This document shows positions 1-64,000 of a stretch of DNA of 64,000 nucleotides, one piece after another. Below the pieces are notes generated by a model. That model did not search any database and was not told the origin of the DNA. It saw nothing but the letters and a program-made list of their open reading frames with translations. The translations under genes were made by a program, and so were the position numbers. This stretch comes from Chromatiales bacterium (lineage in GTDB: Bacteria > Pseudomonadota > Gammaproteobacteria > UBA6429): positions 496,001 to 560,000 of the forward strand of contig JALTJN010000362.1 in NCBI GenBank assembly GCA_027076405.1, written 5' to 3'. Every line of letters starts with the position of its first letter. Position 1 is the stretch's first letter.

Positions 1-407
1 ATATCGATTAGTAAACTTTTCCCAAAAGACGTGGGAGCACTGAGAATGATCGACTCGCCAGCTATAAGCCTGCGCAATACTCGCGCCTGTGAGCTATGTA
101 GTACAAAATCTGCCATTTCTCCATCGGCTTGATGAGCCGCATGCAGGATCGCATTTCGTAAAGATAGCTCTTTTAGCCTTAAGTCAAAAACATATGGGTA
201 CAAACCTACCTGCATTGCAAGGTCATCAACTATATCTTGATAATCACTTTCAAGTTCATCACGCACCTCCAACGCACGGATGACAAACTCTCTCCCTAAA
301 TCCGCATTTGATATGCATATATTTGAAATGATGGACAGCAAACCAAAGGGATTGGAAGTCCATTCATTTGATTTCAGTTGATTCCTTATTTGATATGCAC
401 TTGTCAT
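1..407 (-). CDS. hamB: HamB helicase of a Hachiman defence system, 5' part only (cut by window edge)
   Basis: I translated the minus strand from the ATG at 407. It is open without a stop to base 1, about 135 codons. The frame ends in a Walker A loop, A-P-T-S-F-G-K-S, at about residues 125-132 (bases ~12-35), as in SF2 DNA/RNA helicases. Its ATG overlaps the hamA stop (ATGA, 404-407), so the two are translationally coupled. Position after hamA, the coupling and a Walker A after a ~120 aa leader fit HamB, the helicase partner of the Hachiman anti-phage complex. The helicase core (DExH box, motifs III-VI) lies outside the window, so the assignment rests mainly on the HamA neighbour. Another SF2 ATPase is possible but less likely. 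Confidence 0.8.
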   Translation of the reverse strand, partial: MTSAYQIRNQLKSNEWTSNPFGLLSIISNICISNADLGREFVIRALEVRDELESDYQDIVDDLAMQVGLYPYVFDLRLKELSLRNAILHAAHQADGEMADFVLHSSQARVLRRLIAGESIILSAPTSFGKSLLID

Positions 408-1273
408 ATTTGCAATGCCTTAAGCCGAGTATCTAAAGCCTCTATTAGAGCTTTTTTTTCTTTTAAAGGAATTAGTATGATGTGAACAGTAAGTGGGAAA
501 TCAGTACCAAAACGCTCTTTATATTGCACTGATAATTTCCCTCTTAGATTGGCGTATGCCTTGGTTACTTCATTCAGAATATTATCTTTATATTTTCGAT
601 CTGATATTTTAGTATTTTGTACAACTGTACTGTCATAGGTAAGCAAAATAGGAATGCAAACTTGCTTAAATACTTTATCTAAGGAAGTGTTTTCATGTAA
701 TAACTGTTTTAATGAATCAGCCTCAGGCCATTCTGGATCAATTTTGTTCTTAATTAAAATAAATTCAGACTTCAAATAATCAGTTTCTAAGTGGTCTATT
801 ATTTCTTTAGAAACATCATAAATTGCCTTAGTAACATCATTGTAAAATTTGGTCTCTCCAATCCACAGCTCAAGTCCTTTATCTTTTCTTACCACATGAA
901 CCGAATCAAAGCCTTTGACCGTTTCATTTACTGTGCTTTTATAATAAATCTTGCTGACAGCGGGAAGTGTTGAATAAACTTGCCGAATGGCAATATGGAG
1001 CAATATTTCCCCAAATTCACCACGCAGACCATATTTTTCTGTTTGATAGACAATCTTCGCTGCCTTTTTTGTCATCTGCAAAGCATTATGATGACCAATC
1101 TCATTCAGTTCGGAATAATTCAAGGCAAATTCAGGTAACCATTCCATAACATGGTCAGCTAATTGATTATTCCTCCATTCTCCGCGCTCAAAACCGGCAC
1201 AAAGAATTAGATCATCACCAGGAATTTGAATTTCATGGAAAATTAGATTAAGAAAATTGTCAGGATGATCCAT
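404..1273 (-). CDS. hamA: HamA (DUF1837) nuclease effector of Hachiman defence
   Basis: The 289 aa protein matches the HamA/DUF1837 pattern. It has G-E-F-G-E at residues 85-89, K-G-F-D-S-V-H at 120-126 and L-W-I-G-E-T-K-F-Y at 136-144. D123, E140 and K142 form a PD-(D/E)xK-type D...ExK nuclease triad. In characterised Hachiman systems HamA is held inactive by the HamB helicase and degrades DNA when HamB senses damage or phage DNA. Those facts come from the family; only the motifs are seen here. The gene is full length, ends in an ATGA overlap with hamB, and has 145 bp of AT-rich DNA upstream that probably carries the promoter. No transposase or integrase is visible on this side. Confidence 0.88.
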   Translation of the reverse strand: MDHPDNFLNLIFHEIQIPGDDLILCAGFERGEWRNNQLADHVMEWLPEFALNYSELNEIGHHNALQMTKKAAKIVYQTEKYGLRGEFGEILLHIAIRQVYSTLPAVSKIYYKSTVNETVKGFDSVHVVRKDKGLELWIGETKFYNDVTKAIYDVSKEIIDHLETDYLKSEFILIKNKIDPEWPEADSLKQLLHENTSLDKVFKQVCIPILLTYDSTVVQNTKISDRKYKDNILNEVTKAYANLRGKLSVQYKERFGTDFPLTVHIILIPLKEKKALIEALDTRLKALQI

Positions 1274-1418
1274 AAATTTTTGGTTTTCCTATTTTGGGCT
1301 AACAGTTAATTAAACAGAATTCTGTATTTGACCTTATTAGCTAATAATCCTATCTAATCCATCTTTTAAATATTATTTAAGTGCATAAATCCTAACAGCT
1401 TAAGTTTATATTAACGAA

Positions 1419-2126
1419 TTATTTTATTGGTCGATGCTCTGCATGGTATGGCGATTCGCGTGTTTTATCATGAGTATGCATTCTATATTCAACAAAGTCT
1501 TCAGGCTTATCAAAAAACATGAAGGGATTACCTTCACATTGTTCGTGCATGGTTGATGTAGTTTTTTCTGCGTAGTTATGGCCGGGTAAAATAAGTGTGT
1601 CGCCGGGCATTTTTCCTAATTTATTTAATGTGTCATACATAACATTGGGATCGCCACCGGCTAAGTCGCAACGGCCACAACCAAAGACAAACATCGTATC
1701 TCCGGCAATTAAATTGTCATCAATGTGGTAACACGCTGAACCGGGAGTGTGACCGGGTGTGTGTAAAATTTTAATTTCACTTTCGCCAATCTTAATATGA
1801 TCACCACCATGATGCAGTGAAGGGTGGGCGAGTGTTTCTCCCCAGAACTTTGCTTCGTCTTTTAATAAATGTAATTGGGCATCGTGGTGTTTTAAAATAT
1901 CTTCTACGCCATTGATGTGATCAAAGTGACTGTGGGTGAGTAAGATATCGGTAATGGTCACGCCTTTTTCTTTTGCCAGCTTTATAATTTCTTCTGCTTC
2001 CCATGCAGGATCAACAACCGCTGCCTGATTTGTTTTTTTATCGCTAATGAGATAAATAAAATTTTCCATAGGGCCAAGTTCAAGTGCATCTATGCTGTAG
2101 CGATTATTGTCAATTATCTGGCTCAT
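1419..2126 (-). CDS. MBL-fold metallohydrolase, glyoxalase II-like
   Basis: A 235 aa metallo-beta-lactamase-fold hydrolase. The metal-binding motif T-H-S-H-F-D-H is followed by a G-H-T-P-G-S loop, an A-G-D-T-M-F metal Asp and a late P-G-H-N-Y. This spacing is typical of hydroxyacylglutathione hydrolase-like and YcbL-like enzymes, which hydrolyse thioesters such as S-lactoylglutathione. The C-terminus (residues ~195-235) carries an N-P-F-M motif and an H/R-rich tail, also usual in the glyoxalase II group. I chose the ATG at 2126 because a GAGA-type ribosome site lies 8 nt upstream; an in-frame ATG at 2156 has none. The exact substrate cannot be read from sequence. It is a single gene with its own short upstream region. 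Confidence 0.85.
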   Translation of the reverse strand: MSQIIDNNRYSIDALELGPMENFIYLISDKKTNQAAVVDPAWEAEEIIKLAKEKGVTITDILLTHSHFDHINGVEDILKHHDAQLHLLKDEAKFWGETLAHPSLHHGGDHIKIGESEIKILHTPGHTPGSACYHIDDNLIAGDTMFVFGCGRCDLAGGDPNVMYDTLNKLGKMPGDTLILPGHNYAEKTTSTMHEQCEGNPFMFFDKPEDFVEYRMHTHDKTRESPYHAEHRPIK

Positions 2127-2255
2127 TTGAAATCTCTTTTCGGCTAAAGGGGACATCTAATACTATCATTTTTACCGATTATTAAACGAATAAGGTACAA
2201 TTTGCGTCCGTTTTATATAGTGCTTAATTAGATCGATACTTTAGAGGTTTTAAAC

Positions 2256-2912
2256 GTGGAAGCAGACTTTTGGCATAACCGCTGGGAAAATAATTTAACC
2301 GGATTCCATTTACATGAAGTGAACCCGTATTTAAAAGCGTACTGGTCAAGTTTGAATATACCGGCAGGCGGGCGCGTTTTTGTACCGCTTTGCGGTAAAA
2401 CGCTGGATTTGCTCTGGTTGGCCGATCAGGGTTATCAGGTGGTGGGTATTGAACTGAGTCCGCTTGCGGCAGAAGCGTTTTTTTCTGAAAATTCGATAGA
2501 AGTTGAGCGTAGCCAGGTTGCCGGGTTGGAATTATGGCAATCCGACAAAATTAGCCTATTTTGCGGTGATTTTTTTGATCTCAACACCGAAATTTTAGGC
2601 AAGATTGATGCTGTGTATGACCGAGGCTCACTTATCGCTTTGCCACCGGCGATGCGAGAAGATTACGCCGCTAAATTGAAGGAACTGGCTCAATCTGCCC
2701 CAAAATTGCTGGTCACACTGGAATATGATCAGTCGAAAATGCCGGGGCCTCCATTTTCAGTCTCAGAAGATGAGGTCAGGGCTTTATATGAAGCTAATTA
2801 CCAGGTCGAACAATTATCGGCACAGGATGTGCTTGGTGATAATGCGAAGTTTCGAGAGAAAGGTCTCGAGTATATGAATGAGTGTATTTATCAATTAACG
2901 GCAAAAGCGTAA
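2256..2912 (+). CDS. tpm: Thiopurine S-methyltransferase family protein
   Basis: A 218 aa protein of normal TPMT length. It opens with the family signature F-W-H-x-R-W-E and G-F-H. The SAM-binding segment V-F-V-P-L-C-G-K-T-L-D-L-L-W-L follows at about residues 40-55, with V-V-G-I-E-L-S after it and D-R-G-S-L-I-A-L-P further on. Bacterial members methylate thiopurines and are linked to selenium and tellurium methylation. The start is a GTG at 2256 with TTAGAGG about 9 nt upstream; no ATG lies near. It is divergent from the MBL hydrolase, separated by roughly 130 bp that must hold both promoters. Confidence 0.9.
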   Translation: MEADFWHNRWENNLTGFHLHEVNPYLKAYWSSLNIPAGGRVFVPLCGKTLDLLWLADQGYQVVGIELSPLAAEAFFSENSIEVERSQVAGLELWQSDKISLFCGDFFDLNTEILGKIDAVYDRGSLIALPPAMREDYAAKLKELAQSAPKLLVTLEYDQSKMPGPPFSVSEDEVRALYEANYQVEQLSAQDVLGDNAKFREKGLEYMNECIYQLTAKA

Positions 2913-2974
2913 TATTTACACAATAAAAGTGACTGTTTATTTAAGAAATACGATAAAGACCCGATAAACCTACT

Positions 2975-3619
2975 ATGAGCAAGAAATTGAATAAATTTTC
3001 ATCAATTCCATATATAGGGTTAATCAGCTCTGTGGTTATGTTGTTGGCTGCGTTGTCGACTTCTGCTCATGCTCGCGGTTTTCTTTATCAAATGCCGGAC
3101 GGTAGTCGAATAGTGAGTGATCACCCACTTATTAATACCAAAGCAAAGCTGGTACGACGTAGCCGTGAACTGACCAATATGGGGCATTATGTGGCTCGCC
3201 GTTCATTACGAGCAAAACACCAGATGCGCGTGTTATCAAGTCTGATTTATCATCAATCTAAAAAACATGGCATTGATGAATCACTGGTGAAGGCCGTGAT
3301 TTATACTGAGTCTTATTTTAATCCTCATGCAACTTCACATAAGGGGGCGTCAGGTTTAATGCAGTTGATGCCTGCGACAGGTGAAAAATATGGGGTAAGT
3401 GATTTATATAACCCGAAGCAGAATATTATTGCCGGGATAAAACATTTACATTATTTGATGACGCTGTTCCCTCATGATATTAAATTGGTCATTGCTGCCT
3501 ATAACGCAGGCGAGAATGCTGTAACTAAATATAAAGGGATTCCCCCGTTTCGTGAAACACGGGGTTATGTAAAGAAAGTCATGAAGCATTTCAAACGCTA
3601 TCAACTTGCCGCTCGATAA
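2975..3619 (+). CDS. Lytic transglycosylase, SLT domain, exported
   Basis: A 214 aa exported enzyme. Residues 1-34 form a signal peptide with a hydrophobic core ending S-A-H-A. Residues ~90-205 are a goose-lysozyme-like SLT domain. The catalytic Glu sits in V-I-Y-T-E-S-Y-F-N-P-H-A, followed by G-A-S-G-L-M-Q-L-M-P-A-T-G, Y-N-P-K-Q-N-I, and A-A-Y-N-A-G-E-N-A-V. These are all the family-1 SLT motifs. It would cleave peptidoglycan glycan strands in the periplasm, giving anhydromuropeptides. The short segment between signal and SLT (G-F-L-Y-Q-M-P-D-G-S-R) resembles the DUF4124-like leader seen in related enzymes. It is a single gene, 62 bp after the methyltransferase. Confidence 0.9.
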   Translation: MSKKLNKFSSIPYIGLISSVVMLLAALSTSAHARGFLYQMPDGSRIVSDHPLINTKAKLVRRSRELTNMGHYVARRSLRAKHQMRVLSSLIYHQSKKHGIDESLVKAVIYTESYFNPHATSHKGASGLMQLMPATGEKYGVSDLYNPKQNIIAGIKHLHYLMTLFPHDIKLVIAAYNAGENAVTKYKGIPPFRETRGYVKKVMKHFKRYQLAAR

Positions 3620-3720
3620 GCCTTAATTTTTTCTTATATCTAAACTTTATTCCGCTATCCTTGTCTGTATTGTTGTATTTATATATTACAAAATATTCAA
3701 CTGATGAGGAGTACTGTTAG

Positions 3721-4533
3721 ATGCCACAAAATAACCAACCTGACTGGAACAAGATGGCTGAGAAGTTTGATCTTTGGGTTCCTTTTATTGAGCCGGTTGC
3801 TGATAAGATGTTGGCAATTGCAGATGTCTCAACAGGCAGTAGAGTATTAGATGTTGCTTCGGGGACAGGTGAGCCAGCAATAACGCTCGCTAAAAAGATG
3901 CAAGGTTCGGCAGAGATAACGGGTACTGATGCGATGGAAGGTATGGTCAAAGTTGCCCAAAATAAAGTCGCAAGGGAAGGTCTTAGTGGCATTGAATTTA
4001 AAACAATGCCGGCAGAAAAACTGGAATTTGAAGATAATACCTTTGATCAAATTATTTGTCGCTTTGGTGTAATGCTGTTTCAGGATTCACAGCAAGGGCT
4101 TAATGAAATGTTTCGGGTTTTAAAACCGGGGGGTAAATTTGTTCTTGCGGTATGGAGTACTCCGGAAACAATGCCAATAATGAACTGGGGTTATCTTGCT
4201 TTCAAAGACAAGATTGAAAAAGAAAAATTACCGGCAATAGAAAAACTCACTTCATTAGGTGGTGCAGGTGTTTTGGATAGCATGCTGGAGAAAGCGGGCT
4301 TTAGTCAGTTTCAGATATCAACAGAAGATCTGGAGTATCAATTTGAATCATTCGATCAATATTGGGAATTAGTTGAGGCATCAGATGTACTGAAGATGCA
4401 ATTTGATGCGCTGCAAGACGGACAAAAAACATTAATTAAAAATGAAATGGCCCGGTTTGCGAAAGATTGTGAAACAACGGGCGGTCAGTTGTCAGTTCCA
4501 CATCAATACCTTTTAGTTTCCGGTCATAAATAA
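3721..4533 (+). CDS. Class I SAM-dependent methyltransferase (Methyltransf_11/UbiE-like)
   Basis: A 270 aa soluble methyltransferase. Motif I is V-L-D-V-A-S-G-T-G-E-P at residues ~41-51, the acidic post-I region is G-T-D-A-M-E-G-M, and motif III is V-L-K-P-G-G-K-F-V-L-A-V-W near residue 140. The overall layout resembles UbiE/COQ5-type small-molecule methyltransferases, but the substrate is not determined. The ATG at 3721 is preceded by GATGAGGAGT, a strong ribosome site. It stands alone, with about 100 bp of AT-rich sequence before it. A ubiE ortholog role is unlikely because no ubiquinone genes are near. Confidence 0.85.
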   Translation: MPQNNQPDWNKMAEKFDLWVPFIEPVADKMLAIADVSTGSRVLDVASGTGEPAITLAKKMQGSAEITGTDAMEGMVKVAQNKVAREGLSGIEFKTMPAEKLEFEDNTFDQIICRFGVMLFQDSQQGLNEMFRVLKPGGKFVLAVWSTPETMPIMNWGYLAFKDKIEKEKLPAIEKLTSLGGAGVLDSMLEKAGFSQFQISTEDLEYQFESFDQYWELVEASDVLKMQFDALQDGQKTLIKNEMARFAKDCETTGGQLSVPHQYLLVSGHK

Positions 4534-4573
4534 GAATCAAGATTTCTTTATTAGCATGCAGGTAAGAGCAGGC

Positions 4574-5557
4574 TTAATTTATTGGCGGTAAAATATTTTG
4601 TATTTTTAGAGGTAGCCGGCATACCAATATTTTCCGTATTGGATGCCAAAAAGCTGAAAGTAAAAGTATAGATGCACCAATATATATTCCGGTCATTGCG
4701 AAACTATTGCCGACACCCCCATAAGTTTTTAGTAAATGTGAGATGGCATACAGTACATAAATTAATGAAGAAACCATAAATGCGCGTCGATCTATACTGA
4801 TTGATATTGCAGACATAAATATATATAGCAAGACAACAACAATCATATTGCTTGTATTATCAACACCTTCAAATATGCCGAGAGACATAAAAACCGGATG
4901 AACAATTAATGGTGCAGATGAAAGATGAAGCCAGAAGGCAACATCTGAATTATTTGTGACGCGTTTTCTATCTCGGGCATCCCAGTACATAGCAAAGATA
5001 AATAATATAATGCCCGAGATAAAGACAATGAGCATCAGCCAGTCGCTTAATGCGGGAAAATTTAATAATAAAATGCTAACAATAAAACCGGCGACAGCAG
5101 CAGTACCGGCAGCAATAGTAATGGGGACATGGAAGCGTTGGTAATGCAGGTATGCAGCAATAGCGGCTAAGGCAAACGAAACGAGAGGCGATGATTCCGT
5201 CAGGTACATTGTGGTTGCAAATACTCCACCAACAAAAGCTAACAATAAGGCAATGGCCGGGAGTGCCATTTTTCTTTTGCGGACAAAAAATTCAGCAAGC
5301 CCCCATGAAATTGCAGGAAATGCCATCATAGCCAGAGGAAGACTTATAATACGAAGGGCAACAGACGATGAAAATAATAATAAGGCACAGGCAATAACAA
5401 TAAAAATATCATTAAATCCGCCAATCAGACGAAAATTTTCTTCATCAATGGCGTGCGTATTATTTTCCTTTTCAATACTTTGACGAAAATGTGCAACAGC
5501 CTCCTGAGTAAAAATCCCTTTTTTGACTGCAGAATTGAGATCTTCGTCGGTGTACAT
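4574..5557 (-). CDS. Uncharacterised multi-pass inner-membrane protein
   Basis: A 327 aa protein that I do not recognise with certainty. Residues 1-45 are soluble and acidic (M-Y-T-D-E-D-L...E-E-N-F-R-L-I). Nine or ten hydrophobic segments follow, up to residue ~310, with short basic loops such as V-R-K-R-K and D-A-R-D-R-K-R. The start at 5557 has AAAGGA 6-9 nt upstream; 44 further upstream in-frame codons lack a ribosome site and look like intergenic sequence. It is divergent from the ergothioneine operon, so the ~165 bp between them must hold both promoters. The architecture is loosely like DUF2157-type membrane proteins, but I do not claim that family. Confidence 0.7.
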   Translation of the reverse strand: MYTDEDLNSAVKKGIFTQEAVAHFRQSIEKENNTHAIDEENFRLIGGFNDIFIVIACALLLFSSSVALRIISLPLAMMAFPAISWGLAEFFVRKRKMALPAIALLLAFVGGVFATTMYLTESSPLVSFALAAIAAYLHYQRFHVPITIAAGTAAVAGFIVSILLLNFPALSDWLMLIVFISGIILFIFAMYWDARDRKRVTNNSDVAFWLHLSSAPLIVHPVFMSLGIFEGVDNTSNMIVVVLLYIFMSAISISIDRRAFMVSSLIYVLYAISHLLKTYGGVGNSFAMTGIYIGASILLLSAFWHPIRKILVCRLPLKIQNILPPIN

Positions 5558-5723
5558 TTTGTATCCTTTGAATAAAGTTATTGTTATATTTAGTGAACGT
5601 AAGATGCACGTTATTGTCATTAATATCAAGTTGTTAATATAGAGTGTATTTAAAAGAAGATTATAACTTTGGCTATGAATAATAAACACATCATTAAATT
5701 ACAATCTGTTGCGAGATATTATT

Positions 5724-6542
5724 GTGGCTAAGATATACCAGCAGGTGAATGTTTTTTATAACAAAAATGATGCTGCGGGTAATGATGCCGTCATCATTAT
5801 GCAAAAAGAGAGCGGTGTTACGTTATCAGAACAATCACAAATAAGCCTGAATATCTGCCGGAAAAATATAACTAAAACAGTTTGCTTTATTGCTTCAGTA
5901 ACAACGGATAATTATCAGGTTAATTGTTTTAACGGAGACAAGCTTATTCAATGTTGTGGGCACGGATATATCGCAGCAGCAAAAGTGATATTTAATGATA
6001 GCGATGTTTGTTCTATCAATATAAATAATAATGTTAAAGCAAACAGGCAAGAATCATCTAAAGCTAGCATAATATTAGAATTACCGCGTATGTTTTCGCA
6101 GCATGTTGATATTCCTGATTGGGTTAAAAAAACCATATTTTTTGACAGTGAAATATATGAGCCGAAGGCAGCAGCAGTATCTCGGCAGAAAGATGGCTAC
6201 TTATTACTGGAGTATGATTCACAGTTGCCATTGAGCCAGTTTAAATCTATGAAATTAGATTTAAAAAAGGTTTGTGAATCGACGAAACGTGCTATTGTCA
6301 TATTGCTGTTTGATCAAGAAAACAACCATGTGTATTTGCGTTATTTTGCGCCACAGTACGGCGTAACAGAAGATACTGCAACGGGTTCAGTTATGCGTTT
6401 TGTTGGTGATTATATTGAAAACAAATATCAATGTTCACATTTTGATGTTTCCCAGTGTTCTGTATTGGGCGGATTTATGATGGTCGAGTGTAAAGATAAA
6501 CATATATTGATTACAGCAAATGTCCGGCTGGAGTCTGATTAA
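5724..6542 (+). CDS. PhzF-fold isomerase-like protein, catalytic Glu apparently replaced
   Basis: About 272 aa with the PhzF/diaminopimelate epimerase fold. G-N-D-A-V is at residues 19-23, C-G-H-G-Y-I-A-A-A marks the strand-loop of the first half, and Y-F-A-P-Q-Y-G-V-T-E-D-T-A-T-G-S-V is the hallmark of the second half. In PhzF the catalytic Glu lies in an N-L-S-E-S segment. The matching segment here reads N-I-T-K-T, with Lys at residue 51, so isomerase chemistry as in PhzF is doubtful. The start is uncertain: GTG at 5724 follows GAGA, and a TTG at 5709 is also in frame. The stop overlaps the egtB start (TAATG), which implies co-translation and a role tied to ergothioneine synthesis. Confidence 0.78.
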   Translation: MAKIYQQVNVFYNKNDAAGNDAVIIMQKESGVTLSEQSQISLNICRKNITKTVCFIASVTTDNYQVNCFNGDKLIQCCGHGYIAAAKVIFNDSDVCSININNNVKANRQESSKASIILELPRMFSQHVDIPDWVKKTIFFDSEIYEPKAAAVSRQKDGYLLLEYDSQLPLSQFKSMKLDLKKVCESTKRAIVILLFDQENNHVYLRYFAPQYGVTEDTATGSVMRFVGDYIENKYQCSHFDVSQCSVLGGFMMVECKDKHILITANVRLESD

Positions 6543-7864
6543 TGAATCGTCCAGCTCACGAACAAAATATAACTTCTCATCTTCATTCGATTATTAATCG
6601 ATTCCAGAAAGTTCGTGCTGTTAGTGAATGGCAATGCGAGCCATTAATAATAGAAGATTATGGTTTGCAGGCAATGGCTGAAACCAGCCCGGCAAAATGG
6701 CATCTGGCTCACACAAGCTGGTTCTTTGAAACTTTTTTATTAAAACCCCATTTAAAAAATTATAAACCTCTAAATACGCAATACGAATATTTATTTAATT
6801 CTTATTATCATGGTGTTGGTGCACAATATCCACGACCACAACGCGGTTTGTTATCCCGTCCAAGTGTAGAAGAAGTTTATGCTTACCGGCATTATATCAA
6901 TAACGCTATGTTAGATTTGTTATCGGATGAAAAACTTTGCACGGATGAACTCGTTAATAAAGTTATTCTAGGCTGTCATCATGAACAGCAACATCAGGAA
7001 CTTTTTTTTACTGACTTAAAGTACTGTTGGTTTAAAAACCCCTTATACCCTGTTTATAAAAATCCAGCCGAAACAAAAATCAAACAAGAAAAAGTCATTA
7101 ACAATACTGTCTGGATAGATATCGAACCGGATTTATATAAAATTGGTTTTAATTCATCATCAGACTCATCATTATTAGAGCAATTTTGTTTTGATAATGA
7201 GTTACCTCAGCATCAATATTATGTGAATAAGGTTTCTATCTCAAAATATCTGGTGACGAATGCCGAGTATCTGATGTTTATGGAAGATGGTGGCTATAAA
7301 CGAAGCGAGTTTTGGCTGTCGGATGGCTGGGCAGATTTGCAAAGTTTGAAAAAACAGCATGCTCCTTTATATTGGTTAGAACAAGATGGCCAATGGTTTG
7401 AATACAGTTTACAAGGCTTGCAACCACTAAATCCGCAACAACCGGTTAGTCATGTATCCGCTTATGAAGCAGATGCTTATGCCCGTTGGAAGAATTGCCG
7501 TTTACCTTCTGAGTTTGAATGGGAAGTATTTGCAAAGTTAACTGGAAACAATCAAACCGGACAATTTTTAGAAAGTGAATCCTTTCATCCCGATGCAGAA
7601 GACGATAATTCCCCAGTGATGGTGGGAAAACTATGGCAATGGACAAATAGTGCTTATTCTCCTTATCCGGGGTTTAAATCTGCGGCAGGAGCGATTGGTG
7701 AATATAACGGTAAATTTATGTGTAACCAGCTGGTGTTGAGAGGTGGTAGCTGTGTTACAAGTCAAAAACATTACAGAAACTCTTATCGTAATTTCTTTTA
7801 TCCTGTAGATCAGTGGCAGTTTTCGGGAATAAGATTAGCAAAAGATTTTAATGACAAAAGTTAA
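6542..7864 (+). CDS. egtB: Ergothioneine synthase EgtB-like (DinB_2 plus FGE-sulfatase domain)
   Basis: A 440 aa non-haem iron sulfoxide synthase-like enzyme. The N-terminal DinB_2-type helical bundle (residues ~10-165) has the iron ligands: His57 in W-H-L-A-H-T-S-W, and His147 and His151 in H-H-E-Q-Q-H-Q-E-L. Residues ~190-435 form the FGE-sulfatase (SUMF1-like) domain, ending L-R-G-G-S-C-V-T and Y-R-N-F-F-Y-P...F-S-G-I-R-L. EgtB joins sulfur from cysteine or gamma-glutamylcysteine to trimethylhistidine using O2. No egtC or egtA is adjacent. It lies 11 bp before egtD and overlaps the PhzF-like gene by one base, forming a three-gene operon. An OvoA role is unlikely, since OvoA carries a fused methyltransferase domain. 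Confidence 0.9.
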   Translation: MNRPAHEQNITSHLHSIINRFQKVRAVSEWQCEPLIIEDYGLQAMAETSPAKWHLAHTSWFFETFLLKPHLKNYKPLNTQYEYLFNSYYHGVGAQYPRPQRGLLSRPSVEEVYAYRHYINNAMLDLLSDEKLCTDELVNKVILGCHHEQQHQELFFTDLKYCWFKNPLYPVYKNPAETKIKQEKVINNTVWIDIEPDLYKIGFNSSSDSSLLEQFCFDNELPQHQYYVNKVSISKYLVTNAEYLMFMEDGGYKRSEFWLSDGWADLQSLKKQHAPLYWLEQDGQWFEYSLQGLQPLNPQQPVSHVSAYEADAYARWKNCRLPSEFEWEVFAKLTGNNQTGQFLESESFHPDAEDDNSPVMVGKLWQWTNSAYSPYPGFKSAAGAIGEYNGKFMCNQLVLRGGSCVTSQKHYRNSYRNFFYPVDQWQFSGIRLAKDFNDKS

Positions 7865-7875
7865 CGGAAAATAAT

Positions 7876-8844
7876 ATGAGTCAGGTAATAGAATCAAATA
7901 TTATTAATACTGCATTCGACCAAAGTCGGATTCTAAAACAGGAATTAGTTGAAGGGTTATGTGCAGAAAAAAAATATATTAATCCAAAGTTTTTTTATGA
8001 TGAACAGGGTTCACAACTGTTTGAACGAATTATGCAGTTACCGGAGTATTATCCTAGCAGAACGGAAATATCTCTATTAACCGAACATAGTGAAGATATT
8101 GCAACTATTATCGGTAAAGATAAGGTATTAATAGAACCCGGTGCCGGAAACTGTGAAAAGGTACAGCATATTTTATCTGCACTTAAACCTAAATGTTATA
8201 TTCCTATTGATATTTCAGCAGATTTTTTGTTTGAATGTGCAAATAAATTACAAAAAGAATTTCCTTACATAAAAATTCATGCGATCGCCGATGATATGAA
8301 GGCAAAAGTTAAAGTACCCGCTACATTTGAATCTTCTGACAGAGTAGTTTTTTACCCGGGCTCTACCATTGGCAATTATAATCCTGATGAAGCTTTAGAT
8401 TTTTTACATCATGCAAAAGAAATAGTTGGAGAACACGGTGGTTTATTAATTGGTGTTGATTTACAAAAAGATAAGGATATTTTGAACGCGGCCTATAATG
8501 ATGAGCAAGGAGTTACCGCATTATTTAATTTAAATATTTTAAACCATGTTAATAAATTATTAGATAGTTCGATTGATATTGAGCTTTTTGATCATGTCGC
8601 CTTTTATAATGAAGAGCTGTGTCGCATTGAAATGCATTTAGAAAGTAAAGCAGATCATGATGTTAAATTAGATAATATTGGTTCGGTAAATTTCTCGGAG
8701 CAGGAAAGAATTCATACTGAATATTCCTACAAATATACCGTAGAGAGTTTTTCTCAGTTAGCAGCTCAAGCTGGACTTAAACTTGAACATGTTTGGCTGG
8801 ACAATAATGAATTGTTTAGTTTGCAATACTTTGTTGCAGAATAA
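7876..8844 (+). CDS. egtD: L-histidine N(alpha)-methyltransferase EgtD
   Basis: A 322 aa protein of normal EgtD length (Methyltransf_33 family). Family features are F-F-Y-D-E-Q-G-S-Q-L-F-E and L-P-E-Y-Y-P-S-R-T-E near the N-terminus, the SAM loop E-P-G-A-G-N-C-E-K, and F-Y-P-G-S-T-I-G-N-Y followed by G-G-L-L-I-G-V-D-L. It trimethylates histidine to hercynine, the substrate of EgtB. The ATG at 7876 follows ACGGAAA, a fair ribosome site. It is the last gene of the operon; a convergent DUF427 gene begins one base after its stop, with no visible terminator between them. Confidence 0.92.
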   Translation: MSQVIESNIINTAFDQSRILKQELVEGLCAEKKYINPKFFYDEQGSQLFERIMQLPEYYPSRTEISLLTEHSEDIATIIGKDKVLIEPGAGNCEKVQHILSALKPKCYIPIDISADFLFECANKLQKEFPYIKIHAIADDMKAKVKVPATFESSDRVVFYPGSTIGNYNPDEALDFLHHAKEIVGEHGGLLIGVDLQKDKDILNAAYNDEQGVTALFNLNILNHVNKLLDSSIDIELFDHVAFYNEELCRIEMHLESKADHDVKLDNIGSVNFSEQERIHTEYSYKYTVESFSQLAAQAGLKLEHVWLDNNELFSLQYFVAE

Positions 8845-8845
8845 T

Positions 8846-9127
8846 TTACTCAATAACTTCAACCCCTTTCCAGAAAGCAACGTGGTCTAAAATTTCTTTT
8901 GCTGCTTCCTTTGGTGCAGGATAGTACCAGGCAGCATCAATATTTTTATTTTCATCAACTACTATGGTGTAATAATGCGCTGTTCCTTTCCATGGACAAA
9001 TGCTGGTTGTTTCACTTTTTGAAAAAAATGACTTGTTTAATGATGTCGCCGGGAAATAGTGGTTGTTTTCAATGACAACTGTTTCATTGCTTTCTGCCAG
9101 TATCTTACCATTCCATATTGCTTTCAT
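8846..9127 (-). CDS. DUF427 domain protein
   Basis: A complete 93 aa DUF427 protein. It starts M-K-A-I-W-N-G-K-I-L-A-E-S and contains Y-F-P, S-I-C-P-W-K-G-T-A-H-Y-Y and A-A-W-Y-Y-P-A-P, all diagnostic of the family. The C-P-W-K-G-x-A motif is the most conserved piece and is intact. The family's function is not established. The ATG at 9127 has AAGGAGAT directly upstream, a near-perfect ribosome site. It sits 28 bp after the YkgJ-like gene on the same strand, so the two may be co-transcribed. Confidence 0.88.
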   Translation of the reverse strand: MKAIWNGKILAESNETVVIENNHYFPATSLNKSFFSKSETTSICPWKGTAHYYTIVVDENKNIDAAWYYPAPKEAAKEILDHVAFWKGVEVIE

Positions 9128-9155
9128 TTTATCTCCTTTAAATTGTCATTATTTT

Positions 9156-9539
9156 TTATCTGTAGGGAGGACGACTGTCAGCCATCATTTTATCCAGCTG
9201 TTTTTGTGCTTGTTTCGGCTTTAGTAGGTCCCGCTTTTCCAGCATTTCACATTCATCGTGGATCATTTGTTCAATTGAAACAGGATAATAGCGACAGTCA
9301 TCAGGTCGATCAAAATAGATGGCGCAGGTAAAAATCGGTTTGTCCGGGTGTTGCTGAAGCCAGGGGCAACGTTCAAGCTGCACTTCTGAGTCGGGATCTA
9401 ACCATATCTTTCCTTGATGAACATAGTTGTAAATATCGGGATTAAAGCTATCCCAAAGTTGAATTTCTTCCTCTGTTGCGGATAAGCCGCCATGACTATA
9501 TTTAATGCAGCATTTTCCGCATTGATTGCATTGTTTCAC
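9156..9539 (-). CDS. YkgJ-family cysteine-cluster protein
   Basis: A 127 aa soluble protein. It begins M-K-Q-C-N-Q-C-G-K-C-C and has further Cys in R-C-P-W-L, F-T-C-A-I-Y and D-D-C-R-Y-Y-P, the YkgJ/CxxCGxCC zinc- or iron-sulfur-binding arrangement. D-R-P-D-D-C-R-Y-Y-P-V replaces the more common R-P-x-x-C-R-x-F-P. The C-terminal part is a basic helix. Function in the family is unproven; metal binding is inferred from the Cys pattern. It precedes the DUF427 gene on the same strand. Confidence 0.85.
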   Translation of the reverse strand: MKQCNQCGKCCIKYSHGGLSATEEEIQLWDSFNPDIYNYVHQGKIWLDPDSEVQLERCPWLQQHPDKPIFTCAIYFDRPDDCRYYPVSIEQMIHDECEMLEKRDLLKPKQAQKQLDKMMADSRPPYR

Positions 9540-9690
9540 GCTGTATCCTATATATCCGGTTTTGCTTTATCCACATTTGATTATAGTGTAATTAGCAGCC
9601 ATGTAATTGTATATGCGCTGTAATGTGAATGACAGTGCAATATTATTTTGCATAACACCCTTTTTCTCACAAATAAATTATAATGGGATA

Positions 9691-10839
9691 ATGATTATTC
9701 ACCTTGATATGGATGCATTTTATGCCTCGGTAGAAATGCGAGAAAACCCGGAACTAGTGGGGTTACCAGTTGTTGTCGGCGGGCCGTCAAAAAGCAGAGG
9801 TGTGGTGGCTGCTGCAAATTATGAAGCACGTAAGTATGGTGTTTATAGCGCTATGCCCATGTTGCAAGCGACGAAATTGTGTCCTGATTTACGAATTTTA
9901 CCGGTAAATATGCCGCTCTACGTTTCGGTTTCTAAACAGATCCATGAAATATTTCATCGCTATACACCTGATATTGAACCTCTTTCGTTAGATGAAGCGT
10001 TTCTTGATGTTAGCAGTAGTGTAAAACTTTTTGGTTCTGCTGCCGAAATTGCAAGAAAAATTAAAAACGAAATTAAACAGGAATTAAATTTAATTGTCTC
10101 TGCCGGTGTTGCTCCTAATAAGTTTGTCGCCAAGATAGCGTCTGATATCGAAAAGCCTGATGGCTTTGTTGTCGTTGATGAAAGTAGTATGCAGGACTTT
10201 CTTGATCCTCTACCGATTAAGCGTGTTTGGGGGGTGGGCAAAAAAACAGAAATACAGTTGAATAATTACGGTATTACCACCATTAAAGATATTCGGCAGC
10301 AATCATTAAACTGGCTGGTTGATCGCTTCGGAAAGCAGGGTGATCATATTTATCGTCTGGCAAATGGACAAGACAAGCGAAATGTTATTTCAGATGCCCG
10401 AGCGAAATCAATTTCATCTGAAAATACATTTATTGAAGATATTAGTAATAAAGAGACATTACTTGCCTATCTTTCACATTTAACGGAACAGGTAACAGTA
10501 CGTTTACGAGAGAAAAACCGTCAGGGAAAAACAGTTAATATTAAAATTCGTTTTCATGATTTCACCACGATAACACGTTCAAAAACATTACCGCAGGCCA
10601 GTTGTCAAACGGAGCAAATATGGCAAGTTGTGCAGTACTTGTTTAATGAGGCACTAGCTGATAGACAAATAGCAGTACGTTTATTAGGGGTTGGCGTTTC
10701 AGGTTTTTCCAGTGAGACGATAAGTCAGGGTGATTTATTTGCCGTGGATGATAAATATAACGAATTAGATGAAGTAAGTGATGAAATTAATCAGCGTTTT
10801 GGAAAATTAAAAATTCATCGTGGTCGAAATACATATTAA
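9691..10839 (+). CDS. dinB: DNA polymerase IV (Y-family translesion polymerase)
   Basis: A 382 aa Y-family polymerase. M-I-I-H-L-D-M-D-A-F-Y-A-S-V-E holds the first catalytic Asp pair and the steric gate. S-L-D-E-A-F-L-D-V holds the third acidic residue. A helix-hairpin-helix region (P-I-K-R-V-W-G-V-G-K-K-T) and a little-finger domain follow to residue ~350. I chose the ATG at 9691 because the family always starts at this motif; 28 upstream in-frame codons are unrelated sequence. The extreme C-terminus (K-I-H-R-G-R-N-T-Y) does not show an obvious clamp-binding QxxLF box. A CTGT-N10-ACAG sequence upstream is not a standard LexA box. Confidence 0.94.
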   Translation: MIIHLDMDAFYASVEMRENPELVGLPVVVGGPSKSRGVVAAANYEARKYGVYSAMPMLQATKLCPDLRILPVNMPLYVSVSKQIHEIFHRYTPDIEPLSLDEAFLDVSSSVKLFGSAAEIARKIKNEIKQELNLIVSAGVAPNKFVAKIASDIEKPDGFVVVDESSMQDFLDPLPIKRVWGVGKKTEIQLNNYGITTIKDIRQQSLNWLVDRFGKQGDHIYRLANGQDKRNVISDARAKSISSENTFIEDISNKETLLAYLSHLTEQVTVRLREKNRQGKTVNIKIRFHDFTTITRSKTLPQASCQTEQIWQVVQYLFNEALADRQIAVRLLGVGVSGFSSETISQGDLFAVDDKYNELDEVSDEINQRFGKLKIHRGRNTY

Positions 10840-10869
10840 GTATTATAAAAATTATTTAAGGATTATTTT

Positions 10870-13536
10870 ATGACAGACATTAAAAATGCTGCTACAGCAC
10901 CCAGTACCGTTTTTCTTAAAGATTATCAGCCTCCGGCCTATCTGATTGAACAGGTGAATTTACATTTTGATTTGCATGAGACAAAAACGGTTGTTACTTC
11001 AAGACTAAAGGTAAAGCGTAATAAAAATAATAACTCGGCGGATAAATCTTTTGTTCTGGATGGTCAGAATCTGGAACTTATTTCAGTGAAAATTAATGAT
11101 ACTCAATTATCAGCATCTGATTATAGCTGTAATACAGAAGCACTTATTTTAAATCCCGATGCAGATAATTTTACTGTCGAGATTAAGACTCAAATTAATC
11201 CGCAAGATAATAAAGCGCTGGAAGGTTTATATTTGTCCAGTGGTATGTTTTGTACTCAATGTGAAGCTCAAGGCTTTCGTTGTATCACTTATTTCCCCGA
11301 TCGCCCTGATGTGATGTCGAAATATGAAGTGACATTAGTTGGCGATAAAAAGAAATATCCGGTTTTATTATCTAATGGCAATTTAGTTGAGCAGGGGGAT
11401 GCTGAAAATGGAAAACATTGGGCTACCTGGTCAGATCCAAGTTTAAAACCAAGTTATTTATTTGCCGTTGTTGCGGGAGACTTGTTCGTTAAAGAAGACA
11501 GCTATACAACAATGTCAGGCAAGGAAGTGGCTTTGCAAATTTTTGTTGAGCATGAAAACAGTCACAAATGTGAACATGCTTTAAGGTCGTTAAAGCAGGC
11601 TATGAAATGGGACGAAGATACCTATGGTCGTGAATATGATTTAGATATTTACATGATCGTTGCGGTGAATGACTTTAATATGGGGGCAATGGAAAATAAA
11701 GGGCTTAATGTTTTTAATGCATCTTGTGTATTGGCCAGTCCGGAAACGGCAACCGATGCTGATTATTACAATATACAGAGTATTATTGCACACGAGTATT
11801 TTCATAACTGGTCGGGTAACCGGGTAACGTGCCGGGACTGGTTCCAGTTAAGTTTAAAAGAAGGTTTCACGGTTTTTCGTGATCAGGAATTTTCTGCCGA
11901 TTTAAACTCGCGAGCTACCAAACGAATTGATGATGTTAATGTCTTGCGCACTTTTCAGTTTGCACAGGATGCCGGGCCAATGGCTCATCCTATTCGGCCT
12001 GATCATTACATTGAAATCAGTAATTTCTATACGGTGACAGTCTATAACAAGGGGGCTGAAGTTGTTCGCATGATTCGTAACTTAGTCGGGACAGAGGGTT
12101 TCCGTAAAGGTACAGATTTGTATTTTGAACGTCATGATGGCCAGGCTGTGACAACAGAAGATTTTGTTAAAGCGATGGAAGATGCAAATAATATTGATTT
12201 ATCTCTGTTTAAAAACTGGTATTCTCAGGCCGGAACACCGGTGCTTGATGTGAAAACAACCTTCAATGAAGCAGAAAAAACATTTAAATTAGACGTTAAA
12301 CAGTCATGCCCGGATACAATAGGACAAAATAACAAACAACCATTCCATATTCCTTTGCAAGTGGGCTTAATAGACCATAATGGAAAGGATATTGTTTTAA
12401 ATTTAGACGGAGACACTTCTTCAGATTCGTTAACAGTTAAGACTTTAGAGATAAAAAAAGAAACGGAAAGTTTTACATTTTTAAATGTAGAGTCTAAACC
12501 GTTACTGTCTCTAAATCGTGGTTTTACTTCGCCGGTTAAAATAAATATGGAGCAATCAAACGAGGATTTAGCTTTTCTTTTTGCTCATGATAGTGATGAA
12601 TTTAACCGCTGGGAAGCAGGACAAATACTTGCAATGAATACATTGCTGAATTTGATTGACGATGTAAAAAATAATAAAGAACTTGTATTGGATAAAAGCC
12701 TCATTGTTCCTTTCAAAAACACTTTAGCAAATCCGAATTTGGATAAAGCATTAATTGCTCAGGCTATCACGTTACCGTCAGAAAGCTATCTGGCAGATCA
12801 ATGTGATGTGGTTGATGTTGATGCAATTCATAAAGCAAGAAAATTTATGCGTTTTGAATTAGCAAAAACATTGAAAACCGAGTTCAAGACCACTTATCAG
12901 GCGGGGCAGAGTAATGCTGTTTATTTGTTTAATGCAGATGAAATGGCGAGACGTGATTTAAATCATGTTTGCTTGTCTTATTTGATGTGTTTGCAGGAAG
13001 ATGAAGATATTCAGAATTGCATAGAACAAATTAATCATTCTAATAATATGACGGATGTTTTATCGGCTTTAACGGTTCTTTCAAACAGTTCTCATCCCTC
13101 TCGCCAAAGTGAATTAGACAAGTTCTATGACAAATGGAAGCATGATGCACAAGTTGTAGAGAAATGGTTTGCTATTCAGGCGGTGGCAGATCTACCGGAT
13201 GTTTTAGATAACATTAAAGCTTTAATGAAACATGAAGCTTTTAGCATAACCAATCCCAACAAGGTTAGATCTTTGATTGGCCGGTTCTGTGCTGCAAATA
13301 TTGCTCATTTCCATAATAGTGATGGCTCGGGTTACGAGTTTCTGGCTGATCAAGTACTGGTGTTAGACTCAATAAATCCTCAGATTGCAGCACGTTTGAT
13401 TCAAAGTATGAGTCGTTGGCGTCGTTATGATGAAAAGCGTCAGAATTTAATGAAAAGTCAATTCCAGCGAATTCTCGATAAAGAAGATTTATCAAAGGAT
13501 GTATATGAAATCGCAAGCCGTAGTTTAAATGATTAA
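10870..13536 (+). CDS. pepN: Aminopeptidase N (M1 family)
   Basis: An 888 aa cytosolic zinc aminopeptidase of normal PepN length. Substrate recognition is by G-A-M-E-N-K-G-L-N-V-F. The zinc site is H-E-Y-F-H-N-W-S-G-N-R-V-T (HExxH) with the third ligand Glu in L-K-E-G-F-T-V-F-R-D-Q-E-F. The catalytic Tyr region is Y-T-V-T-V-Y-N-K-G-A-E. The long helical C-terminal domain typical of PepN follows and ends in a basic helix. It releases N-terminal residues from peptides. The ATG at 10870 has AAGGATT 8 nt upstream. It starts 30 bp after dinB and may be read through from it. It is convergent with the GGDEF gene, one base apart. Confidence 0.96.
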   Translation: MTDIKNAATAPSTVFLKDYQPPAYLIEQVNLHFDLHETKTVVTSRLKVKRNKNNNSADKSFVLDGQNLELISVKINDTQLSASDYSCNTEALILNPDADNFTVEIKTQINPQDNKALEGLYLSSGMFCTQCEAQGFRCITYFPDRPDVMSKYEVTLVGDKKKYPVLLSNGNLVEQGDAENGKHWATWSDPSLKPSYLFAVVAGDLFVKEDSYTTMSGKEVALQIFVEHENSHKCEHALRSLKQAMKWDEDTYGREYDLDIYMIVAVNDFNMGAMENKGLNVFNASCVLASPETATDADYYNIQSIIAHEYFHNWSGNRVTCRDWFQLSLKEGFTVFRDQEFSADLNSRATKRIDDVNVLRTFQFAQDAGPMAHPIRPDHYIEISNFYTVTVYNKGAEVVRMIRNLVGTEGFRKGTDLYFERHDGQAVTTEDFVKAMEDANNIDLSLFKNWYSQAGTPVLDVKTTFNEAEKTFKLDVKQSCPDTIGQNNKQPFHIPLQVGLIDHNGKDIVLNLDGDTSSDSLTVKTLEIKKETESFTFLNVESKPLLSLNRGFTSPVKINMEQSNEDLAFLFAHDSDEFNRWEAGQILAMNTLLNLIDDVKNNKELVLDKSLIVPFKNTLANPNLDKALIAQAITLPSESYLADQCDVVDVDAIHKARKFMRFELAKTLKTEFKTTYQAGQSNAVYLFNADEMARRDLNHVCLSYLMCLQEDEDIQNCIEQINHSNNMTDVLSALTVLSNSSHPSRQSELDKFYDKWKHDAQVVEKWFAIQAVADLPDVLDNIKALMKHEAFSITNPNKVRSLIGRFCAANIAHFHNSDGSGYEFLADQVLVLDSINPQIAARLIQSMSRWRRYDEKRQNLMKSQFQRILDKEDLSKDVYEIASRSLND

Positions 13537-13537
13537 G

Positions 13538-14764
13538 TTAACTGGCAACCTGATTTCGACCATTATTTTTTGCTGTGTAAAGTAATTTATCGGCTTGCTT
13601 TATAACATCATTTGTCGTTGCGAGCTCTTGTGAAGACTCGGCAACACCGATACTAATGGTAATTTTTAATGGTGTTAACTTCACTCGTTTTACTGCGTGA
13701 TTTTTATTTTTTGTTTTAGGCCGTTTTTTATCTCTAAGTATAAAAGGACTATCCGCAACATTTTTACACAGCTGCTGACAATATAAGCTGGCTTCATATA
13801 AATTTTTGTTTGCAAAAACTAAAACAAATTCTTCTCCGCCATAGCGAAAAGCTTTGCCGCCGCGAACTTGTCGTAACTGGCTTGCGAGTTTTTTTAATAC
13901 CTGATCACCGATATCGTGACCATATTTGTCATTGAACTTTTTAAAATGGTCAACATCTACCATGGCGATACAATATCGTTTCCCCAGTGTTGGCATAGTC
14001 TGAACTAAAGCCCGCCGTGAGGGCAGGTTGGTCAGTTCATCGAGATATGCCAGAGAATAAGCATTGATAATAATACTTGCTAATATTAGAAAGCCGGATA
14101 ATAAAATAAATATAATACTTAGTTGCGGTTGTTGATAAAAATGTAATGCTGTGATGATGGCAACAAAAGATGACATGGTTCCGGCAATTAGTATCGATTG
14201 TGTTTTCAGTAACAGAAATAAAATAAAAGTTCCTGTAACAAGTATGGCGAAAATTAATGGTTGCGAGAAACCGGTTAACTTTAGGAAGCTATATTTGAAA
14301 TAACCAAGCGTAAGGGCTTCTTTAACTGGTGCATAAGGATGTTCTAAAATCCATGCAACACAATAAAGTTGTATTGCCAGGAGAACAAAGCGTCTTATGC
14401 CGTATTGATTTAATATCCCCCTTTCCCTTAATAGCAGGTTGAGTAAATAATTAATAGGAACCAGAGATACCAGAAGTAGGTAGGCAAGTTGTGAATCAAC
14501 TTTTAGATCTGCATCCCAAATATATTTGCTTAGTGAAATATAAATAATAGCTAGCAAGAGGAATAAATTAAATTCACGACCATGGTGAAATATCCAGCTT
14601 AATACCATCCCGGTGAAAAAGATAGTAAAAGGAAGGTAAGGTAATGTTATTTGCAGAACCTGCGGTAGAGGTTTGGAAAGTTGTGGAAGAAAAAAGTAAC
14701 TCAATGACAGTAATACTGCCGGCAGTAAAATAGCGCTAATGAGTTTTCTTAAGTCTAAATTCAA
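13538..14764 (-). CDS. Membrane-bound GGDEF diguanylate cyclase
   Basis: A 408 aa protein with about eight membrane segments in residues 1-235 followed by a GGDEF domain. The domain starts at [10 protein letters not shown], has the metal Asp in [10 protein letters not shown], and the active site is G-G-E-E-F. It should make c-di-GMP. The inhibitory I-site (RxxD five residues before GGEEF) is R-G-G-K here, so feedback inhibition through that site is probably absent. A ~15 residue basic insertion ([10 protein letters not shown]) sits late in the domain. The start is a TTG at 14764 that overlaps the nadA stop (TTGA); no in-frame ATG occurs for 52 codons, so this start is likely. Confidence 0.88.
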
Positions 14765-15807
14765 TTCTTTGCAAAATCCATCATGCGTGAAACTGATTTA
14801 AGTGCTTGTTGACGAATCGTTTCGTCTACAAATATCTCATTTCTGCCATGCTCAAGTGAACTAGCAAGATTTTCCAGCCCATTCATTGCCATCCAGGTAC
14901 AATGGGCACAACTCATACAGGTTGCACCAACACCACCGGTAGGAGCTTCAATAAACTTTTTCTCCGGTGCAGATTGTTTCATCTTATAAAAAATACCATT
15001 ATCGGTTGCCACGATAAAAGTTTTGTTACTCATTTTTGTTGAAGCGGTAATCAGCTGTGTGGTTGAACCAACGACATCCGCCTGCTCAATAATATCTTCC
15101 GGTGATTCGGGATGAACCAGTACCGCCGCTTCTGGATGTTGCTGTCGCAGTTTATTGAGTTCTACGGCTTTAAATTCATCATGAACAATACATGAGCCCT
15201 GCCAAAGCAGCATATCTGCTCCGGTTTCTTTTTGTATATAGCTACCTAGAAAACGATCCGGCCCCCAAATGATTTTTTCACCTTTTTCCGTTAAATGCTG
15301 AATGACTTTAGTTGCAATACTGGAGGTTACAACCCAATCAGCGCGAGCTTTTACTGCGGCACTGGTATTCGCATAGACCACCACTGTTCTGTCAGGGTGG
15401 GCATCACAAAATGCACTGAACTGTTCGACAGGACAACTTAAATCAAGTGAACATTCGGCTTCTAGTGTTGGCATGAGTATGCGTTTTTCTGGTGTGAGAA
15501 TCTTAGCGGTTTCCCCCATAAAACGAACGCCGGCAACCATGAGAGTCGAGGCTGTGTGTTCTTTGCCAAAGCGTGCCATATCAAGCGAATCTGAGATAAA
15601 ACCGCCGGTTTCTTCAGCCAGTTGCTGAAGATCCGCATGAGTGTAGTAATGAGCAACCAAGACAGCATCTTTTTCTATCAATAAGTCTTTGATTTTCTGG
15701 ACCAATTCAGTCTTTTTTTGTCCTGTTACCTGCAGGGCGGCTTTGGCCTCATGCCCTAAGGTACGGATTTTATGATCATCAATCGTGGGTGCGCTGGCTA
15801 TATTCAT
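14761..15807 (-). CDS. nadA: Quinolinate synthase A
   Basis: A 348 aa NadA of normal length. Family motifs are [19 protein letters not shown] and L-V-H-P-E-S-P. Cys residues for the [4Fe-4S] cluster are in S-L-D-L-S-C-P, Q-G-S-C-I-V-H and [10 protein letters not shown]. It condenses iminoaspartate with dihydroxyacetone phosphate to quinolinate in de novo NAD synthesis. nadB and nadC are not in the window. It is first in a two-gene unit with the GGDEF gene. Its upstream region, shared with the divergent DUF2786 gene, contains a perfect 14-bp palindrome. No good ribosome site is seen before the ATG. Confidence 0.95.
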
Positions 15808-15921
15808 CGTTTTTTACAATTTTTTAAGGTTAATATCGTCATTTTTACTAAAATTACTCATGGAATCTAAGTTTTCTATAAGTTGTGCTTATTATCTGTG
15901 ATCTATGGCCACTTTTGTATG

Positions 15922-15935
15922 TATCCAATTGGATA
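15922..15935. promoter_or_regulatory. Perfect 14-bp palindrome, candidate operator between nadA and DUF2786 gene
   Basis: TATCCAATTGGATA is a perfect dyad in the divergent intergenic region (15808-16069). On the plus strand it sits between a TTGTAT (15915-15920) and a TACAGT (from 15939), a weak -35/-10 pair, so a bound protein could block transcription. I recognise no regulator for this sequence. It may act on either gene. Confidence 0.35.
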
Positions 15936-16069
15936 AGATACAGTATATTTTTAGTTTAATTTTTACCTTTATTCAAGTGTTTTGGAAAGAATATGTTGTA
16001 ACTATTTGAATTTGTAGTAATATCTTTAGACCGTTATGTGATATTGGATACTCCATTGAAGTGGCGAAT

Positions 16070-16771
16070 ATGAAAAATAATAAAAAAATTATTGATAAAA
16101 TCTACAAATGTCTACGTTTATCGGAGTCTGGTAACCCAAATGAGGCTGCTTTGGCCCTACGTCAGGCTACTCGCATGATGAAAAAATATGGTGTGAGTGA
16201 TGCGCAGATTATGGCTGCAGAAGTTTCTGAAGGTGTCACCTATGCGGGTGAAAGATATAACCCGCCTTTTTGGGCGCTTGCGCTTGCTAATTTAGTTGCA
16301 GAGGCTTTTGAGTGCCGGAATTTAATTTCTCGCCAGTATGGACGTAAACCTGAGTTTCGTTTTATTGGATTAGGCTATAAACCTGAAGTGGCCACTTACT
16401 CTTATACCGTCCTTTATCGGCATTTACTTCGTGCTATTGAAGAATTTGAGGCGTCGGTCAAAGATGCAAAAGCAGAGGATGGCAATGTTAAACAACATCG
16501 AATTGATGTTTTCACTCAGGCCTGGCTTTTTCGTGTCGGACGTACGGTTTCAGAATTTATTGGTGTAAATGCTGACAACAAAATCATAGACGACTATATT
16601 CAAGAGAAGTATGGCGATACGGTTGAATTATCTGGTGAATCTGCCCAGACTGAAACAGCAGATTATGATGATATATTAAGTGGTATGCGGGCAGCGAACG
16701 AGATTGAATTATTCCGTTCAGTCGGCCGGTTTGCAGAACCCGTATTTTTACAGCATAAGCAGGCCTCATAG
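16070..16771 (+). CDS. DUF2786 domain protein
   Basis: About 233 aa. The first 40 residues (K-I-I-D-K-I-Y-K-C-L-R-L-S-E-S-G-N-P-N-E, then A-A-L-A-L-R-Q-A) are a clear DUF2786 domain, a small helical domain found in phage and bacterial proteins. The rest is a conserved extension with F-W-A-L-A-L-A-N-L-V-A and A-T-Y-S-Y-T-V-L, then an acidic C-terminus. Function is unknown. A GTG at 16061 gives three more residues; I prefer the ATG at 16070 with GAAGTGG upstream. It is followed after 68 bp by the nucleotide cyclase gene on the same strand. Confidence 0.82.
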   Translation: MKNNKKIIDKIYKCLRLSESGNPNEAALALRQATRMMKKYGVSDAQIMAAEVSEGVTYAGERYNPPFWALALANLVAEAFECRNLISRQYGRKPEFRFIGLGYKPEVATYSYTVLYRHLLRAIEEFEASVKDAKAEDGNVKQHRIDVFTQAWLFRVGRTVSEFIGVNADNKIIDDYIQEKYGDTVELSGESAQTETADYDDILSGMRAANEIELFRSVGRFAEPVFLQHKQAS

Positions 16772-16839
16772 TTATATCCGCATACCGCAAAATCATCTTT
16801 TATTTTTAATGAATTCTGAAAAGGGAATATAATCAGAAA

Positions 16840-17784
16840 ATGTCGGCGCAGATCTGTTATCACAATAAAGGTATCGAAAAGAAAATCCCGTGCAAAGCGG
16901 TATTGACACTTGGGCGAGATAAAAACAGTGATATTGTTATTATCGATTTACTGGCTTCACGTAATCACGCCATGATACGTCGTTTAGGCCATAGTGATTA
17001 TTATTTAATTGATAGTGGAAGCTCTAATGGAAGTTTTGTTAACTCTTACCGTGTTGCCATTCCGCGTTTGTTAAAAACTGGCGACCGTATTCAAATTGGT
17101 GGCAGTGAACTTGTTTTTGAACAGGAACACAAAGAAGAAGATGTCATGGATACGCTTTCAATGGAAGAAACGATCATTTCTGATCGCCCGGTAATTCGAC
17201 AAATTACCGTTTTAGTTGCAGATATTCGGGGGTTTACTTCACTGTCAGAAAGTGTCGATATTCGAACATTAACCCGTATGATGACTAAGTGGTTCCACAA
17301 TGTCACAGATGTAATTACTCAACATGGCGGCATTGTTGACAAGTTTATTGGTGATTGCGTATTTGCGCGTTGGGAATTTGATACAGAAGAAGAACACTCA
17401 GTTATTAAGGTTTTGCAAGCCGCCGTTCTCATTAATGATGTGACAGAAGAGTTAAACAGCAATTCGGATGTTGTGCGTGAAAACCTTCGGGTCGGTGTTG
17501 GTATTAATTCTGGCATAGCCTCAATGGGCATAGGGCAGGATGCAACAGCATTAGGTGATGCAGTAAATATTGCTTTTCGACTAGAAAGTGCCACGAAGGT
17601 ACTGGGTACTGATATTGTTATGAGTGAATCAGCATATAGTACATTACCTGAAAATTGTCTGGTTGGAGAGAAACAGCATATTCGGGTTAAAGGAAAACGT
17701 GATGCATTAAGGATATGTAGCTTACATTTTGATGATGTAAAAAATATGCTGAAAAAATCAGCTAAAGAATCAAGCAAAGTTTAG
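16840..17784 (+). CDS. FHA domain-class III adenylate/guanylate cyclase
   Basis: A 314 aa soluble protein. Residues ~1-95 are an FHA domain: L-G-R-D-K-N-S-D-I-V-I, S-R-N-H-A, and D-S-G-S-S-N-G-S-F-V-N match the phosphothreonine-binding loops. Residues ~120-300 are a class III cyclase. Metal Asp residues lie in V-A-D-I-R-G-F-T and F-I-G-D-C-V-F-A, and A-L-G-D-A-V-N-I-A-F-R-L-E carries the Asn-Arg transition-state residues. The substrate-specifying positions were not modelled, so cAMP is the likely product but cGMP is possible. The FHA domain suggests control by a Ser/Thr kinase; none is in the window. A protein with two cyclic-nucleotide domains lies 1.2 kb away. Confidence 0.9.
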   Translation: MSAQICYHNKGIEKKIPCKAVLTLGRDKNSDIVIIDLLASRNHAMIRRLGHSDYYLIDSGSSNGSFVNSYRVAIPRLLKTGDRIQIGGSELVFEQEHKEEDVMDTLSMEETIISDRPVIRQITVLVADIRGFTSLSESVDIRTLTRMMTKWFHNVTDVITQHGGIVDKFIGDCVFARWEFDTEEEHSVIKVLQAAVLINDVTEELNSNSDVVRENLRVGVGINSGIASMGIGQDATALGDAVNIAFRLESATKVLGTDIVMSESAYSTLPENCLVGEKQHIRVKGKRDALRICSLHFDDVKNMLKKSAKESSKV

Positions 17785-17790
17785 AACTCA

Positions 17791-18213
17791 TTATGAAATG
17801 ATGAGTCGTATTTCATTCATTAATACTTCCATGTCAGTTTTAATACCATTGATAGTTTGTACCGCTTTATTCGCTAACTCCAGATCATCGGTATCTTGCT
17901 GAAGATTATTTCCTTCACTTTGTTTTAACGCTTCTTCTTCAAGTATCAGTCTGCCTTTCTCCGCTAATTCGGCTTTTTCATCTGAAATAAATTGTGCCAA
18001 ATAAACATAGGCCTGAATCAAACCATCCTGTATTTTCTCATCTTTATTTTCGACAGTCAAAAGAAGAGTTTGTATTGCAATTTTAATGTGTTCTTTTTCG
18101 TAAGGAAGTAAAGATGCCGGGGAGCCATATATTGTAGGCGGTGTTGTTGACAGCAGTTTTCCGTATTCACTGACAATAATTTCTGCTTGTTCTATGCTAA
18201 CGGTTAATGTCAT
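17791..18213 (-). CDS. Hypothetical protein, helical
   Basis: 140 aa, family not recognised. It has no signal peptide or membrane segment. The sequence is acidic, Glu/Leu-rich and almost wholly helical, with a polar Q/D/N-rich hinge near residue 103 (E-G-N-N-L-Q-Q-D-T-D-D). It ends six bases from the convergent cyclase gene and starts 72 bp from the divergent NERD-like gene. The intact frame, tight packing and neighbouring codon style support a real gene; function is unknown. Confidence 0.6.
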   Translation of the reverse strand: MTLTVSIEQAEIIVSEYGKLLSTTPPTIYGSPASLLPYEKEHIKIAIQTLLLTVENKDEKIQDGLIQAYVYLAQFISDEKAELAEKGRLILEEEALKQSEGNNLQQDTDDLELANKAVQTINGIKTDMEVLMNEIRLIIS

Positions 18214-18285
18214 TTTTTGATAAACTCGGTACGATACGTTGTAAAAGCGTTTCGCTTTCTATGATAACAGAATTGAGTAATTATA

Positions 18286-18993
18286 ATGTCAGAACTTCTT
18301 TCAATAATTCAAGAATTTAATACAAATAACCCGGATTTAGTCACATGGGGAGTAGCAATCATTATTGTTATTCTTGGAATGTTATCGCAAGCTTTTTGGA
18401 TTAAAGAATGTTTTTGTGAATATAAGTTAAATCGCTGTTTAAAAAATGTCGGCTCTGTCTCACTGCATAATATTACAATTGCAGACAGTATTGATGGAAA
18501 AATCTTTATCGAAAACCTGATTCTTTTGCCGGATAAAATTTTGCTGTTAGGCGTGAAAAAATTTCGGGGTTTAATTTTTGCAGCAGAAAAGATCGATCTG
18601 TGGACACAGGTCGTTGGCAATAAGAGCTACAAATTTGAAAACCCGTTACGTCAGCTGGAAAGCGTCGTTTTAGTATTAAATTCAAAAATTAAAAATACAA
18701 AAATTGAAGAGAAAGTTTTGTTTATCAATGGTAGCGAGTTTCCTAAAGGCAAGCCTGAAAAGATTATTTCACTCGATGAGTTGGCAAAAATAGAATGTCG
18801 CTATGCTTATGAAAATATTTCTTCAGCTTTACGAGAAGATTGGGAGAGATTAAACGGTATGATTATTGAGCGTGATTACAATAAAAATAAAGCGGTATTT
18901 GTTGATGAGGAAAACGTATCGGGGTTAAACGTATTTTCGCTGCTTGTTTTCATAACGATACTGGCGACCTGGCTGGTCTGGCGGTTAGTATAA
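18286..18993 (+). CDS. NERD-like membrane protein, degenerate
   Basis: 235 aa with two membrane segments, residues ~18-40 and ~215-233, and a cytoplasmic region between. That region resembles a NERD (nuclease-related) domain: L-H-N-I-T-I-A, L-L-P-D-K-I-L-L-L-G-V-K-K-F-R-G, then Y-K-F-E-N-P-L-R-Q-L-E-S-V-V, the last matching the usual NP-xQ motif. The E-x-K of active NERD domains is V-K-K here and the preceding Asp is not evident, so nuclease activity is doubtful. The assignment is tentative. The stop overlaps a candidate terminator hairpin shared with the convergent 1014 aa gene. Confidence 0.6.
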   Translation: MSELLSIIQEFNTNNPDLVTWGVAIIIVILGMLSQAFWIKECFCEYKLNRCLKNVGSVSLHNITIADSIDGKIFIENLILLPDKILLLGVKKFRGLIFAAEKIDLWTQVVGNKSYKFENPLRQLESVVLVLNSKIKNTKIEEKVLFINGSEFPKGKPEKIISLDELAKIECRYAYENISSALREDWERLNGMIIERDYNKNKAVFVDEENVSGLNVFSLLVFITILATWLVWRLV

Positions 18994-19024
18994 GCGTATT
19001 AGCTTCGCTTTATTGACGCTTTTT
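18992..19024 (+). terminator. Candidate terminator between convergent genes
   Basis: AAGCGT (18992-18997) pairs with ACGCTT (19016-19021) and is followed by TTT. The hairpin spans the stop codons of both convergent genes (18993 and 19010). The six-pair stem with an 18-nt loop is weak, so confidence is modest. Confidence 0.35.
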
Positions 19025-22000
19025 AGGATTTTTTGCTTCAGACAAGACTTCTTTCCAGCCTTGCATAATATCGTCCATTTTGTTGGTTACTTTCTTTTTC
19101 ACATTAACCTTTGAATCGGCACGCAATACTTTTCTGTGAATATTTTTCGTTTTCGCGATAGCTGTTGTTGTTTGAACCGTATCATTACCACTGTTAAACA
19201 TTGCAGCAATAGATTGGACTTTTAGTGTATTGGTTGCATGCAAAGTAAATACTGCACCGGCTAAAATCAAAAGGAAAGAAGCTGCAATCGCAAAAGTATT
19301 GGACTTTGCACTTTGATGTTTTTTGTTATGCGCATGTATATCAAAGTGTGGTGTTGCTGTTGATGATACCGGTTGTGCTTCTTCCTGATTTAAAAACTGA
19401 TTATTTCTGTATGCCGTTTCTGTTTCTTGCTGAGGATAAATAACAACAGACTTTTGTGGTTCAATTGAAATCTGAGTCATTTCAGATTCTGCACGAGTCC
19501 GGTGTGAAACAGCCAGATCAGGGCGTTTAACTTCTTCGCTAACCGCTGGTTTTGCAGAGACCTCTCCAGGTTGCTGGAAGATAAACAGATCTTCTTCGCC
19601 TTCTAAAATTGTACGTTCATTCTTTTTATGAACTTTAATTTTCGATGTATTTTGCGTTGAGGTTAATTTTTCTTTTATTGCTTGGGCTTTACGTTTAGCA
19701 AGCTCATCATTAATTGGTTCTACAGTAGACATGCCCGGGATACTAACTGATTTATAATCAACATCTGTACGAGGAGCTGGAGCACTTTCTGTTACTAATT
19801 CAACAACAACTTCTTCTTCGATAACGGTGACATCATCTTCTTTAATGGTTGTTTGAGAGCGTTCTTTTAATTCGCTAATCACCTGCGCTGCTTCAGCTTC
19901 AATTTGTTGGCGAGTAGATTCTAATTCGTTGTGTAAACGTAGAGCATCTTCTTTTGCTTTTTGGCGAATAGCTTCTGCCTCGGCAATAGCTTGCTCTGTT
20001 TTAGATGCTGCAATTTTATCTGCTTGCTTTTTAGCTTCAGCAAGTATTGCATCATGCTGACGTTTTTCTTCTATTTCTGTTTGCTTTAATTTTTGTTCTA
20101 ACAGGGCTCGTGTCGATTCAATTTCTGCTCGAACCTGTTGAGCTTCATTCATTGCCTCACGACGAATTTTATCGGCTTCGTTGCGCATATTAAGGGCAGA
20201 TTTCTTGATGATTTTCTCTTCTTCTTTAATGCGTGCAGCATCCTGCTCCATTTTTTGTCGGGCAGCTTCAACTTCGGCGCGCAGATGTTCAGCTTCTTCT
20301 ATGGCGCGTTGTTTAATGAGTTCCGCTTCCGCTTCCGCCTGTTTACGTGCTTTTTCAGCGAGTAACATTGCTTCGTTGGTTTCTTTTTGCTGTAGTGCGA
20401 TGGCTTCTTTTTCTGCCTGAGCTTTGGCTAATGCCTGAGCAGCTTTTTCTGCACGTAAGGCTTCAGCTTCTTCTAAAGCACGTTGCTTAATAAGGGCTGC
20501 TTCTTGTTCAGCTTGTTGTTTCAGTTCAAGCGCTTTGGCTTCAGCTTTAGCTTTGGCCAATTCCTGAGCGGCTTTTTCTGCACGTAAGGCTTCAGCTTCT
20601 TCGATGGCACGTTGTTTAATAAGAGCAGCTTCTTCTTGTGCTTGCTGGCGTGTTTTTTCCGCTGCGGCTGCAGACTGCTTCATCATTTCTTCAGCGCGTT
20701 GAATATTTTTTGTTGTTTCTTGCCGGCGTAATTTAATGGCCTCACTTTCTGCCTGAGCTTTGGCTAATTCCTGAGCCGCTTTTTCTTTTAGTTTAGCTGC
20801 TTCGAGTTGAGCAGAGGATGGTGAAACTTGTTTTTTCTTTGCAATACGGGCGCGGGAGTCAGCTAATTCTTTTTTGTGTTTAAGGATATCTTGCTCTGCT
20901 TTTTCACGTGCCGCTTTGATTTGTTGTTGCTGGGCTGCGATTTGTTCTGTTTGCTTTTTAGCCACTAACTCTTCATTTTTTAATTTATTGCCCGCTGTTT
21001 TAGTGCTGGTTGAATTGTTCAGGCCATTTTTAAGTACACTACACTTCATGCCGTGTTGAATCATTAAAAATGCCGCAGCAGCACTTTGTGAGCCGTCATC
21101 ACAAACCAGTAAATATTCACGTTCATTGTTTAAGCTATCAAACTTTAAACGCAGCATGCTCAAAGGAATATTTACGGCACCTTCAAGCGGTTTTTGCTGG
21201 CTTTCTTTTTCACTTCGTACGTCAATTACAACACAGCCCTGATTTAATTTTTGCTGGGTTTCGCTATGTTCAAAATAAGAAATTAGCGGGTTAATAAGTA
21301 AATTTAGAAAATCTTTTTTCTTTAATCTCATTAATAAGCCGTTTTCACGCATTGTTATTGTCGCATTACGTGTTCCATTGCTAATTAATGCTTCTTCACC
21401 AAAGCCGCTGCCGCTAGGTAACACAGCTAACAAGACGCTGGCAGAGTTTTTATAAGGCTGGCGATGAACGTTACAGCTGCCCGATTTTATAATGTAATAA
21501 TTATCATCGGTTGCACCCTGTTCAATAATGATCTGATCTTTTTTAGCTGGAATTTCTTCCATGTGGGTTAATAACTTCTGAATATTTTCCGTTGGTAGCT
21601 GTAAAAATGCAGGTGACTGCAAGAAACTCAGCATCCAGTCATCACTATCATCTTCAGTAATTTCAGTCACTTCATAGGTGGCATTTAATTCGGGCTCATC
21701 ACTCATGAGTAGCTCGAGTAAATCAGCGTCTATATATAATAGTGTGGAATTTGTTTTTGCTTTTAATGTAATAGTACGTGGAGAACCTTCGGCCAATGGG
21801 GTTTTAAGTGCAGATTTGCTTTTAATGACCTTGGTTTTACTTTCTCCGGCTTTTACCGCTTCAATCTGTCCTGATAATAGGTAAATTTGTCGAGAATCTT
21901 TCTCGCCATGGCGGCAAATAATTTTTCCAGCGGGAACTTCGTCAATAATCGACTTTGCAGCCAGTTCATCCAGTAAAATCGGGTTAAGGCGATTAAGTGG

Positions 22001-22051
22001 CTCAAGCGTCTTAAGAATTTTACGATCAATTTGTTTGGATGTGTTTTTCAT
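19010..22051 (-). CDS. Double cyclic-nucleotide-binding, rhodanese, coiled-coil membrane protein
   Basis: About 1013 aa with an unusual domain series. Residues ~15-130 form a weak first cNMP fold. Residues ~140-260 form a second cNMP fold with the phosphate-cassette pattern G-F-G-E-E-A-L-I-S and T-R-N-A-T-I. A rhodanese domain follows (V-V-I-D-V-R-S, L-L-V-C-D-D-G-S-Q-S with an active-site-like Cys). A ~400 residue Ala/Glu/Lys/Arg coiled coil with internal repeats comes next, then a linker, one membrane helix near residue 935 and a basic C-terminal tail with K-V-N-V-K-K-K. The ATG at 22051 is preferred over a TTG at 22135. A perfect CRP-type site lies ~110 bp upstream. It is probably a cAMP-responsive scaffold; partners are unknown. 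Confidence 0.8.
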   Translation of the reverse strand: MKNTSKQIDRKILKTLEPLNRLNPILLDELAAKSIIDEVPAGKIICRHGEKDSRQIYLLSGQIEAVKAGESKTKVIKSKSALKTPLAEGSPRTITLKAKTNSTLLYIDADLLELLMSDEPELNATYEVTEITEDDSDDWMLSFLQSPAFLQLPTENIQKLLTHMEEIPAKKDQIIIEQGATDDNYYIIKSGSCNVHRQPYKNSASVLLAVLPSGSGFGEEALISNGTRNATITMRENGLLMRLKKKDFLNLLINPLISYFEHSETQQKLNQGCVVIDVRSEKESQQKPLEGAVNIPLSMLRLKFDSLNNEREYLLVCDDGSQSAAAAFLMIQHGMKCSVLKNGLNNSTSTKTAGNKLKNEELVAKKQTEQIAAQQQQIKAAREKAEQDILKHKKELADSRARIAKKKQVSPSSAQLEAAKLKEKAAQELAKAQAESEAIKLRRQETTKNIQRAEEMMKQSAAAAEKTRQQAQEEAALIKQRAIEEAEALRAEKAAQELAKAKAEAKALELKQQAEQEAALIKQRALEEAEALRAEKAAQALAKAQAEKEAIALQQKETNEAMLLAEKARKQAEAEAELIKQRAIEEAEHLRAEVEAARQKMEQDAARIKEEEKIIKKSALNMRNEADKIRREAMNEAQQVRAEIESTRALLEQKLKQTEIEEKRQHDAILAEAKKQADKIAASKTEQAIAEAEAIRQKAKEDALRLHNELESTRQQIEAEAAQVISELKERSQTTIKEDDVTVIEEEVVVELVTESAPAPRTDVDYKSVSIPGMSTVEPINDELAKRKAQAIKEKLTSTQNTSKIKVHKKNERTILEGEEDLFIFQQPGEVSAKPAVSEEVKRPDLAVSHRTRAESEMTQISIEPQKSVVIYPQQETETAYRNNQFLNQEEAQPVSSTATPHFDIHAHNKKHQSAKSNTFAIAASFLLILAGAVFTLHATNTLKVQSIAAMFNSGNDTVQTTTAIAKTKNIHRKVLRADSKVNVKKKVTNKMDDIMQGWKEVLSEAKNPKKRQ
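20286..20638 (-). repeat. Internal coiled-coil repeats within the cNMP/rhodanese gene
   Basis: Three near-identical coding repeats lie at 20286-20330, 20460-20506 and 20589-20638, each encoding A-x-L-I-K-Q-R-A-I/L-E-E-A-E with R-A-E after it. The first two in reading order are 129 bp (43 codons) apart, the third about 172 bp further. This indicates recent tandem growth of the coiled coil and is a likely site of length variation. Confidence 0.7.
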
Positions 22052-22135
22052 AGTTTCACTAGTTATACTGGTTGCATTTAACTTCTGGGTATTAATTTTA
22101 TCGTCAGTTCTGCGACTATCCTTAAACGCGATCAA

Positions 22136-22178
22136 ACTTTAGCTTAAATTTTGCGTCTAGATTGTGAAATGCCTCACA
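22136..22178 (-). promoter_or_regulatory. CRP-type site with class II promoter geometry
   Basis: On the minus strand, TGTGA-GGCATT-TCACA (22178-22163) matches the gammaproteobacterial CRP core 10/10. Exactly 21 nt later is TAAAGT (22141-22136), 4/6 to the -10 consensus. That places the site centre at -41.5 for a start near 22129, the class II position. The downstream gene starts at 22051. Confidence 0.65.
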
Positions 22179-22241
22179 AAGAATGAGATATATGCATAAA
22201 ATATGATCATTTTTGTGAGATTTAGCTTACATTTTAAGCTA
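22173..22241. repeat. Two inverted repeats upstream of the cNMP gene
   Basis: The first repeat has arms at 22173-22186 and 22207-22219 (CTCACAAAGAATGA against CTCACAAAAATGA, one gap), and its left arm shares bases with the CRP site. The second is TAGCTTA-CATTT-TAAGCTA at 22223-22241, a seven-pair stem. They lie between the outer-membrane gene and the cNMP gene. Neither has a U-tract in the minus direction, so they look more like protein-binding or attenuating elements than terminators. Confidence 0.45.
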
Positions 22242-22282
22242 TAGGCTTTATTTTTGAGTGGGTTTATTTTGTTATTTTTATC

Positions 22283-22975
22283 TCAAAACAGTCGGATAAA
22301 GTGAATTCTGACACCATCCGCAAAGCCGGTTGAATATTCTAATCTAATTTCACCATTAGGGTTAACCATTATTTTTGTGCCCAAGCGCATATTTTGAGAT
22401 TTACCACCCTTGAAAGAGCTTGTCTGGTTAAGCATTCCGGTGTTTTTTAGAGTTCCATCTAAAAGCTGATAGTCAATTGCCAGAAACAGGTCTAATGAGT
22501 GGGTGATATGAAAATCCACCTGATTTGAAAAGCTTAATTCGCTCCAGATAAACTGACTTTCCTGACTCGTCGTCATTCCTCGGGTTAAATTATAGCGATA
22601 ATTTAAAAATAGTCTCAATGATAACAATGAATGTTTTAACGGGATAAATCGAAAACGCAGCCCGGCATATTGCCCTGTCGTGAATTGTGCCGAAGCGAGA
22701 CTATTTTCTATCTGGCTCATTTCAAGATAGCCAAACTCAAGTCCCCCGGAGAAATAAGCGTTAAATGATTCATACCAGGCGATACCGATTTGATTAATCT
22801 TACTTTGGTAAGTCGTTCCGGATTGAAAAGTAAAGTCGCTAGTTTTGCTGCCTACAGAAAGAGAATATTCAATGAGCTGTCCGGTGGTGATACCACCATT
22901 TGCTTTTGCCTGATGAGCGAATGCCAGGATGAATAAAATTAAAATAAGGTAAAGAAATTTAGTATTTTGTTTCAC
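22283..22975 (-). CDS. Small outer-membrane beta-barrel protein
   Basis: About 230 aa. Residues 1-25 are a signal peptide (hydrophobic L-I-L-I-L-F-I-L-A-F, ending H-Q-A-K-A). The rest alternates aromatic and polar residues in about ten strands, and the protein ends I-R-L-F with the C-terminal Phe expected for BAM-dependent barrels. I prefer the GTG at 22975, with TTGAGGACC upstream as ribosome site, over a TTG at 22987. It is divergent from cluster A and upstream of the cNMP gene on the same strand. It may be the outer-membrane partner of cluster A, as small barrels also precede cluster B; that is inference. Confidence 0.75.
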   Translation of the reverse strand: MKQNTKFLYLILILFILAFAHQAKANGGITTGQLIEYSLSVGSKTSDFTFQSGTTYQSKINQIGIAWYESFNAYFSGGLEFGYLEMSQIENSLASAQFTTGQYAGLRFRFIPLKHSLLSLRLFLNYRYNLTRGMTTSQESQFIWSELSFSNQVDFHITHSLDLFLAIDYQLLDGTLKNTGMLNQTSSFKGGKSQNMRLGTKIMVNPNGEIRLEYSTGFADGVRIHFIRLF

Positions 22976-23348
22976 TTCGGTCCTCAAGTTTTTGAAGTGA
23001 GTGCAAAACTTAGGATATGGAATTGAATAAAGTAAATCAAGAGATGCACGGTTTCATTTTCAGGTATCAGCTTCTGCGTTACGTTCATGGAATGAAATTG
23101 ATTGCTTCAATAAAATAGGTTTTTAAATAGTGAACTAGTGCACAAATATACTACTGGTTTGTGAAATTAACATATATACCACTTTAGCAACAATAAATAG
23201 TGCCGATAGGTTCTAAGTATTCAATAAATAATGATGCTAGTCTCGATCAGACAAATAGATTTTACTGTTTAAGGATTTTCTTAATCGCAAAGAAACAGGA
23301 CATAATTATTGATGCAAAAATCATCTACTCTGGAAGCCGAAGTTTAAC
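22976..23348. other. Divergent intergenic region upstream of cluster A
   Basis: 373 bp without a gene. It must hold the promoters of the outer-membrane gene and of cluster A. I see a weak TTGATT (23098) with TTTTAA 17 nt later on the plus strand, and a short GTCT-CGATC-AGAC element near 23253. TGTGA at 23160 lacks a matching second half, so no CRP site is claimed. Confidence 0.5.
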
Positions 23349-23864
23349 ATGAACAAAATTCAAACTACTGTAAGCGGATTAATTTTAACTATGTTGCCTT
23401 TAACTTGCTGGTCGGCAGGTTTGACGCGCGAGCAAATTAAGGGGCTTGATGAACAGGTTCAGGACATAAAGAAAGATGTATTGGCTATTTCAGCTGAGCT
23501 TCAGTTATTAGAGGAAAAATTGTTATATCCCTCGAGCAGTCAGGTATCGCTTTTTATATCAACCGGTAAAGAAAAAAATTACAGTCCTGATGCGGTGCAA
23601 ATAAAGATTGATGGCAAAAAAGTTGTCCACCATATATACAGCTTTAAAGAAGTTGATGCCCTGCGCCGGGGAGGGGTACAAAGAATTTACACCGGGAATA
23701 TTCGAGGTGGAAATCACCGTCTCGATATTAGTGTGATTGGACGCAAATCAGGGGGGGAGACTAAACGTAAATTGACTTACTCCCTTAAAAAAGGAATTGG
23801 ACCGAAGTTGGTGGAAATCAAACTGGGCTCGGGATCATCAGCAATTGATGTTGTTGATCAATAG
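23349..23864 (+). CDS. Cluster A1: exported coiled-coil/beta protein
   Basis: 171 aa, not a named family I know. Residues 1-23 are a signal peptide, residues ~25-58 a coiled coil (E-Q-V-Q-D-I-K-K-D-V-L-A-I), and the rest is beta-rich. Its paralog is B1 (57182-57709): the two share L-x-x-Q-V-Q-D-x-K-K, V-Q-I-x-I-D-G-K, and R/K-G-G-V-Q-R-I-Y-x-G-N-I. It is the first gene of a ten-kilobase cluster with TPR proteins and a TolQR-type motor, so I infer a periplasmic structural role. GGAAG lies about 12 nt before the ATG. The C-terminus differs from B1. Confidence 0.8.
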   Translation: MNKIQTTVSGLILTMLPLTCWSAGLTREQIKGLDEQVQDIKKDVLAISAELQLLEEKLLYPSSSQVSLFISTGKEKNYSPDAVQIKIDGKKVVHHIYSFKEVDALRRGGVQRIYTGNIRGGNHRLDISVIGRKSGGETKRKLTYSLKKGIGPKLVEIKLGSGSSAIDVVDQ

Positions 23865-23891
23865 TCATAGTGCTGTTATTGAAGAATTAAC

Positions 23892-25862
23892 GTGTATCAA
23901 AGTATAAAATTTTTAACTCTGCTTTTTCTTTTTGTTGTCTCGTCTTCTACAAGCGCTGTACCTGCAAGCAAGGATCTCTATTTCAGTGAAGGCTTGTATT
24001 ATGCCTATCAGGAAAAATATTTTGATGCGATCAGCAGAATAGATGCAGAACTTGGGCAATATTACGGGCTGGATGAGCCTGAACTTAATTCACTTCATTT
24101 TTATCTGAACAATGCCGAGTTCTCTATTGGTGATTTTGAATTGTACTACCGTATGCACAATCGTGCAGGGCGGGCAATTAAATCTGTTCTTGAAGGTAAT
24201 GTGGCTGATATTATTAAAAATGATGCAGCATATCGTTTAGCAAAAATTTATCACCAAAAACAACAGCCCATTAATGCTCTGCACACAATACAGCGTATTA
24301 AAGGCGAAGTGCCGGATAAGATAAAATATGATCTTGAGTTGCTTAAAGCTCAAATATATATATCAAATGCTAAATTTAATGATGCAATTGAATTATTGAG
24401 TGATATAGAAAATGATTCTGCTGTTGAAGGTTATGCCAGTTATAACCTGGCTATTGCATACATTGGAAATAATGAAGTTGCAAAAGGGATTATTCAGCTT
24501 GATAAAACAGGACAGCTAAACTCAACAGATAAGTCTGTATTGGCAATACGCGATAAGGCAAACCTTGTTCTCGGTTATAAATTAATGGAGAACAATCAAC
24601 CGGAGCGAGCCAAAAAATATTTTGAACGCATTCGATTAAACGGTCCTTTTTCTAACAGGGCATTATTAGGTTCAGGCTGGGCAGCCGTTGCTGCTAAAAA
24701 ATATAAACAGGCAATTATTCCATGGCGAATTCTAGCTAAACGAAATGTAACCAACCAATCCGTACAGGAAGTGCTATTAGGACTTCCTTTTGCCTATGGG
24801 AAGCTTGAGGCATATGGCAGAGCTGCAATTTTATATGGCAATGCATTAGCCGCTTATAGTAAAGAGCTTAAGAAACTCGATGACTCAATTAAAAACATTC
24901 GTGAAGGAAAATTTTTAGAAGCGGTTGTTAGAGAAGAATACCGAAAAGATAAAAACTGGTTAATTGATTTACGTAACCTTCCTGATGCGCCGGAAACACA
25001 TTACTTAATGCAATTGTTAGCATCAAATGATTTTCAGGAATCACTTAAGAATTATTTTGATTTAGATGAATTAGGTAAAAAGGTTGATTCATGGGATGGA
25101 TATCTGGATTCATACTCGGAAATCATTAATTACCGTAAAAATTATTACACGCCGTTATTTCCCCCTATGCAGGAAAAATTTCGTTTACTGGATTCAAGAA
25201 TGAAATTAAGACTGGCACAACGACAAAAGATCGCAGATCGGTTAAAGAAAATGTTGATTGCGCCAAGACCGGATTATCTGGCAAAAGTAAATGAAAGGCT
25301 TGCTTTAAACAGGATATATAAACTTGAGAAAAAATATAAAAAAGGTCAGGGTGAAGAATACGATGAAATTAATGCTCGTTTAAAACGCTTAAAAGGGGTT
25401 ATTAAGTGGGATATTGAAACAGAGTATCAGGATAGGTTTACCGAGGCGGATAAGGATCTCCGTTTGTTAAATGCAGATATTGATGTGCTGGATAACAGGT
25501 ACCGCTCTTTTGTCAGAACCCGTCAGGCAGCAACTCAAAGCTTTATTGGTTATGACGATCAAATCATCCAATTAAAAAATCGTATTCGTTTTGCCGATGA
25601 AAAAATAAAATTATTATTGGCAAGGCAGGGGCATATGCTGGAGATGATGTCGATTAATGAACTGGAACGCAGACGCAAACATATTGAAGAGTTACAAATA
25701 AAAGCAAGATTCTCTCTTGCAGAAAGTTATGATCGTGCCGTAAAAAAACAACAAAACATAGAATTAAAAAAAGGGATAAAAGAACAGGAGAATAAAAAAC
25801 TGCCAGGGAATCTGCCGGCCAGCAAAGGAAACCTGAAAAATGAGACAGGTGAAAAGAAATGA
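23892..25862 (+). CDS. Cluster A2: exported TPR-repeat protein
   Basis: 656 aa. Residues 1-23 form a signal peptide (no lipobox). Residues ~30-330 are helical repeats of TPR/Sel1 character (Y-Y-A-Y-Q-E-K-Y-F-D-A, A-Y-R-L-A-K-I-Y, A-S-Y-N-L-A-I-A-Y-I-G). Residues ~420-620 are long charged helices forming coiled coils with basic residues. The paralog is B2 (55260-57161) with shared S-x-x-A-L-L-G-x-G-W-A and A-R-x-S-L-A-x-x-Y-D-R. GTG start. The stop overlaps A3 (ATGA). It is probably a periplasmic scaffold. The TPR plus TolQR plus AgmX context recalls the Glt proteins of Myxococcus. Confidence 0.85.
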   Translation: MYQSIKFLTLLFLFVVSSSTSAVPASKDLYFSEGLYYAYQEKYFDAISRIDAELGQYYGLDEPELNSLHFYLNNAEFSIGDFELYYRMHNRAGRAIKSVLEGNVADIIKNDAAYRLAKIYHQKQQPINALHTIQRIKGEVPDKIKYDLELLKAQIYISNAKFNDAIELLSDIENDSAVEGYASYNLAIAYIGNNEVAKGIIQLDKTGQLNSTDKSVLAIRDKANLVLGYKLMENNQPERAKKYFERIRLNGPFSNRALLGSGWAAVAAKKYKQAIIPWRILAKRNVTNQSVQEVLLGLPFAYGKLEAYGRAAILYGNALAAYSKELKKLDDSIKNIREGKFLEAVVREEYRKDKNWLIDLRNLPDAPETHYLMQLLASNDFQESLKNYFDLDELGKKVDSWDGYLDSYSEIINYRKNYYTPLFPPMQEKFRLLDSRMKLRLAQRQKIADRLKKMLIAPRPDYLAKVNERLALNRIYKLEKKYKKGQGEEYDEINARLKRLKGVIKWDIETEYQDRFTEADKDLRLLNADIDVLDNRYRSFVRTRQAATQSFIGYDDQIIQLKNRIRFADEKIKLLLARQGHMLEMMSINELERRRKHIEELQIKARFSLAESYDRAVKKQQNIELKKGIKEQENKKLPGNLPASKGNLKNETGEKK

Positions 25863-28800
25863 GTATAAAAAAATTATTACTTATTTCTACGCTGCTTTTT
25901 CTCAATGCCTGCGCAATTAATCAGCAGGGAACAATAGCTGATCTAAGAGATGTCGATATTGAGATTGTTGATTCTCATATTGATGGTGGGCTTGAAAAAG
26001 CGATGAAAAGTTATCAGCAATTTCTGGAAAAAGCACCGGAATCAGCAAGAACCCCGGATGCTATTCGTCGGCTTGCAGATTTAAATATTGAAAAGGAATA
26101 TGGTGTTATTAGCGAAGAGGAAGAGAAAAATTTAAAGGAACAAAATAAAATTGTGGTCGCAAAGCCTGTTCCTTCTGTTGTAAATAATCATAAGTTAGAA
26201 ACTGCGGATAAAAAACGCAAGATTGCAGATGTAAAGTCGGAATCTATCAGCAAGTTTGAGAAGCGAGCCGCATCCCGACAAAAGATAAAATCAGCAAAAA
26301 ATATTGCGCTGTCTGCACTACCGAAAGGCGCTAATGTAGAAGACTTACAGACGGCGGGAGCAAAAAAAGCAATAAAACTGTACAAGAAATTGCTTATAAA
26401 ATTTCCTTTGTACGAACATAAAGATCAGGTTTTGTATCAACTTTCACGTGCTTATGAAGAATTAGGTCAGGTTGAAATGGCCATGAAAGTGATGAATCAA
26501 TTAGTACAAAAATATCCAGATTCGCGGCATTTCCCTGAAGTGCAATTCAGGCGGGCAGAATATTATTTTACACGCAAGAAATTTCTGGATGCAGAAGATG
26601 CATATAAATCCATTATTAAAATTGGAAAGGGCACAGAATTTTATGAGCTTGCTTTGTACAAGCAAGGCTGGACTTTTTATAAGCAGGATTTATATGAAGA
26701 AGCTCTGGATCACTTTATTGCTTTACTCGATTTAAAAGTCAGTATTGGTTACGACTTTTCGCAAACAGACAATCCCTCAGAAAAAAAACGACTCGATGAT
26801 ACCTTTCGGGTTATTAGTTTAAGTTTCTCAAATCTTGGTGGTGCAGATACTGTTATTTCTTATTTTAAAAAGGTTGGCTCTAAATCATATGAAAGCGATG
26901 TTTATAGCTTTTTAGCAGAATTTTATCTGCTGAAGCGCCGTTATAGTGATGCCGCTTTAACCTATAAGGCTTTTATTGATAACAATCAATATCACAAGCT
27001 AGCACCGCACTTCAGCATGCGAATGATAGAGATTTATCAGAAAGGACGTTTTCCTAAATTAGTCATAGAAGCTAAAAAACATTATGCCTCAGCGTATGGC
27101 ATAAATAAGAGCTACTGGAAATATTATAATATTAAAGATCATCCGCAAGTGGTTAAGTTTTTAAAAACAAATATTATGGATTTAGCCAATCATTATCATG
27201 CACTGTATCAGGATGTTCGTTATCGCAGAATAAAAAAACAAAACTTTAAAGATGCTGTGCAGTGGTATCACGAATTTCTGCGTTCTTTCCCCAGAGATAC
27301 ATTATCCCCCGGGATTAATTATTTATTGGCCGATTTATATTTAGAAAATAAGGATTTTCTTGCTGCAGCGACAGAATATGAAAAAACGGCATATAAGTAT
27401 CCGATGAATGAGAAATCATCAAAAGCGGGTTATGCCGCAGTATACTCTTATCGGGAATATATGAAGCATGCTCCCCAATACCAAAAGTTAAAAGCCAAGC
27501 GTGAAGTCATTCGCGTGTCATTAACCTTTGTTGATGTCTTCCCAAAACATAAAAAAGCCGCTGTTATTTTAACCTCGGCTGCAGATAATCTATATGAACT
27601 TAAAGATTTTCAGTTGGCAATTAATACGGCTAATCAGCTTATAAAGAAATATCCGAAATCAAAACAGTCGCTGCGACGCTCGGCCTGGTTAGTTATTGCT
27701 TATTCGTCTTTTGATCTTCTTAAATATAAAGATGCTGAGTTGGCATATATTAATGTCATTAAGATGCCCGGTAAAAATAAAAAATTACGTAAGAAGTTAA
27801 TTGAAAATCTGGCTGCTGCTGTCTACAAGCAAGGTGAGGCGGCAAACAAATTTTCAGATTATAAACTTGCGGCTGAACATTTTTTACGTATTAGAAAACT
27901 TGCACCCTATTCAAAAATTCGCTCTACGGCTGAATATGATGCTGCCACGGCTCTGATTAAATTGAAAGACTGGAAAAGGGCTGCTTCGGTATTACTCTTA
28001 TTCAGGAAAATGTTTCCAAAACATAAATATCAGGCTGAGGTAACTAAAAAAATTGCTTATGTTTATAGGGAAGATAAAAAATATTTTCAGGCAGCAAAGG
28101 AATTTGAGCGAATTTTTACCCAGGCTAAAACGCGGACTATTCAAAGAGAGTCTTTACAGATTGCGGCTGAACTGTATAAAAAGATACCGGATCAAAAAAA
28201 CACATTACGTATCTACAAGCGTTATGTGAAATATTTCCCTAAACCTCTGGAAGAGGCTCTGGAAATAAGAACAAACATTGCAGGAATATATAAAGAAAAT
28301 AATGAGCGAAAAAAATATATAAAAACACTTAAATATATTATTAAAGCTGATGCCCGAGCCGGCTCGTCAAGAACTGAACGCACCCGATATCTGGCAGGAA
28401 TGGCATCTTTAAAAATTATAGAACCTATTTATAAACAATTTGTTGCAATTAAACTTAAACGTCCTTTTAAGCGTAATTTGGCAAAGAAGAAGAAAAAATT
28501 AAAACGTAATATCAGAAGATACAATAAATTGGTCGACTATCATGTTGGCGATGTCACAGCAGCAGCAACCTATTATATAGCTGAAACTTATTATCATTTT
28601 AGTCGGGCATTGCTTGAATCCGAGCGACCTAAAAACCTGAATGAGCTAGAGCTGGAACAATATAATTTGATTATTGAAGACAAGGCCTACCCTTTTGAGG
28701 AGAAGGGTATAAAAATTCATAAGAAAAATCTGGAATTACTTTCGGTTGGTGTATACAGCAAATGGATTGAAAAAAGCTTAGCCAGACTGGCGGTTTTGGT

Positions 28801-28924
28801 TCCGGGACGTTATGCCAAATATGAACTTAGTAGCGGTGTTATCGATACGATTATGCAGTATGAATATGAAGTGGGTGATGTTGTCGCTGAAGACGAGAAA
28901 TCCATAGCCAAAAGTGAACAATAA
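25859..28924 (+). CDS. Cluster A3: ~1000 aa TPR lipoprotein
   Basis: 1021 aa. The N-terminus L-F-L-N-A-C-A is a lipobox with Cys18; Ala at +2 predicts outer-membrane sorting. From residue ~40 to ~850 there are many TPR-like repeats, e.g. A-P-E-S-A-R-T-P-D-A-I-R-R-L-A-D-L and L-Y-Q-L-S-R-A-Y-E-E-L-G. A Lys/Glu-rich spacer covers residues ~80-165, and a basic K-K-K-K-K-L-K-R stretch near residue 880 precedes conserved V-T-A-A-A-T-Y-Y-I-A-E. The paralog is B3 (52420-55263), which lacks most of the spacer. It likely spans the periplasm from the outer membrane. It is coupled to A2 and followed by a 344 bp gap. Confidence 0.85.
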   Translation: MSIKKLLLISTLLFLNACAINQQGTIADLRDVDIEIVDSHIDGGLEKAMKSYQQFLEKAPESARTPDAIRRLADLNIEKEYGVISEEEEKNLKEQNKIVVAKPVPSVVNNHKLETADKKRKIADVKSESISKFEKRAASRQKIKSAKNIALSALPKGANVEDLQTAGAKKAIKLYKKLLIKFPLYEHKDQVLYQLSRAYEELGQVEMAMKVMNQLVQKYPDSRHFPEVQFRRAEYYFTRKKFLDAEDAYKSIIKIGKGTEFYELALYKQGWTFYKQDLYEEALDHFIALLDLKVSIGYDFSQTDNPSEKKRLDDTFRVISLSFSNLGGADTVISYFKKVGSKSYESDVYSFLAEFYLLKRRYSDAALTYKAFIDNNQYHKLAPHFSMRMIEIYQKGRFPKLVIEAKKHYASAYGINKSYWKYYNIKDHPQVVKFLKTNIMDLANHYHALYQDVRYRRIKKQNFKDAVQWYHEFLRSFPRDTLSPGINYLLADLYLENKDFLAAATEYEKTAYKYPMNEKSSKAGYAAVYSYREYMKHAPQYQKLKAKREVIRVSLTFVDVFPKHKKAAVILTSAADNLYELKDFQLAINTANQLIKKYPKSKQSLRRSAWLVIAYSSFDLLKYKDAELAYINVIKMPGKNKKLRKKLIENLAAAVYKQGEAANKFSDYKLAAEHFLRIRKLAPYSKIRSTAEYDAATALIKLKDWKRAASVLLLFRKMFPKHKYQAEVTKKIAYVYREDKKYFQAAKEFERIFTQAKTRTIQRESLQIAAELYKKIPDQKNTLRIYKRYVKYFPKPLEEALEIRTNIAGIYKENNERKKYIKTLKYIIKADARAGSSRTERTRYLAGMASLKIIEPIYKQFVAIKLKRPFKRNLAKKKKKLKRNIRRYNKLVDYHVGDVTAAATYYIAETYYHFSRALLESERPKNLNELELEQYNLIIEDKAYPFEEKGIKIHKKNLELLSVGVYSKWIEKSLARLAVLVPGRYAKYELSSGVIDTIMQYEYEVGDVVAEDEKSIAKSEQ

Positions 28925-28998
28925 TAGATGTTGATTGTTTAGTTAAAATTTATTAAGAATTATCTTTATTCAAGAAATATTTAGAAAATTTTTTGAAA

Positions 28999-29019
28999 GT
29001 GATGCTTATGTCACATAAG
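28999..29019. promoter_or_regulatory. Dyad GTGA-N8-TCAC, copy 1, overlapping a 15-bp palindrome
   Basis: GTGATGCTTATGTCAC occupies 28999-29014. Overlapping it, CTTATGTCACATAAG (29005-29019) is a palindrome with 7-base arms around a central C. The spacing (8) differs from CRP (6), so another regulator is more likely. Confidence 0.4.
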
Positions 29020-29095
29020 TAAAACTATTTATTAAAGCAGTGGTGGATTTGACCGAGAAATAGCGTACTGCATAAAGATTTAGTGCTTACATTTA

Positions 29096-29111
29096 GTGAT
29101 GTGTTTCTCAC
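29096..29111. promoter_or_regulatory. Dyad GTGA-N8-TCAC, copy 2
   Basis: GTGATGTGTTTCTCAC has the same outer half-sites and spacing as copy 1, and both share GTGATG. The copies are 97 bp apart, about nine helical turns, so co-operative binding on one face is possible. Confidence 0.4.
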
Positions 29112-29268
29112 AACAACAATAAAATCATACAGTTAGATTTTATTATATCTAAATAAGATAGACTTTAATTATATGCGAGAACGAGAGATTTATCTTAAAG
29201 AATGAGTTTTATTATATTTGTGATGGCAAGGAAACGTTTTAAATTAATTTGATTTTGTCAAAATTATT

Positions 29269-29886
29269 ATGGGTTTATTTATCTTCAAATATTACAAAGT
29301 GAGCTTTATTTTACTCGTTATGCTGCTGCTAACGGCATGTAGCACTACAAACACAAACAAGCAGGTTGTGACTCCTGTTAGTAATGATATTGTTATTTCA
29401 GAAGAATACGGTATTGATACTGCGCTGAATGATAAGTTTAATACGGCGGTTGGATTAATAAAGGAAGAAAAATATCAGCAAGCAATTGATTTGCTCGTTG
29501 AAGTAACTGATAAAACAAATAAACATAGTGCTCCCTATATTAATCTTGCGATCGCCTATTCTGAATTGGGTAAGGTTAAAGATGCCGAGAGAATTTTACT
29601 TCGTGCACTTAAAATAAACCCGCAACATCCGGTAACGAACAATGAGCTTGGCTTGCTTTATCGAAAGACCGGGCAGTTTTCAAAGGCAAAGAAAATCTAT
29701 GAAAATATCATTAATGTTTATCCTCAGTTTTTACCGGCAAGAAAAAACCTGGGGATTTTATGCGATATTTTTATGGCTAATCTGGAATGTGCAATTTCAC
29801 AGTATGAAGCCTTTTTAAAATATCAGCCTGATAATAAAAAAATGAAAATCTGGTTGGTTGATTTAAAACGAAGAGCAGGTCGGTAA
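29269..29886 (+). CDS. Cluster A4: small TPR lipoprotein
   Basis: 205 aa. Lipobox L-L-T-A-C at residue 24 with Ser at +2 (outer membrane). Three or four TPRs fill residues ~55-190: A-P-Y-I-N-L-A-I-A-Y-S-E-L-G, N-N-E-L-G-L-L-Y-R-K-T-G, A-R-K-N-L-G-I-L. It resembles PilF/Tgl-like pilotins in layout. The paralog is B4 (51846-52430), with the same ending D-L-x-R-R. It is three bases before A5. No clear ribosome site precedes the ATG, which is unusual in this cluster. Confidence 0.85.
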   Translation: MGLFIFKYYKVSFILLVMLLLTACSTTNTNKQVVTPVSNDIVISEEYGIDTALNDKFNTAVGLIKEEKYQQAIDLLVEVTDKTNKHSAPYINLAIAYSELGKVKDAERILLRALKINPQHPVTNNELGLLYRKTGQFSKAKKIYENIINVYPQFLPARKNLGILCDIFMANLECAISQYEAFLKYQPDNKKMKIWLVDLKRRAGR

Positions 29887-29888
29887 TT

Positions 29889-30179
29889 ATGTTTTCAAGT
29901 AAAAAAATATTTATTATTTTGTTGTCACTTGCTTTGAGTCAGGCAAGTTTCGCAGAAAAGGAAAAAAAGAAAGTGGATACGGCTAAAACTTTATCCGGTA
30001 TCTCAATTATTGGTAATAAAGATACACCAAAGTCATTGTATATCGTGCCGTGGCGCAGTTCAGATTTAGGGTTGGAAACAGATTTAAGTTCGAGTCTTTT
30101 GAATGAGGGACTTCATCCTGTTGACAAGGATGTGTTCATAAGAGAATTAAATTTTTACGAAATTAGTACAACGAAATAG
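29889..30179 (+). CDS. Cluster A5: small exported protein with SIIGNK...LYIVPW signature
   Basis: 96 aa with a signal peptide (residues 1-22, ending S-F-A). The mature part contains S-I-I-G-N-K-D-T-P-K-S-L-Y-I-V-P-W and P-V-D-K-D-V-F-I-R-E. B5 (51538-51837) has the same two motifs: S-I-I-G-N-K-x-x-P-K-x-L-Y-I-V-P-W and P-V-D-R-D-K-F-K-R. The small size, export and exact position before the TolQ gene in both clusters argue for a dedicated subunit, perhaps an adaptor between the TPR lipoproteins and the motor. No named family is recognised. Confidence 0.82.
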   Translation: MFSSKKIFIILLSLALSQASFAEKEKKKVDTAKTLSGISIIGNKDTPKSLYIVPWRSSDLGLETDLSSSLLNEGLHPVDKDVFIRELNFYEISTTK

Positions 30180-30216
30180 TTGTGAATATGACAAGTAAGG
30201 TATGAGGGTTTAGGTT

Positions 30217-30861
30217 ATGGATTTTATATATACGATTATCGCATTTATTCAGGAAGGCGGGACATTTATGTATCCCATACTTATTGTTTTTGCCTTTGGC
30301 GGAGCTATTGCGGTAGAGCGAATGGTTGTGCTCGCTTCAGTTCGCGGAAAAAACAGAAAGATGTGGGATAAATTACACCCTGTTATGGTTGAAGGTGATT
30401 TTGATCAAGCGCGTGAAATGACCACAGAAGATAATTCTTACATCAGTCAGCTTTTGGGGATGGGGCTGGCTCGGGAAGGTACGGTGCGTCGACGTGATGA
30501 TATTGAAATCGCGATGGAAGAAAGCATGATGGAAATTATTCCTCAACTTGAAAAACGTACACCTTATGTTGCTTTATTTGCCAATATCTCGACGTTACTT
30601 GGATTACTGGGAACTATTATGGGCTTGATTCAGGCTTTTACTGCGGTTGCAAATGCTAACCCGGCCGAGAAAGCAGATTTACTTTCTGCAAGTATTTCAG
30701 TTGCCATGAATACTACCGCTTTTGGCTTGATGGCGGCCATTCCTTTATTGATTATTCATACTTACCTGACATCAAAAACCGGTGAGATTATTGATAGCCT
30801 GGAAATGGCATCGGTGAAAACATTAAATATCATTTCTGAATCTGCTAAACGTCAGGGATAA
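30217..30861 (+). CDS. Cluster A6: TolQ/ExbB/MotA-type proton channel subunit
   Basis: 214 aa with three membrane helices (residues ~16-38, ~120-142, ~160-185). The MotA/TolQ/ExbB signature is complete: E-K-R-T-P-Y-V-A-L-F-A-N-I-S-T-L-L-G-L-L-G-T-I-M-G-L-I-Q-type sequence followed by S-I-S-V-A-M-N-T-T-A-F-G-L. The V-A-M-N-T-T-A segment carries the channel Thr. With two TolR/ExbD partners it should form an inner-membrane stator that uses the proton gradient. The paralog B6 is clearly similar along its whole length. The AglR protein of Myxococcus is the functional analogue suggested by context. Confidence 0.93.
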   Translation: MDFIYTIIAFIQEGGTFMYPILIVFAFGGAIAVERMVVLASVRGKNRKMWDKLHPVMVEGDFDQAREMTTEDNSYISQLLGMGLAREGTVRRRDDIEIAMEESMMEIIPQLEKRTPYVALFANISTLLGLLGTIMGLIQAFTAVANANPAEKADLLSASISVAMNTTAFGLMAAIPLLIIHTYLTSKTGEIIDSLEMASVKTLNIISESAKRQG

Positions 30862-30869
30862 ATTTTACT

Positions 30870-31391
30870 ATGTCCAGACGACACCACTATAGAAGAAAAG
30901 ATAAAGAAGCCCCCGAGCTTGATATAACCACGTTTCTCAATTTAATGGTTGTACTCATTCCCTTTCTTCTGATCTCGGCAGTATTTTCCCGCATTACGGT
31001 TCTTGAACTGGATGTTCCAACGGGAGGGGGCGGTAAAGTCGATAAGCCTAAACTGGTACTTGAAGTGATTGTGAGGAAAAAAGGTATTGAAATAGGCAAT
31101 GGTAAAGGTGTTGTTGCCAGTATGGCAAAGGTCGATGGTAAATATGATATTCCAACTCTATCCAGATATTTGCAGAAAATTAAAAAGAATTATCCGGATA
31201 AAACGGATGCAGTCGTTTTAATGGAACCTGATCTTGAATACGAATATCTGGTTCAGGTGATGGATACGGTGCGTAGCGCAGAAAGAATCCCCGAAAGAAA
31301 TGAAACCCTGCTGGATATGGAGATTAGGCCTGCAGCTAAACCTGAAAAAATTGTTTTGTTTACTAATATTTCGGTCGGTGATGCACCATGA
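30870..31391 (+). CDS. Cluster A7: TolR/ExbD-type protein 1
   Basis: 173 aa. A basic cytoplasmic start (S-R-R-H-H-Y-R-R-K) precedes one membrane helix with the channel Asp in E-L-D-I-T-T-F-L-N-L-M-V. The periplasmic domain is about 130 residues and ends N-I-S-V-G-D-A-P. B7 has the same L-D-I-T-x-F-x-N-L-M-V and the same D-I-S-I-G-D-A-P end, a tail I have not seen in ordinary ExbD. It overlaps A8 (ATGA), so the two are made together. Confidence 0.92.
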   Translation: MSRRHHYRRKDKEAPELDITTFLNLMVVLIPFLLISAVFSRITVLELDVPTGGGGKVDKPKLVLEVIVRKKGIEIGNGKGVVASMAKVDGKYDIPTLSRYLQKIKKNYPDKTDAVVLMEPDLEYEYLVQVMDTVRSAERIPERNETLLDMEIRPAAKPEKIVLFTNISVGDAP

Positions 31392-31885
31392 TTAAGGGTT
31401 CAAGACGAATGAGGCGCATGGGGCGCAGTAAAAAGAAAATTGCAGGTTTAAGTCTGGTTTCATTAATGGATGTATTTACGATATTGGTATTTTTTCTTTT
31501 AACCAATTCTTCTTCTAATGAAGTTTTATCAAACCCGAAAGAAATTACATTACCGGATTCGGTTGTTGAATCAAAACCCAGAGAAACGATTGTTATCTTT
31601 GTTTCTCCAGAGGCTATTTTGCTTCAGGGCCAGGAAATCATGAAAACAAAAGATCTGCTTGGTGCCAAAGGAGATATTATTGTTGCTTTAAGAGACAAGC
31701 TGATTGAGCAAAGAAAAAATGTTATTGGAGTAAATACTAAAACAGTCGCAGAAAGTAAGGAAGTGACATTATTAGCGGATAAAAAAATCCCGTTCAAATA
31801 TTTGAAAAAAATCATGTCGACATCAACAAGCGCTGGCTATGGAAAAATTTCTTTAGCTGTTATTCAAAAAGCGTCCCAGAACTAG
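31388..31885 (+). CDS. Cluster A8: TolR/ExbD-type protein 2
   Basis: 165 aa. A strongly basic start (R-R-M-R-R-M-G-R-S-K-K-K) is followed by one helix with the channel Asp in S-L-M-D-V-F-T-I-L-V-F-F-L-L. The periplasmic domain ends K-I-S-L-A-V-I-Q-K. B8 matches with S-L-M-D-I-F-T-I-L-V-F-F-L-L and I-S-L-A-V-V-R-K. Having two different ExbD-like partners with one TolQ-like protein matches AglQ/AglS with AglR in Myxococcus rather than the Tol-Pal or Exb systems. Confidence 0.92.
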   Translation: MIKGSRRMRRMGRSKKKIAGLSLVSLMDVFTILVFFLLTNSSSNEVLSNPKEITLPDSVVESKPRETIVIFVSPEAILLQGQEIMKTKDLLGAKGDIIVALRDKLIEQRKNVIGVNTKTVAESKEVTLLADKKIPFKYLKKIMSTSTSAGYGKISLAVIQKASQN

Positions 31886-31895
31886 AGTTATTACT

Positions 31896-33218
31896 GTGAA
31901 TTCTGTTGTTTCATCCGAACAGATTAAAATCACTAATGAAATTAGTGAAGCCGAGTCAAGGCGCGAGATATTAAAAGATGAGCTTTCTCATGTTGAGAAG
32001 GAACTGGAAAATAAATCTGCACAAATTTCTATCTATCAACGTCTGGCTGATATTAGTGAACAGCTGGAACAGCTGCACGAAATGGGAGCGGGTGAACTTT
32101 TTTGGCAGGATAAATATACCTCTGAAGAAGAACTTATAGAGCATGTAAAAAAATTATATACAAAAGCGAAATTATTTAATAATGAAATAGACGTTGTTCG
32201 TGATAAAAAGAAAAAACTGGAGAAGCAGGTTGAAGATGCCGGTTATAAGGTTGCTTATCTAAAAGAAGAGCTGGAAATTGAAAAACATAATCAGGCTGAA
32301 AGTAAGAATGACTTTGTTGTCAATCGAGATTACCAGCCAATATCGTATCATGCGCCTGTTATGCCATGGGACAATAAAGGTGAAGATGAAAAGCGGTTTA
32401 AAAAATATCTTTTAGTTGCTCTGTTATACAGTATTTTATTTGCCTTAATTATTCCCGGCTGGCAGTTACCTGTTCCTGATAAAGCAGAAGAGATAAAAGT
32501 ACCTGAACGTATTGCAAAATTTATTAAAAAGAAACAACCCAAACCAAAACCTAAGAAAGAAACAAGAATTGCGGACAAGAAGAAGCCATCTAAAGAAGAA
32601 ACTAAAAAAGCACGCAAGAAGGCAGAGAAATCCGGTTTACTGGCCTTTAAAAATAATTTTGCTGACTTAATGGATGATGCAAATGAAGCAAAATTAGGCG
32701 CAAATGCAAAACTTTCTAAACAGGGCTCACAGGCAAAATCTACAGCAAGGTCTCTAGTGCTGGCTCAGGCGCAATCAGGTAGTGGTGGTATTAATTCATC
32801 ATCACTTAGTCGTGATGTGGGAGGAGCTGGTGGAAAAATTGGTTCTGTTAAATTCTCTCGTGTAACCAGTGCGATTGGAACTGCAGCAGCCGATGATCGT
32901 CCGTTAAGTTCCGGGCCGGGGCCATCACGTACCGATGAAGAAATTCAGATTGTATTCGATAGATATAAAGCAACACTGTACAGAATCTACAATCGAGAGC
33001 TTCGCAAGAATCCAACTTTACAAGGTAAAATGGTGCTCCGCATCACAATTTTACCAAACGGTAAAGTTTCCAAGTGCAAAGTTGAATCTTCTGATCTTGA
33101 TTCAGCCTTGTTGTCGAAGAAAATTGTTGAGCGTGTTTTACGTTTCAATTTTGGTGCGAAAAAAGATGTGCCAACCGTCACAATTTTGTACCCAATCGAC
33201 TTTTTACCTGCCTCATAG
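31896..33218 (+). CDS. Cluster A9: AgmX/PglI C-terminal, TonB-like transducer with N-terminal coiled coil
   Basis: 440 aa. Residues ~8-130 form a cytoplasmic coiled coil absent from B9. A membrane helix lies at ~170-187. A Lys/Pro-rich periplasmic linker follows (K-K-K-Q-P-K-P-K-P-K-K-E). A Gly/Ser segment carries G-G-I-N-S-S-S-L-S-R. Residues ~345-440 are an AgmX/PglI C-terminal domain: V-F-D-R-Y-K-A-T-L-Y-R-I-Y-N-R-E-L, L-Q-G-K-M-V-L-R-I, ending P-I-D-F-L-P. The GTG start follows A8 by 10 bp. It probably links the stator to outer-membrane parts, as TonB or GltG/GltJ do. Confidence 0.88.
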   Translation: MNSVVSSEQIKITNEISEAESRREILKDELSHVEKELENKSAQISIYQRLADISEQLEQLHEMGAGELFWQDKYTSEEELIEHVKKLYTKAKLFNNEIDVVRDKKKKLEKQVEDAGYKVAYLKEELEIEKHNQAESKNDFVVNRDYQPISYHAPVMPWDNKGEDEKRFKKYLLVALLYSILFALIIPGWQLPVPDKAEEIKVPERIAKFIKKKQPKPKPKKETRIADKKKPSKEETKKARKKAEKSGLLAFKNNFADLMDDANEAKLGANAKLSKQGSQAKSTARSLVLAQAQSGSGGINSSSLSRDVGGAGGKIGSVKFSRVTSAIGTAAADDRPLSSGPGPSRTDEEIQIVFDRYKATLYRIYNRELRKNPTLQGKMVLRITILPNGKVSKCKVESSDLDSALLSKKIVERVLRFNFGAKKDVPTVTILYPIDFLPAS

Positions 33219-33261
33219 TGTGATCAATATCAGAGTTAAATTACTGATTTCATTCTAAAAT
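33219..33261 (+). promoter_or_regulatory. CRP-type site and -10 box before the giant DUF11 gene
   Basis: TGTGA-TCAATA-TCAGA (33219-33234) matches the CRP core at 9 of 10 fixed positions and begins right after the A9 stop. Exactly 21 nt later is TAAAAT (33256-33261), 5/6 to the -10 consensus. The site centre is at -41.5 for a start near 33268, class II geometry. The ATG is at 33292, giving a 24-nt leader. Confidence 0.6.
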
Positions 33262-33291
33262 ATCTATATTAATCAATCACTAAAGTGTTCT

Positions 33292-36200
33292 ATGAATGAG
33301 CTAGTAAAGCAACCCTTGCGCCTGATAAAAATGATTTGTATCGTTGTGGGCCTTGCAATGCCGATCGAAACGTTATTCGCTAATACTGTCAACTGTAATA
33401 CCAATCCCGCTACTTTTTCAGGCATAATTTCTTACGAGACAAGTGGAACAACAAATACTTATTGTGAATTATGCGGGCTTGGACAGGTTCGTATTGTTGT
33501 TACAAACACTACACATGAAGACATGGCTAATTTTTCAGTTAAACATGTTTTTCAATCAAATGAGCTGGAGTATGTTCCGGGTTCAACAACATATTCTGTT
33601 AATGGTGGTGCTTCTCAAGCAGGTGGAAATCCCGTTATTGCAGCTACACAATTAACCTGGACTTCGGCACAAATTCCCGCATTAAATCAAATCAATGGTA
33701 TTCCGGGGCATAGCGGCTATAATAATGTTGTTATTACCTTTCAGGTTAGAAGTCGATCAGGTTCTGAAGAAAATCTGGTTAATATAAATCGACAAGTAGA
33801 TGCAACAGCAGATTATACTTATTGCCCACTGACAACTAATGTTGCTGCAACTGCAACATCCGGTACATTAACGTTACCCATTCATGAGCCTGTTCCAGCA
33901 GTTGTAAAACTTGGTCGTAATGTAGATGCCAGCCAGGGTTCAGGATCATACACATCGACAGTCTATGGAAATATTAATGATGATGTTATCTGGCGGATAC
34001 AAATTGCTAATAGTGGTTTAGCTGATCTTCAGGATCTTAAATTTAATGATTTGATGACCAATGGTAATTTTCAAATTAATTATGCCTGCCCTACCGAAGC
34101 TGGTGCAAGTAGTGTTGCCGCTGCTAATGGTGTTGATCCGGGGGGGAACAATTGTATTGCTTCCGCTAACACGATAAATAACTTTGCTGTTGACGACCCA
34201 TTTGGTAATCCATCTAATGATGAAACGACAAGTTATATTGATGTGCCTGCCGGTGACAGCACTTATGTCTATTTAGTAGGAAAAATTACCAGTTCATGTA
34301 ACCCCAGCACAACAAATACTGTGAGTAATGTTGAGTGGGGTTGTGAAGTGATTCCTGCCGATGGTGGTATCACGCAAACATCTACTGGTGCTTCTGCAGG
34401 TACATCAACGACAACATTAAGTTCATTGGTTAACAATAATGGTTTACAAATTCAACGCGCGTTAACAGGTTTAAACACTAATCAACCGGTTGGTAGTCGC
34501 GGTTTAATGACATTAACAATTACAAATAATACCGGCGGTAGTATTAAAAATCTTGTTTTAACAAATACATTACCGGCTGAATATGTTGTCGACTCTACAT
34601 TCAGTCCTACTTTAACCATGAATTATGCTTATGGAAATTACAATGGCAGAATAGATACTCTAACGGTTAGTGCCACACCAGCGGATCCTTTAACTTTTAC
34701 AACTCCAGTTTTTACATTAACCAGTTCAACGGTTCATCCTGATTATCCGGATCAGCTTAATATGTTGCGTCAGGGTGATGTAGCAATTATTAGATTCAGA
34801 GTCGTTATGATAAAGTCAGATCATTTTGACATCCTTGCTAATTTAGATACCACCCCTGAAATTATTGGCTCCTATGATCCGGACAATGTGCATAACACTA
34901 ATCCGACAGATCAATTGAGTAATACTTTAGATGTTACCTACAATAATTTCTGTAACGGCACACTACAATCTGTTACCTATAATGATCTCTTTGATGCTTT
35001 TCCTGAAGATTTAGATATTTCAATCCCCGGTGGTGCTGTATTTATTCTTACCAATGATCAAAATCAACGTTTACCTTTACAGGTTGATTTAACCAATAAC
35101 GGGGGCGCAAATGCGGATGATTATCAGGTATTTGTCACGTTTGGGGCCACCATGAATGTTGTTACGGTACCTTCCGGGTGCAGTATCACTACCAACCCGC
35201 CTCCTCTTGAAGTGTGGGATGATCCCGTTGATATTCCGGCAACAGCAAGTGTTTATTATTGTAATAGGGGAACGATAGCCCCGGGAGCTACTGAGTCATT
35301 TAATTTTGAAGTTTTGAAAACGACTGATGCAGCCAGACTCCTTGAAGATGATCTTTCCTTCCGTGCCGATGTCATTGGTGAAGTAGTACTTAGTGATAAT
35401 ACGTTGACCGGTAGTGGTGCATTAACGCCTTTTTCTTCCGGTGGAGCATTGTTAGATTTTCCTGCTGTATCGACAACGGGGAATGGAGGTCAAATAGACA
35501 ATCGTGCAAACAATTACTCATTAGATGGTGTACGAGCAAAAGTTATTGGTTTTAATTTAACAAAAACACAAGTAGGTAATTGCTCTGAAAATAACCCACC
35601 ACCTGCTAGCCCTGATGTGTTGGTACAAATAGCTGAAGAATGTAAAGTTCATATTGAAACGGGCGGCTGGTTTGGTTTTCAAACACCGGGTTTTACCTAT
35701 ATTGCAGTACAAAAAATTCAGGTTAACGATCAACTGCCAAATGGCCAGGCTTTTATTTCAACTTCGGTTCCGGTGCCTGCTAGTGATACCACCGTTAAAA
35801 ACATAACATTAAATCCGCCACCTTCACCATTAGACACGGGAACATTTGACTGGACCTTTAATCAGGCTGTTCCGGCAGAACGTATCACGGTAAAAGATCA
35901 ATGGTTCAGGATGGATGCAACCACACGAATATTAAATGATCCGGTTGATACACGTGCCGCACCTAATGTTCATGCTGCAATAAGTAGTAATGTTTTAGTC
36001 TCAACATTTGAAGCTGTTTTCAATGATGTGATTAATGGCGATGTTACTTATACACTTGGTCCAAGTACGATAGGTTATCCAAGTGTTGCAGCCCGTACTG
36101 TTAATTTAACGGTAACAGAACCTAACATAGTGGTAACAAAAGAGGTTTGTAATGAAACCCTGTATGGGGTGGGAACCGGATGTACAAATTTTGTAACAAC

Positions 36201-39200
36201 AGCAAATGATGGTGATACACAAGACTCATATATTTATCGAATTACTTTAACCAATGAAGCAAGTAATTCCGGTGTTGCCCGGGCACCGGCATATGATGTA
36301 ACAGCAACCGATACGCTAGATTCCAGCGACTTAATGTTAATTAAGCCGTTTGCAACAGACGGTTTGGATAATGATGGTGATGGTTTAATTGATGGGGCGG
36401 ATGCAAGTGAAAGTACCATTAGTGATAACATCATTAATAATTCAACACCTGCAGTAATCACCAGTTCTTATACGCACAGTTCTGCATTATTAAAAATTGA
36501 TCCCGGTAGCAGTAATAGTGTGGTTTTCTATTATCGCGTTGATCCTGACGATGCGGTCGCACCACAACAACAACTGTTTAATACAATATCAACAACTTAT
36601 GACAGTATGGCGGGTACGTCAGGAAATCAGACTGTTGTGTTAAGTAATAACAGTGAAGCAGGGGGCGCAAGAGTTTATAGCAGCTCTTCGGCAACCGCTA
36701 CGGTAGAGATTTTACCCTTACAGGCTCAGCCAAAAGAAATAACACGTCTATCAAATACCACGCTAGCAGGATCGCCTCAAGCTGTTTCAATCGGTGAAGA
36801 GATTGAATATCAATTAAGAACGTTGATTCCTGTCGCAAATCTGCGGAGCTTTAAAATACGTGATGAGCTGCCTGCAGGAATCAGTTGTTCAGAAGCTCCC
36901 GTGGTGGACCTTGATGCTGCTCCCTATAGTGATGCAGGTTTTTCACCCGGTGGACAAATTACTCCGGTTTGTACAGATAGTCTGGTTGAGTGGGATTTTG
37001 GCGATCAGGAGTTAACTACTGCAACCGGTAATATGTTGTTTGATTTTGCCATTCAATTTATTGCTCGTGTTGATAATAGTGCAGGGGTGAATAATACAAA
37101 TGTAATTAGTAATGGTGCTCCTGCGACAAATGTTGTCATGAGTTATATTAATGAAACAAGCACATTAATTACTCAGAACTACAATCAGATTGATGTGGTT
37201 ATTCGTGAACCCAACATTGCATTGACAAAATCTTATGAAACGGCGAGTAATGATGCCGGCGATGTGATTACTGTAACGGTAACCGCAACAAATACAGGAA
37301 CGGCTTCGGCTTATAACCTTAAAGTTTTTGATGATCTAAATGCTGTTGCTAATTTAACTTTTTTAAATAATGTCGGTGGAACAGACCCTCCGGATAATGT
37401 CGATATTGTTACCTTGGGGGCTAATCGTCCTATATTTAGCTGGAATAGTACTAATCCGGATTACGTTATTGCTCCGGGTGAAACAAAAACGTTTACTTTT
37501 GATATTCGGGTTGATCTGGCTGCTCAACCACGAGAAGTTTTAGATAATACAATTCAGGCCAGTTGGCAGTCGCTACCTTCTCAAGCCACCGCACTTAATA
37601 CCACTGCTCTAATCGGTGCAAATGGCAGTGTGAGCGGGATGAGAAATGGTGCTATTCCTAATGCTGCAAATGCCATTAATGATTACGAAACAACAGCATC
37701 CACAAGCAGTACTGTTCCTGCTGTTACAGTCACTAAAACAGATCTGGATGCTACGCAGTTACCCGAGGTTGGTGTACATAAGAATTATCAAATCGTTATT
37801 AATCTGCCGGAAGGAACGACAGATAATTTAATTGTAAAAGATAATCTAAATTATGCTGATATTAGCTATGTTCTGGAAAATAACGCTACTTATGATATCA
37901 CTTATACTTTTTCCGGTATTGCAACAATAAACAATGGTTTAGCGCCAAGCGAAGCTAACTTAATAAGTGCTGCACCTGTTGATGGTGCTAAAGATATTAT
38001 TACATGGGATTTCGGTAAAGTTGTTACGACAACAGAAGACGATACAACCGGAACTCCATCGATTACCCCAAGTATTACAATTAATTATTACGCACGTATT
38101 GATAATAGCATTACCACAAACAGAGGGGATGATTTACAAAATCAGGTAACAACTAATTATACGCATGGTGAAACAGCTGGCACAGAAGTTTTACTTAATA
38201 CAACGCCGGTTCAAACAGTAACAGAATCTGTTTTAACTCTAACAAAATCATCAACACTTATTACTGCAGCCCCGATTACCAGTGGAGACATTGCAGAGTA
38301 TGTTGTTACGATTTCAAATGCCGGCGGCAATGCTACTGCCTATGATCTTAATATTGTTGATACCTTACCTGCCAATCTAGGTTTATATACAAGCTTTACC
38401 CCTACCGCAACAATCGGCGGTGTACCAGTTGCCGGTTTTATCGCGACACCAGCTAATTCTGCAAATGGCCCCTTAATCTGGGGGCGTGCTAATAATGATA
38501 ATAGTATTGATATTCCTGCCGGCGATACTCTGGTTTTAACATACCGGGTTATTCTACAAGCGGGGGCTGAAGCCGGAATTGATTATACAAGTAGCACTCT
38601 GGTTGACTGGACATCACTCAATGGTGCAAGCAGTTATGAACGTACCGGCGCAGGCTGTCCAACGATTACCGCTCCTAATGATTATTGTGTTGGCCCTGCT
38701 ACCGTAACAATTACGACGGTTGATACGAATGCATTCATGAAGGATGTTATTTATGACAGCTTTGCTCCGACTAATGATGCAACACTAAGGGTTGGGGATA
38801 CGGTTAACTATCGGCTTTCACTTATTTTGCAGGAAGGAACAACACGTAATGTTAATGTACAGGATGTATTACCCGCGGGTTTATCCTTTGTAAAAATAAT
38901 TAGTATTAATGGCGATGTTGTTGCTGATTATGATGCCCCGGCTAGTGGTGCAGGATCTAACTTTAACTATTCTACGATCACAGCTGCTTCTCTTCCTGCT
39001 GCCGGTGCAACGGGTACACTTAACTTTACGATTGGGAATGTTGTCAATGATCCCGCCGGTGATGCAACAACAGACACAGTAGTCATTGAATATCAGGCTA
39101 TTGTGTTAAATGACACCTTGGCCCAGATAGCAAGTACAACATTAACCAATACAGCAACACTGCAGTTTATTGATGGGAATGGTGCTGCAGTAATAGATCC

Positions 39201-42200
39201 TCCTCGCTTGCAAAAAACGAGCGATATCACCGTACTCCAACCAGTATTAACAATGACTAAAACAACGCCTTCAGCCATTGTGAATATTGGTAATGCCATA
39301 CCTTATACCCTTAGAGTACAAAATACCGGAAGTTCGCCAGCTTATGATGTAACCATTGTTGACAGACTGCCAACGTTTGATCCTGCTGCAGGTGGTATGT
39401 GTAATACCATGCCTGCAAATGTTACTGCACGTATGTATCTTGCTGATGGTGTGACCCCGGCAACAGGTGCAGCATTGATTCAGGGTACAGATTACAGTAT
39501 GACCTATAGTGGTTGTACTTTAACGCTTACAATGCAAACAACGAATGCTGCAATAGCGGCAAACTATAATTTAATTATTACTTATGATGCTCAACTGGAT
39601 TCCGATACACCACATAACACCGCTTTAGTAAATTTAACAGCTGCAACACAATGGTTTAGTCAGGATACTTCCGGTGCAGGTGAAACGGATGAAATTCAGA
39701 CTTATACCCGAGCCATAACGAATGGGACGGTAGGAACCTTAGACCATGAAGATGCTTATACCGTAACAAGTGATGCACCAACAATCACGATTGAAAAACG
39801 TGTTATTAATATTACAACAGGACAGGACCCGGGGACTAATGCCAGTCCGGGTGATACTTTACGCTATGGTATATATATAACGAATACCAGCAATGTTGAA
39901 TTATTTAATTTTAGTTTTACCGATGATCTGGATGCGTTAAATACAAAAGCATCTTTTGCCGCAAACACTTTAAATCTGATTACAGTACCTGCCGGTGCCG
40001 ATAGCAGTAATACAAATGTTAGCGGTGGTACAAAAGGCACAGGGCTGGTTGATATTCGTAACTTAAGTCTGGGTGTGGTGGGGTCTGCTAACGAAACGGT
40101 ATTAATTGTCTTTGAGGTGAAACTGGCAACATCCATAGCCGATGCTACCGTTGTTTATAATCAGGGACATATGATTACTAATGGTTTGGATTTTGCAACA
40201 GATGATCCCAATGTTGCAGGCGCAGCTAATCCAACAGAAACGTTAATCAATTCAGCACCTTCGTTTAAAGTCTTAAAAACTTCAACAGATTTGAGTGGTG
40301 ATCCTGCAATTTTAGAATCGGGTGACATCTTACGTTATACGATAACAGTAAAAAACATTGGTAATGAAGACACGATTAATACTATTTTGCGAGATCAATT
40401 ACCTGCCAACACAACTTATGTTGCAAACAGTACGACATTAAATGGCAATGCAGTCAATGAACCTAGTCCCGGTGTTTTTCCTTTACAAACAGGTATCTCT
40501 ATTAATGCACCGGAAAATTTCACAGCAGGAGTTATGCAGGCAAATCCATCAGCAACAACTTTAAATGTTGCCACCATTACTTTTGATATCACGATTAATG
40601 CTAATGTTGTTAATGGCACTATTATATCTAATCAGGCTTATTTATCTGCTGATGGCGTGGGTAGTGGTGCCATAGCCGATCAGCCTTCTGATGACCCTGA
40701 TACCGTAACACCCAATGATCCTACTCTTGATGTGGTTGGTAATCAGCCTTTAATTGATGCATTAAAAACAGTCAGTATTGTTGTAGATAATGGAACAACG
40801 GGTATTTTAGATCCTGATGATGTTATTCGTTACACGATAACATTGACTAATATAGGTGCTGCAGATGCTACTTTTGTCACCTTCAAAGATGCCGTACCCG
40901 CTAACACAACCTACGTTGCAGATAGTGTTACCTTAAATGGTGTGCCGGTAGGACAACCTGATGCCGGTGTTTCTCCTTTAATCGCAGGAATTAATGTCAG
41001 CTCTTCAAATTTAACGCCACCACTACCGGGAGCGGGTGCCGGTGTTATCTCTCGTGGTGAAAATGCAGTTATTACTTTTGATGTTAAGGTAAATGCCTTG
41101 ACTGCAGTTGGTACCATAATTAGCAATCAGGGTTTTGTTGATAGTTATGAACTTCCTGTTGAACCAACAGATGCAGATGGCATAGATAATAACGGTGATC
41201 AGCCCACTTTAATTGTTGTGGGTAACGCACAGTTACTTTCTATTGTTAAAAGTGTCGCTGTTGTTGGTGGAGGACCTGCCGTAGCGGGAGGACAGCTTGA
41301 GTATCGTATTCGAGTTACCAATATTAGTACAGTTCCTGCTAACACAGTATATATCAATGATGATCTGGATGTGCCGGTTGCAGGACAAATCACATATGTA
41401 CCCGGTTCGGCATTGTTAGATGGTTTATCTGCCGGAGTGAGTTTTGTCGATCCTGTTATAACAGCTAATTATTCTGCTGTGTATGGAGATCTCGCACCTG
41501 GTGGAACGACTGAACTGGTGTTCCGTGTACAAATTAATAATATGCTGGCGATTGGAACGACCATAACCAATACCGCAACGGTTTACTGGAATACGACTCA
41601 AAATGCAAGTGCAACAATTTCCATTGATATTGGTGCAACTCCCGGTGTTGCAAATGTAAATGGTACGCTCTGGCATGATGCGAACTTTAATAATACGTTA
41701 GATAGCGGAGAACAAACATTAAGCGGCTGGTTTGTTGATATTTACCGAAACAGTCTTCTTTTGGGAACAGTCACTACTGATTCAAATGGTGTATATAGCA
41801 TTAATGGATTATTACCTAATTACATAGGAACAGAAAAATATGAATTAAAATTCCGCTCACCAGATTCTGTTAGTACAACAGCATTATTAGGCTATGCTGA
41901 CTCGCCTGCCGGGTTAAATTTTAACAATGGTTTGCAGCGTATTTACGATATTGTTTTATATCCGGCTACCAATGTACTAAATTTAAATTTACCGATTGAT
42001 CCTAATGGCGTGGTATATAATTCAATTGAACGTACTGCGATTAGCGGGGCGAAGATATCGTTATTAAATGCCAGCTCAGGTTTGGAATTATCATCATCTT
42101 GTTTTGATGATGTAAATCAACAAAATCAAATTACCACGTCAAATGGCTATTATAAATTTAATATAAACTTTAGTCAGGCAGACTGTGCTCCCGGTGCGAA

Positions 42201-43503
42201 CTATTTAATTCGTATTACACCACCCGCGAGCGGTTATAGTTTAGACCCGTCCGTGGTTATTCTGCCACAAACAACGGCAACAACAGCAGCATTAGATATT
42301 CCTAATTGCCCGGGCAGTGGAGCAGATGCTATTGCTGCAACAGCAAATATTTGTGAAGCACAATCCTCTGAATTTGCTCCCGTGCCTGCGGTATCTGTCG
42401 GAACCGGCACTTATTATTATTTACACCTAACTCTTGATAATGGTGCTAGTCCTGATGATAGTCAGTTGTTTAATAATCATTTGCCAATCGATCCGGTATT
42501 AAATACAGCAGTATCAATATCTAAAACTTCACCAATGGTCAATGTTAAACGCAGTCAGTTGGTGCCATATACTATTACTGTTAAGAATAAATTGACGGTT
42601 GCTCTGCCTAATACCAATGTTATTGATAGCTATCCGGCAGGATTTAAATATGTCAAAGGTTCGGCCAGACTGAACGGAGTGGCACGTGAACCGGTAAAAA
42701 ATGGGTTGCAACTTGTCTGGAGTAATGTTGATTTAAATCCTGAGGAGACCTTAACCTTTAAGTTTTTATTGATAGTAGGTGCAGCAGTTAGTGAGGCTGA
42801 ATATATTAATAGAGCGCACGTTGTTGATACGTTAACAAATACGTCTGCTTCAGGAGTAGCAACTGCAACAGTAAGAGTCATACCTGATCCTTCTTTTGAC
42901 TGTACAGATATTATAGGAAAAGTTTTCGATGATAAAAATCTCAATGGTTATCAGGATGAAAACGAAAAAGGCATTGCCGGAGCTCGAATAGTTACAGTTA
43001 AAGGTTTGAATGTAACAAGTGATAAATATGGCCGTTTCCACTTAACTTGTGCTGTTGTTGCCGATCAGGCACACGGTAGTAATTTTATTATTAAGCTTGA
43101 TGATAGAAGTCTACCTAGTGGTTATCGGATCACAACCGAAAATCCTCGGGTACAACGTGCTACTCGAGGAAAAATGCTGAAATTTAATTTCGGTGCAACA
43201 ATACACCGTGTTGTTAGTATGGATATGGCAGATGGTGTTTTTGAGAAAGGCAGTGATGAAGTTAAATCCCAATGGATTTCAAGAATAGATTTACTCATTA
43301 AACAGCTTAAAGATAAGCCTTCGGTATTACGTTTGTCATATCTGGCTGATATTGAGGATGTTTCTCTAGTTAATGATCGTCTTGAAAAAGTCCAGCAGGA
43401 AATTTTAGAAAGATGGAAAGGAGTCAATAAATATAAGTTAAATATTGAAACGGAAATATTCTGGCGCCGGGGCGGGCCACCTGATTATGGAGATATGAAT
43501 TGA
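33292..43503 (+). CDS. Giant secreted DUF11/SdrD-B repeat protein (3403 aa) with degenerate OmpA-like end
   Basis: 3403 aa with a signal peptide (residues 1-31). At least ten DUF11-type beta-sandwich units start near bases 36118, 36721, 37207, 37714, 38224, 39238, 39776, 40256, 40744 and 41224, marked by phrases such as P-N-I-A-L-T-K and Y-T-I-T-V-K-N-I-G-N. A calcium-type loop D-N-D-G-D-G-L-I-D-G lies near 36370. SdrD-B-like units (W-H-D-A-N-F-N-N-T-L-D; V-F-D-D-K-N-L-N-G-Y-Q-D) lie near 41660 and 42920. Bases ~43236-43500 encode a degenerate OmpA-like fold without the G-x-T-D-N loop. It is likely a surface fibre or adhesin. No LPxTG or RTX signal is seen. Its stop overlaps the next gene. 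Confidence 0.88.
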   Translation: MNELVKQPLRLIKMICIVVGLAMPIETLFANTVNCNTNPATFSGIISYETSGTTNTYCELCGLGQVRIVVTNTTHEDMANFSVKHVFQSNELEYVPGSTTYSVNGGASQAGGNPVIAATQLTWTSAQIPALNQINGIPGHSGYNNVVITFQVRSRSGSEENLVNINRQVDATADYTYCPLTTNVAATATSGTLTLPIHEPVPAVVKLGRNVDASQGSGSYTSTVYGNINDDVIWRIQIANSGLADLQDLKFNDLMTNGNFQINYACPTEAGASSVAAANGVDPGGNNCIASANTINNFAVDDPFGNPSNDETTSYIDVPAGDSTYVYLVGKITSSCNPSTTNTVSNVEWGCEVIPADGGITQTSTGASAGTSTTTLSSLVNNNGLQIQRALTGLNTNQPVGSRGLMTLTITNNTGGSIKNLVLTNTLPAEYVVDSTFSPTLTMNYAYGNYNGRIDTLTVSATPADPLTFTTPVFTLTSSTVHPDYPDQLNMLRQGDVAIIRFRVVMIKSDHFDILANLDTTPEIIGSYDPDNVHNTNPTDQLSNTLDVTYNNFCNGTLQSVTYNDLFDAFPEDLDISIPGGAVFILTNDQNQRLPLQVDLTNNGGANADDYQVFVTFGATMNVVTVPSGCSITTNPPPLEVWDDPVDIPATASVYYCNRGTIAPGATESFNFEVLKTTDAARLLEDDLSFRADVIGEVVLSDNTLTGSGALTPFSSGGALLDFPAVSTTGNGGQIDNRANNYSLDGVRAKVIGFNLTKTQVGNCSENNPPPASPDVLVQIAEECKVHIETGGWFGFQTPGFTYIAVQKIQVNDQLPNGQAFISTSVPVPASDTTVKNITLNPPPSPLDTGTFDWTFNQAVPAERITVKDQWFRMDATTRILNDPVDTRAAPNVHAAISSNVLVSTFEAVFNDVINGDVTYTLGPSTIGYPSVAARTVNLTVTEPNIVVTKEVCNETLYGVGTGCTNFVTTANDGDTQDSYIYRITLTNEASNSGVARAPAYDVTATDTLDSSDLMLIKPFATDGLDNDGDGLIDGADASESTISDNIINNSTPAVITSSYTHSSALLKIDPGSSNSVVFYYRVDPDDAVAPQQQLFNTISTTYDSMAGTSGNQTVVLSNNSEAGGARVYSSSSATATVEILPLQAQPKEITRLSNTTLAGSPQAVSIGEEIEYQLRTLIPVANLRSFKIRDELPAGISCSEAPVVDLDAAPYSDAGFSPGGQITPVCTDSLVEWDFGDQELTTATGNMLFDFAIQFIARVDNSAGVNNTNVISNGAPATNVVMSYINETSTLITQNYNQIDVVIREPNIALTKSYETASNDAGDVITVTVTATNTGTASAYNLKVFDDLNAVANLTFLNNVGGTDPPDNVDIVTLGANRPIFSWNSTNPDYVIAPGETKTFTFDIRVDLAAQPREVLDNTIQASWQSLPSQATALNTTALIGANGSVSGMRNGAIPNAANAINDYETTASTSSTVPAVTVTKTDLDATQLPEVGVHKNYQIVINLPEGTTDNLIVKDNLNYADISYVLENNATYDITYTFSGIATINNGLAPSEANLISAAPVDGAKDIITWDFGKVVTTTEDDTTGTPSITPSITINYYARIDNSITTNRGDDLQNQVTTNYTHGETAGTEVLLNTTPVQTVTESVLTLTKSSTLITAAPITSGDIAEYVVTISNAGGNATAYDLNIVDTLPANLGLYTSFTPTATIGGVPVAGFIATPANSANGPLIWGRANNDNSIDIPAGDTLVLTYRVILQAGAEAGIDYTSSTLVDWTSLNGASSYERTGAGCPTITAPNDYCVGPATVTITTVDTNAFMKDVIYDSFAPTNDATLRVGDTVNYRLSLILQEGTTRNVNVQDVLPAGLSFVKIISINGDVVADYDAPASGAGSNFNYSTITAASLPAAGATGTLNFTIGNVVNDPAGDATTDTVVIEYQAIVLNDTLAQIASTTLTNTATLQFIDGNGAAVIDPPRLQKTSDITVLQPVLTMTKTTPSAIVNIGNAIPYTLRVQNTGSSPAYDVTIVDRLPTFDPAAGGMCNTMPANVTARMYLADGVTPATGAALIQGTDYSMTYSGCTLTLTMQTTNAAIAANYNLIITYDAQLDSDTPHNTALVNLTAATQWFSQDTSGAGETDEIQTYTRAITNGTVGTLDHEDAYTVTSDAPTITIEKRVINITTGQDPGTNASPGDTLRYGIYITNTSNVELFNFSFTDDLDALNTKASFAANTLNLITVPAGADSSNTNVSGGTKGTGLVDIRNLSLGVVGSANETVLIVFEVKLATSIADATVVYNQGHMITNGLDFATDDPNVAGAANPTETLINSAPSFKVLKTSTDLSGDPAILESGDILRYTITVKNIGNEDTINTILRDQLPANTTYVANSTTLNGNAVNEPSPGVFPLQTGISINAPENFTAGVMQANPSATTLNVATITFDITINANVVNGTIISNQAYLSADGVGSGAIADQPSDDPDTVTPNDPTLDVVGNQPLIDALKTVSIVVDNGTTGILDPDDVIRYTITLTNIGAADATFVTFKDAVPANTTYVADSVTLNGVPVGQPDAGVSPLIAGINVSSSNLTPPLPGAGAGVISRGENAVITFDVKVNALTAVGTIISNQGFVDSYELPVEPTDADGIDNNGDQPTLIVVGNAQLLSIVKSVAVVGGGPAVAGGQLEYRIRVTNISTVPANTVYINDDLDVPVAGQITYVPGSALLDGLSAGVSFVDPVITANYSAVYGDLAPGGTTELVFRVQINNMLAIGTTITNTATVYWNTTQNASATISIDIGATPGVANVNGTLWHDANFNNTLDSGEQTLSGWFVDIYRNSLLLGTVTTDSNGVYSINGLLPNYIGTEKYELKFRSPDSVSTTALLGYADSPAGLNFNNGLQRIYDIVLYPATNVLNLNLPIDPNGVVYNSIERTAISGAKISLLNASSGLELSSSCFDDVNQQNQITTSNGYYKFNINFSQADCAPGANYLIRITPPASGYSLDPSVVILPQTTATTAALDIPNCPGSGADAIAATANICEAQSSEFAPVPAVSVGTGTYYYLHLTLDNGASPDDSQLFNNHLPIDPVLNTAVSISKTSPMVNVKRSQLVPYTITVKNKLTVALPNTNVIDSYPAGFKYVKGSARLNGVAREPVKNGLQLVWSNVDLNPEETLTFKFLLIVGAAVSEAEYINRAHVVDTLTNTSASGVATATVRVIPDPSFDCTDIIGKVFDDKNLNGYQDENEKGIAGARIVTVKGLNVTSDKYGRFHLTCAVVADQAHGSNFIIKLDDRSLPSGYRITTENPRVQRATRGKMLKFNFGATIHRVVSMDMADGVFEKGSDEVKSQWISRIDLLIKQLKDKPSVLRLSYLADIEDVSLVNDRLEKVQQEILERWKGVNKYKLNIETEIFWRRGGPPDYGDMN

Positions 43504-46500
43504 TGAACAAGCATATCTTTATATCAGCTAAAATCGGCATGCGTATTAATATATTAATTGCAGCTATAACTATGGGGGCTGTTTTTGCACCGGTTAGTTT
43601 TGCTGAAACTTTTGTTCCACCATTAGAGGACAGTGAAAAACATCTTGATTTTGATAAGAATTATCATTTGTGGACGCAAGAAGAACAAACAAGAGAGAGC
43701 AGACAGAAAATTCTGGATAAGCAGCAAGAAAATGATGAAGAAGTTGAACAGGATGAAAGTGAAGCTGATATTGTTAAAAAGAAAATAGTAAAAATAAAAA
43801 AAGTTTTACAAAAAAACGCGACAACACTAAAGCTTGATGATGTTGTGCCAGCAATACAATTTAGTTCCGGTAAGGCCGATATTCCAGAGAACTATGTTGA
43901 GTTATTGCGTAAAGTCTTGGCTGGTATGAAAAACAGAGTGAATGTCCGGCTTCATTTTATTGGTTATACGGATAATGTAAAACTTTCAGGGGCATTAAAA
44001 GAAAAATATAGAGATAACATAGGATTATCTCGAGAAAGAGCCGGAACAACAGCAGAGTACTTTCAGCGCGCATTGAATTTACCTCCTGAAGCGATTTCTT
44101 TTGATGGCCTTGGTGAGTTTAAGCCGGTTGCAACGAATAAAACAAAAGCAGGGAGAGAAAAAAATCGTCGAGTTGAAGTTGAGGTCTGGTATGACAAGAT
44201 TGATGAAAAATTAATTGAAGAAGTTGTAGAAGTTAAAAGTCGCGTAAAGCGGATAAAAGTTTGCCGCATTGAACAGCTTTGTAAGATACGTTTCAAAAAA
44301 GGACATTCACGTCGGGCTAAATTAAAAAATCTTGTGCCTCCTTTAAGGTATGAAGAGGGGATGGCTGAAATTCCAGCAAGGTTTATTAAGCAATTAAAAG
44401 AAGCATTATTTAATTTGAGAAATAAATCTAATGTACAAATTAAATTTATTGGACATACCGATAACACGCCTTTAACCGGTCGGCTTGCCCGTATATATGG
44501 TGAGCATGTTGCTTTGTCCAAGGCACATGCAAGACGGGTTGCATTAGCTGTTCAGTCAGCTATGAATTTGCCAAATCGTGCTATTGACAGTGATGGTCGT
44601 GGTGCATCCCGGCCTATTGCTTCAAATGATGTTTCTACAGGTCGAGCAGCGAATAACCGGATTGAAGTAGAGTTTTGGCATGATGACCCGCTGGAAGAAA
44701 TTTCATCTGAGCCACAAATGTGTCCGGAAACAGCAGCGGCTGAAACAGTGACTCGAGTTTACGATCCACCTGCAGGTAATGTTGCTGCGGTTTACTTTGA
44801 GAAAGGTAAACCGGTAATACCTTTTGGTTATGTTAAACGCCTAAAACGTATTATGGACGAGGTGGCTGACAAGGCAAATGTTCGTATTCGTTTTACAGGT
44901 TATACCAGTAACTCCCGTCTGGATCGTCGTACAGCCATGGTTTATGGTGATGATATTGGTTTATCAACTTCACGAGCACGACGAGTTAAGGATGCAGTAA
45001 AAGAACTTGGTAAGCTGCAAGAATCACAACTTGAATTTGAAGGTAAAGGATTTGTGCATTCAGATGATGTTGTTAATGCCGGTTTTCTGGAGTTCGATAA
45101 ATCAAGAGTTGAAGCGCGTATTGTTTATGATGATCTGGCTATCTTCGACAATCAGACCGGACTTGAGATTGAGCGGATACAACGCGAAGTAGAAATACAA
45201 AACCCTTATTCATTGAATCTCATGCGGATATCTATTGATGGTAATCCGATTGATGATCCTGGTAAAAGTAGTGCAGATATACAACGATGCACGGATGTCT
45301 CGTTTGATAAAACTAATATTCAATTTAAATTTGATAATCTTGATTTTAAACCAAAATTAAATATTACTGCATGGCCAAATGTTGTTCGCTATCGGGATAA
45401 ACTGACAACGAGTTTCCCTGAAAATCTAATGAGCTTTAAACGTTATAGCAATTATGACAGCATGATTGTTAAGTCTGAAGTGAGAATATTTAAATCAGAA
45501 CAGTCTACCCGAGACACTCCCGTTAAAGTTATTCCGCTTGACAGTAAAGGAGAAGCAGAATGGTTAGTTAAGTTTGAAGAGTTTACTGCACCAAATATAG
45601 AGTTAAAATATGTGTTACGTGTTTATGATGGTTATAACAGGTTTGATGAAACGAGTGCTCAATCAATTTGGTTGGTTGATGAGATAGATAATAGTAAACA
45701 AGATAAAGACTCAGGCCTACTTGCCGGATATGGCAAAAATCGTTTGACGATACAAAATATCAATTTAAAAGGTGGCTCGGTAAAAGTTTACGGAAAAGGT
45801 GTTCCTAAAGACCATCATGTCTGGTTTGCCGGCCATTCTATTCCTGTAAGCAAAGAAGGAGAGTTTGTTAGTGAAGAAATCTTACCCTCGGGTTTACATA
45901 CTCTTGAAGTTTCTGTACTTGATGAATCCGGAAATGGTGAGATGTATCTTCGTGATCTTGAACTTAAGAATAATGACTGGTTCTTTGTCGGCCTTGCGGA
46001 TATCACTGCAAGTACAGATGCAACTAATGGACCAGCATCATTAATTAGCCCGAATGATGTTCATTATGATAACGACTTAAACACTGAAGGGCGGTTGGCT
46101 TTTTATACAAAAGGAAAATTTGCAAATAACTGGAGTTTAATTGCAAGTGCAGATACACGTGAAGGTCCACTTAACAATATATTCAGTAATTTTATGGATA
46201 AGTCTCCCGATGCGGTTTTCAGGCGTATTGATCCGGATTATTACTATCCTGCTTTTGGTGATGACAGCACAGTTGAAGAAATGGCACCCACCATGGGCAA
46301 GTTTTTCATTAAATTAAAGAAAGATAAAAATTATGGTTTGTGGGGTAATTTTAACATTAATTATTCCGCTAATAATTTAGCGCTGATTGATCGTAATTTA
46401 TATGGTGCAAATCTCTATTATGAAAATAATTCAATCACTGATTTTGGTGAAAAAACATTCAAGCTTGATGTGTTTGCAGCAGAATCAGGAACAACCGCAG

Positions 46501-48659
46501 GGCGAGACGAGTTCCGTGGTACTGGCGGTTCTTTATATTATTTAAAATATCAGGATATTCTGGCAGGTTCTGAACGTGTACGGGTTGAAGTCCGGGATAA
46601 AGTTTCGGGGCTGGTTTTGTCTGTTAAAAATCTTGTTCCTGTCATTGATTATGATATTGATTATATTCAAGGCAGAATACTGCTTAGCGAACCTTTGGCA
46701 GCATCAAGTGGTGATGAGCTGATTGTTGATAATGGCAACGGTGGAAGTCATGATTTTTATCTCGTTTCCCGCTATGAATATACTCCGGGTTTTGATAACA
46801 GTAGAGATTTGTCAACGGGCGGGCAAGCTTCAGTCTGGTTAACAAATTATCTCAAAGTCGGTGCTACGGTAAGTTCATTTGGCAGTGGAACTGCCAGAAA
46901 TACTTTGAATGCTAGTGACATAACTTTACGTAAAAACACAGGAACCTGGTTGAAAGTGGAACAATCATCTAGTTCCGGTTTAAATAGTGCAACATCAATT
47001 TCAAACAATGGTGGGTTTAACTTTTCTCAGGCAACGTCATCATTAAATAACAGCAAAAAAGTTGCAGCCAATCGTATTGATGCCAGTTTACGTTTTGAAG
47101 ATGTTATTGCTGGTGTTAAAGGTAAAGCAACATTTTATACTCAAACTCTGGATTCCGGTTACTCTGCCCCGGGATTACTTGCCTTGACTGAAACACGTCA
47201 AACAGGAGGAACGGTAGAATACCCTGTACTAGACTCTTTAAAACTTAAATTAAAATCAGATGAGAAAAAACAAGTAGCAGGACTTAATACTTCTGCTTTG
47301 GAGCTTGATGCAGAATACACTATTAATAATAAATGGAAGTTGTCTGCCGGATTACGTGGTGATAAACGTAAAGACAATTCACCATCTGTTCCGTTAACAC
47401 AAAAACAAGGAGAGCGTACTGATATTGCTTTAAAGGCATCTTATGACTCTAAACAAGACTGGAATGGTTACGCCTTTGTTCAGGAATCTTTAAAAGTCAC
47501 CCGTAACCGTAAAACAAATGCACGTGCAGGGATTGGTGCAGATTACCGCGTAACAGAAAAATTAAAAATTAATGGTGAATTGTCTTCCGGAGATTTTGGT
47601 CCTGCTGCAAAAATTGGTACAAACTATTTATATTCGGACAAGACAAGTATTTATTTAAACTATGCGCTTGAAAATGAAAGGACAAATTATGGTACGCGAG
47701 TGCGTAAAGGAAATTTAACATCAGGCTTCAAAACTAAATATTCCGATAGTGCCAGTATTTATCTTGAGGAACGCTATAGTTATGGCGATGTTCCAACGGG
47801 TTTAACCAATTCAGCGGGAGTGGATTTAACTCCGACAGATAACATCAATGTCGGCATCACCGTTGATGTGGGTCGTCTTCAGAATAATCTCACAGCTGCG
47901 GTTATTGAACGACAGGCTTATGGTTTCAAATTTGGCTATAACTCGGATTTATTTAAATATACCGGGGCAATTGAACAAAGTACGGATGACTCAGAAAATC
48001 CTGATTTAAGCAGGACATTACGTGTCACAACTTTATATAAGAATAATTTGAAATATCAAATGAATCCTAACTGGCGTTTGATTGCTAAACTAAATCATTC
48101 AACAAGCAAAAGTAGTTTAGGTGATTTCTATAATGGTAATTTCACTGAAGCCGTAATGGGGTATGCCTATCGCCCTATTGAAAACGATCATTTAAATATG
48201 TTGTTTAAATATACCTATTTCTCAAATTTACCTTCTAAAGATCAGGTGACATTAAACAATACTGCCGCCGAATATATGCAAATAAGTCAGATTTTATCTT
48301 TTGATTTTATATATGATGTAAACAGAAACTGGAGTATTGGTGGCAAGTACGCACACCGCAATGGAAAAATAAGCCTGGATCGTGTTAATCCTGTATTTTT
48401 TGAAAGTAATGCTGATTTATATATCGCAAGAGCTGACTGGCATGTCACTTCACGCTGGGATGCCACGATGGAAGCGCGAGTATTAAGTTTACCGGAAGCA
48501 GGTGATACACGTAATGGAAGCTTGTTTGCTTTATACCGACATTTTGGCAAGAGTATGAAGTTAGGGGTAGGCTACAATTTTACAGACTTTTCAGATGATT
48601 TAACGGACCTTAGTTATGATAGTAAGGGCTTCTTTATTAACTTTATTGCAAAAATGTAA
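43503..48659 (+). CDS. Triple OmpA-like module plus large outer-membrane barrel protein
   Basis: 1718 aa from the ATG at 43503, which overlaps the DUF11 stop (TGATG). After a signal peptide there are three OmpA-C-like modules at bases ~43821-44195, 44325-44690 and 44778-45142, with loops G-Y-T-D-N, G-H-T-D-N and G-Y-T-S-N. The third has lost the Asp used to bind diaminopimelate. A beta-rich middle (45150-45970) follows. From ~45975 to the end is a long barrel-like region of alternating aromatic strands, about 890 residues. The last residue is Met, not Phe. I infer a cell-wall-anchored outer-membrane protein that exports or holds the DUF11 fibre. Confidence 0.85.
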   Translation: MNKHIFISAKIGMRINILIAAITMGAVFAPVSFAETFVPPLEDSEKHLDFDKNYHLWTQEEQTRESRQKILDKQQENDEEVEQDESEADIVKKKIVKIKKVLQKNATTLKLDDVVPAIQFSSGKADIPENYVELLRKVLAGMKNRVNVRLHFIGYTDNVKLSGALKEKYRDNIGLSRERAGTTAEYFQRALNLPPEAISFDGLGEFKPVATNKTKAGREKNRRVEVEVWYDKIDEKLIEEVVEVKSRVKRIKVCRIEQLCKIRFKKGHSRRAKLKNLVPPLRYEEGMAEIPARFIKQLKEALFNLRNKSNVQIKFIGHTDNTPLTGRLARIYGEHVALSKAHARRVALAVQSAMNLPNRAIDSDGRGASRPIASNDVSTGRAANNRIEVEFWHDDPLEEISSEPQMCPETAAAETVTRVYDPPAGNVAAVYFEKGKPVIPFGYVKRLKRIMDEVADKANVRIRFTGYTSNSRLDRRTAMVYGDDIGLSTSRARRVKDAVKELGKLQESQLEFEGKGFVHSDDVVNAGFLEFDKSRVEARIVYDDLAIFDNQTGLEIERIQREVEIQNPYSLNLMRISIDGNPIDDPGKSSADIQRCTDVSFDKTNIQFKFDNLDFKPKLNITAWPNVVRYRDKLTTSFPENLMSFKRYSNYDSMIVKSEVRIFKSEQSTRDTPVKVIPLDSKGEAEWLVKFEEFTAPNIELKYVLRVYDGYNRFDETSAQSIWLVDEIDNSKQDKDSGLLAGYGKNRLTIQNINLKGGSVKVYGKGVPKDHHVWFAGHSIPVSKEGEFVSEEILPSGLHTLEVSVLDESGNGEMYLRDLELKNNDWFFVGLADITASTDATNGPASLISPNDVHYDNDLNTEGRLAFYTKGKFANNWSLIASADTREGPLNNIFSNFMDKSPDAVFRRIDPDYYYPAFGDDSTVEEMAPTMGKFFIKLKKDKNYGLWGNFNINYSANNLALIDRNLYGANLYYENNSITDFGEKTFKLDVFAAESGTTAGRDEFRGTGGSLYYLKYQDILAGSERVRVEVRDKVSGLVLSVKNLVPVIDYDIDYIQGRILLSEPLAASSGDELIVDNGNGGSHDFYLVSRYEYTPGFDNSRDLSTGGQASVWLTNYLKVGATVSSFGSGTARNTLNASDITLRKNTGTWLKVEQSSSSGLNSATSISNNGGFNFSQATSSLNNSKKVAANRIDASLRFEDVIAGVKGKATFYTQTLDSGYSAPGLLALTETRQTGGTVEYPVLDSLKLKLKSDEKKQVAGLNTSALELDAEYTINNKWKLSAGLRGDKRKDNSPSVPLTQKQGERTDIALKASYDSKQDWNGYAFVQESLKVTRNRKTNARAGIGADYRVTEKLKINGELSSGDFGPAAKIGTNYLYSDKTSIYLNYALENERTNYGTRVRKGNLTSGFKTKYSDSASIYLEERYSYGDVPTGLTNSAGVDLTPTDNINVGITVDVGRLQNNLTAAVIERQAYGFKFGYNSDLFKYTGAIEQSTDDSENPDLSRTLRVTTLYKNNLKYQMNPNWRLIAKLNHSTSKSSLGDFYNGNFTEAVMGYAYRPIENDHLNMLFKYTYFSNLPSKDQVTLNNTAAEYMQISQILSFDFIYDVNRNWSIGGKYAHRNGKISLDRVNPVFFESNADLYIARADWHVTSRWDATMEARVLSLPEAGDTRNGSLFALYRHFGKSMKLGVGYNFTDFSDDLTDLSYDSKGFFINFIAKM

Positions 48660-48752
48660 TATTCATTATCGCTGTTGCGATGCCAACATAATAAAAACCT
48701 GGCGTAAAATCATATACTGCATATATGTTATAACTTACTGGCCTTCGGATCT

Positions 48753-48784
48753 AAAACAGTAATAGTGTTTATTATCCCTGTTTT
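48753..48784. terminator. Candidate bidirectional terminator between clusters A and B
   Basis: AAAACAG (48753-48759) pairs with CTGTTTT (48778-48784), and TAATA/TATTA can extend the stem. The hairpin lies 94 bp after the OmpA-barrel gene and touches the stop of B9 (48783). T-rich bases on both strands suit termination from both sides. Confidence 0.5.
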
Positions 48785-49706
48785 ATGAAGGTAAGAAATC
48801 AATGGGCATGGTCACTGTTACTTTTGCGACGTTTTTAGAAGAAAAACGGAATGATCTCACTTTCGAAATCAATCTTCGCTCTAATGCTTTTGAACCAAGT
48901 TCACTGGAAATTATTCTAACTTTTGTTACTTTACCTGCGGCATTAATGGTCAACTCAAAGACAACTTTTCCCTGTAGCGAAGGATCTTTTCTTAAGGCTC
49001 GCTGGTAGATGTTTTGTAGAGCACCTTTGTATTTATCAAATACGTAATTTAGTTCTTCAATTGCACGAGCATTTTGACCACCGCGGCTACGACGTGGTGA
49101 ATTTGTTTTTGTATTTCCAACTAATGAACTACTCACTTTTGAACTCTTTCTTCCTGCTAGGCCGGTGTTGCCGGTAGAACGACTAAGTTTGGAAGTATCA
49201 ATGCCACCACTACTGAGTTTGGCGCGGTTTGATAAGACTGAGCTGTTTTTAGTTTTTTTGCTGCTTGCGCGACTGGTTTTTAATGGTTTTCTTGAGCTTA
49301 ATGTAGAAAGATCAAACATGCTCTGTAAATCTTGAATATCATTAGTCATTGCCATTAAGCCAGATTGTTGTGCTTTTTTTCTGGCTTTGACTTGTTGCTT
49401 TTTCTTTATTTTCTTTTTGGCTTTCTTTTTCTTAACTTTCTTTTTAGTGGCCTTCTTTTTAATGCTTTTTGCTTTTACAACCTTAGGCTTATGCAAGCGT
49501 TTCTTGGTGATGAGTTTTGCCAGTCGCGGTGATACTTGTTTAAGCTGCTTTTTCTCGACTTCAGGTGAAGGCAACCATGGCACAATTAATCCAAATATAA
49601 TAAAAATGATCAGTATTCGTTTAACAATCTTTTTAAACGTTGCATCATTCTCCGTAGTACTCCACGGAAATATTGGTTCGTGATAATAGTTAAATGCTGC
49701 CGACAT
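48783..49706 (-). CDS. Cluster B9: AgmX/PglI C-terminal, TonB-like transducer
   Basis: 307 aa. A short cytoplasmic start (S-A-A-F-N-Y-Y-H-E-P) precedes one membrane helix (residues ~29-43), then an extremely Lys-rich linker (residues ~65-112). A Ser/Gly region carries G-G-I-D-T-S-K-L-S-R, and an AgmX/PglI C-terminal domain covers residues ~215-307 (V-F-D-K-Y-K-G-A-L-Q-N-I-Y-Q-R-A-L, L-Q-G-K-V-V-F-E-L, ending P-I-D-F-L-P-S). It matches A9 from the membrane helix onward but lacks the N-terminal coiled coil. It is the last gene of cluster B, one base after B8. Confidence 0.88.
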   Translation of the reverse strand: MSAAFNYYHEPIFPWSTTENDATFKKIVKRILIIFIIFGLIVPWLPSPEVEKKQLKQVSPRLAKLITKKRLHKPKVVKAKSIKKKATKKKVKKKKAKKKIKKKQQVKARKKAQQSGLMAMTNDIQDLQSMFDLSTLSSRKPLKTSRASSKKTKNSSVLSNRAKLSSGGIDTSKLSRSTGNTGLAGRKSSKVSSSLVGNTKTNSPRRSRGGQNARAIEELNYVFDKYKGALQNIYQRALRKDPSLQGKVVFELTINAAGKVTKVRIISSELGSKALERRLISKVRSFRFSSKNVAKVTVTMPIDFLPS

Positions 49707-49707
49707 A

Positions 49708-50202
49708 CTAAATTTTATCCGCTTGTTTACGTACTACAGCAAGGGAAATATTGGCAAACTTTGTTCCCGCGGAGGTGAGCATGATTTTTTTAAGCAACTT
49801 ATACGGGATTTCTTTATCGCCCATAACGGTTATGTTGTAACGCTTTTTCTTCTTTGGTTGTTTTTTGGCGTGTTTAATCAGTGCGAGTGCAAGCTCGGGA
49901 ATAATCTGTTTATTATTATTTGTTGCCGCTTTTGTACTAATAACATAATGGCCGTTAATCTGAATGTCCTTTTCACTTACCATAATAATAAGCGTTTTCT
50001 TTGGCTGTTTTTCAGTTGTTGATGTCGGTAAATGAATCGCTTTTACAGGTGGCAGTGCTTCTGACTCGGACGAGGTGACGAGCAAAAAGAAAACAAGGAT
50101 AGTAAATATATCCATCAAAGAGACCATGTTTAATGATGCACCTTTATCCCGGCGGTTTTTATTTAACGCTATCATTCTTTTTGTACGGCTGGATTTACTC
50201 AT
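49708..50202 (-). CDS. Cluster B8: TolR/ExbD-type protein 2
   Basis: 164 aa. It has a basic start, one membrane helix with the channel Asp in S-L-M-D-I-F-T-I-L-V-F-F-L-L, and a periplasmic domain ending I-S-L-A-V-V-R-K. P-Y-K-L-L-K-K-I-M aligns with P-F-K-Y-L-K-K-I-M of A8. A K-K-Q-P-K-K-K-K-R stretch makes this copy more basic than A8. It is nine bases from B7 and one base from B9. Confidence 0.92.
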   Translation of the reverse strand: MSKSSRTKRMIALNKNRRDKGASLNMVSLMDIFTILVFFLLVTSSESEALPPVKAIHLPTSTTEKQPKKTLIIMVSEKDIQINGHYVISTKAATNNNKQIIPELALALIKHAKKQPKKKKRYNITVMGDKEIPYKLLKKIMLTSAGTKFANISLAVVRKQADKI

Positions 50203-50211
50203 ACTTTAAAC

Positions 50212-50721
50212 CTATTTGAATTTTGGCGCATCGCCAATTGAAATATCAGGGAAAAGTTCAGCCTCTATGACTTCACCATCTTGCACTGCATTAAATACAC
50301 GCACTGCATCCATAGTATTCACCAGTGAATCATATTTAGAGTCTTGTTGAGCCAGAATAGTAATGTTTGTTTTATCGGGATATTTTATTTTTACCTGTTT
50401 TAAAACTTTATTCAGAATAATGAAATGTCCACCTGTTTTAAATGTTGGTATTTTTTTAATAATGTGATTGTTATTGTCCATTACAACAAAATATTTCTTG
50501 CCCATAACAACATTTATTTCAAATGTTTTTTTCTTTTTTGCTGCTACCGTTTTGCCTGCTTGGGTATTTGTCGGTAAATTAATGTCGAGCACAGTCAAAT
50601 GTGTAAAAACGCTGGTTATCAGCAAAAAAGGCACAAGAATAACCATCAAGTTCATGAACGCGGTGATATCAAGCTCAACCGTCTCGGTTATTCGAATATG
50701 TCGACCAGAACGTTTACTCAT
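50212..50721 (-). CDS. Cluster B7: TolR/ExbD-type protein 1
   Basis: 169 aa. The channel Asp is in E-L-D-I-T-A-F-M-N-L-M-V near residue 18. The single helix is followed by a periplasmic domain with K-Y-P-D-K-T-N and a conserved tail D-I-S-I-G-D-A-P. The A7 paralog shares both the helix and the tail. It starts two bases after the B6 stop, so translation is likely coupled. Confidence 0.92.
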   Translation of the reverse strand: MSKRSGRHIRITETVELDITAFMNLMVILVPFLLITSVFTHLTVLDINLPTNTQAGKTVAAKKKKTFEINVVMGKKYFVVMDNNNHIIKKIPTFKTGGHFIILNKVLKQVKIKYPDKTNITILAQQDSKYDSLVNTMDAVRVFNAVQDGEVIEAELFPDISIGDAPKFK

Positions 50722-50723
50722 TT

Positions 50724-51350
50724 TTATTTACGTTTACTTAATAACTTAAGAAATTTAACGGTAGCCATTTCAAAACTAACAATAATTTCAGTCGTCTTTG
50801 CTTGTAAGATGGTATATATAAGTATGAGCGGGATTGCCGTGATTAATCCGAAGGCTGTTGTATTCATCGCAACGGAAATACTGGTTGATAATATCTCACC
50901 TTTTAAAGCGGGATCCACTGCCGCAACAGCACTAAATGCCTTGATCAAACCTATGATGGTTCCTAAAAGACCGAGTAAGGTAGCGATATTGGCAAACATG
51001 GACAGGTAATGCGTACGCTTTTCTATTTGCGGGATGGTTTCCATCATGCTGTCTTCAATTGCGGTTTCTATTTCATCGCGATTTGTGGTCGTTTTCATGC
51101 ACTGCAGACCTTCACTCAACATTCGGCTAATTGCATGATTCGACTTCGAAGTGACGGAATAAGCTCCCTGAAAGTCACCACTTTGCAGTAGCGGGATGAG
51201 TTTTTTTAAGAGCGATTTATTTTTTTGTTTAACAACAGTTAAATAAAGGTAGCGTTCGAGTGCGACAGCTAAGCCAAGCGCAAGAACAATCATAATGGGG
51301 TACATAAATACACCACCATCCTGAAAAAAATCAACAATTACTTTGTACAT
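50724..51350 (-). CDS. Cluster B6: TolQ/ExbB/MotA-type proton channel subunit
   Basis: 208 aa with three membrane helices. The signature R-T-H-Y-L-S-M-F-A-N-I-A-T-L-L-G-L-L-G and S-V-A-M-N-T-T-A-F-G-L is intact, including the Thr that lines the proton path. It is highly similar to A6, including the G-G-x-F-M-Y-P-I start and R-D-E/D-I-E. The Cys at residue ~85 (L-Q-C-M-K) is not in A6. A 187 bp gap upstream may hold an internal promoter; I see only a TTTACTGTAAA palindrome at 51512-51522 there. Confidence 0.93.
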   Translation of the reverse strand: MYKVIVDFFQDGGVFMYPIMIVLALGLAVALERYLYLTVVKQKNKSLLKKLIPLLQSGDFQGAYSVTSKSNHAISRMLSEGLQCMKTTTNRDEIETAIEDSMMETIPQIEKRTHYLSMFANIATLLGLLGTIIGLIKAFSAVAAVDPALKGEILSTSISVAMNTTAFGLITAIPLILIYTILQAKTTEIIVSFEMATVKFLKLLSKRK

Positions 51351-51537
51351 ACCACACTCCTGAATAGTGGTCGTGTTAAAAAATTATTTAGTGAATTAAA
51401 TAGCAGAGTTGACTTCGAAACATGTTCTGTGGATGAATTGTTTCGTTTGACAATTATTTTGCCCTCAAATATTAAATTGAGACCTCGGCACTTTAATTCG
51501 GCTAAATGTAGTTTACTGTAAAGTTTAAATCAAATTA

Positions 51538-51837
51538 CTAGTTCTCATTCTTATTACTTTTTTTTACGGAATATATCTGGTAATAGCGAATTTTCCGCTT
51601 AAATTTGTCCCTGTCAACCGGTGCTAAGGCTTCATCAATCAAACTTTCTATAGGGGGTGTATTCATATCGGGTAATTCTGCATTTTTCCACGGTACGATA
51701 TACAACATTTTAGGTAACTCTTTGTTGCCGATGATTGATGTGCTTTTTAGCTCAATTCGGTCTTCTGCTTGCAGAACAGGTGCAAAAAACAGGCAAAGAA
51801 GTAAATTTGAAAAAACAAGTTTGCTAAAGGTCTTCAT
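51538..51837 (-). CDS. Cluster B5: small exported protein with SIIGNK...LYIVPW signature
   Basis: 99 aa from the ATG at 51837, preceded by GAGGA at a good distance; an ATG at 51849 overlaps B4 and is less likely. Residues 1-24 are a signal peptide ending V-L-Q-A. The mature protein has S-I-I-G-N-K-E-L-P-K-M-L-Y-I-V-P-W and P-V-D-R-D-K-F-K-R. It differs from A5 mainly by a polar C-terminal tail (K-K-S-N-K-N-E-N). It occupies the same slot before the TolQ gene as A5. Confidence 0.82.
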   Translation of the reverse strand: MKTFSKLVFSNLLLCLFFAPVLQAEDRIELKSTSIIGNKELPKMLYIVPWKNAELPDMNTPPIESLIDEALAPVDRDKFKRKIRYYQIYSVKKSNKNEN

Positions 51838-51845
51838 GTTTGTCC

Positions 51846-52430
51846 TCATTTGTTTTTCGCCCTGGATTTTTTAAGTCGCCTTTCTAAATCAATGATCCAC
51901 TTGTTAACCTGTTTATCATCTTTTTCTAATATATCCTGATATTTTTTGTATTGCTCAATTGCGTTAGTAAAATCATACAAATAGAGATCAAAAAGTATCC
52001 CCAAATTTAAGCGGGCATAGGCATAGTTAGAGTCAATATCGATGGCTTTCTCATATGCAGTTTTTGCAGCAGAAAACTTTCCTTGCTGACGATAAAGAAT
52101 ACCCAGATGATTAAGTGCATAAATGTTTTCCGGATTGATTTTTAAAGCATACTGGAAAGAATTTTCAGCCTCATTTAAAGAATGATTTCTTAAATAAATA
52201 ATTCCCATATTAACATGTGCGTTAGAAAGTTTTGGTTGATGTTTAATCACCTTTCGTAATAACCGCTGGGCTTCTTTTAGTTCGCCATTTTTCATCGCAG
52301 AGAGTGCCTGTGAATAGTCTGCGCTATATTCTGTTTGCTTACCTGTCGAGTCTGATTCTTGTGTTGTAGAGCAGGCCGTGAGTAGTAAAACAGCTAAAAC
52401 AGGTAACAATGAAAGATACTTATTTAACAT
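51846..52430 (-). CDS. Cluster B4: small TPR lipoprotein
   Basis: About 194 aa from the ATG at 52430. Lipobox L-L-T-A-C at residue 20 with Ser at +2. TPR units A-H-V-N-M-G-I-I-Y, A-L-N-H-L-G-I-L-Y-R-Q-Q-G and A-R-L-N-L-G-I-L-F fill the middle. The ending W-I-I-D-L-E-R-R matches A4. An upstream ATG at 52457 would put nine basic residues before the signal; it lacks a ribosome site. The start overlaps the end of B3 by 11 bases. Confidence 0.85.
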   Translation of the reverse strand: MLNKYLSLLPVLAVLLLTACSTTQESDSTGKQTEYSADYSQALSAMKNGELKEAQRLLRKVIKHQPKLSNAHVNMGIIYLRNHSLNEAENSFQYALKINPENIYALNHLGILYRQQGKFSAAKTAYEKAIDIDSNYAYARLNLGILFDLYLYDFTNAIEQYKKYQDILEKDDKQVNKWIIDLERRLKKSRAKNK

Positions 52431-55263
52431 AGCTTTCTGCCTTTTCTGTTTTTGCATAACGAACCGGATTTAATTTACTTAATTTAGTGATACTTAATTT
52501 CACCCACTTATCATAAATATTATCTTTTACCCGTTCAGCATTGGCTTTGTGGATGTCTATGGCTTTCTCTTCAAAAGGGAAAGCCTGTTCTTCGAGTAAA
52601 TAACCGTATTCTTCGAGTTCAGCTGCATTTAATTTTTTAGGCCGTTGGGATTTGAGTAAGGCCGTTGCAAAATCATTGTATATTTCAGCAATATAATAGG
52701 TTGCTGCAGTTGTTATTTCTGCAACCCGGTACTTCATGGCATTATCATAAGATTTAACCACTTTTTTCATTAAATTCTTTTTCTTCTTTAAACTGCGTTT
52801 TAACGGTATGGTCAGGCGCGCTCTTGTATAAGCTTTAAATAAAGGTAATGTTAATTTCATGTAAGCGGTGGCAGCCAGGAAATGTGTACGCGCTGTGCGA
52901 TCTTTTCCGCCGCGGTTATCTGCTTTGATAATTTCGCGTAACCAGTAGTAATGCCGCTTGTAATTTGATTTTTTATTAAAGTCTGCCAGCAGCTGACGTG
53001 CCTCAATCGCTTGTTCAAGCGGTTTAGGATAGTTTTTTATGTAGGCGGTGAGAATATTTTTTGCAGTTTTTCTGCGTTTATTGTCATTATATATTTTTGC
53101 AGCATCCCAAAGTAATTCGCGTCGTTGATCCCGGCTATAATGTTTTGCATTGTTTGCAAGATAAACCATCTCATTAGCTGCTTTTACAGCTCGTCCGGAT
53201 TTTGTATAGACTAATGCCAGTTTCTCCGTTACGCCAAATTGTAACTTATGATTTTTAGGATAATTTTTTCTGAATCCTTCAAGTACTTTCTCAGCTTTTT
53301 TCCAGCTTTCGAGCTCAATATAAATGGTTGCAGCATCATAGTCTGCTGTTGCTCTTAATTTGGATGTGGGAACATCTCTGCCAACGCGAAGGAAAAATTC
53401 GGCAGCGATAGCGAGTTTATGTGAGCTTTTCGCTTGTTCACCCTGTTTATAAATGCTTGCTGCTAAACGTTCGCGGATATTTTTAAATTCTTTATGTTTT
53501 TTAGGCAGTTTTTTCATTAAAGAACGATATGCTTCTTCTGCTTCACTGTAATTACGCATTTCAAATTCAGCATGTCCCATTACCAGTAATGCACTGATGT
53601 AGAGTTTTCTATTTACTTTTGCATCTGTAATGAGTATTGATGCAGTACCAATTGCCCGTGGGTAATCACCAATTTTAAAGAGCTCTTCTGCCGTATTAGT
53701 GAGTATTGCCGGAGTATATTTATTCTTTGGAAATTGATTGGTGTACTTTAAAGCACTGCTGATCTTTTTCTGTTGCCATTGTTTTTGTGGTTCACCCTTA
53801 AGGCTTTTCTGAATAGCAGGATAGAGTAATAGAGCGGCATAGGCTGCTTGTGGTTTTTTCTTATAATCAGGATATTGATAAGCGGTTTTCTCAAACTGGT
53901 AAATTGCATTACGATACTGGCCGGCATCCTGATGGGCTTCGGCAAGTAAAAAATTAATTTTTGCCGTGCCGCTGTCTTCAGGAAATGACTTTATATACAA
54001 TTTATACCAGCTGGTTGCCTGAGTAATATTGCTCGCAAAAAGAGTGCTGTTCTTTCGAGTTTTCTTTTTCTTGTTTGCCCGCTTATAACTTCTGGCTTTA
54101 GCATGGAAGTGATTTGCCAGCTCTGTAATATGACGTTTTAATAGAGGCGTAATTAATTTTTGCGCTTCTTTGTTTTGTGCTTTCCAGTAAGCAGTATTTA
54201 CCCCATATTGCTTAACAAAAGAGATTTTTGTTGGTAAAACGAGACTGGTAAAACCACCTTTTTTATATGCTGCGATTGCTTTCGAATGATATTTGGGCGC
54301 AAGGGCAGATGTTGTATAGGTTTTACTATATGCAAGATAGGTTTCAGCCGCATCACGAATTCTGTCTTTATCCAGATAGAGTTTAGCCAGATTACTATAA
54401 ATTAAAGATTCATATTTTTTTTGTCCATTTTTTTGAAAATAAGCAAAGATACTTCTATGACCATTCTGGTAAGAAAAAGAAAGACTTGTGGCGCGTAAAA
54501 TATCACTCAATAACTCCCGGTTTGAACGGGATATTTCGGGTGAAGGACCGTCATTTAATAATTGACCTTGTTGATATTTGCGATCAAGAAAACGAATGAA
54601 CGCTTGGGTTGCTGATGGGTAGTCGGCTTGTTTAAAACGAGCCCAGCCATACTTGTATAATGATTTTTCAAAATAAGAGGAATCAGGGTGATTATTTAAA
54701 ATTTCAGCATAAGAAAGCTCGGCCTGTTTATAATTGTTGCGTATAAAATATGCTTCTCCACGGCGAAATTGTATTTCTTCTATGTAGCGTGTATTCGGGA
54801 ATTTTCTCGCAATTGTATTTAGAGTAAGAAGTAATTTATCTTGCTGCAAATCAAGTTCATAAGCTTTTGCGAGTTGATATAAAATTAAATCATTATTCTT
54901 TTTATTCGGGTAGCTTTCCAGAAATGCCTCATAAATACGTATTGCGGTTTTAATTTTTTTCTTTGACGATAGAATTTGCTTCCTGCTGTCAGATGCACTT
55001 TGGTCCTGTCCTGATTGAAGTTCAAGATCTGCAAGACGACGCATTGCATTACCATACATACCACCTGTCGGGGCAGATTTAAGAAATTGACGATAAAGTT
55101 CAACAGTATTTTCACGTTTTAAAGGTTTTGTCTTTTCCTCTTTGAGATCGAGTGTTTTTTTAGATAAAACAGCAATAGTTTCATCCTTTGTATACTTACC
55201 GGAACATGCCGCCAATGAGGTTATTGTTGCTATTGTAAATATTAAAAATGAAGAATATTTCAT
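52420..55263 (-). CDS. Cluster B3: ~950 aa TPR lipoprotein
   Basis: 947 aa. Lipobox L-A-A-C with Cys20 and Ser at +2 (outer membrane). Many TPR-like repeats follow, including L-Y-R-Q-F-L-K-S-A-P, I-L-Y-Q-L-A-K-A-Y-E and V-L-E-G-F-R-K-N-Y-P-K. The end shares T-A-A-T-Y-Y-I-A-E-I-Y and F-P-F-E-E-K-A-I-D-I-H-K with A3. The Lys-rich segment near residue 840 (K-R-S-L-K-K-K-K-N-L-M-K-K) is also shared. It is coupled to B2 by ATGA. Confidence 0.85.
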   Translation of the reverse strand: MKYSSFLIFTIATITSLAACSGKYTKDETIAVLSKKTLDLKEEKTKPLKRENTVELYRQFLKSAPTGGMYGNAMRRLADLELQSGQDQSASDSRKQILSSKKKIKTAIRIYEAFLESYPNKKNNDLILYQLAKAYELDLQQDKLLLTLNTIARKFPNTRYIEEIQFRRGEAYFIRNNYKQAELSYAEILNNHPDSSYFEKSLYKYGWARFKQADYPSATQAFIRFLDRKYQQGQLLNDGPSPEISRSNRELLSDILRATSLSFSYQNGHRSIFAYFQKNGQKKYESLIYSNLAKLYLDKDRIRDAAETYLAYSKTYTTSALAPKYHSKAIAAYKKGGFTSLVLPTKISFVKQYGVNTAYWKAQNKEAQKLITPLLKRHITELANHFHAKARSYKRANKKKKTRKNSTLFASNITQATSWYKLYIKSFPEDSGTAKINFLLAEAHQDAGQYRNAIYQFEKTAYQYPDYKKKPQAAYAALLLYPAIQKSLKGEPQKQWQQKKISSALKYTNQFPKNKYTPAILTNTAEELFKIGDYPRAIGTASILITDAKVNRKLYISALLVMGHAEFEMRNYSEAEEAYRSLMKKLPKKHKEFKNIRERLAASIYKQGEQAKSSHKLAIAAEFFLRVGRDVPTSKLRATADYDAATIYIELESWKKAEKVLEGFRKNYPKNHKLQFGVTEKLALVYTKSGRAVKAANEMVYLANNAKHYSRDQRRELLWDAAKIYNDNKRRKTAKNILTAYIKNYPKPLEQAIEARQLLADFNKKSNYKRHYYWLREIIKADNRGGKDRTARTHFLAATAYMKLTLPLFKAYTRARLTIPLKRSLKKKKNLMKKVVKSYDNAMKYRVAEITTAATYYIAEIYNDFATALLKSQRPKKLNAAELEEYGYLLEEQAFPFEEKAIDIHKANAERVKDNIYDKWVKLSITKLSKLNPVRYAKTEKAESYVK

Positions 55264-57161
55264 TTTTTATCCCCCATCCTGGTATGAGGTGTTTTCTCGG
55301 TATGCTTAGTTTGTCCGGCGGGCAAGGTAAGACGATCATATAACCGGGCTAAAGAGTAACTTGCCCGGGTATGGTAATTTTGTATCTGGCGATAACGTTG
55401 TTGTAATGACTTGACAGCCTGTTTTTCAATAAGCTTTTCCTGTGAAGTCAGAATGCCTGTAATTTTATTTAATAAGCGATTTAACTTTTTCTTTTTAATG
55501 CTAATTCGGTTTTTATAGCCGGAAAAAGAGAGCGGGGCATTTTTGCTGGAGCGCCGTAAAGAGATAAGCTGTTTGCTGGATAAATCGAGAGCCTTATTAA
55601 CCTGATTTAATTCATTTCTTACTTTCCAGTAACGAGGAGTATAATCTGTGCTAATTTGCCAAAGAATTAGCCCACGGTATAAATTGTATTTTTCATGTTC
55701 GTCTGAATATTCTTCTTTATTATTTAAGCGTTTCAAAGACTTCCTGGCTCTGTCTAATGCTTTTAAAATTTCTTTTTCGTCTTCAGTTGCTAAAGCATAA
55801 ACGTTTTCTTGCTGCTTAATTTGTTGCAACACTTGTTCAAGTTTATCTCGTTGTCTTTTTAATTTATTGACAAGTTGTAAGCGAGCATCTTTTTTGGTGA
55901 CTTGCTGCTGCTGTTTATAGTATGCAGCGCGTTCTTTTAACATTAAAGTATAAGCAGGAAATTGATGTTTCCATTCGTGGAGGTTCTTTTTCAGGTAAAT
56001 TAAATCCAGATAATTTTTATGTATACGCTGGAAATCAACACTATCAAGCAGATGATGAATATAGGGCGCTGATATTGATTTAGGCAGCTGACTTTTGTGC
56101 TCTGTGGCTAATATGTTTTCTGTCACGATAGCTGGCCGAAGGGCAATAAGCAATTCACCTGCCTTAATTGCATTTAATGTAGATTTTAGTGTTGCCAGTT
56201 CTTTTTTATAATTATCGATGGCATAGTTATAATGTTTTAGCGCAAGCTGGTTTTTGCCCATTTTTTCTAAGGTGTAAGGTATGGCAAGTAATGATTCCTG
56301 TACCGCAGTATCAATAACCGGCCAGTCACGTAATTCCATCCACGAGATTAAAGCTTGTTGTAAATTATTTTGTTGCTGGTAAGCCCAGCCAATACCTAAT
56401 AGGGCTTTGGCGGATAAAGGGCCTTTTAAACGAACTTTATTTAAAAAATGGATTGAGGCTTTTGGCTGCTTTTGCCGGATATAGGCATAACCTAACGCAG
56501 CATTGGTTTTATCTCTTAGTGCTTTTAATTCATTATCATTTGTTTTTAGGTGACTAATGTTATTAAGTAAATCAGTACCTTCCCGGTTTTTACCTGATTT
56601 GATTAATGAAACGCCCATATTATATTGGGCGTAAACCAGCCAGTCTTGATGTGCATCAAGCTGCTGAATAGCTTTATAGGCAGATGCAAAATCTTTTTGC
56701 TTAAGATAAGTATTGGCCAGCATATTTTGTCTTTCTGCTTCTCTTTCCGGAGAAAGAGTATCCTGGGCTTTTACCAGAGCCTGATTTGCTTCATTATATA
56801 AATGCCCCTGATAGCGCATTTTGCCTATATTAAACCATGCTCGATCCTGAACCTCTTTGGAGGTGTTGTCTTTAATTAAGTCTGAAAAAATCCTGCTGGC
56901 ATCCTGATGTAAACCATAATATAAATATAAACCACCGAGCAGCAATTCTGGATCTGTTTTCTGAGTTGTAATGGGGTTACGTTCTTTGGCTACCATCAAG
57001 TCTGTAATGGAGGTGAAATATTGTTCCTGATAGAAATGAAAGAGCGCTTCACCATAACGTAAATCATTTACTTTATGAGGTTCACGCTCAACGGCAAAGC
57101 TACTTACTGCAAAGGATGCAATAAGTGTAAAAACGACACCTTGTTTTATTCTTTTAATCAT
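55260..57161 (-). CDS. Cluster B2: exported TPR-repeat protein
   Basis: 633 aa from the ATG at 57161; a TTG at 57191 would overlap B1. Residues 1-23 form a signal peptide (A-S-F-A-V-S-S-F-A). TPR-like repeats cover ~30-340 (A-L-F-H-F-Y-Q-E-Q-Y-F, A-W-F-N-I-G-K-M-R-Y, A-L-L-G-I-G-W-A-Y), followed by coiled-coil segments to residue ~610. The order of regions equals A2. The end is polar and overlaps B3. Confidence 0.84.
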   Translation of the reverse strand: MIKRIKQGVVFTLIASFAVSSFAVEREPHKVNDLRYGEALFHFYQEQYFTSITDLMVAKERNPITTQKTDPELLLGGLYLYYGLHQDASRIFSDLIKDNTSKEVQDRAWFNIGKMRYQGHLYNEANQALVKAQDTLSPEREAERQNMLANTYLKQKDFASAYKAIQQLDAHQDWLVYAQYNMGVSLIKSGKNREGTDLLNNISHLKTNDNELKALRDKTNAALGYAYIRQKQPKASIHFLNKVRLKGPLSAKALLGIGWAYQQQNNLQQALISWMELRDWPVIDTAVQESLLAIPYTLEKMGKNQLALKHYNYAIDNYKKELATLKSTLNAIKAGELLIALRPAIVTENILATEHKSQLPKSISAPYIHHLLDSVDFQRIHKNYLDLIYLKKNLHEWKHQFPAYTLMLKERAAYYKQQQQVTKKDARLQLVNKLKRQRDKLEQVLQQIKQQENVYALATEDEKEILKALDRARKSLKRLNNKEEYSDEHEKYNLYRGLILWQISTDYTPRYWKVRNELNQVNKALDLSSKQLISLRRSSKNAPLSFSGYKNRISIKKKKLNRLLNKITGILTSQEKLIEKQAVKSLQQRYRQIQNYHTRASYSLARLYDRLTLPAGQTKHTEKTPHTRMGDKK

Positions 57162-57181
57162 ATCAACAATATATAAGGAAC

Positions 57182-57709
57182 TTATTCCCAAACTTTTGAT
57201 TTGAATTCGGGTTGTTGCTTGGTTAAATTGTCGATAATTTTTAATTCAACAAATAAAGGCGAGCTTGTTTTTTCTATTTTTATTGTAGTGCCTCGTTTGT
57301 AGTATCTTTTTCTTGGCCCTTTACCGTTAAAGAAAGCAACTAACTCATGTTCACCTGAAGCAATGTTGCCAAGATAAATTCGTTGTACACCGCCTTTTTT
57401 AAGTGCATTAATTTCCCGTAAGGTATAAAGGTGGTTACTGATATTTTTACCATCAATATTAATTTGTACCGAATCCAAATCAAATAAATTACCAACATCC
57501 ATTGATAAAAATATACTGAATTGAGTATTCGCAGGAAAAAGCAAGTCTTCTTCGAGAATAAACAGCTCTTTGTTTAACTCGAGTACTTCCTTTTTAAGAT
57601 CCTGAACCTGCTTTTCTAAAGCTGGTGATTTTTCTTCAGCAAATGATGGAGTAGAGATAATCATTGTTAGAAGCAGGATGAATAAATATTTTATATTTTT
57701 ATGTAACAT
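57182..57709 (-). CDS. Cluster B1: exported coiled-coil/beta protein
   Basis: 175 aa from the ATG at 57709. The signal peptide ends P-S-F-A. A coiled coil follows (L-E-K-Q-V-Q-D-L-K-K-E-V), then a beta-rich domain with V-Q-I-N-I-D-G-K and K-K-G-G-V-Q-R-I-Y-L-G-N-I, the signature shared with A1. It begins 17 bp after the DUF3570 gene on the same strand, so cluster B appears to continue an operon that starts further upstream. Confidence 0.8.
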   Translation of the reverse strand: MLHKNIKYLFILLLTMIISTPSFAEEKSPALEKQVQDLKKEVLELNKELFILEEDLLFPANTQFSIFLSMDVGNLFDLDSVQINIDGKNISNHLYTLREINALKKGGVQRIYLGNIASGEHELVAFFNGKGPRKRYYKRGTTIKIEKTSSPLFVELKIIDNLTKQQPEFKSKVWE

Positions 57710-57726
57710 AATCAAAATCCAAAATG

Positions 57727-58872
57727 TTAGAACCAGGCTGAAAGAAAAAACTGAATAACCGTTGCATTAAATTTATAGAGCGGCTCTGTTCCCGGGGTAA
57801 AACTGGTTTGAGTTGCATCCCGAAAATCTTTGTAATTAAATATAATGTAATCAAGCTTAAAATTAGCTGATGCCTTATCAATGAAGCCGCCTTCACCTTT
57901 TGCAAACTCGTAACTAAGACCAAAACCAAAAGTGGTATTATTAAATGTACTTAACTCTTTATCGCGCGCAAGAAAATTTTGTGCGTTGGAGTAAGGAAAT
58001 AAATCTTTGTAAAAACTGGCTTTAGTTTGAGCATAAGTACGAAAATGCACTTCAGCTGTCCAGTCATCTGTAAAAGGGTGGGTGTAGCCGAGTTCAATAT
58101 TGTTACTACTAATCCCCCAGGAATCTTTAAATAAACGATATTCAGCGTGCAAAGCAGCACGGTAGGGTAAAAAATAGCGGCTGCGAAATGCAATTGCAGT
58201 ACTCGTTCGGGTTTTTGGATAAACTTCATTTTCCAGTAAAAATGTTGTGGCGGTGTCGATATAGCGTACTTTACGATAAGGGTTGTTTAAATAACCGGCA
58301 TCAGTTGTTACATCAAGAGCCGCTGACATAATTAAATTTTTTGTGAGTATTTGCGAAAGGCTAAGATTGAAATTATCAGATTGAGATTCTTTCGCAAAGG
58401 TCGCATCCCCTGTTTTACCTACACTATTACTGCCATGTGCGTAGCCCATGGAAACAGTTGTCAAATCACCAAACATATCCTGACTGATCCCAAAGGAAAA
58501 TGTATCTGCAAGAAAGTCATTTTCTTCACTGTTGGTATAACTTAGGCTCATTAATGTTTTTTCATTCAGGTAATCGAATGAAAAAGCGTTTTCGACACGT
58601 TCCTCTTCATAGGTACTTGCACCAAGAATAACTTCAACATCAATTGAAGCAGAGCTGATTGTGTCAATATAATGTTTTGCCGAGACAGATATGCTATCTC
58701 CAACAGATTTTCTCACCAGAACAGCGGGGCCACTAATATTTATTCCACCACCGGTATAAGAATGAAATAAAACATCTGCCCGCTCAAAAGGTAATACGGC
58801 CGCTGAGCTTGAGAAGCTACTTAATAAAATACCAACCGTAAAAAACAGACGTAAAAATTTAGTTACAACCAC
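57727..58872 (-). CDS. DUF3570 outer-membrane barrel protein
   Basis: About 381 aa. From the GTG at 58872 the first 24 residues form a signal peptide (F-T-V-G-I-L-L-S-S-F-S-S-S-A-A-A-type core). P-F-E-R-A-D-V-L-F-H-S-Y-T-G-G-G then opens the DUF3570 domain, and the protein ends F-F-L-S-A-W-F with a terminal Phe. Alternating strands indicate a 14-16 strand barrel. The gene overlaps the DUF4266 stop by 14 bases, a pairing commonly seen for these families. A longer frame exists up to 58929 but runs inside DUF4266 and is unlikely. Function of the family is unknown. Confidence 0.85.
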   Translation of the reverse strand: MVVTKFLRLFFTVGILLSSFSSSAAVLPFERADVLFHSYTGGGINISGPAVLVRKSVGDSISVSAKHYIDTISSASIDVEVILGASTYEEERVENAFSFDYLNEKTLMSLSYTNSEENDFLADTFSFGISQDMFGDLTTVSMGYAHGSNSVGKTGDATFAKESQSDNFNLSLSQILTKNLIMSAALDVTTDAGYLNNPYRKVRYIDTATTFLLENEVYPKTRTSTAIAFRSRYFLPYRAALHAEYRLFKDSWGISSNNIELGYTHPFTDDWTAEVHFRTYAQTKASFYKDLFPYSNAQNFLARDKELSTFNNTTFGFGLSYEFAKGEGGFIDKASANFKLDYIIFNYKDFRDATQTSFTPGTEPLYKFNATVIQFFLSAWF

Positions 58873-59080
58873 AGCCGCCCCCGGATCCGCCTTCTGCACC
58901 ACGTGCACCTTCGCGAGCCTGATAGACATGGTGTATATATCCTTGAGAAAGGGGATCCTGACTAAAACTCATAATTGGATCTGCAAGGTTTGCCCGTTCA
59001 TAAGGTTTCACCCACGGCTCTATACTGCATGCATTCAAGCTAAGCAGAACTAATAAACCGAGTGTGCTTCTACCTAACAT
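58859..59080 (-). CDS. DUF4266 small lipoprotein with C-terminal GCGCN
   Basis: 73 aa. Lipobox S-L-N-A-C with Cys18 and Ser at +2. The mature peptide has the DUF4266 core W-V-K-P-Y-E-R-A-N-L-A-D-P and ends G-G-S-G-G-G-C-G-C-N. The two terminal Cys residues in a Gly-rich tail are the family hallmark and could bind metal or form a disulfide. A TlpA-like thioredoxin is encoded two bases upstream, which could keep these Cys reduced. Confidence 0.88.
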   Translation of the reverse strand: MLGRSTLGLLVLLSLNACSIEPWVKPYERANLADPIMSFSQDPLSQGYIHHVYQAREGARGAEGGSGGGCGCN

Positions 59081-59082
59081 GA

Positions 59083-59592
59083 TTATTCTCGTAACAGTTT
59101 TTTAATTTGTTTTTTATAATCATTTTCATAACCAGCCTTGTAGCCTTTATGCAGAAAACGCTTATTACCATTTCTGTCAATAATAACAGTTGTCGGCATT
59201 GCACTTACGTTATACAACTTGCTGACTCTTTGTCTGTTATCAAATAAAATAGGGAATGTGACTTTTACATCTTTTAAATAATTTTTTGCATCACGTGAGT
59301 TTTCTTCAACATTAACACCAAGTAGAGTGAAGCCAAGGCGTTTATATTTTTTATGGATTTTCTCAAGAATAGGCATCTCTTTTCGACAGGGGCCGCACCA
59401 TGATGCCCAAAAATTTAACATTACAACCTGACCACGCAGTTCTGAGAGTTTAATGTTTTTTCCCGAGCGGCTCTTAAGTGTAAAATTAGGCGCTTTACCG
59501 GACAGTTTTTCTGAAGCAGCATAAGATACAGATATTGAAAGGATGATTGTCAATCCTGTTATTAAAATTGATTTTAAAGTTTTGTTCTTCAT
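59083..59592 (-). CDS. TlpA/ResA-type periplasmic thioredoxin
   Basis: 169 aa from the ATG at 59592, with AGG six bases upstream; a TTG and other ATGs up to 59613 are also in frame. Residues ~1-26 are a signal or anchor. The AhpC-TSA/redoxin fold has A-P-N-F-T-L-K-S and the active site W-A-S-W-C-G-P-C-R-K-E-M, with cis-Pro in A-M-P-T-T-V-I-I-D. It reduces disulfides in the periplasm. Likely clients are the CGC tail of DUF4266 and the CxxCH cysteines of the nearby haem protein. Confidence 0.9.
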   Translation of the reverse strand: MKNKTLKSILITGLTIILSISVSYAASEKLSGKAPNFTLKSRSGKNIKLSELRGQVVMLNFWASWCGPCRKEMPILEKIHKKYKRLGFTLLGVNVEENSRDAKNYLKDVKVTFPILFDNRQRVSKLYNVSAMPTTVIIDRNGNKRFLHKGYKAGYENDYKKQIKKLLRE

Positions 59593-59616
59593 CATAGACC
59601 TCATACTACTCAATAG

Positions 59617-60297
59617 TTAGAAAAATGCAGACACGCCAAAGCTGACTTCCAGATTATTAGCTAATTTATCTTCTGCTAAAATATCGATATTAAAAATATG
59701 ATTGCGTACATCAACGTGTATAGCTAGCCAGTCTGTTGCCAGTAAACGAAAACCACCGCCTAGATTAAGTGTTAACCTGTCTGCGCCGGCAAAAGTGGTA
59801 GAACCTATGCCGCCTATAATATAAAGTGCACTGTTGAACGAAGTGTTACGTGTTAAAAATGATTCGCCGGGTAATAAGTTATAACCAAGAGAAACATTAT
59901 AATAAAGTATGTCACGTTGCGATGATGTTAGTAATGGTGTGCCACCGCTTAAGCGTTCATAGCTTGTTTGTCCTGCAGTTGAACTGCCTATTGCTCCTTC
60001 GACAAACATATCTTCATTTATATGATAAGCGAATCGTGCTCCTAAAACCGGGTTTGCACCAAAATCTTCAACACTTAATAAACCCATAAATGCGGTTACT
60101 TCAAAATCTTCAGTGTCAATTTTATCAAGCTTAACCTCGCGACGGATTACCTCTGGTTGAATTAATTGTTCAGACTGAGTTCGTAAAGGTGATGTTTTTT
60201 CTTCCACGGCAAAGCTATTGACCGATGAAAAAAACACCAGAAATAAAATAGACATCTTTGTCATATTTAGAAGAAAAAGGCGAAGCCAACTTGCCAT
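59617..60297 (-). CDS. Outer-membrane beta-barrel protein
   Basis: 226 aa. The ATG at 60297 has GAGGAAG nine bases upstream and lies inside the preceding gene (31 bp overlap). A signal peptide ends S-V-N-S-F-A. Residues ~65-226 are an eight-strand type barrel ending V-S-A-F-F with terminal Phe. The layout resembles the outer-membrane beta-barrel domain found in myxobacteria and some gammaproteobacteria; I give that from memory. Residues ~30-60 are a polar, Glu-rich linker (S-E-Q-L-I-Q-P-E-V-I-R-R-E-V). Confidence 0.8.
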   Translation of the reverse strand: MASWLRLFLLNMTKMSILFLVFFSSVNSFAVEEKTSPLRTQSEQLIQPEVIRREVKLDKIDTEDFEVTAFMGLLSVEDFGANPVLGARFAYHINEDMFVEGAIGSSTAGQTSYERLSGGTPLLTSSQRDILYYNVSLGYNLLPGESFLTRNTSFNSALYIIGGIGSTTFAGADRLTLNLGGGFRLLATDWLAIHVDVRNHIFNIDILAEDKLANNLEVSFGVSAFF

Positions 60298-61019
60298 GAT
60301 GTTACTTCCTCGTTTTTGTCTCTGCTTTGAAAAATAATATATTTTTTTAAATCTGTACGTAAAATAAAACGGCGGGTTAAATACATTTTAATCCCGACGC
60401 TGACATTTGCAGCAAAATCTGTTGCATCTTTAATTTGCGATAAAGTTGAGCGTACGGATGTTTTAATCATGCCCGTGCCAATAGAAAAGTAAGGAGATAC
60501 TTTCCACTCGGGAAAGGGTTGTTGTACTAAACTGGCACCAAATAATATACGGCTGGAAAAATTGCCTAATATTTGCGAGACATACAATTCACTAGAAAGA
60601 TTTTTATTGAAGGAGTAGCCTGAAGATAAGGTCATCATTGTTAAGCCTCCAAAGCTGCCTCCTGTCATACTCATTTCCCAATCATGTTCTAAATAATTAT
60701 CACGAGTAAATTCTATTATTTCTATTTTTTCATCATTTAGAGTAAGCGTTTTGGCAAGTTGTGAACGATGTACCCAGCCTTCTTTATTTTTCTGATCTTT
60801 AATCAGGTACCAGGTCGTTCTGCGTTTAATGACCGTTATAGTTTCATCGCGAGCGATAACATTGAAGATGGGATAACCTGCACTTGGACCTGTGTGCACT
60901 TCCAGAAAGGGATCGGCAACTTTTACAATTTGTGCGTTTTCATTGGCAAAGGCCGTAGCCATGAGCACATTTTGTAAAAAAATGAGTAGCAGAGTAAAGC
61001 GTCGCATGGGTCTTATCAT
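60267..61019 (-). CDS. SH3-domain plus outer-membrane barrel protein
   Basis: 250 aa. The signal peptide ends A-T-A-F-A. Residues ~30-90 are a bacterial SH3 domain (L-E-V-H-T-G-P-S-A-G-Y-P, E-G-W-V-H-R-S-Q-L) that should bind the cell wall. Residues ~105-250 are a barrel of the same type as the next gene, ending G-F-A-F-F-F. A second in-frame ATG at 61007 is a possible start. The SH3 domain would fix the barrel to peptidoglycan. Confidence 0.82.
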   Translation of the reverse strand: MIRPMRRFTLLLIFLQNVLMATAFANENAQIVKVADPFLEVHTGPSAGYPIFNVIARDETITVIKRRTTWYLIKDQKNKEGWVHRSQLAKTLTLNDEKIEIIEFTRDNYLEHDWEMSMTGGSFGGLTMMTLSSGYSFNKNLSSELYVSQILGNFSSRILFGASLVQQPFPEWKVSPYFSIGTGMIKTSVRSTLSQIKDATDFAANVSVGIKMYLTRRFILRTDLKKYIIFQSRDKNEEVTSWQVGFAFFF

Positions 61020-61087
61020 TGGTTTTTATATAAATGAAAACCAATACATCTTTCCTTAATTTTATTATTAAATCCGTGCTGTTATGA

Positions 61088-61099
61088 GTAGCATGCTAC
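61088..61099. promoter_or_regulatory. Perfect 12-bp palindrome upstream of the SH3-barrel gene
   Basis: GTAGCATGCTAC is an uninterrupted dyad in the 97 bp between the HzsA-like gene and the SH3-barrel gene. It may be an operator for an internal promoter. I do not recognise the binding protein. Confidence 0.3.
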
Positions 61100-61116
61100 G
61101 GAGTATTGTATCTCTT

Positions 61117-63909
61117 TTAATTCGTTGGTACACCAGCATCAAACGGATTATTGAAGTATTGGCCACCAATATCTAGCCATTCTGAGATTAGTTTTAATTC
61201 TGACGCTGTGAGCATTGTATTATGAGCCTGAGTGTCTGTTGGTTGGCTACCGTTATTATTTAAGTCCAATCCTGTCATTAGTTCCATAAATACACTGTTG
61301 CGGGCACCTGTTATGGACATTGTCGGATTCACTACAGCATTAGGATCCGGAACAGTTTCCTGATCCGGTATGCCATCATTATTCAAGTCGATTGTTTGTC
61401 CATTAATAAGAATGTTGCGTGTGATCATAATGACGTTTCCAGCAGCATCTTGTCCTGCATCCTGACTAAAAAGCTCTTGATATGAAGTGATATGGTTAGG
61501 CTCCAAATCTGAGACAGTACTGGTTAAATCCAGTTGACCTGCATTAAATACATTGGCTGCAGTATGACATGCTATACAGGCTGTAGATGCCGGACGGTTT
61601 GCTGTTGTTTCCCAGATTGGCTGGATGTGTTGCTGATAATTAATCACAATACGACAGTATGTAAAACTGGTAATGGTTGTGTCATAGCCATTACCACAGG
61701 CAACAGATGTAGATGAAGCATCTGCGAAAGGTGAAACAGGAGCATTGCTGTAGTCAATAGTAAAGCTGGTATCGGCTGAACGATTTGCTGCCACATCATT
61801 TGTCCAAACATCTGAATAAACGATATTTGCACTGGGTTTCATGTCTGCACACGGCGTTGGGTTGGTTGGCAAGCAACTTTGTCTTGCCCGGGTTTCAGCC
61901 ATTGTTTCGCCTATTTCAGCCCATAAAGAATCAACCGAGAAAGGGAATCCAATTCCCGTTGTTGGTGCTCCCTGATTAAATGTCGAAGCACTATTAGGCC
62001 GGCCATGGGGTTTGTTTGTTGATAGATTAGTGGTGTCATGAACATGGCAACCAATACATTCCATTGTTTCTCCAGGCTTAACTTGAAACCAGGATTGATG
62101 ACGACTACTAATACGGCGACCGTCTTTATCAAGAATACCAAGGGTTAATGGGACGTTTGCCGGTACTTTGATTTTAACTGAACCGTCCGGCTCAATAGGA
62201 GCGTAGCCAACAATTTCACGCATACCTTGTTGTGTACTGCGTCCAAATGCCGCGTTATCAATACGTTTTACCGATCTATCTGGCAAGCTTACAGCTTTTG
62301 TAATGCGTATGAATCGAGCCGGGCGTTGATCCGCAGTGGTATTTTTAGGGTTTGCCATTTCTGCCGGAGTGTCTATTGTAATTGCGATGCCATCATTATC
62401 CGTTACCGGTAAGGTTGCACCATAGGCGGCAAAACTATTGTCAAAGTCGTATACGCTACGAATATGCAGAGTACCAACCCCATTATCGGCATCACCACTA
62501 TTAATTTCTGGAGAAACGACTTTGAGCTTATCAAAAATAATGGGAGGAATTTTTTTTGCATAAGCCATAACGACTTCACTAAATACGGTATCGGCTTCAG
62601 GTTTGATCAGTGGTATTTGTGTATTACTTGAAGCATCTACCAGAAAAATACCATAGCTAGGTGGTGCTTCAACTAAATTGGGATCACTAAGCTGGGCGGC
62701 TGATGCCAGAGTACATGGAATAATCGTGGAGTTTGGATCGGTGGGTACCGATAAAATCTGGCACTGACTCCAGCTCATTAAGTAACGGTTTGAGCCATCA
62801 AGCATTGGGAAAATGGCATTGTAGCGGCCTTTAAGTGATAAACCGGTTCCGGAAGCAGAATTTTGTTTAAAAACAGTTTGTGCAGTACCGGAAATAAAGC
62901 CCTGTTGAGACCAGACAGGTTGAGTATTGTCTGCAAAATTTTTCGCATCAATAAAAATAACATCTCCACCGCCAAAACTGGTGACAAAGGGACGAAAAAT
63001 CGTTATGAGTCGTCCATCAGGCATTTCTTGCGCTTTAGAAAAGTGAAAATCTGTGGATGTATCTTGACCGGTGCGGTTACTGTGTGCACCGTAATACTGC
63101 TGAATATCAGTACCATCTGGATTCATACTGTAGAGACTTACCGCATCGCGATTACCATTATTGTTCCAGCGACTAAAAACGATTCTGCCAGAATTTCTAA
63201 GGACAAGAGGATTGAGGTCATTACTTGGATTAAAAGTGACCTGTTTAATCGTACCGTCAGTATTTAAGATGTGCAGAGAGAAGGCCGAATTTCTGCGATC
63301 TTCATTAACAGAGGTAAAGGTGCTTCGTCCTTCGTTGACTCGAATTCCTTTTGCTTCAACCTGGCGGGTTGAGGCAAAAATAATACGTCCATCGGGTAAA
63401 TAACGTGGTGAAATATCATCTCCGGCTTCTTGCATACCGGTAGAAATAGGCGTGGTTAAACTTCCTGTGGTGATGTCATATTCGTATAAATTCCAGCTGG
63501 GTGTGATGCCATTATTAGGTGTAAGGTCTTGTAATCGAAGGGAAAAAATGAGTTTTGTGCCATCGTATGAAACACTAACATCTTTAACATCACCCATGCC
63601 ATTAGTGATTGCTCTTGTAATATTAATGGTTTTAGCGGCGGTACTTGCTCGAGCCTGTAAATATAAATCACCACCTTGCTCAAAAGTGACCGGAACACGT
63701 AAATCATTTGTTGTTATCGCCCCATTCATATCACGAGGCGTTGGACGTTTAATATAGGCAATGGCCACATCCTGAATGCCTATTGCGCCAGCTTCGGAAT
63801 CACCTTCACCACCACCACAAGCAGTTTGTAATAAAACGAGAGCACCAAGACTGAGTAGTCTAATGGCGGGTGGTATCACTGAATTCTTGCTTGTTGTGTC
63901 CCGTAACAT
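61117..63909 (-). CDS. HzsA-like lipoprotein with a propeller-like region and two CxxCH haem motifs
   Basis: 930 aa. Lipobox L-L-Q-T-A-C at Cys31. Residues ~60-480 show PD40/TolB-type propeller blades (P-R-Y-L-P-D-G-R-I-I-F-A-S-T-R; S-L-Y-S-M-N-P-D-G-T-D). The C-terminal half has two c-type haem sites, C-I-G-C-H at residues 618-622 and C-I-A-C-H at 778-782. Phrases like D-G-S-V-K-I-K-V-P-A-N-V-P recall the hydrazine synthase alpha family. It is not an anammox enzyme by context: no HzsB/C is present. D-L-N-N-D-G-I-P-D-Q-type loops suggest calcium sites. It is the first gene of the B-side operon, with GGGGAT before the ATG. Confidence 0.82.
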   Translation of the reverse strand: MLRDTTSKNSVIPPAIRLLSLGALVLLQTACGGGEGDSEAGAIGIQDVAIAYIKRPTPRDMNGAITTNDLRVPVTFEQGGDLYLQARASTAAKTINITRAITNGMGDVKDVSVSYDGTKLIFSLRLQDLTPNNGITPSWNLYEYDITTGSLTTPISTGMQEAGDDISPRYLPDGRIIFASTRQVEAKGIRVNEGRSTFTSVNEDRRNSAFSLHILNTDGTIKQVTFNPSNDLNPLVLRNSGRIVFSRWNNNGNRDAVSLYSMNPDGTDIQQYYGAHSNRTGQDTSTDFHFSKAQEMPDGRLITIFRPFVTSFGGGDVIFIDAKNFADNTQPVWSQQGFISGTAQTVFKQNSASGTGLSLKGRYNAIFPMLDGSNRYLMSWSQCQILSVPTDPNSTIIPCTLASAAQLSDPNLVEAPPSYGIFLVDASSNTQIPLIKPEADTVFSEVVMAYAKKIPPIIFDKLKVVSPEINSGDADNGVGTLHIRSVYDFDNSFAAYGATLPVTDNDGIAITIDTPAEMANPKNTTADQRPARFIRITKAVSLPDRSVKRIDNAAFGRSTQQGMREIVGYAPIEPDGSVKIKVPANVPLTLGILDKDGRRISSRHQSWFQVKPGETMECIGCHVHDTTNLSTNKPHGRPNSASTFNQGAPTTGIGFPFSVDSLWAEIGETMAETRARQSCLPTNPTPCADMKPSANIVYSDVWTNDVAANRSADTSFTIDYSNAPVSPFADASSTSVACGNGYDTTITSFTYCRIVINYQQHIQPIWETTANRPASTACIACHTAANVFNAGQLDLTSTVSDLEPNHITSYQELFSQDAGQDAAGNVIMITRNILINGQTIDLNNDGIPDQETVPDPNAVVNPTMSITGARNSVFMELMTGLDLNNNGSQPTDTQAHNTMLTASELKLISEWLDIGGQYFNNPFDAGVPTN

Positions 63910-63946
63910 CAGAACATCCCCATTTTTATGGCTTCATTGGATATAT

Positions 63947-63989
63947 ATTATGGAGTTGAGAACGTAAACAATCCGAGAACAGTTTCACA
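63947..63989 (-). promoter_or_regulatory. Weaker CRP-type site with class II spacing before the HzsA-like gene
   Basis: On the minus strand, TGTGA-AACTGT-TCTCG (63989-63974) matches the CRP core 8/10. After 21 nt comes CATAAT (63952-63947), 5/6 to the -10 consensus. A start near 63940 would leave a 31-nt leader with GGGGAT as ribosome site. The spacing equals that of the two stronger sites at 22163 and 33219. Confidence 0.4.
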
Positions 63990-64000
63990 AAATGTAACGA

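Follow-up and report, generated by a model that had tools for sequence, protein, structure and literature searches.

The convergence of two sets of TolQ/TolR-type motor genes in a Chromatiales genome raises the question of what machine each set encodes and whether the two sets belong to one device. In the window, a stretch of 64,000 nucleotides, cluster A (plus strand) and cluster B (minus strand) each comprise nine genes, which match one to one in the same order with 27–56% identity. All 18 genes were found in the order claimed beforehand. At E < 1e-2, blastp paired genes of A and B only when they were like-numbered, the sole cross-number match being that between B7 and B8, the two TolRs; thus, the two collinear nine-gene sets of the original prediction were confirmed. 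The identities between A and B were 37.5, 27.1, 39.5, 34.6, and 47.6% for genes 1–5 and 56.4, 35.9, 40.4, and 38.0% for genes 6–9, with E values from 5e-18 to 5e-177.

The first five genes encode predicted secreted or envelope proteins. The gene 1 product (A1, 23349..23864; B1, 57182..57715) is a coiled-coil and beta-structured protein, secreted in the case of A1, and the Pfam scan assigned no family to it or to gene 5. The AlphaFold model of A1 (pLDDT 75.5) has a helix at residues 27–58 and strands at 65–170, forming a beta-sandwich; the PDB matches (best E 5e-3) were not convincing, and no fold identity was accepted. Gene 2 (A2, 23892..25862; B2, 55260..57191) encodes a periplasmic TPR protein (TPR_16 in A2; 27% identity over 623 columns) that is GltC-like in size and place only. 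Similarly, gene 3 (A3, 25859..28924; B3, 52420..55263) encodes a large TPR lipoprotein (TPR_6, YfiO-like, in A3; 39% over 844 columns), GltD-like in size and place only. The 344-bp interval between A3 and A4 contains no listed open reading frame. Gene 4 (A4, 29269..29886; B4, 51846..52457) encodes a small TPR lipoprotein with a weak resemblance to GltE and with TPR repeats in Pfam. The small secreted product of gene 5 (A5, 29889..30179; B5, 51538..51849) carries the motif SIIGNK..LYIVPW, supported by a family alignment of 17 rows; a search for SIIGNK among plasmids gave no match.

Genes 6–9 encode the putative motor. A TolQ/AglR-type subunit with a MotA_ExbB domain (91 bits in A6) is encoded by gene 6 (A6, 30217..30861; B6, 50724..51350) and is followed by the first (A7, 30870..31391; B7, 50212..50721) and second (A8, 31388..31885; B8, 49708..50202) TolR-type subunits, both with ExbD domains. 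Gene 9 (A9, 31896..33218; B9, 48783..49706) encodes a TonB-like transducer with a TonB_C domain; its C-terminal AgmX/PglI domain (NCBIfam NF033768, cut-off 40 bits) scored 67.5 bits in A9 and 71.0 bits in B9.

The core complex described by Luciano et al. (2011) likewise groups one TolQ and two TolRs with a TonB-C protein and three TPR proteins, and both window clusters combine this composition within one region with the AgmX/PglI domain. By composition, A and B are therefore the gammaproteobacterial core complex (AglRQS with GltC/D/E/G) plus genes 1 and 5, and the earlier reading of this composition as that of the Agl-Glt/Nfs core rather than of Tol-Pal or ExbBD held. In the compared parts of Luciano et al. 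(2011; PMC3169522), aglRQS-gltCDEG is reported in several copies in some genomes, and its function outside myxobacteria was open at that time; seven genes and one additional gene are given there, as against nine recurrent genes in the window sets. The motor, the TonB-like rod, and the TPR envelope complex are shared with Agl-Glt and Agl-Nfs of Myxococcus xanthus, whereas the linked surface partners are different proteins. Among the 18 genes and A11, NCBIfam gave only weak matches to GltE, GltG, and GltJ (GltJ 21.7 and 19.9 of 450 bits), and GltA/B/F/H-K were not recognised. The GltE model (NF033758, cut-off 225) scored 30.4 bits in A4 and 36.9 bits in B4, below the scores of other TPR families. 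GltG is listed with an FHA domain, whereas Pfam detected none in A9 or B9.

Proton-motor subunits and a TonB-C rod are also common to Tol-Pal and ExbBD-TonB; however, the window cores differ from both in having two unequal TolRs and TPR lipoproteins and in their separate position on the tree. The scores of A6 and B6 were 59.3 and 61.6 bits for the TolQ equivalog (cut-off 221) and 42.8 and 45.8 bits for that of ExbB (cut-off 206), far below both cut-offs. A PDB sequence search with A6 returned seven sequences, every one a TolQ or ExbB. On the TolQ tree, a quick search with long branches in which A6 and B6 were placed against the TolQ and ExbB-like proteins of relatives, the A, B, and type VI lineages were separate from one another and apart from the TolQ and ExbB-like rows of the same genomes, including eight true TolQ proteins. 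Thus, the expectation that A6 and B6 would not group with ordinary TolQ or ExbB was upheld among these relatives, and an ordinary TolQ or ExbB identity was rejected.

Key residues were counted among distinct family sequences. Gene 8 retains an Asp, which we take to be the proton-binding Asp of the TolR transmembrane helix, in 97/97 members (Asp31 in B8), and 96 of the 98 members of gene 7 have Asn at that position (Asn24 in B7). Thr131 and Thr165 of gene 6, presumably the TolQ channel Thr residues, were present in 99/99 sequences. The gene-8 Asp and gene-6 Thr residues by which the TolQR/AglRQS proton-motor class is recognised are therefore in place, and this conservation suggests motor function. 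The machine is probably proton-powered and spans the cell envelope.

The groupings of A, B, and type VI lineages on the gene-3 tree, also a quick search, matched those of the TolQ tree. On both trees A and B belong to different lineages, each with relatives of its own, which rules out a recent duplication. The two sets were described at the outset as paralogous; this stands in the sense of deep paralogy, and neither is a recent copy of the other. Judging from their sequences, the A and B core lineages are old paralogs with different partners.

The core was surveyed across 369 Gammaproteobacteria. The gene-5 profile was detected in 85 genomes (23%) and the AgmX domain in 85, with both present in 82; in the remaining three gene-5 genomes the contig ends at most 2.2 kb downstream of gene 5. 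The order 1–9 was retained. Where enough flanking sequence was available, genes 1–4 were present at 71/89, 79/92, 93/96, and 89/99 loci, and genes 6–9 at 79/96, 79/95, 77/93, and 72/87. All nine families occurred together at only 52 of the 100 loci (48/80 where the flanks were long enough), and 15 of the 100 had none of genes 6–9 despite at least 6 kb read downstream. The idea that homologues of A1–A5 do not occur without the motor genes consequently fails at single loci (15/100) and holds for whole genomes, since 82 of the 85 gene-5 genomes have AgmX.

Cluster A continues into two giant genes, the only giant open reading frames here, and both belong with A. A10 (33292..43503, plus strand) encodes a 3403-aa protein, probably located at the surface, with DUF11, SdrD_B, and DUF7619 domains, and its homologues follow gene 9 in relatives. 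A11 (43500..48659, plus strand) encodes 1719 aa, in which three OmpA-like domains precede a predicted large beta-barrel of the outer membrane. In each of the eight A-type clusters with a downstream region readable that far, A11 comes after the DUF11 giant. Fused DUF11-OmpA proteins occur, and close A11 homologues (48–55%) were found in 11 of the 369 genomes, each of which also has the core. Going by its name, an A11 homologue is also present in Thiohalomonas denitrificans.

The partners of B are of another kind. A DUF3570 protein (57727..58929, minus strand; 132 bits) lies 11 bp upstream of B1, followed by a thioredoxin-like protein (59083..59613, minus; AhpC-TSA/Redoxin) and a possible outer-membrane protein, recognised by eye and without a Pfam family (59617..60297, minus). 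These families were located upstream at 19/99 (DUF3570, on the gene-5 strand), 18/99, and 13/99 surveyed loci, respectively. In relatives, DUF3570, thioredoxin, and ApbE lie upstream of the core. On the other side of A, a possible beta-barrel protein (22283..22987, minus; OMP_b-brl, under the cut-off) has homologues directly after B9 in four relatives, with 15–100 bp between match ends; in the window it is 25.8 kb from B9. The homologue of the adjoining cyclic-nucleotide-binding/rhodanese/coiled-coil protein (19010..22135, minus) comes after that of the beta-barrel protein in B-type relatives, and its family was found downstream of gene 5 on the same strand at 7/99 loci. The presence near gene 1 of DUF3570 and a thioredoxin-like protein, joined in relatives by ApbE, recalls the flavinylation clusters of Meheust et al. 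(2021). However, both flavin-attachment sites of the window DUF3570 protein deviate (SSAS and LGAS instead of [S/T]GA[S/T]), so the idea that it is flavinylated was dropped, and ApbE was not found among the 17 flanking genes scanned. TolQ, ExbB, and TPR are absent from the main text of that study (PMC8238504).

A third core lineage was observed within type VI secretion clusters; in 8 of the 61 genomes with TssM, the distance between AgmX and TssM was about 7 kb. The DUF11/barrel, DUF3570/ApbE/thioredoxin, and type VI operon types do not appear in the compared main-text parts of Luciano et al. (2011; PMC3169522). The open-licence literature, in the parts available, held no report of a tie between this core and any of type VI clusters, DUF3570, and DUF11 surface proteins, and the parts of PMC8929069 and PMC3426401 compared had no bearing on such a link. 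Five genomes have a DUF3570 set with neither a motor nor a spare AgmX, hinting at motor sharing by analogy with that of Agl with Glt and Nfs. In Myxococcus, a single Agl motor serves two envelope complexes, for gliding and for the spore coat, according to the compared parts of PMC3858216.

The reading we favour, at about even chances, is that the A and B cores are proton-driven transducers of modular build, whose outer-membrane terminals can be exchanged. It draws on the domains and gene order, the co-occurrence, the trees, the conserved residues, the linkage to A11 and DUF3570, and the dual use of Agl. Each cluster would build one copy of an Agl-Glt-type core, in which gene 6 and the asymmetric TolR pair (7 and 8) would form an inner-membrane proton channel working the TonB-like rod (9). 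This rod may reach through the peptidoglycan to contact a periplasmic and outer-membrane assembly of the TPR proteins 2, 3, and 4, gene 1, and the SIIGNK protein 5. Gene linkage suggests that the core contacts A11 or DUF3570. The terminal of A would be the A11 barrel, with its OmpA-like domains gripping peptidoglycan, together with the giant A10, and proton-driven cycles may pull or move A10/A11 so that the cell adheres to a surface, generates force, or assembles the giant protein. The terminal of B would be the DUF3570 protein with the neighbouring outer-membrane and thiol-redox genes. At 38 of 99 loci the motor was present with neither recognised type of neighbour, which counts against a general terminal reading, as do the relatives of the A11 barrel in genomes without the core and the many loci short of the full nine families. 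A broader proposal, which we regard as tentative and somewhat doubtful, makes the core a general engine for unrelated surface devices (DUF11 fibre or anchor, DUF3570 module, type VI), with motor-less sets borrowing a sister motor; in the type VI lineage the engine might set the injection machine in motion, position it, or supply it with energy.

Cluster A could instead be a gliding or surface-motility machine, with A10 as the adhesin that the motor carries along the cell, as in Agl-Glt or Flavobacterium SprB. The composition of the core and the presence of a giant adhesin-like protein and a barrel within the operon agree with this, but the missing and weak Glt matches described above and the occurrence of the core beside redox and type VI genes make it unlikely. 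Luciano et al. (2011; PMC3169522), in the parts compared, likewise doubt that gliding is driven by the core alone. A role of cluster A in the proton-driven export or assembly of A10 through A11, rather than in moving it, is also unlikely. A10 and A11 are adjacent, sometimes fused, and A11 has the large predicted barrel; however, 16 of the 47 genomes with barrel matches are without gene 5, so the barrel is able to work motor-free elsewhere. In addition, the A11 model is of low confidence (pLDDT 61, pTM 0.35, about 33 regular strands), and its fold search returned barrels in general (TonB-dependent, LptD, AlgE, FimD). For these two reasons a translocon is not supported, and assignment to a named translocon family was rejected. 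The A11 profile matched mainly OmpA-like-domain proteins in the PDB.

The head-to-head arrangement of A and B is particular to the window, as the clusters lie on different contigs in both relatives readable for the pair (G002 and G003). A10 and A11 form the tail end of operon A, which together with this separation speaks against the proposal that A and B jointly flank a giant surface protein by design. The junction might even be an assembly join, a possibility to which the separate contigs of G002 and G003 lend some weight, as does the finding that no contig carries two AgmX matches among the 33 AgmX-positive of the 40 family genomes. Nevertheless, G+C is even along the window at 4-kb steps and neither junction has repeats able to cause a false join, so that we consider such a join quite improbable; a search for repeats marking the ends of the A module likewise found none. 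Operons A and B are real whichever way the join is settled. Finally, a role of the cores as additional Tol-Pal-like systems for envelope maintenance, tying the membranes together with no dedicated surface device, would suit their TolQ/TolR/TonB chemistry and OmpA-like domains but is very unlikely, given the true TolQ found above cut-off on its own branch in all eight relatives tested, the lineage-specific partners, and the restriction of the core to 85/369 genomes of the class.

In conclusion, each of the two versions of the core apparently serves a surface device of its own; with a third version in type VI clusters of some relatives, the machine resembles an engine of general use whose parts can be exchanged. 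The core occurs in 23% of the sampled Gammaproteobacteria, and several of its lineages are tied to concrete partners, which makes the question of its function left in 2011 testable. If type VI clusters do include a proton motor, the type VI machine would gain a new energy input. Since motor-less sets occur beside motor-bearing clusters, the sharing described in Myxococcus may extend to other bacteria.

The two nine-gene sets of the window, A (23349–33218, plus strand) and B (48783–57715, minus strand), showed an identical gene order. Like-numbered A and B proteins were 27–56% identical, and pairwise comparison of the window proteins gave no A–B pairing of unlike number at an E-value of 1e-2. 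The Pfam scan of both sets detected TPR in genes 2, 3, and 4, MotA_ExbB in gene 6, ExbD in genes 7 and 8, and TonB_C in gene 9; A9 and B9 also carried a C-terminal AgmX/PglI domain above the cut-off, and genes 1 and 5 matched no Pfam family. Thus, ORFs, domains, and identities confirmed the one-to-one correspondence proposed in the original prediction. Operon A was tight except for a 344-bp gap (28925–29268) separating A3 from A4, where no ORF was listed. Between the sets, the plus strand encodes, immediately after A9, the DUF11 giant (3403 aa; DUF11, SdrD_B, and DUF7619 domains) and A11 (1719 aa; three OmpA domains).

The paired sets are real, and their kind is already known. In the available portion of Luciano et al. 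(2011; PMC3169522), the core complex consists of AglR, Q, and S with GltC, D, E, and G; its genes lie in one region in Geobacter and non-deltaproteobacterial carriers, and the complex has one additional gene, is duplicated in some genomes, and was of unknown function in 2011. Sets A and B agree with it in composition, and the kinship of the window motor with AglR itself rests on that portion of the study.

The TolQ tree comprised 127 rows: 107 core TolQ, 8 TolQ, and 12 ExbB-like proteins, the latter two from relatives. The core rows fell on one side and the relatives' rows apart, so A6 and B6 are distinct from ordinary TolQ/ExbB, as had been predicted. Gene 6 kept two threonines, which we take to occupy the usual channel places, in 99 of 99 distinct sequences. 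The two TolR proteins were unequal at the proton site, the first having Asn and the second Asp, in the window (30870–31885 and 49708–50721) and in nearly the whole family: Asn stood at the aligned column of gene 7 in 96/98 distinct sequences, and gene 8 kept the Asp, presumably the proton-binding residue, in 97/97 (type VI rows, 9/9 each). Among TolR/ExbD-like proteins near the relatives' TolQ/ExbB, Asp was present in 12 of the 13 rows with a residue, two further rows having a gap.

With the gene-5 pair as query, the genome scan returned 17 loci, all in MAGs labelled gammaproteobacterial, and core genes adjoined gene 5 at every one. In a sample of 369 genomes of the class, the gene-5 profile and the AgmX domain (E ≤ 1e-9) each matched 85 genomes, 82 of them shared (Fisher p = 2e-74, related genomes not being independent), which bears out the predicted co-occurrence. 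Gene 5 occurred without AgmX in G084, G246, and G360, where no more than 2.2 kb of contig remained past the downstream side of gene 5, and AgmX without gene 5 in G093, G133, and G357. Neighborhoods were read at 100 of 108 gene-5 matches, the omitted eight being the six lowest-scoring matches and two loci of G003 that had been covered before; neighbor types were counted on 99 (L125 dropped). Recovery near gene 5, counted only with sufficient flank and on its strand, was 71/89, 79/92, 93/96, and 89/99 for genes 1–4 and 79/96, 79/95, 77/93, and 72/87 for genes 6–9. All nine families were found at 52/100 loci (48/80 where both flanks were long enough).

The expectation that genes 1–5 occur only with the motor held at the genome level (82 of 85) and failed at single loci: none of genes 6–9 was present at 20/100, and at least 6 kb downstream was read in 15 of these (L036, L061, L063, L090, L092–L095, L111, L116, L117, L120, L122, L134, and L135). 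Six of the 15 were type VI sets, five sharing a contig with TssM and L036 (G003) assigned by the tree; seven were DUF3570-type, and L111 and L122 were neither. Among the DUF3570-type genomes, G073 and G210 had a motor without genes 1–5 elsewhere. In G081, G098, G214, G318, and G327, above-cut-off AgmX domains equaled motor-bearing clusters in number, which suggests, with the reservation that these are draft genomes, that the motor is shared with the motor-less sets.

In the TolQ tree, A6 fell in a 16-row group that contained all 13 DUF11-type rows, and B6 with L001–L004 inside an 18-row group, 16 of ApbE or DUF3570 type. Nine type VI-labelled rows formed one group adjoining L128/L130; six were labelled by TssM about 7 kb from AgmX, and L030, L032, and L033 by neighboring gene sizes only. 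The gene-3 tree (109 rows) repeated this grouping, with 13 A rows within a 14-row group, B3 with L001–L003, and the seven type VI rows in a single group (support 92, below the starred level); the A and type VI groups both adjoined L128/L130. G154 was represented once in the A group, once in the B-like group, and once in the type VI group. In both trees, DUF3570 and ApbE rows, each as a whole, were spread over several groups, so their link to the core arose or disappeared on more than one occasion.

B-type clusters were marked by genes on the strand of gene 5 and upstream of it: among the 99 loci, DUF3570 was found at 19, thioredoxin-like proteins at 18, ApbE at 15, and a family averaging some 226 aa at 13. 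DUF3570 is described as a flavin-attachment substrate of ApbE in the available part of PMC8238504. The window DUF3570 gene, 11 bp from B1, encodes a protein without either flavin-attachment site, and no ApbE was found among the 17 flanking window genes scanned. In L006–L011, L037, L038, L040, L049, and L051, ApbE and gene 1 have upstream of them a family of some 535 aa that matched no Pfam domain and has a twin-arginine-like start in one member. At several of these loci it is preceded by another family, whose one scanned member has a LamG-type domain. The window also encodes a 930-aa protein (61117–63909, minus strand) whose PD40 and hydrazine-synthase-alpha-like domains are accompanied by two CxxCH motifs; a counterpart lies upstream of the B neighborhood in L001–L003 and L027.

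In A-type clusters, gene 9 was followed by the DUF11 giant (11/99 loci) and the giant by an A11 homolog in all eight clusters readable that far (G002, G036, G154, G184, pieced over two loci, G318, G328, G363, and G378); elsewhere the contig end was reached or the sequence followed no further. Close A11 homologs (48–55%) occurred in 11 genomes, all with gene 5 and AgmX. Scoring of two candidates per genome found A11-barrel relatives (E ≤ 1e-15) in 47/369 genomes, 16 of them without gene 5, and the DUF11 and OmpA parts also occur fused. A weak AlphaFold model of A11 560–1719 (pLDDT 61, pTM 0.35) had about 33 regular strands, its fold matches being outer-membrane barrels in general. In the part of Mignot and Nollmann (2017; PMC5349195) available, the GltG rod is pictured as acting on outer-membrane barrels. 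Gliding is a possible role of set A.

One lineage of the core lies within type VI secretion clusters. The genes of G218 run TssL, TssM, TagF, PP2C phosphatase, protein kinase, genes 6-7-8-9, TssA, TssB, TssC, TssC, gp25-like, TssF, a stretch of unscanned genes, ClpV, and genes 2-3-4-5 (L156:411–19610 and L114:862–8730). The motor thus lies between the kinase gene and TssA, and in type VI loci, including L152/L153/L117 (G154) and L155/L154/L116 (G363), set 2–5 follows ClpV or lies nearby. Motor and set 2–5 are 17–38 kb apart on one contig in G094, G145, G154, G218, and G363; their tree positions nonetheless match. G154 also carries TssJ, TssK, and FHA, so the core there is additional to the usual type VI membrane complex. 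TssM, likewise scored on two candidates per genome, occurred in 61/369 genomes (E ≤ 1e-100; 58 above the cut-off), with AgmX about 7 kb away on one contig in eight (G003, G094, G145, G154, G196, G218, G363, and G378; type VI neighborhoods read in all but G196 and G378). Since TssM and gene 5 showed no clear co-occurrence in the 369 genomes (20/61, p = 0.07), the link belongs to one lineage and not to type VI systems generally.

In L001–L004, a homolog of window 22283–22987 begins 15–100 bp after B9 (match ends); in the window, this distance is 25.8 kb, taken up by operon A. In G002 and G003, operon A lies on a separate contig and the homolog directly follows B9, and none of the 33 AgmX-positive among 40 family genomes had two AgmX matches on one contig. 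Therefore, either A was inserted or moved beside B, or the two were joined in error during assembly. The G+C content is even across the window, and no repeats mark the operon A ends. The window also encodes a 1041-aa protein (19010–22135, minus strand) in which two cyclic-nucleotide-binding domains are combined with a rhodanese domain and an extended coiled coil, and close to it a protein with FHA and nucleotide-cyclase domains (16840–17784, plus strand). These families lie near clusters of relatives at 12 and 10 loci, respectively, and may form a regulatory pair. A HamA-domain protein (404–1273, minus strand; 202 bits) is presumably a component of anti-phage (Hachiman) defence.

In Myxococcus, the Agl motor serves either Glt or Nfs, according to the part of Wartel et al. 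(2013; PMC3858216) available. Under the strongest reading of our results, the nine-gene core would be a proton-driven transducer of modular build whose terminals can be exchanged.
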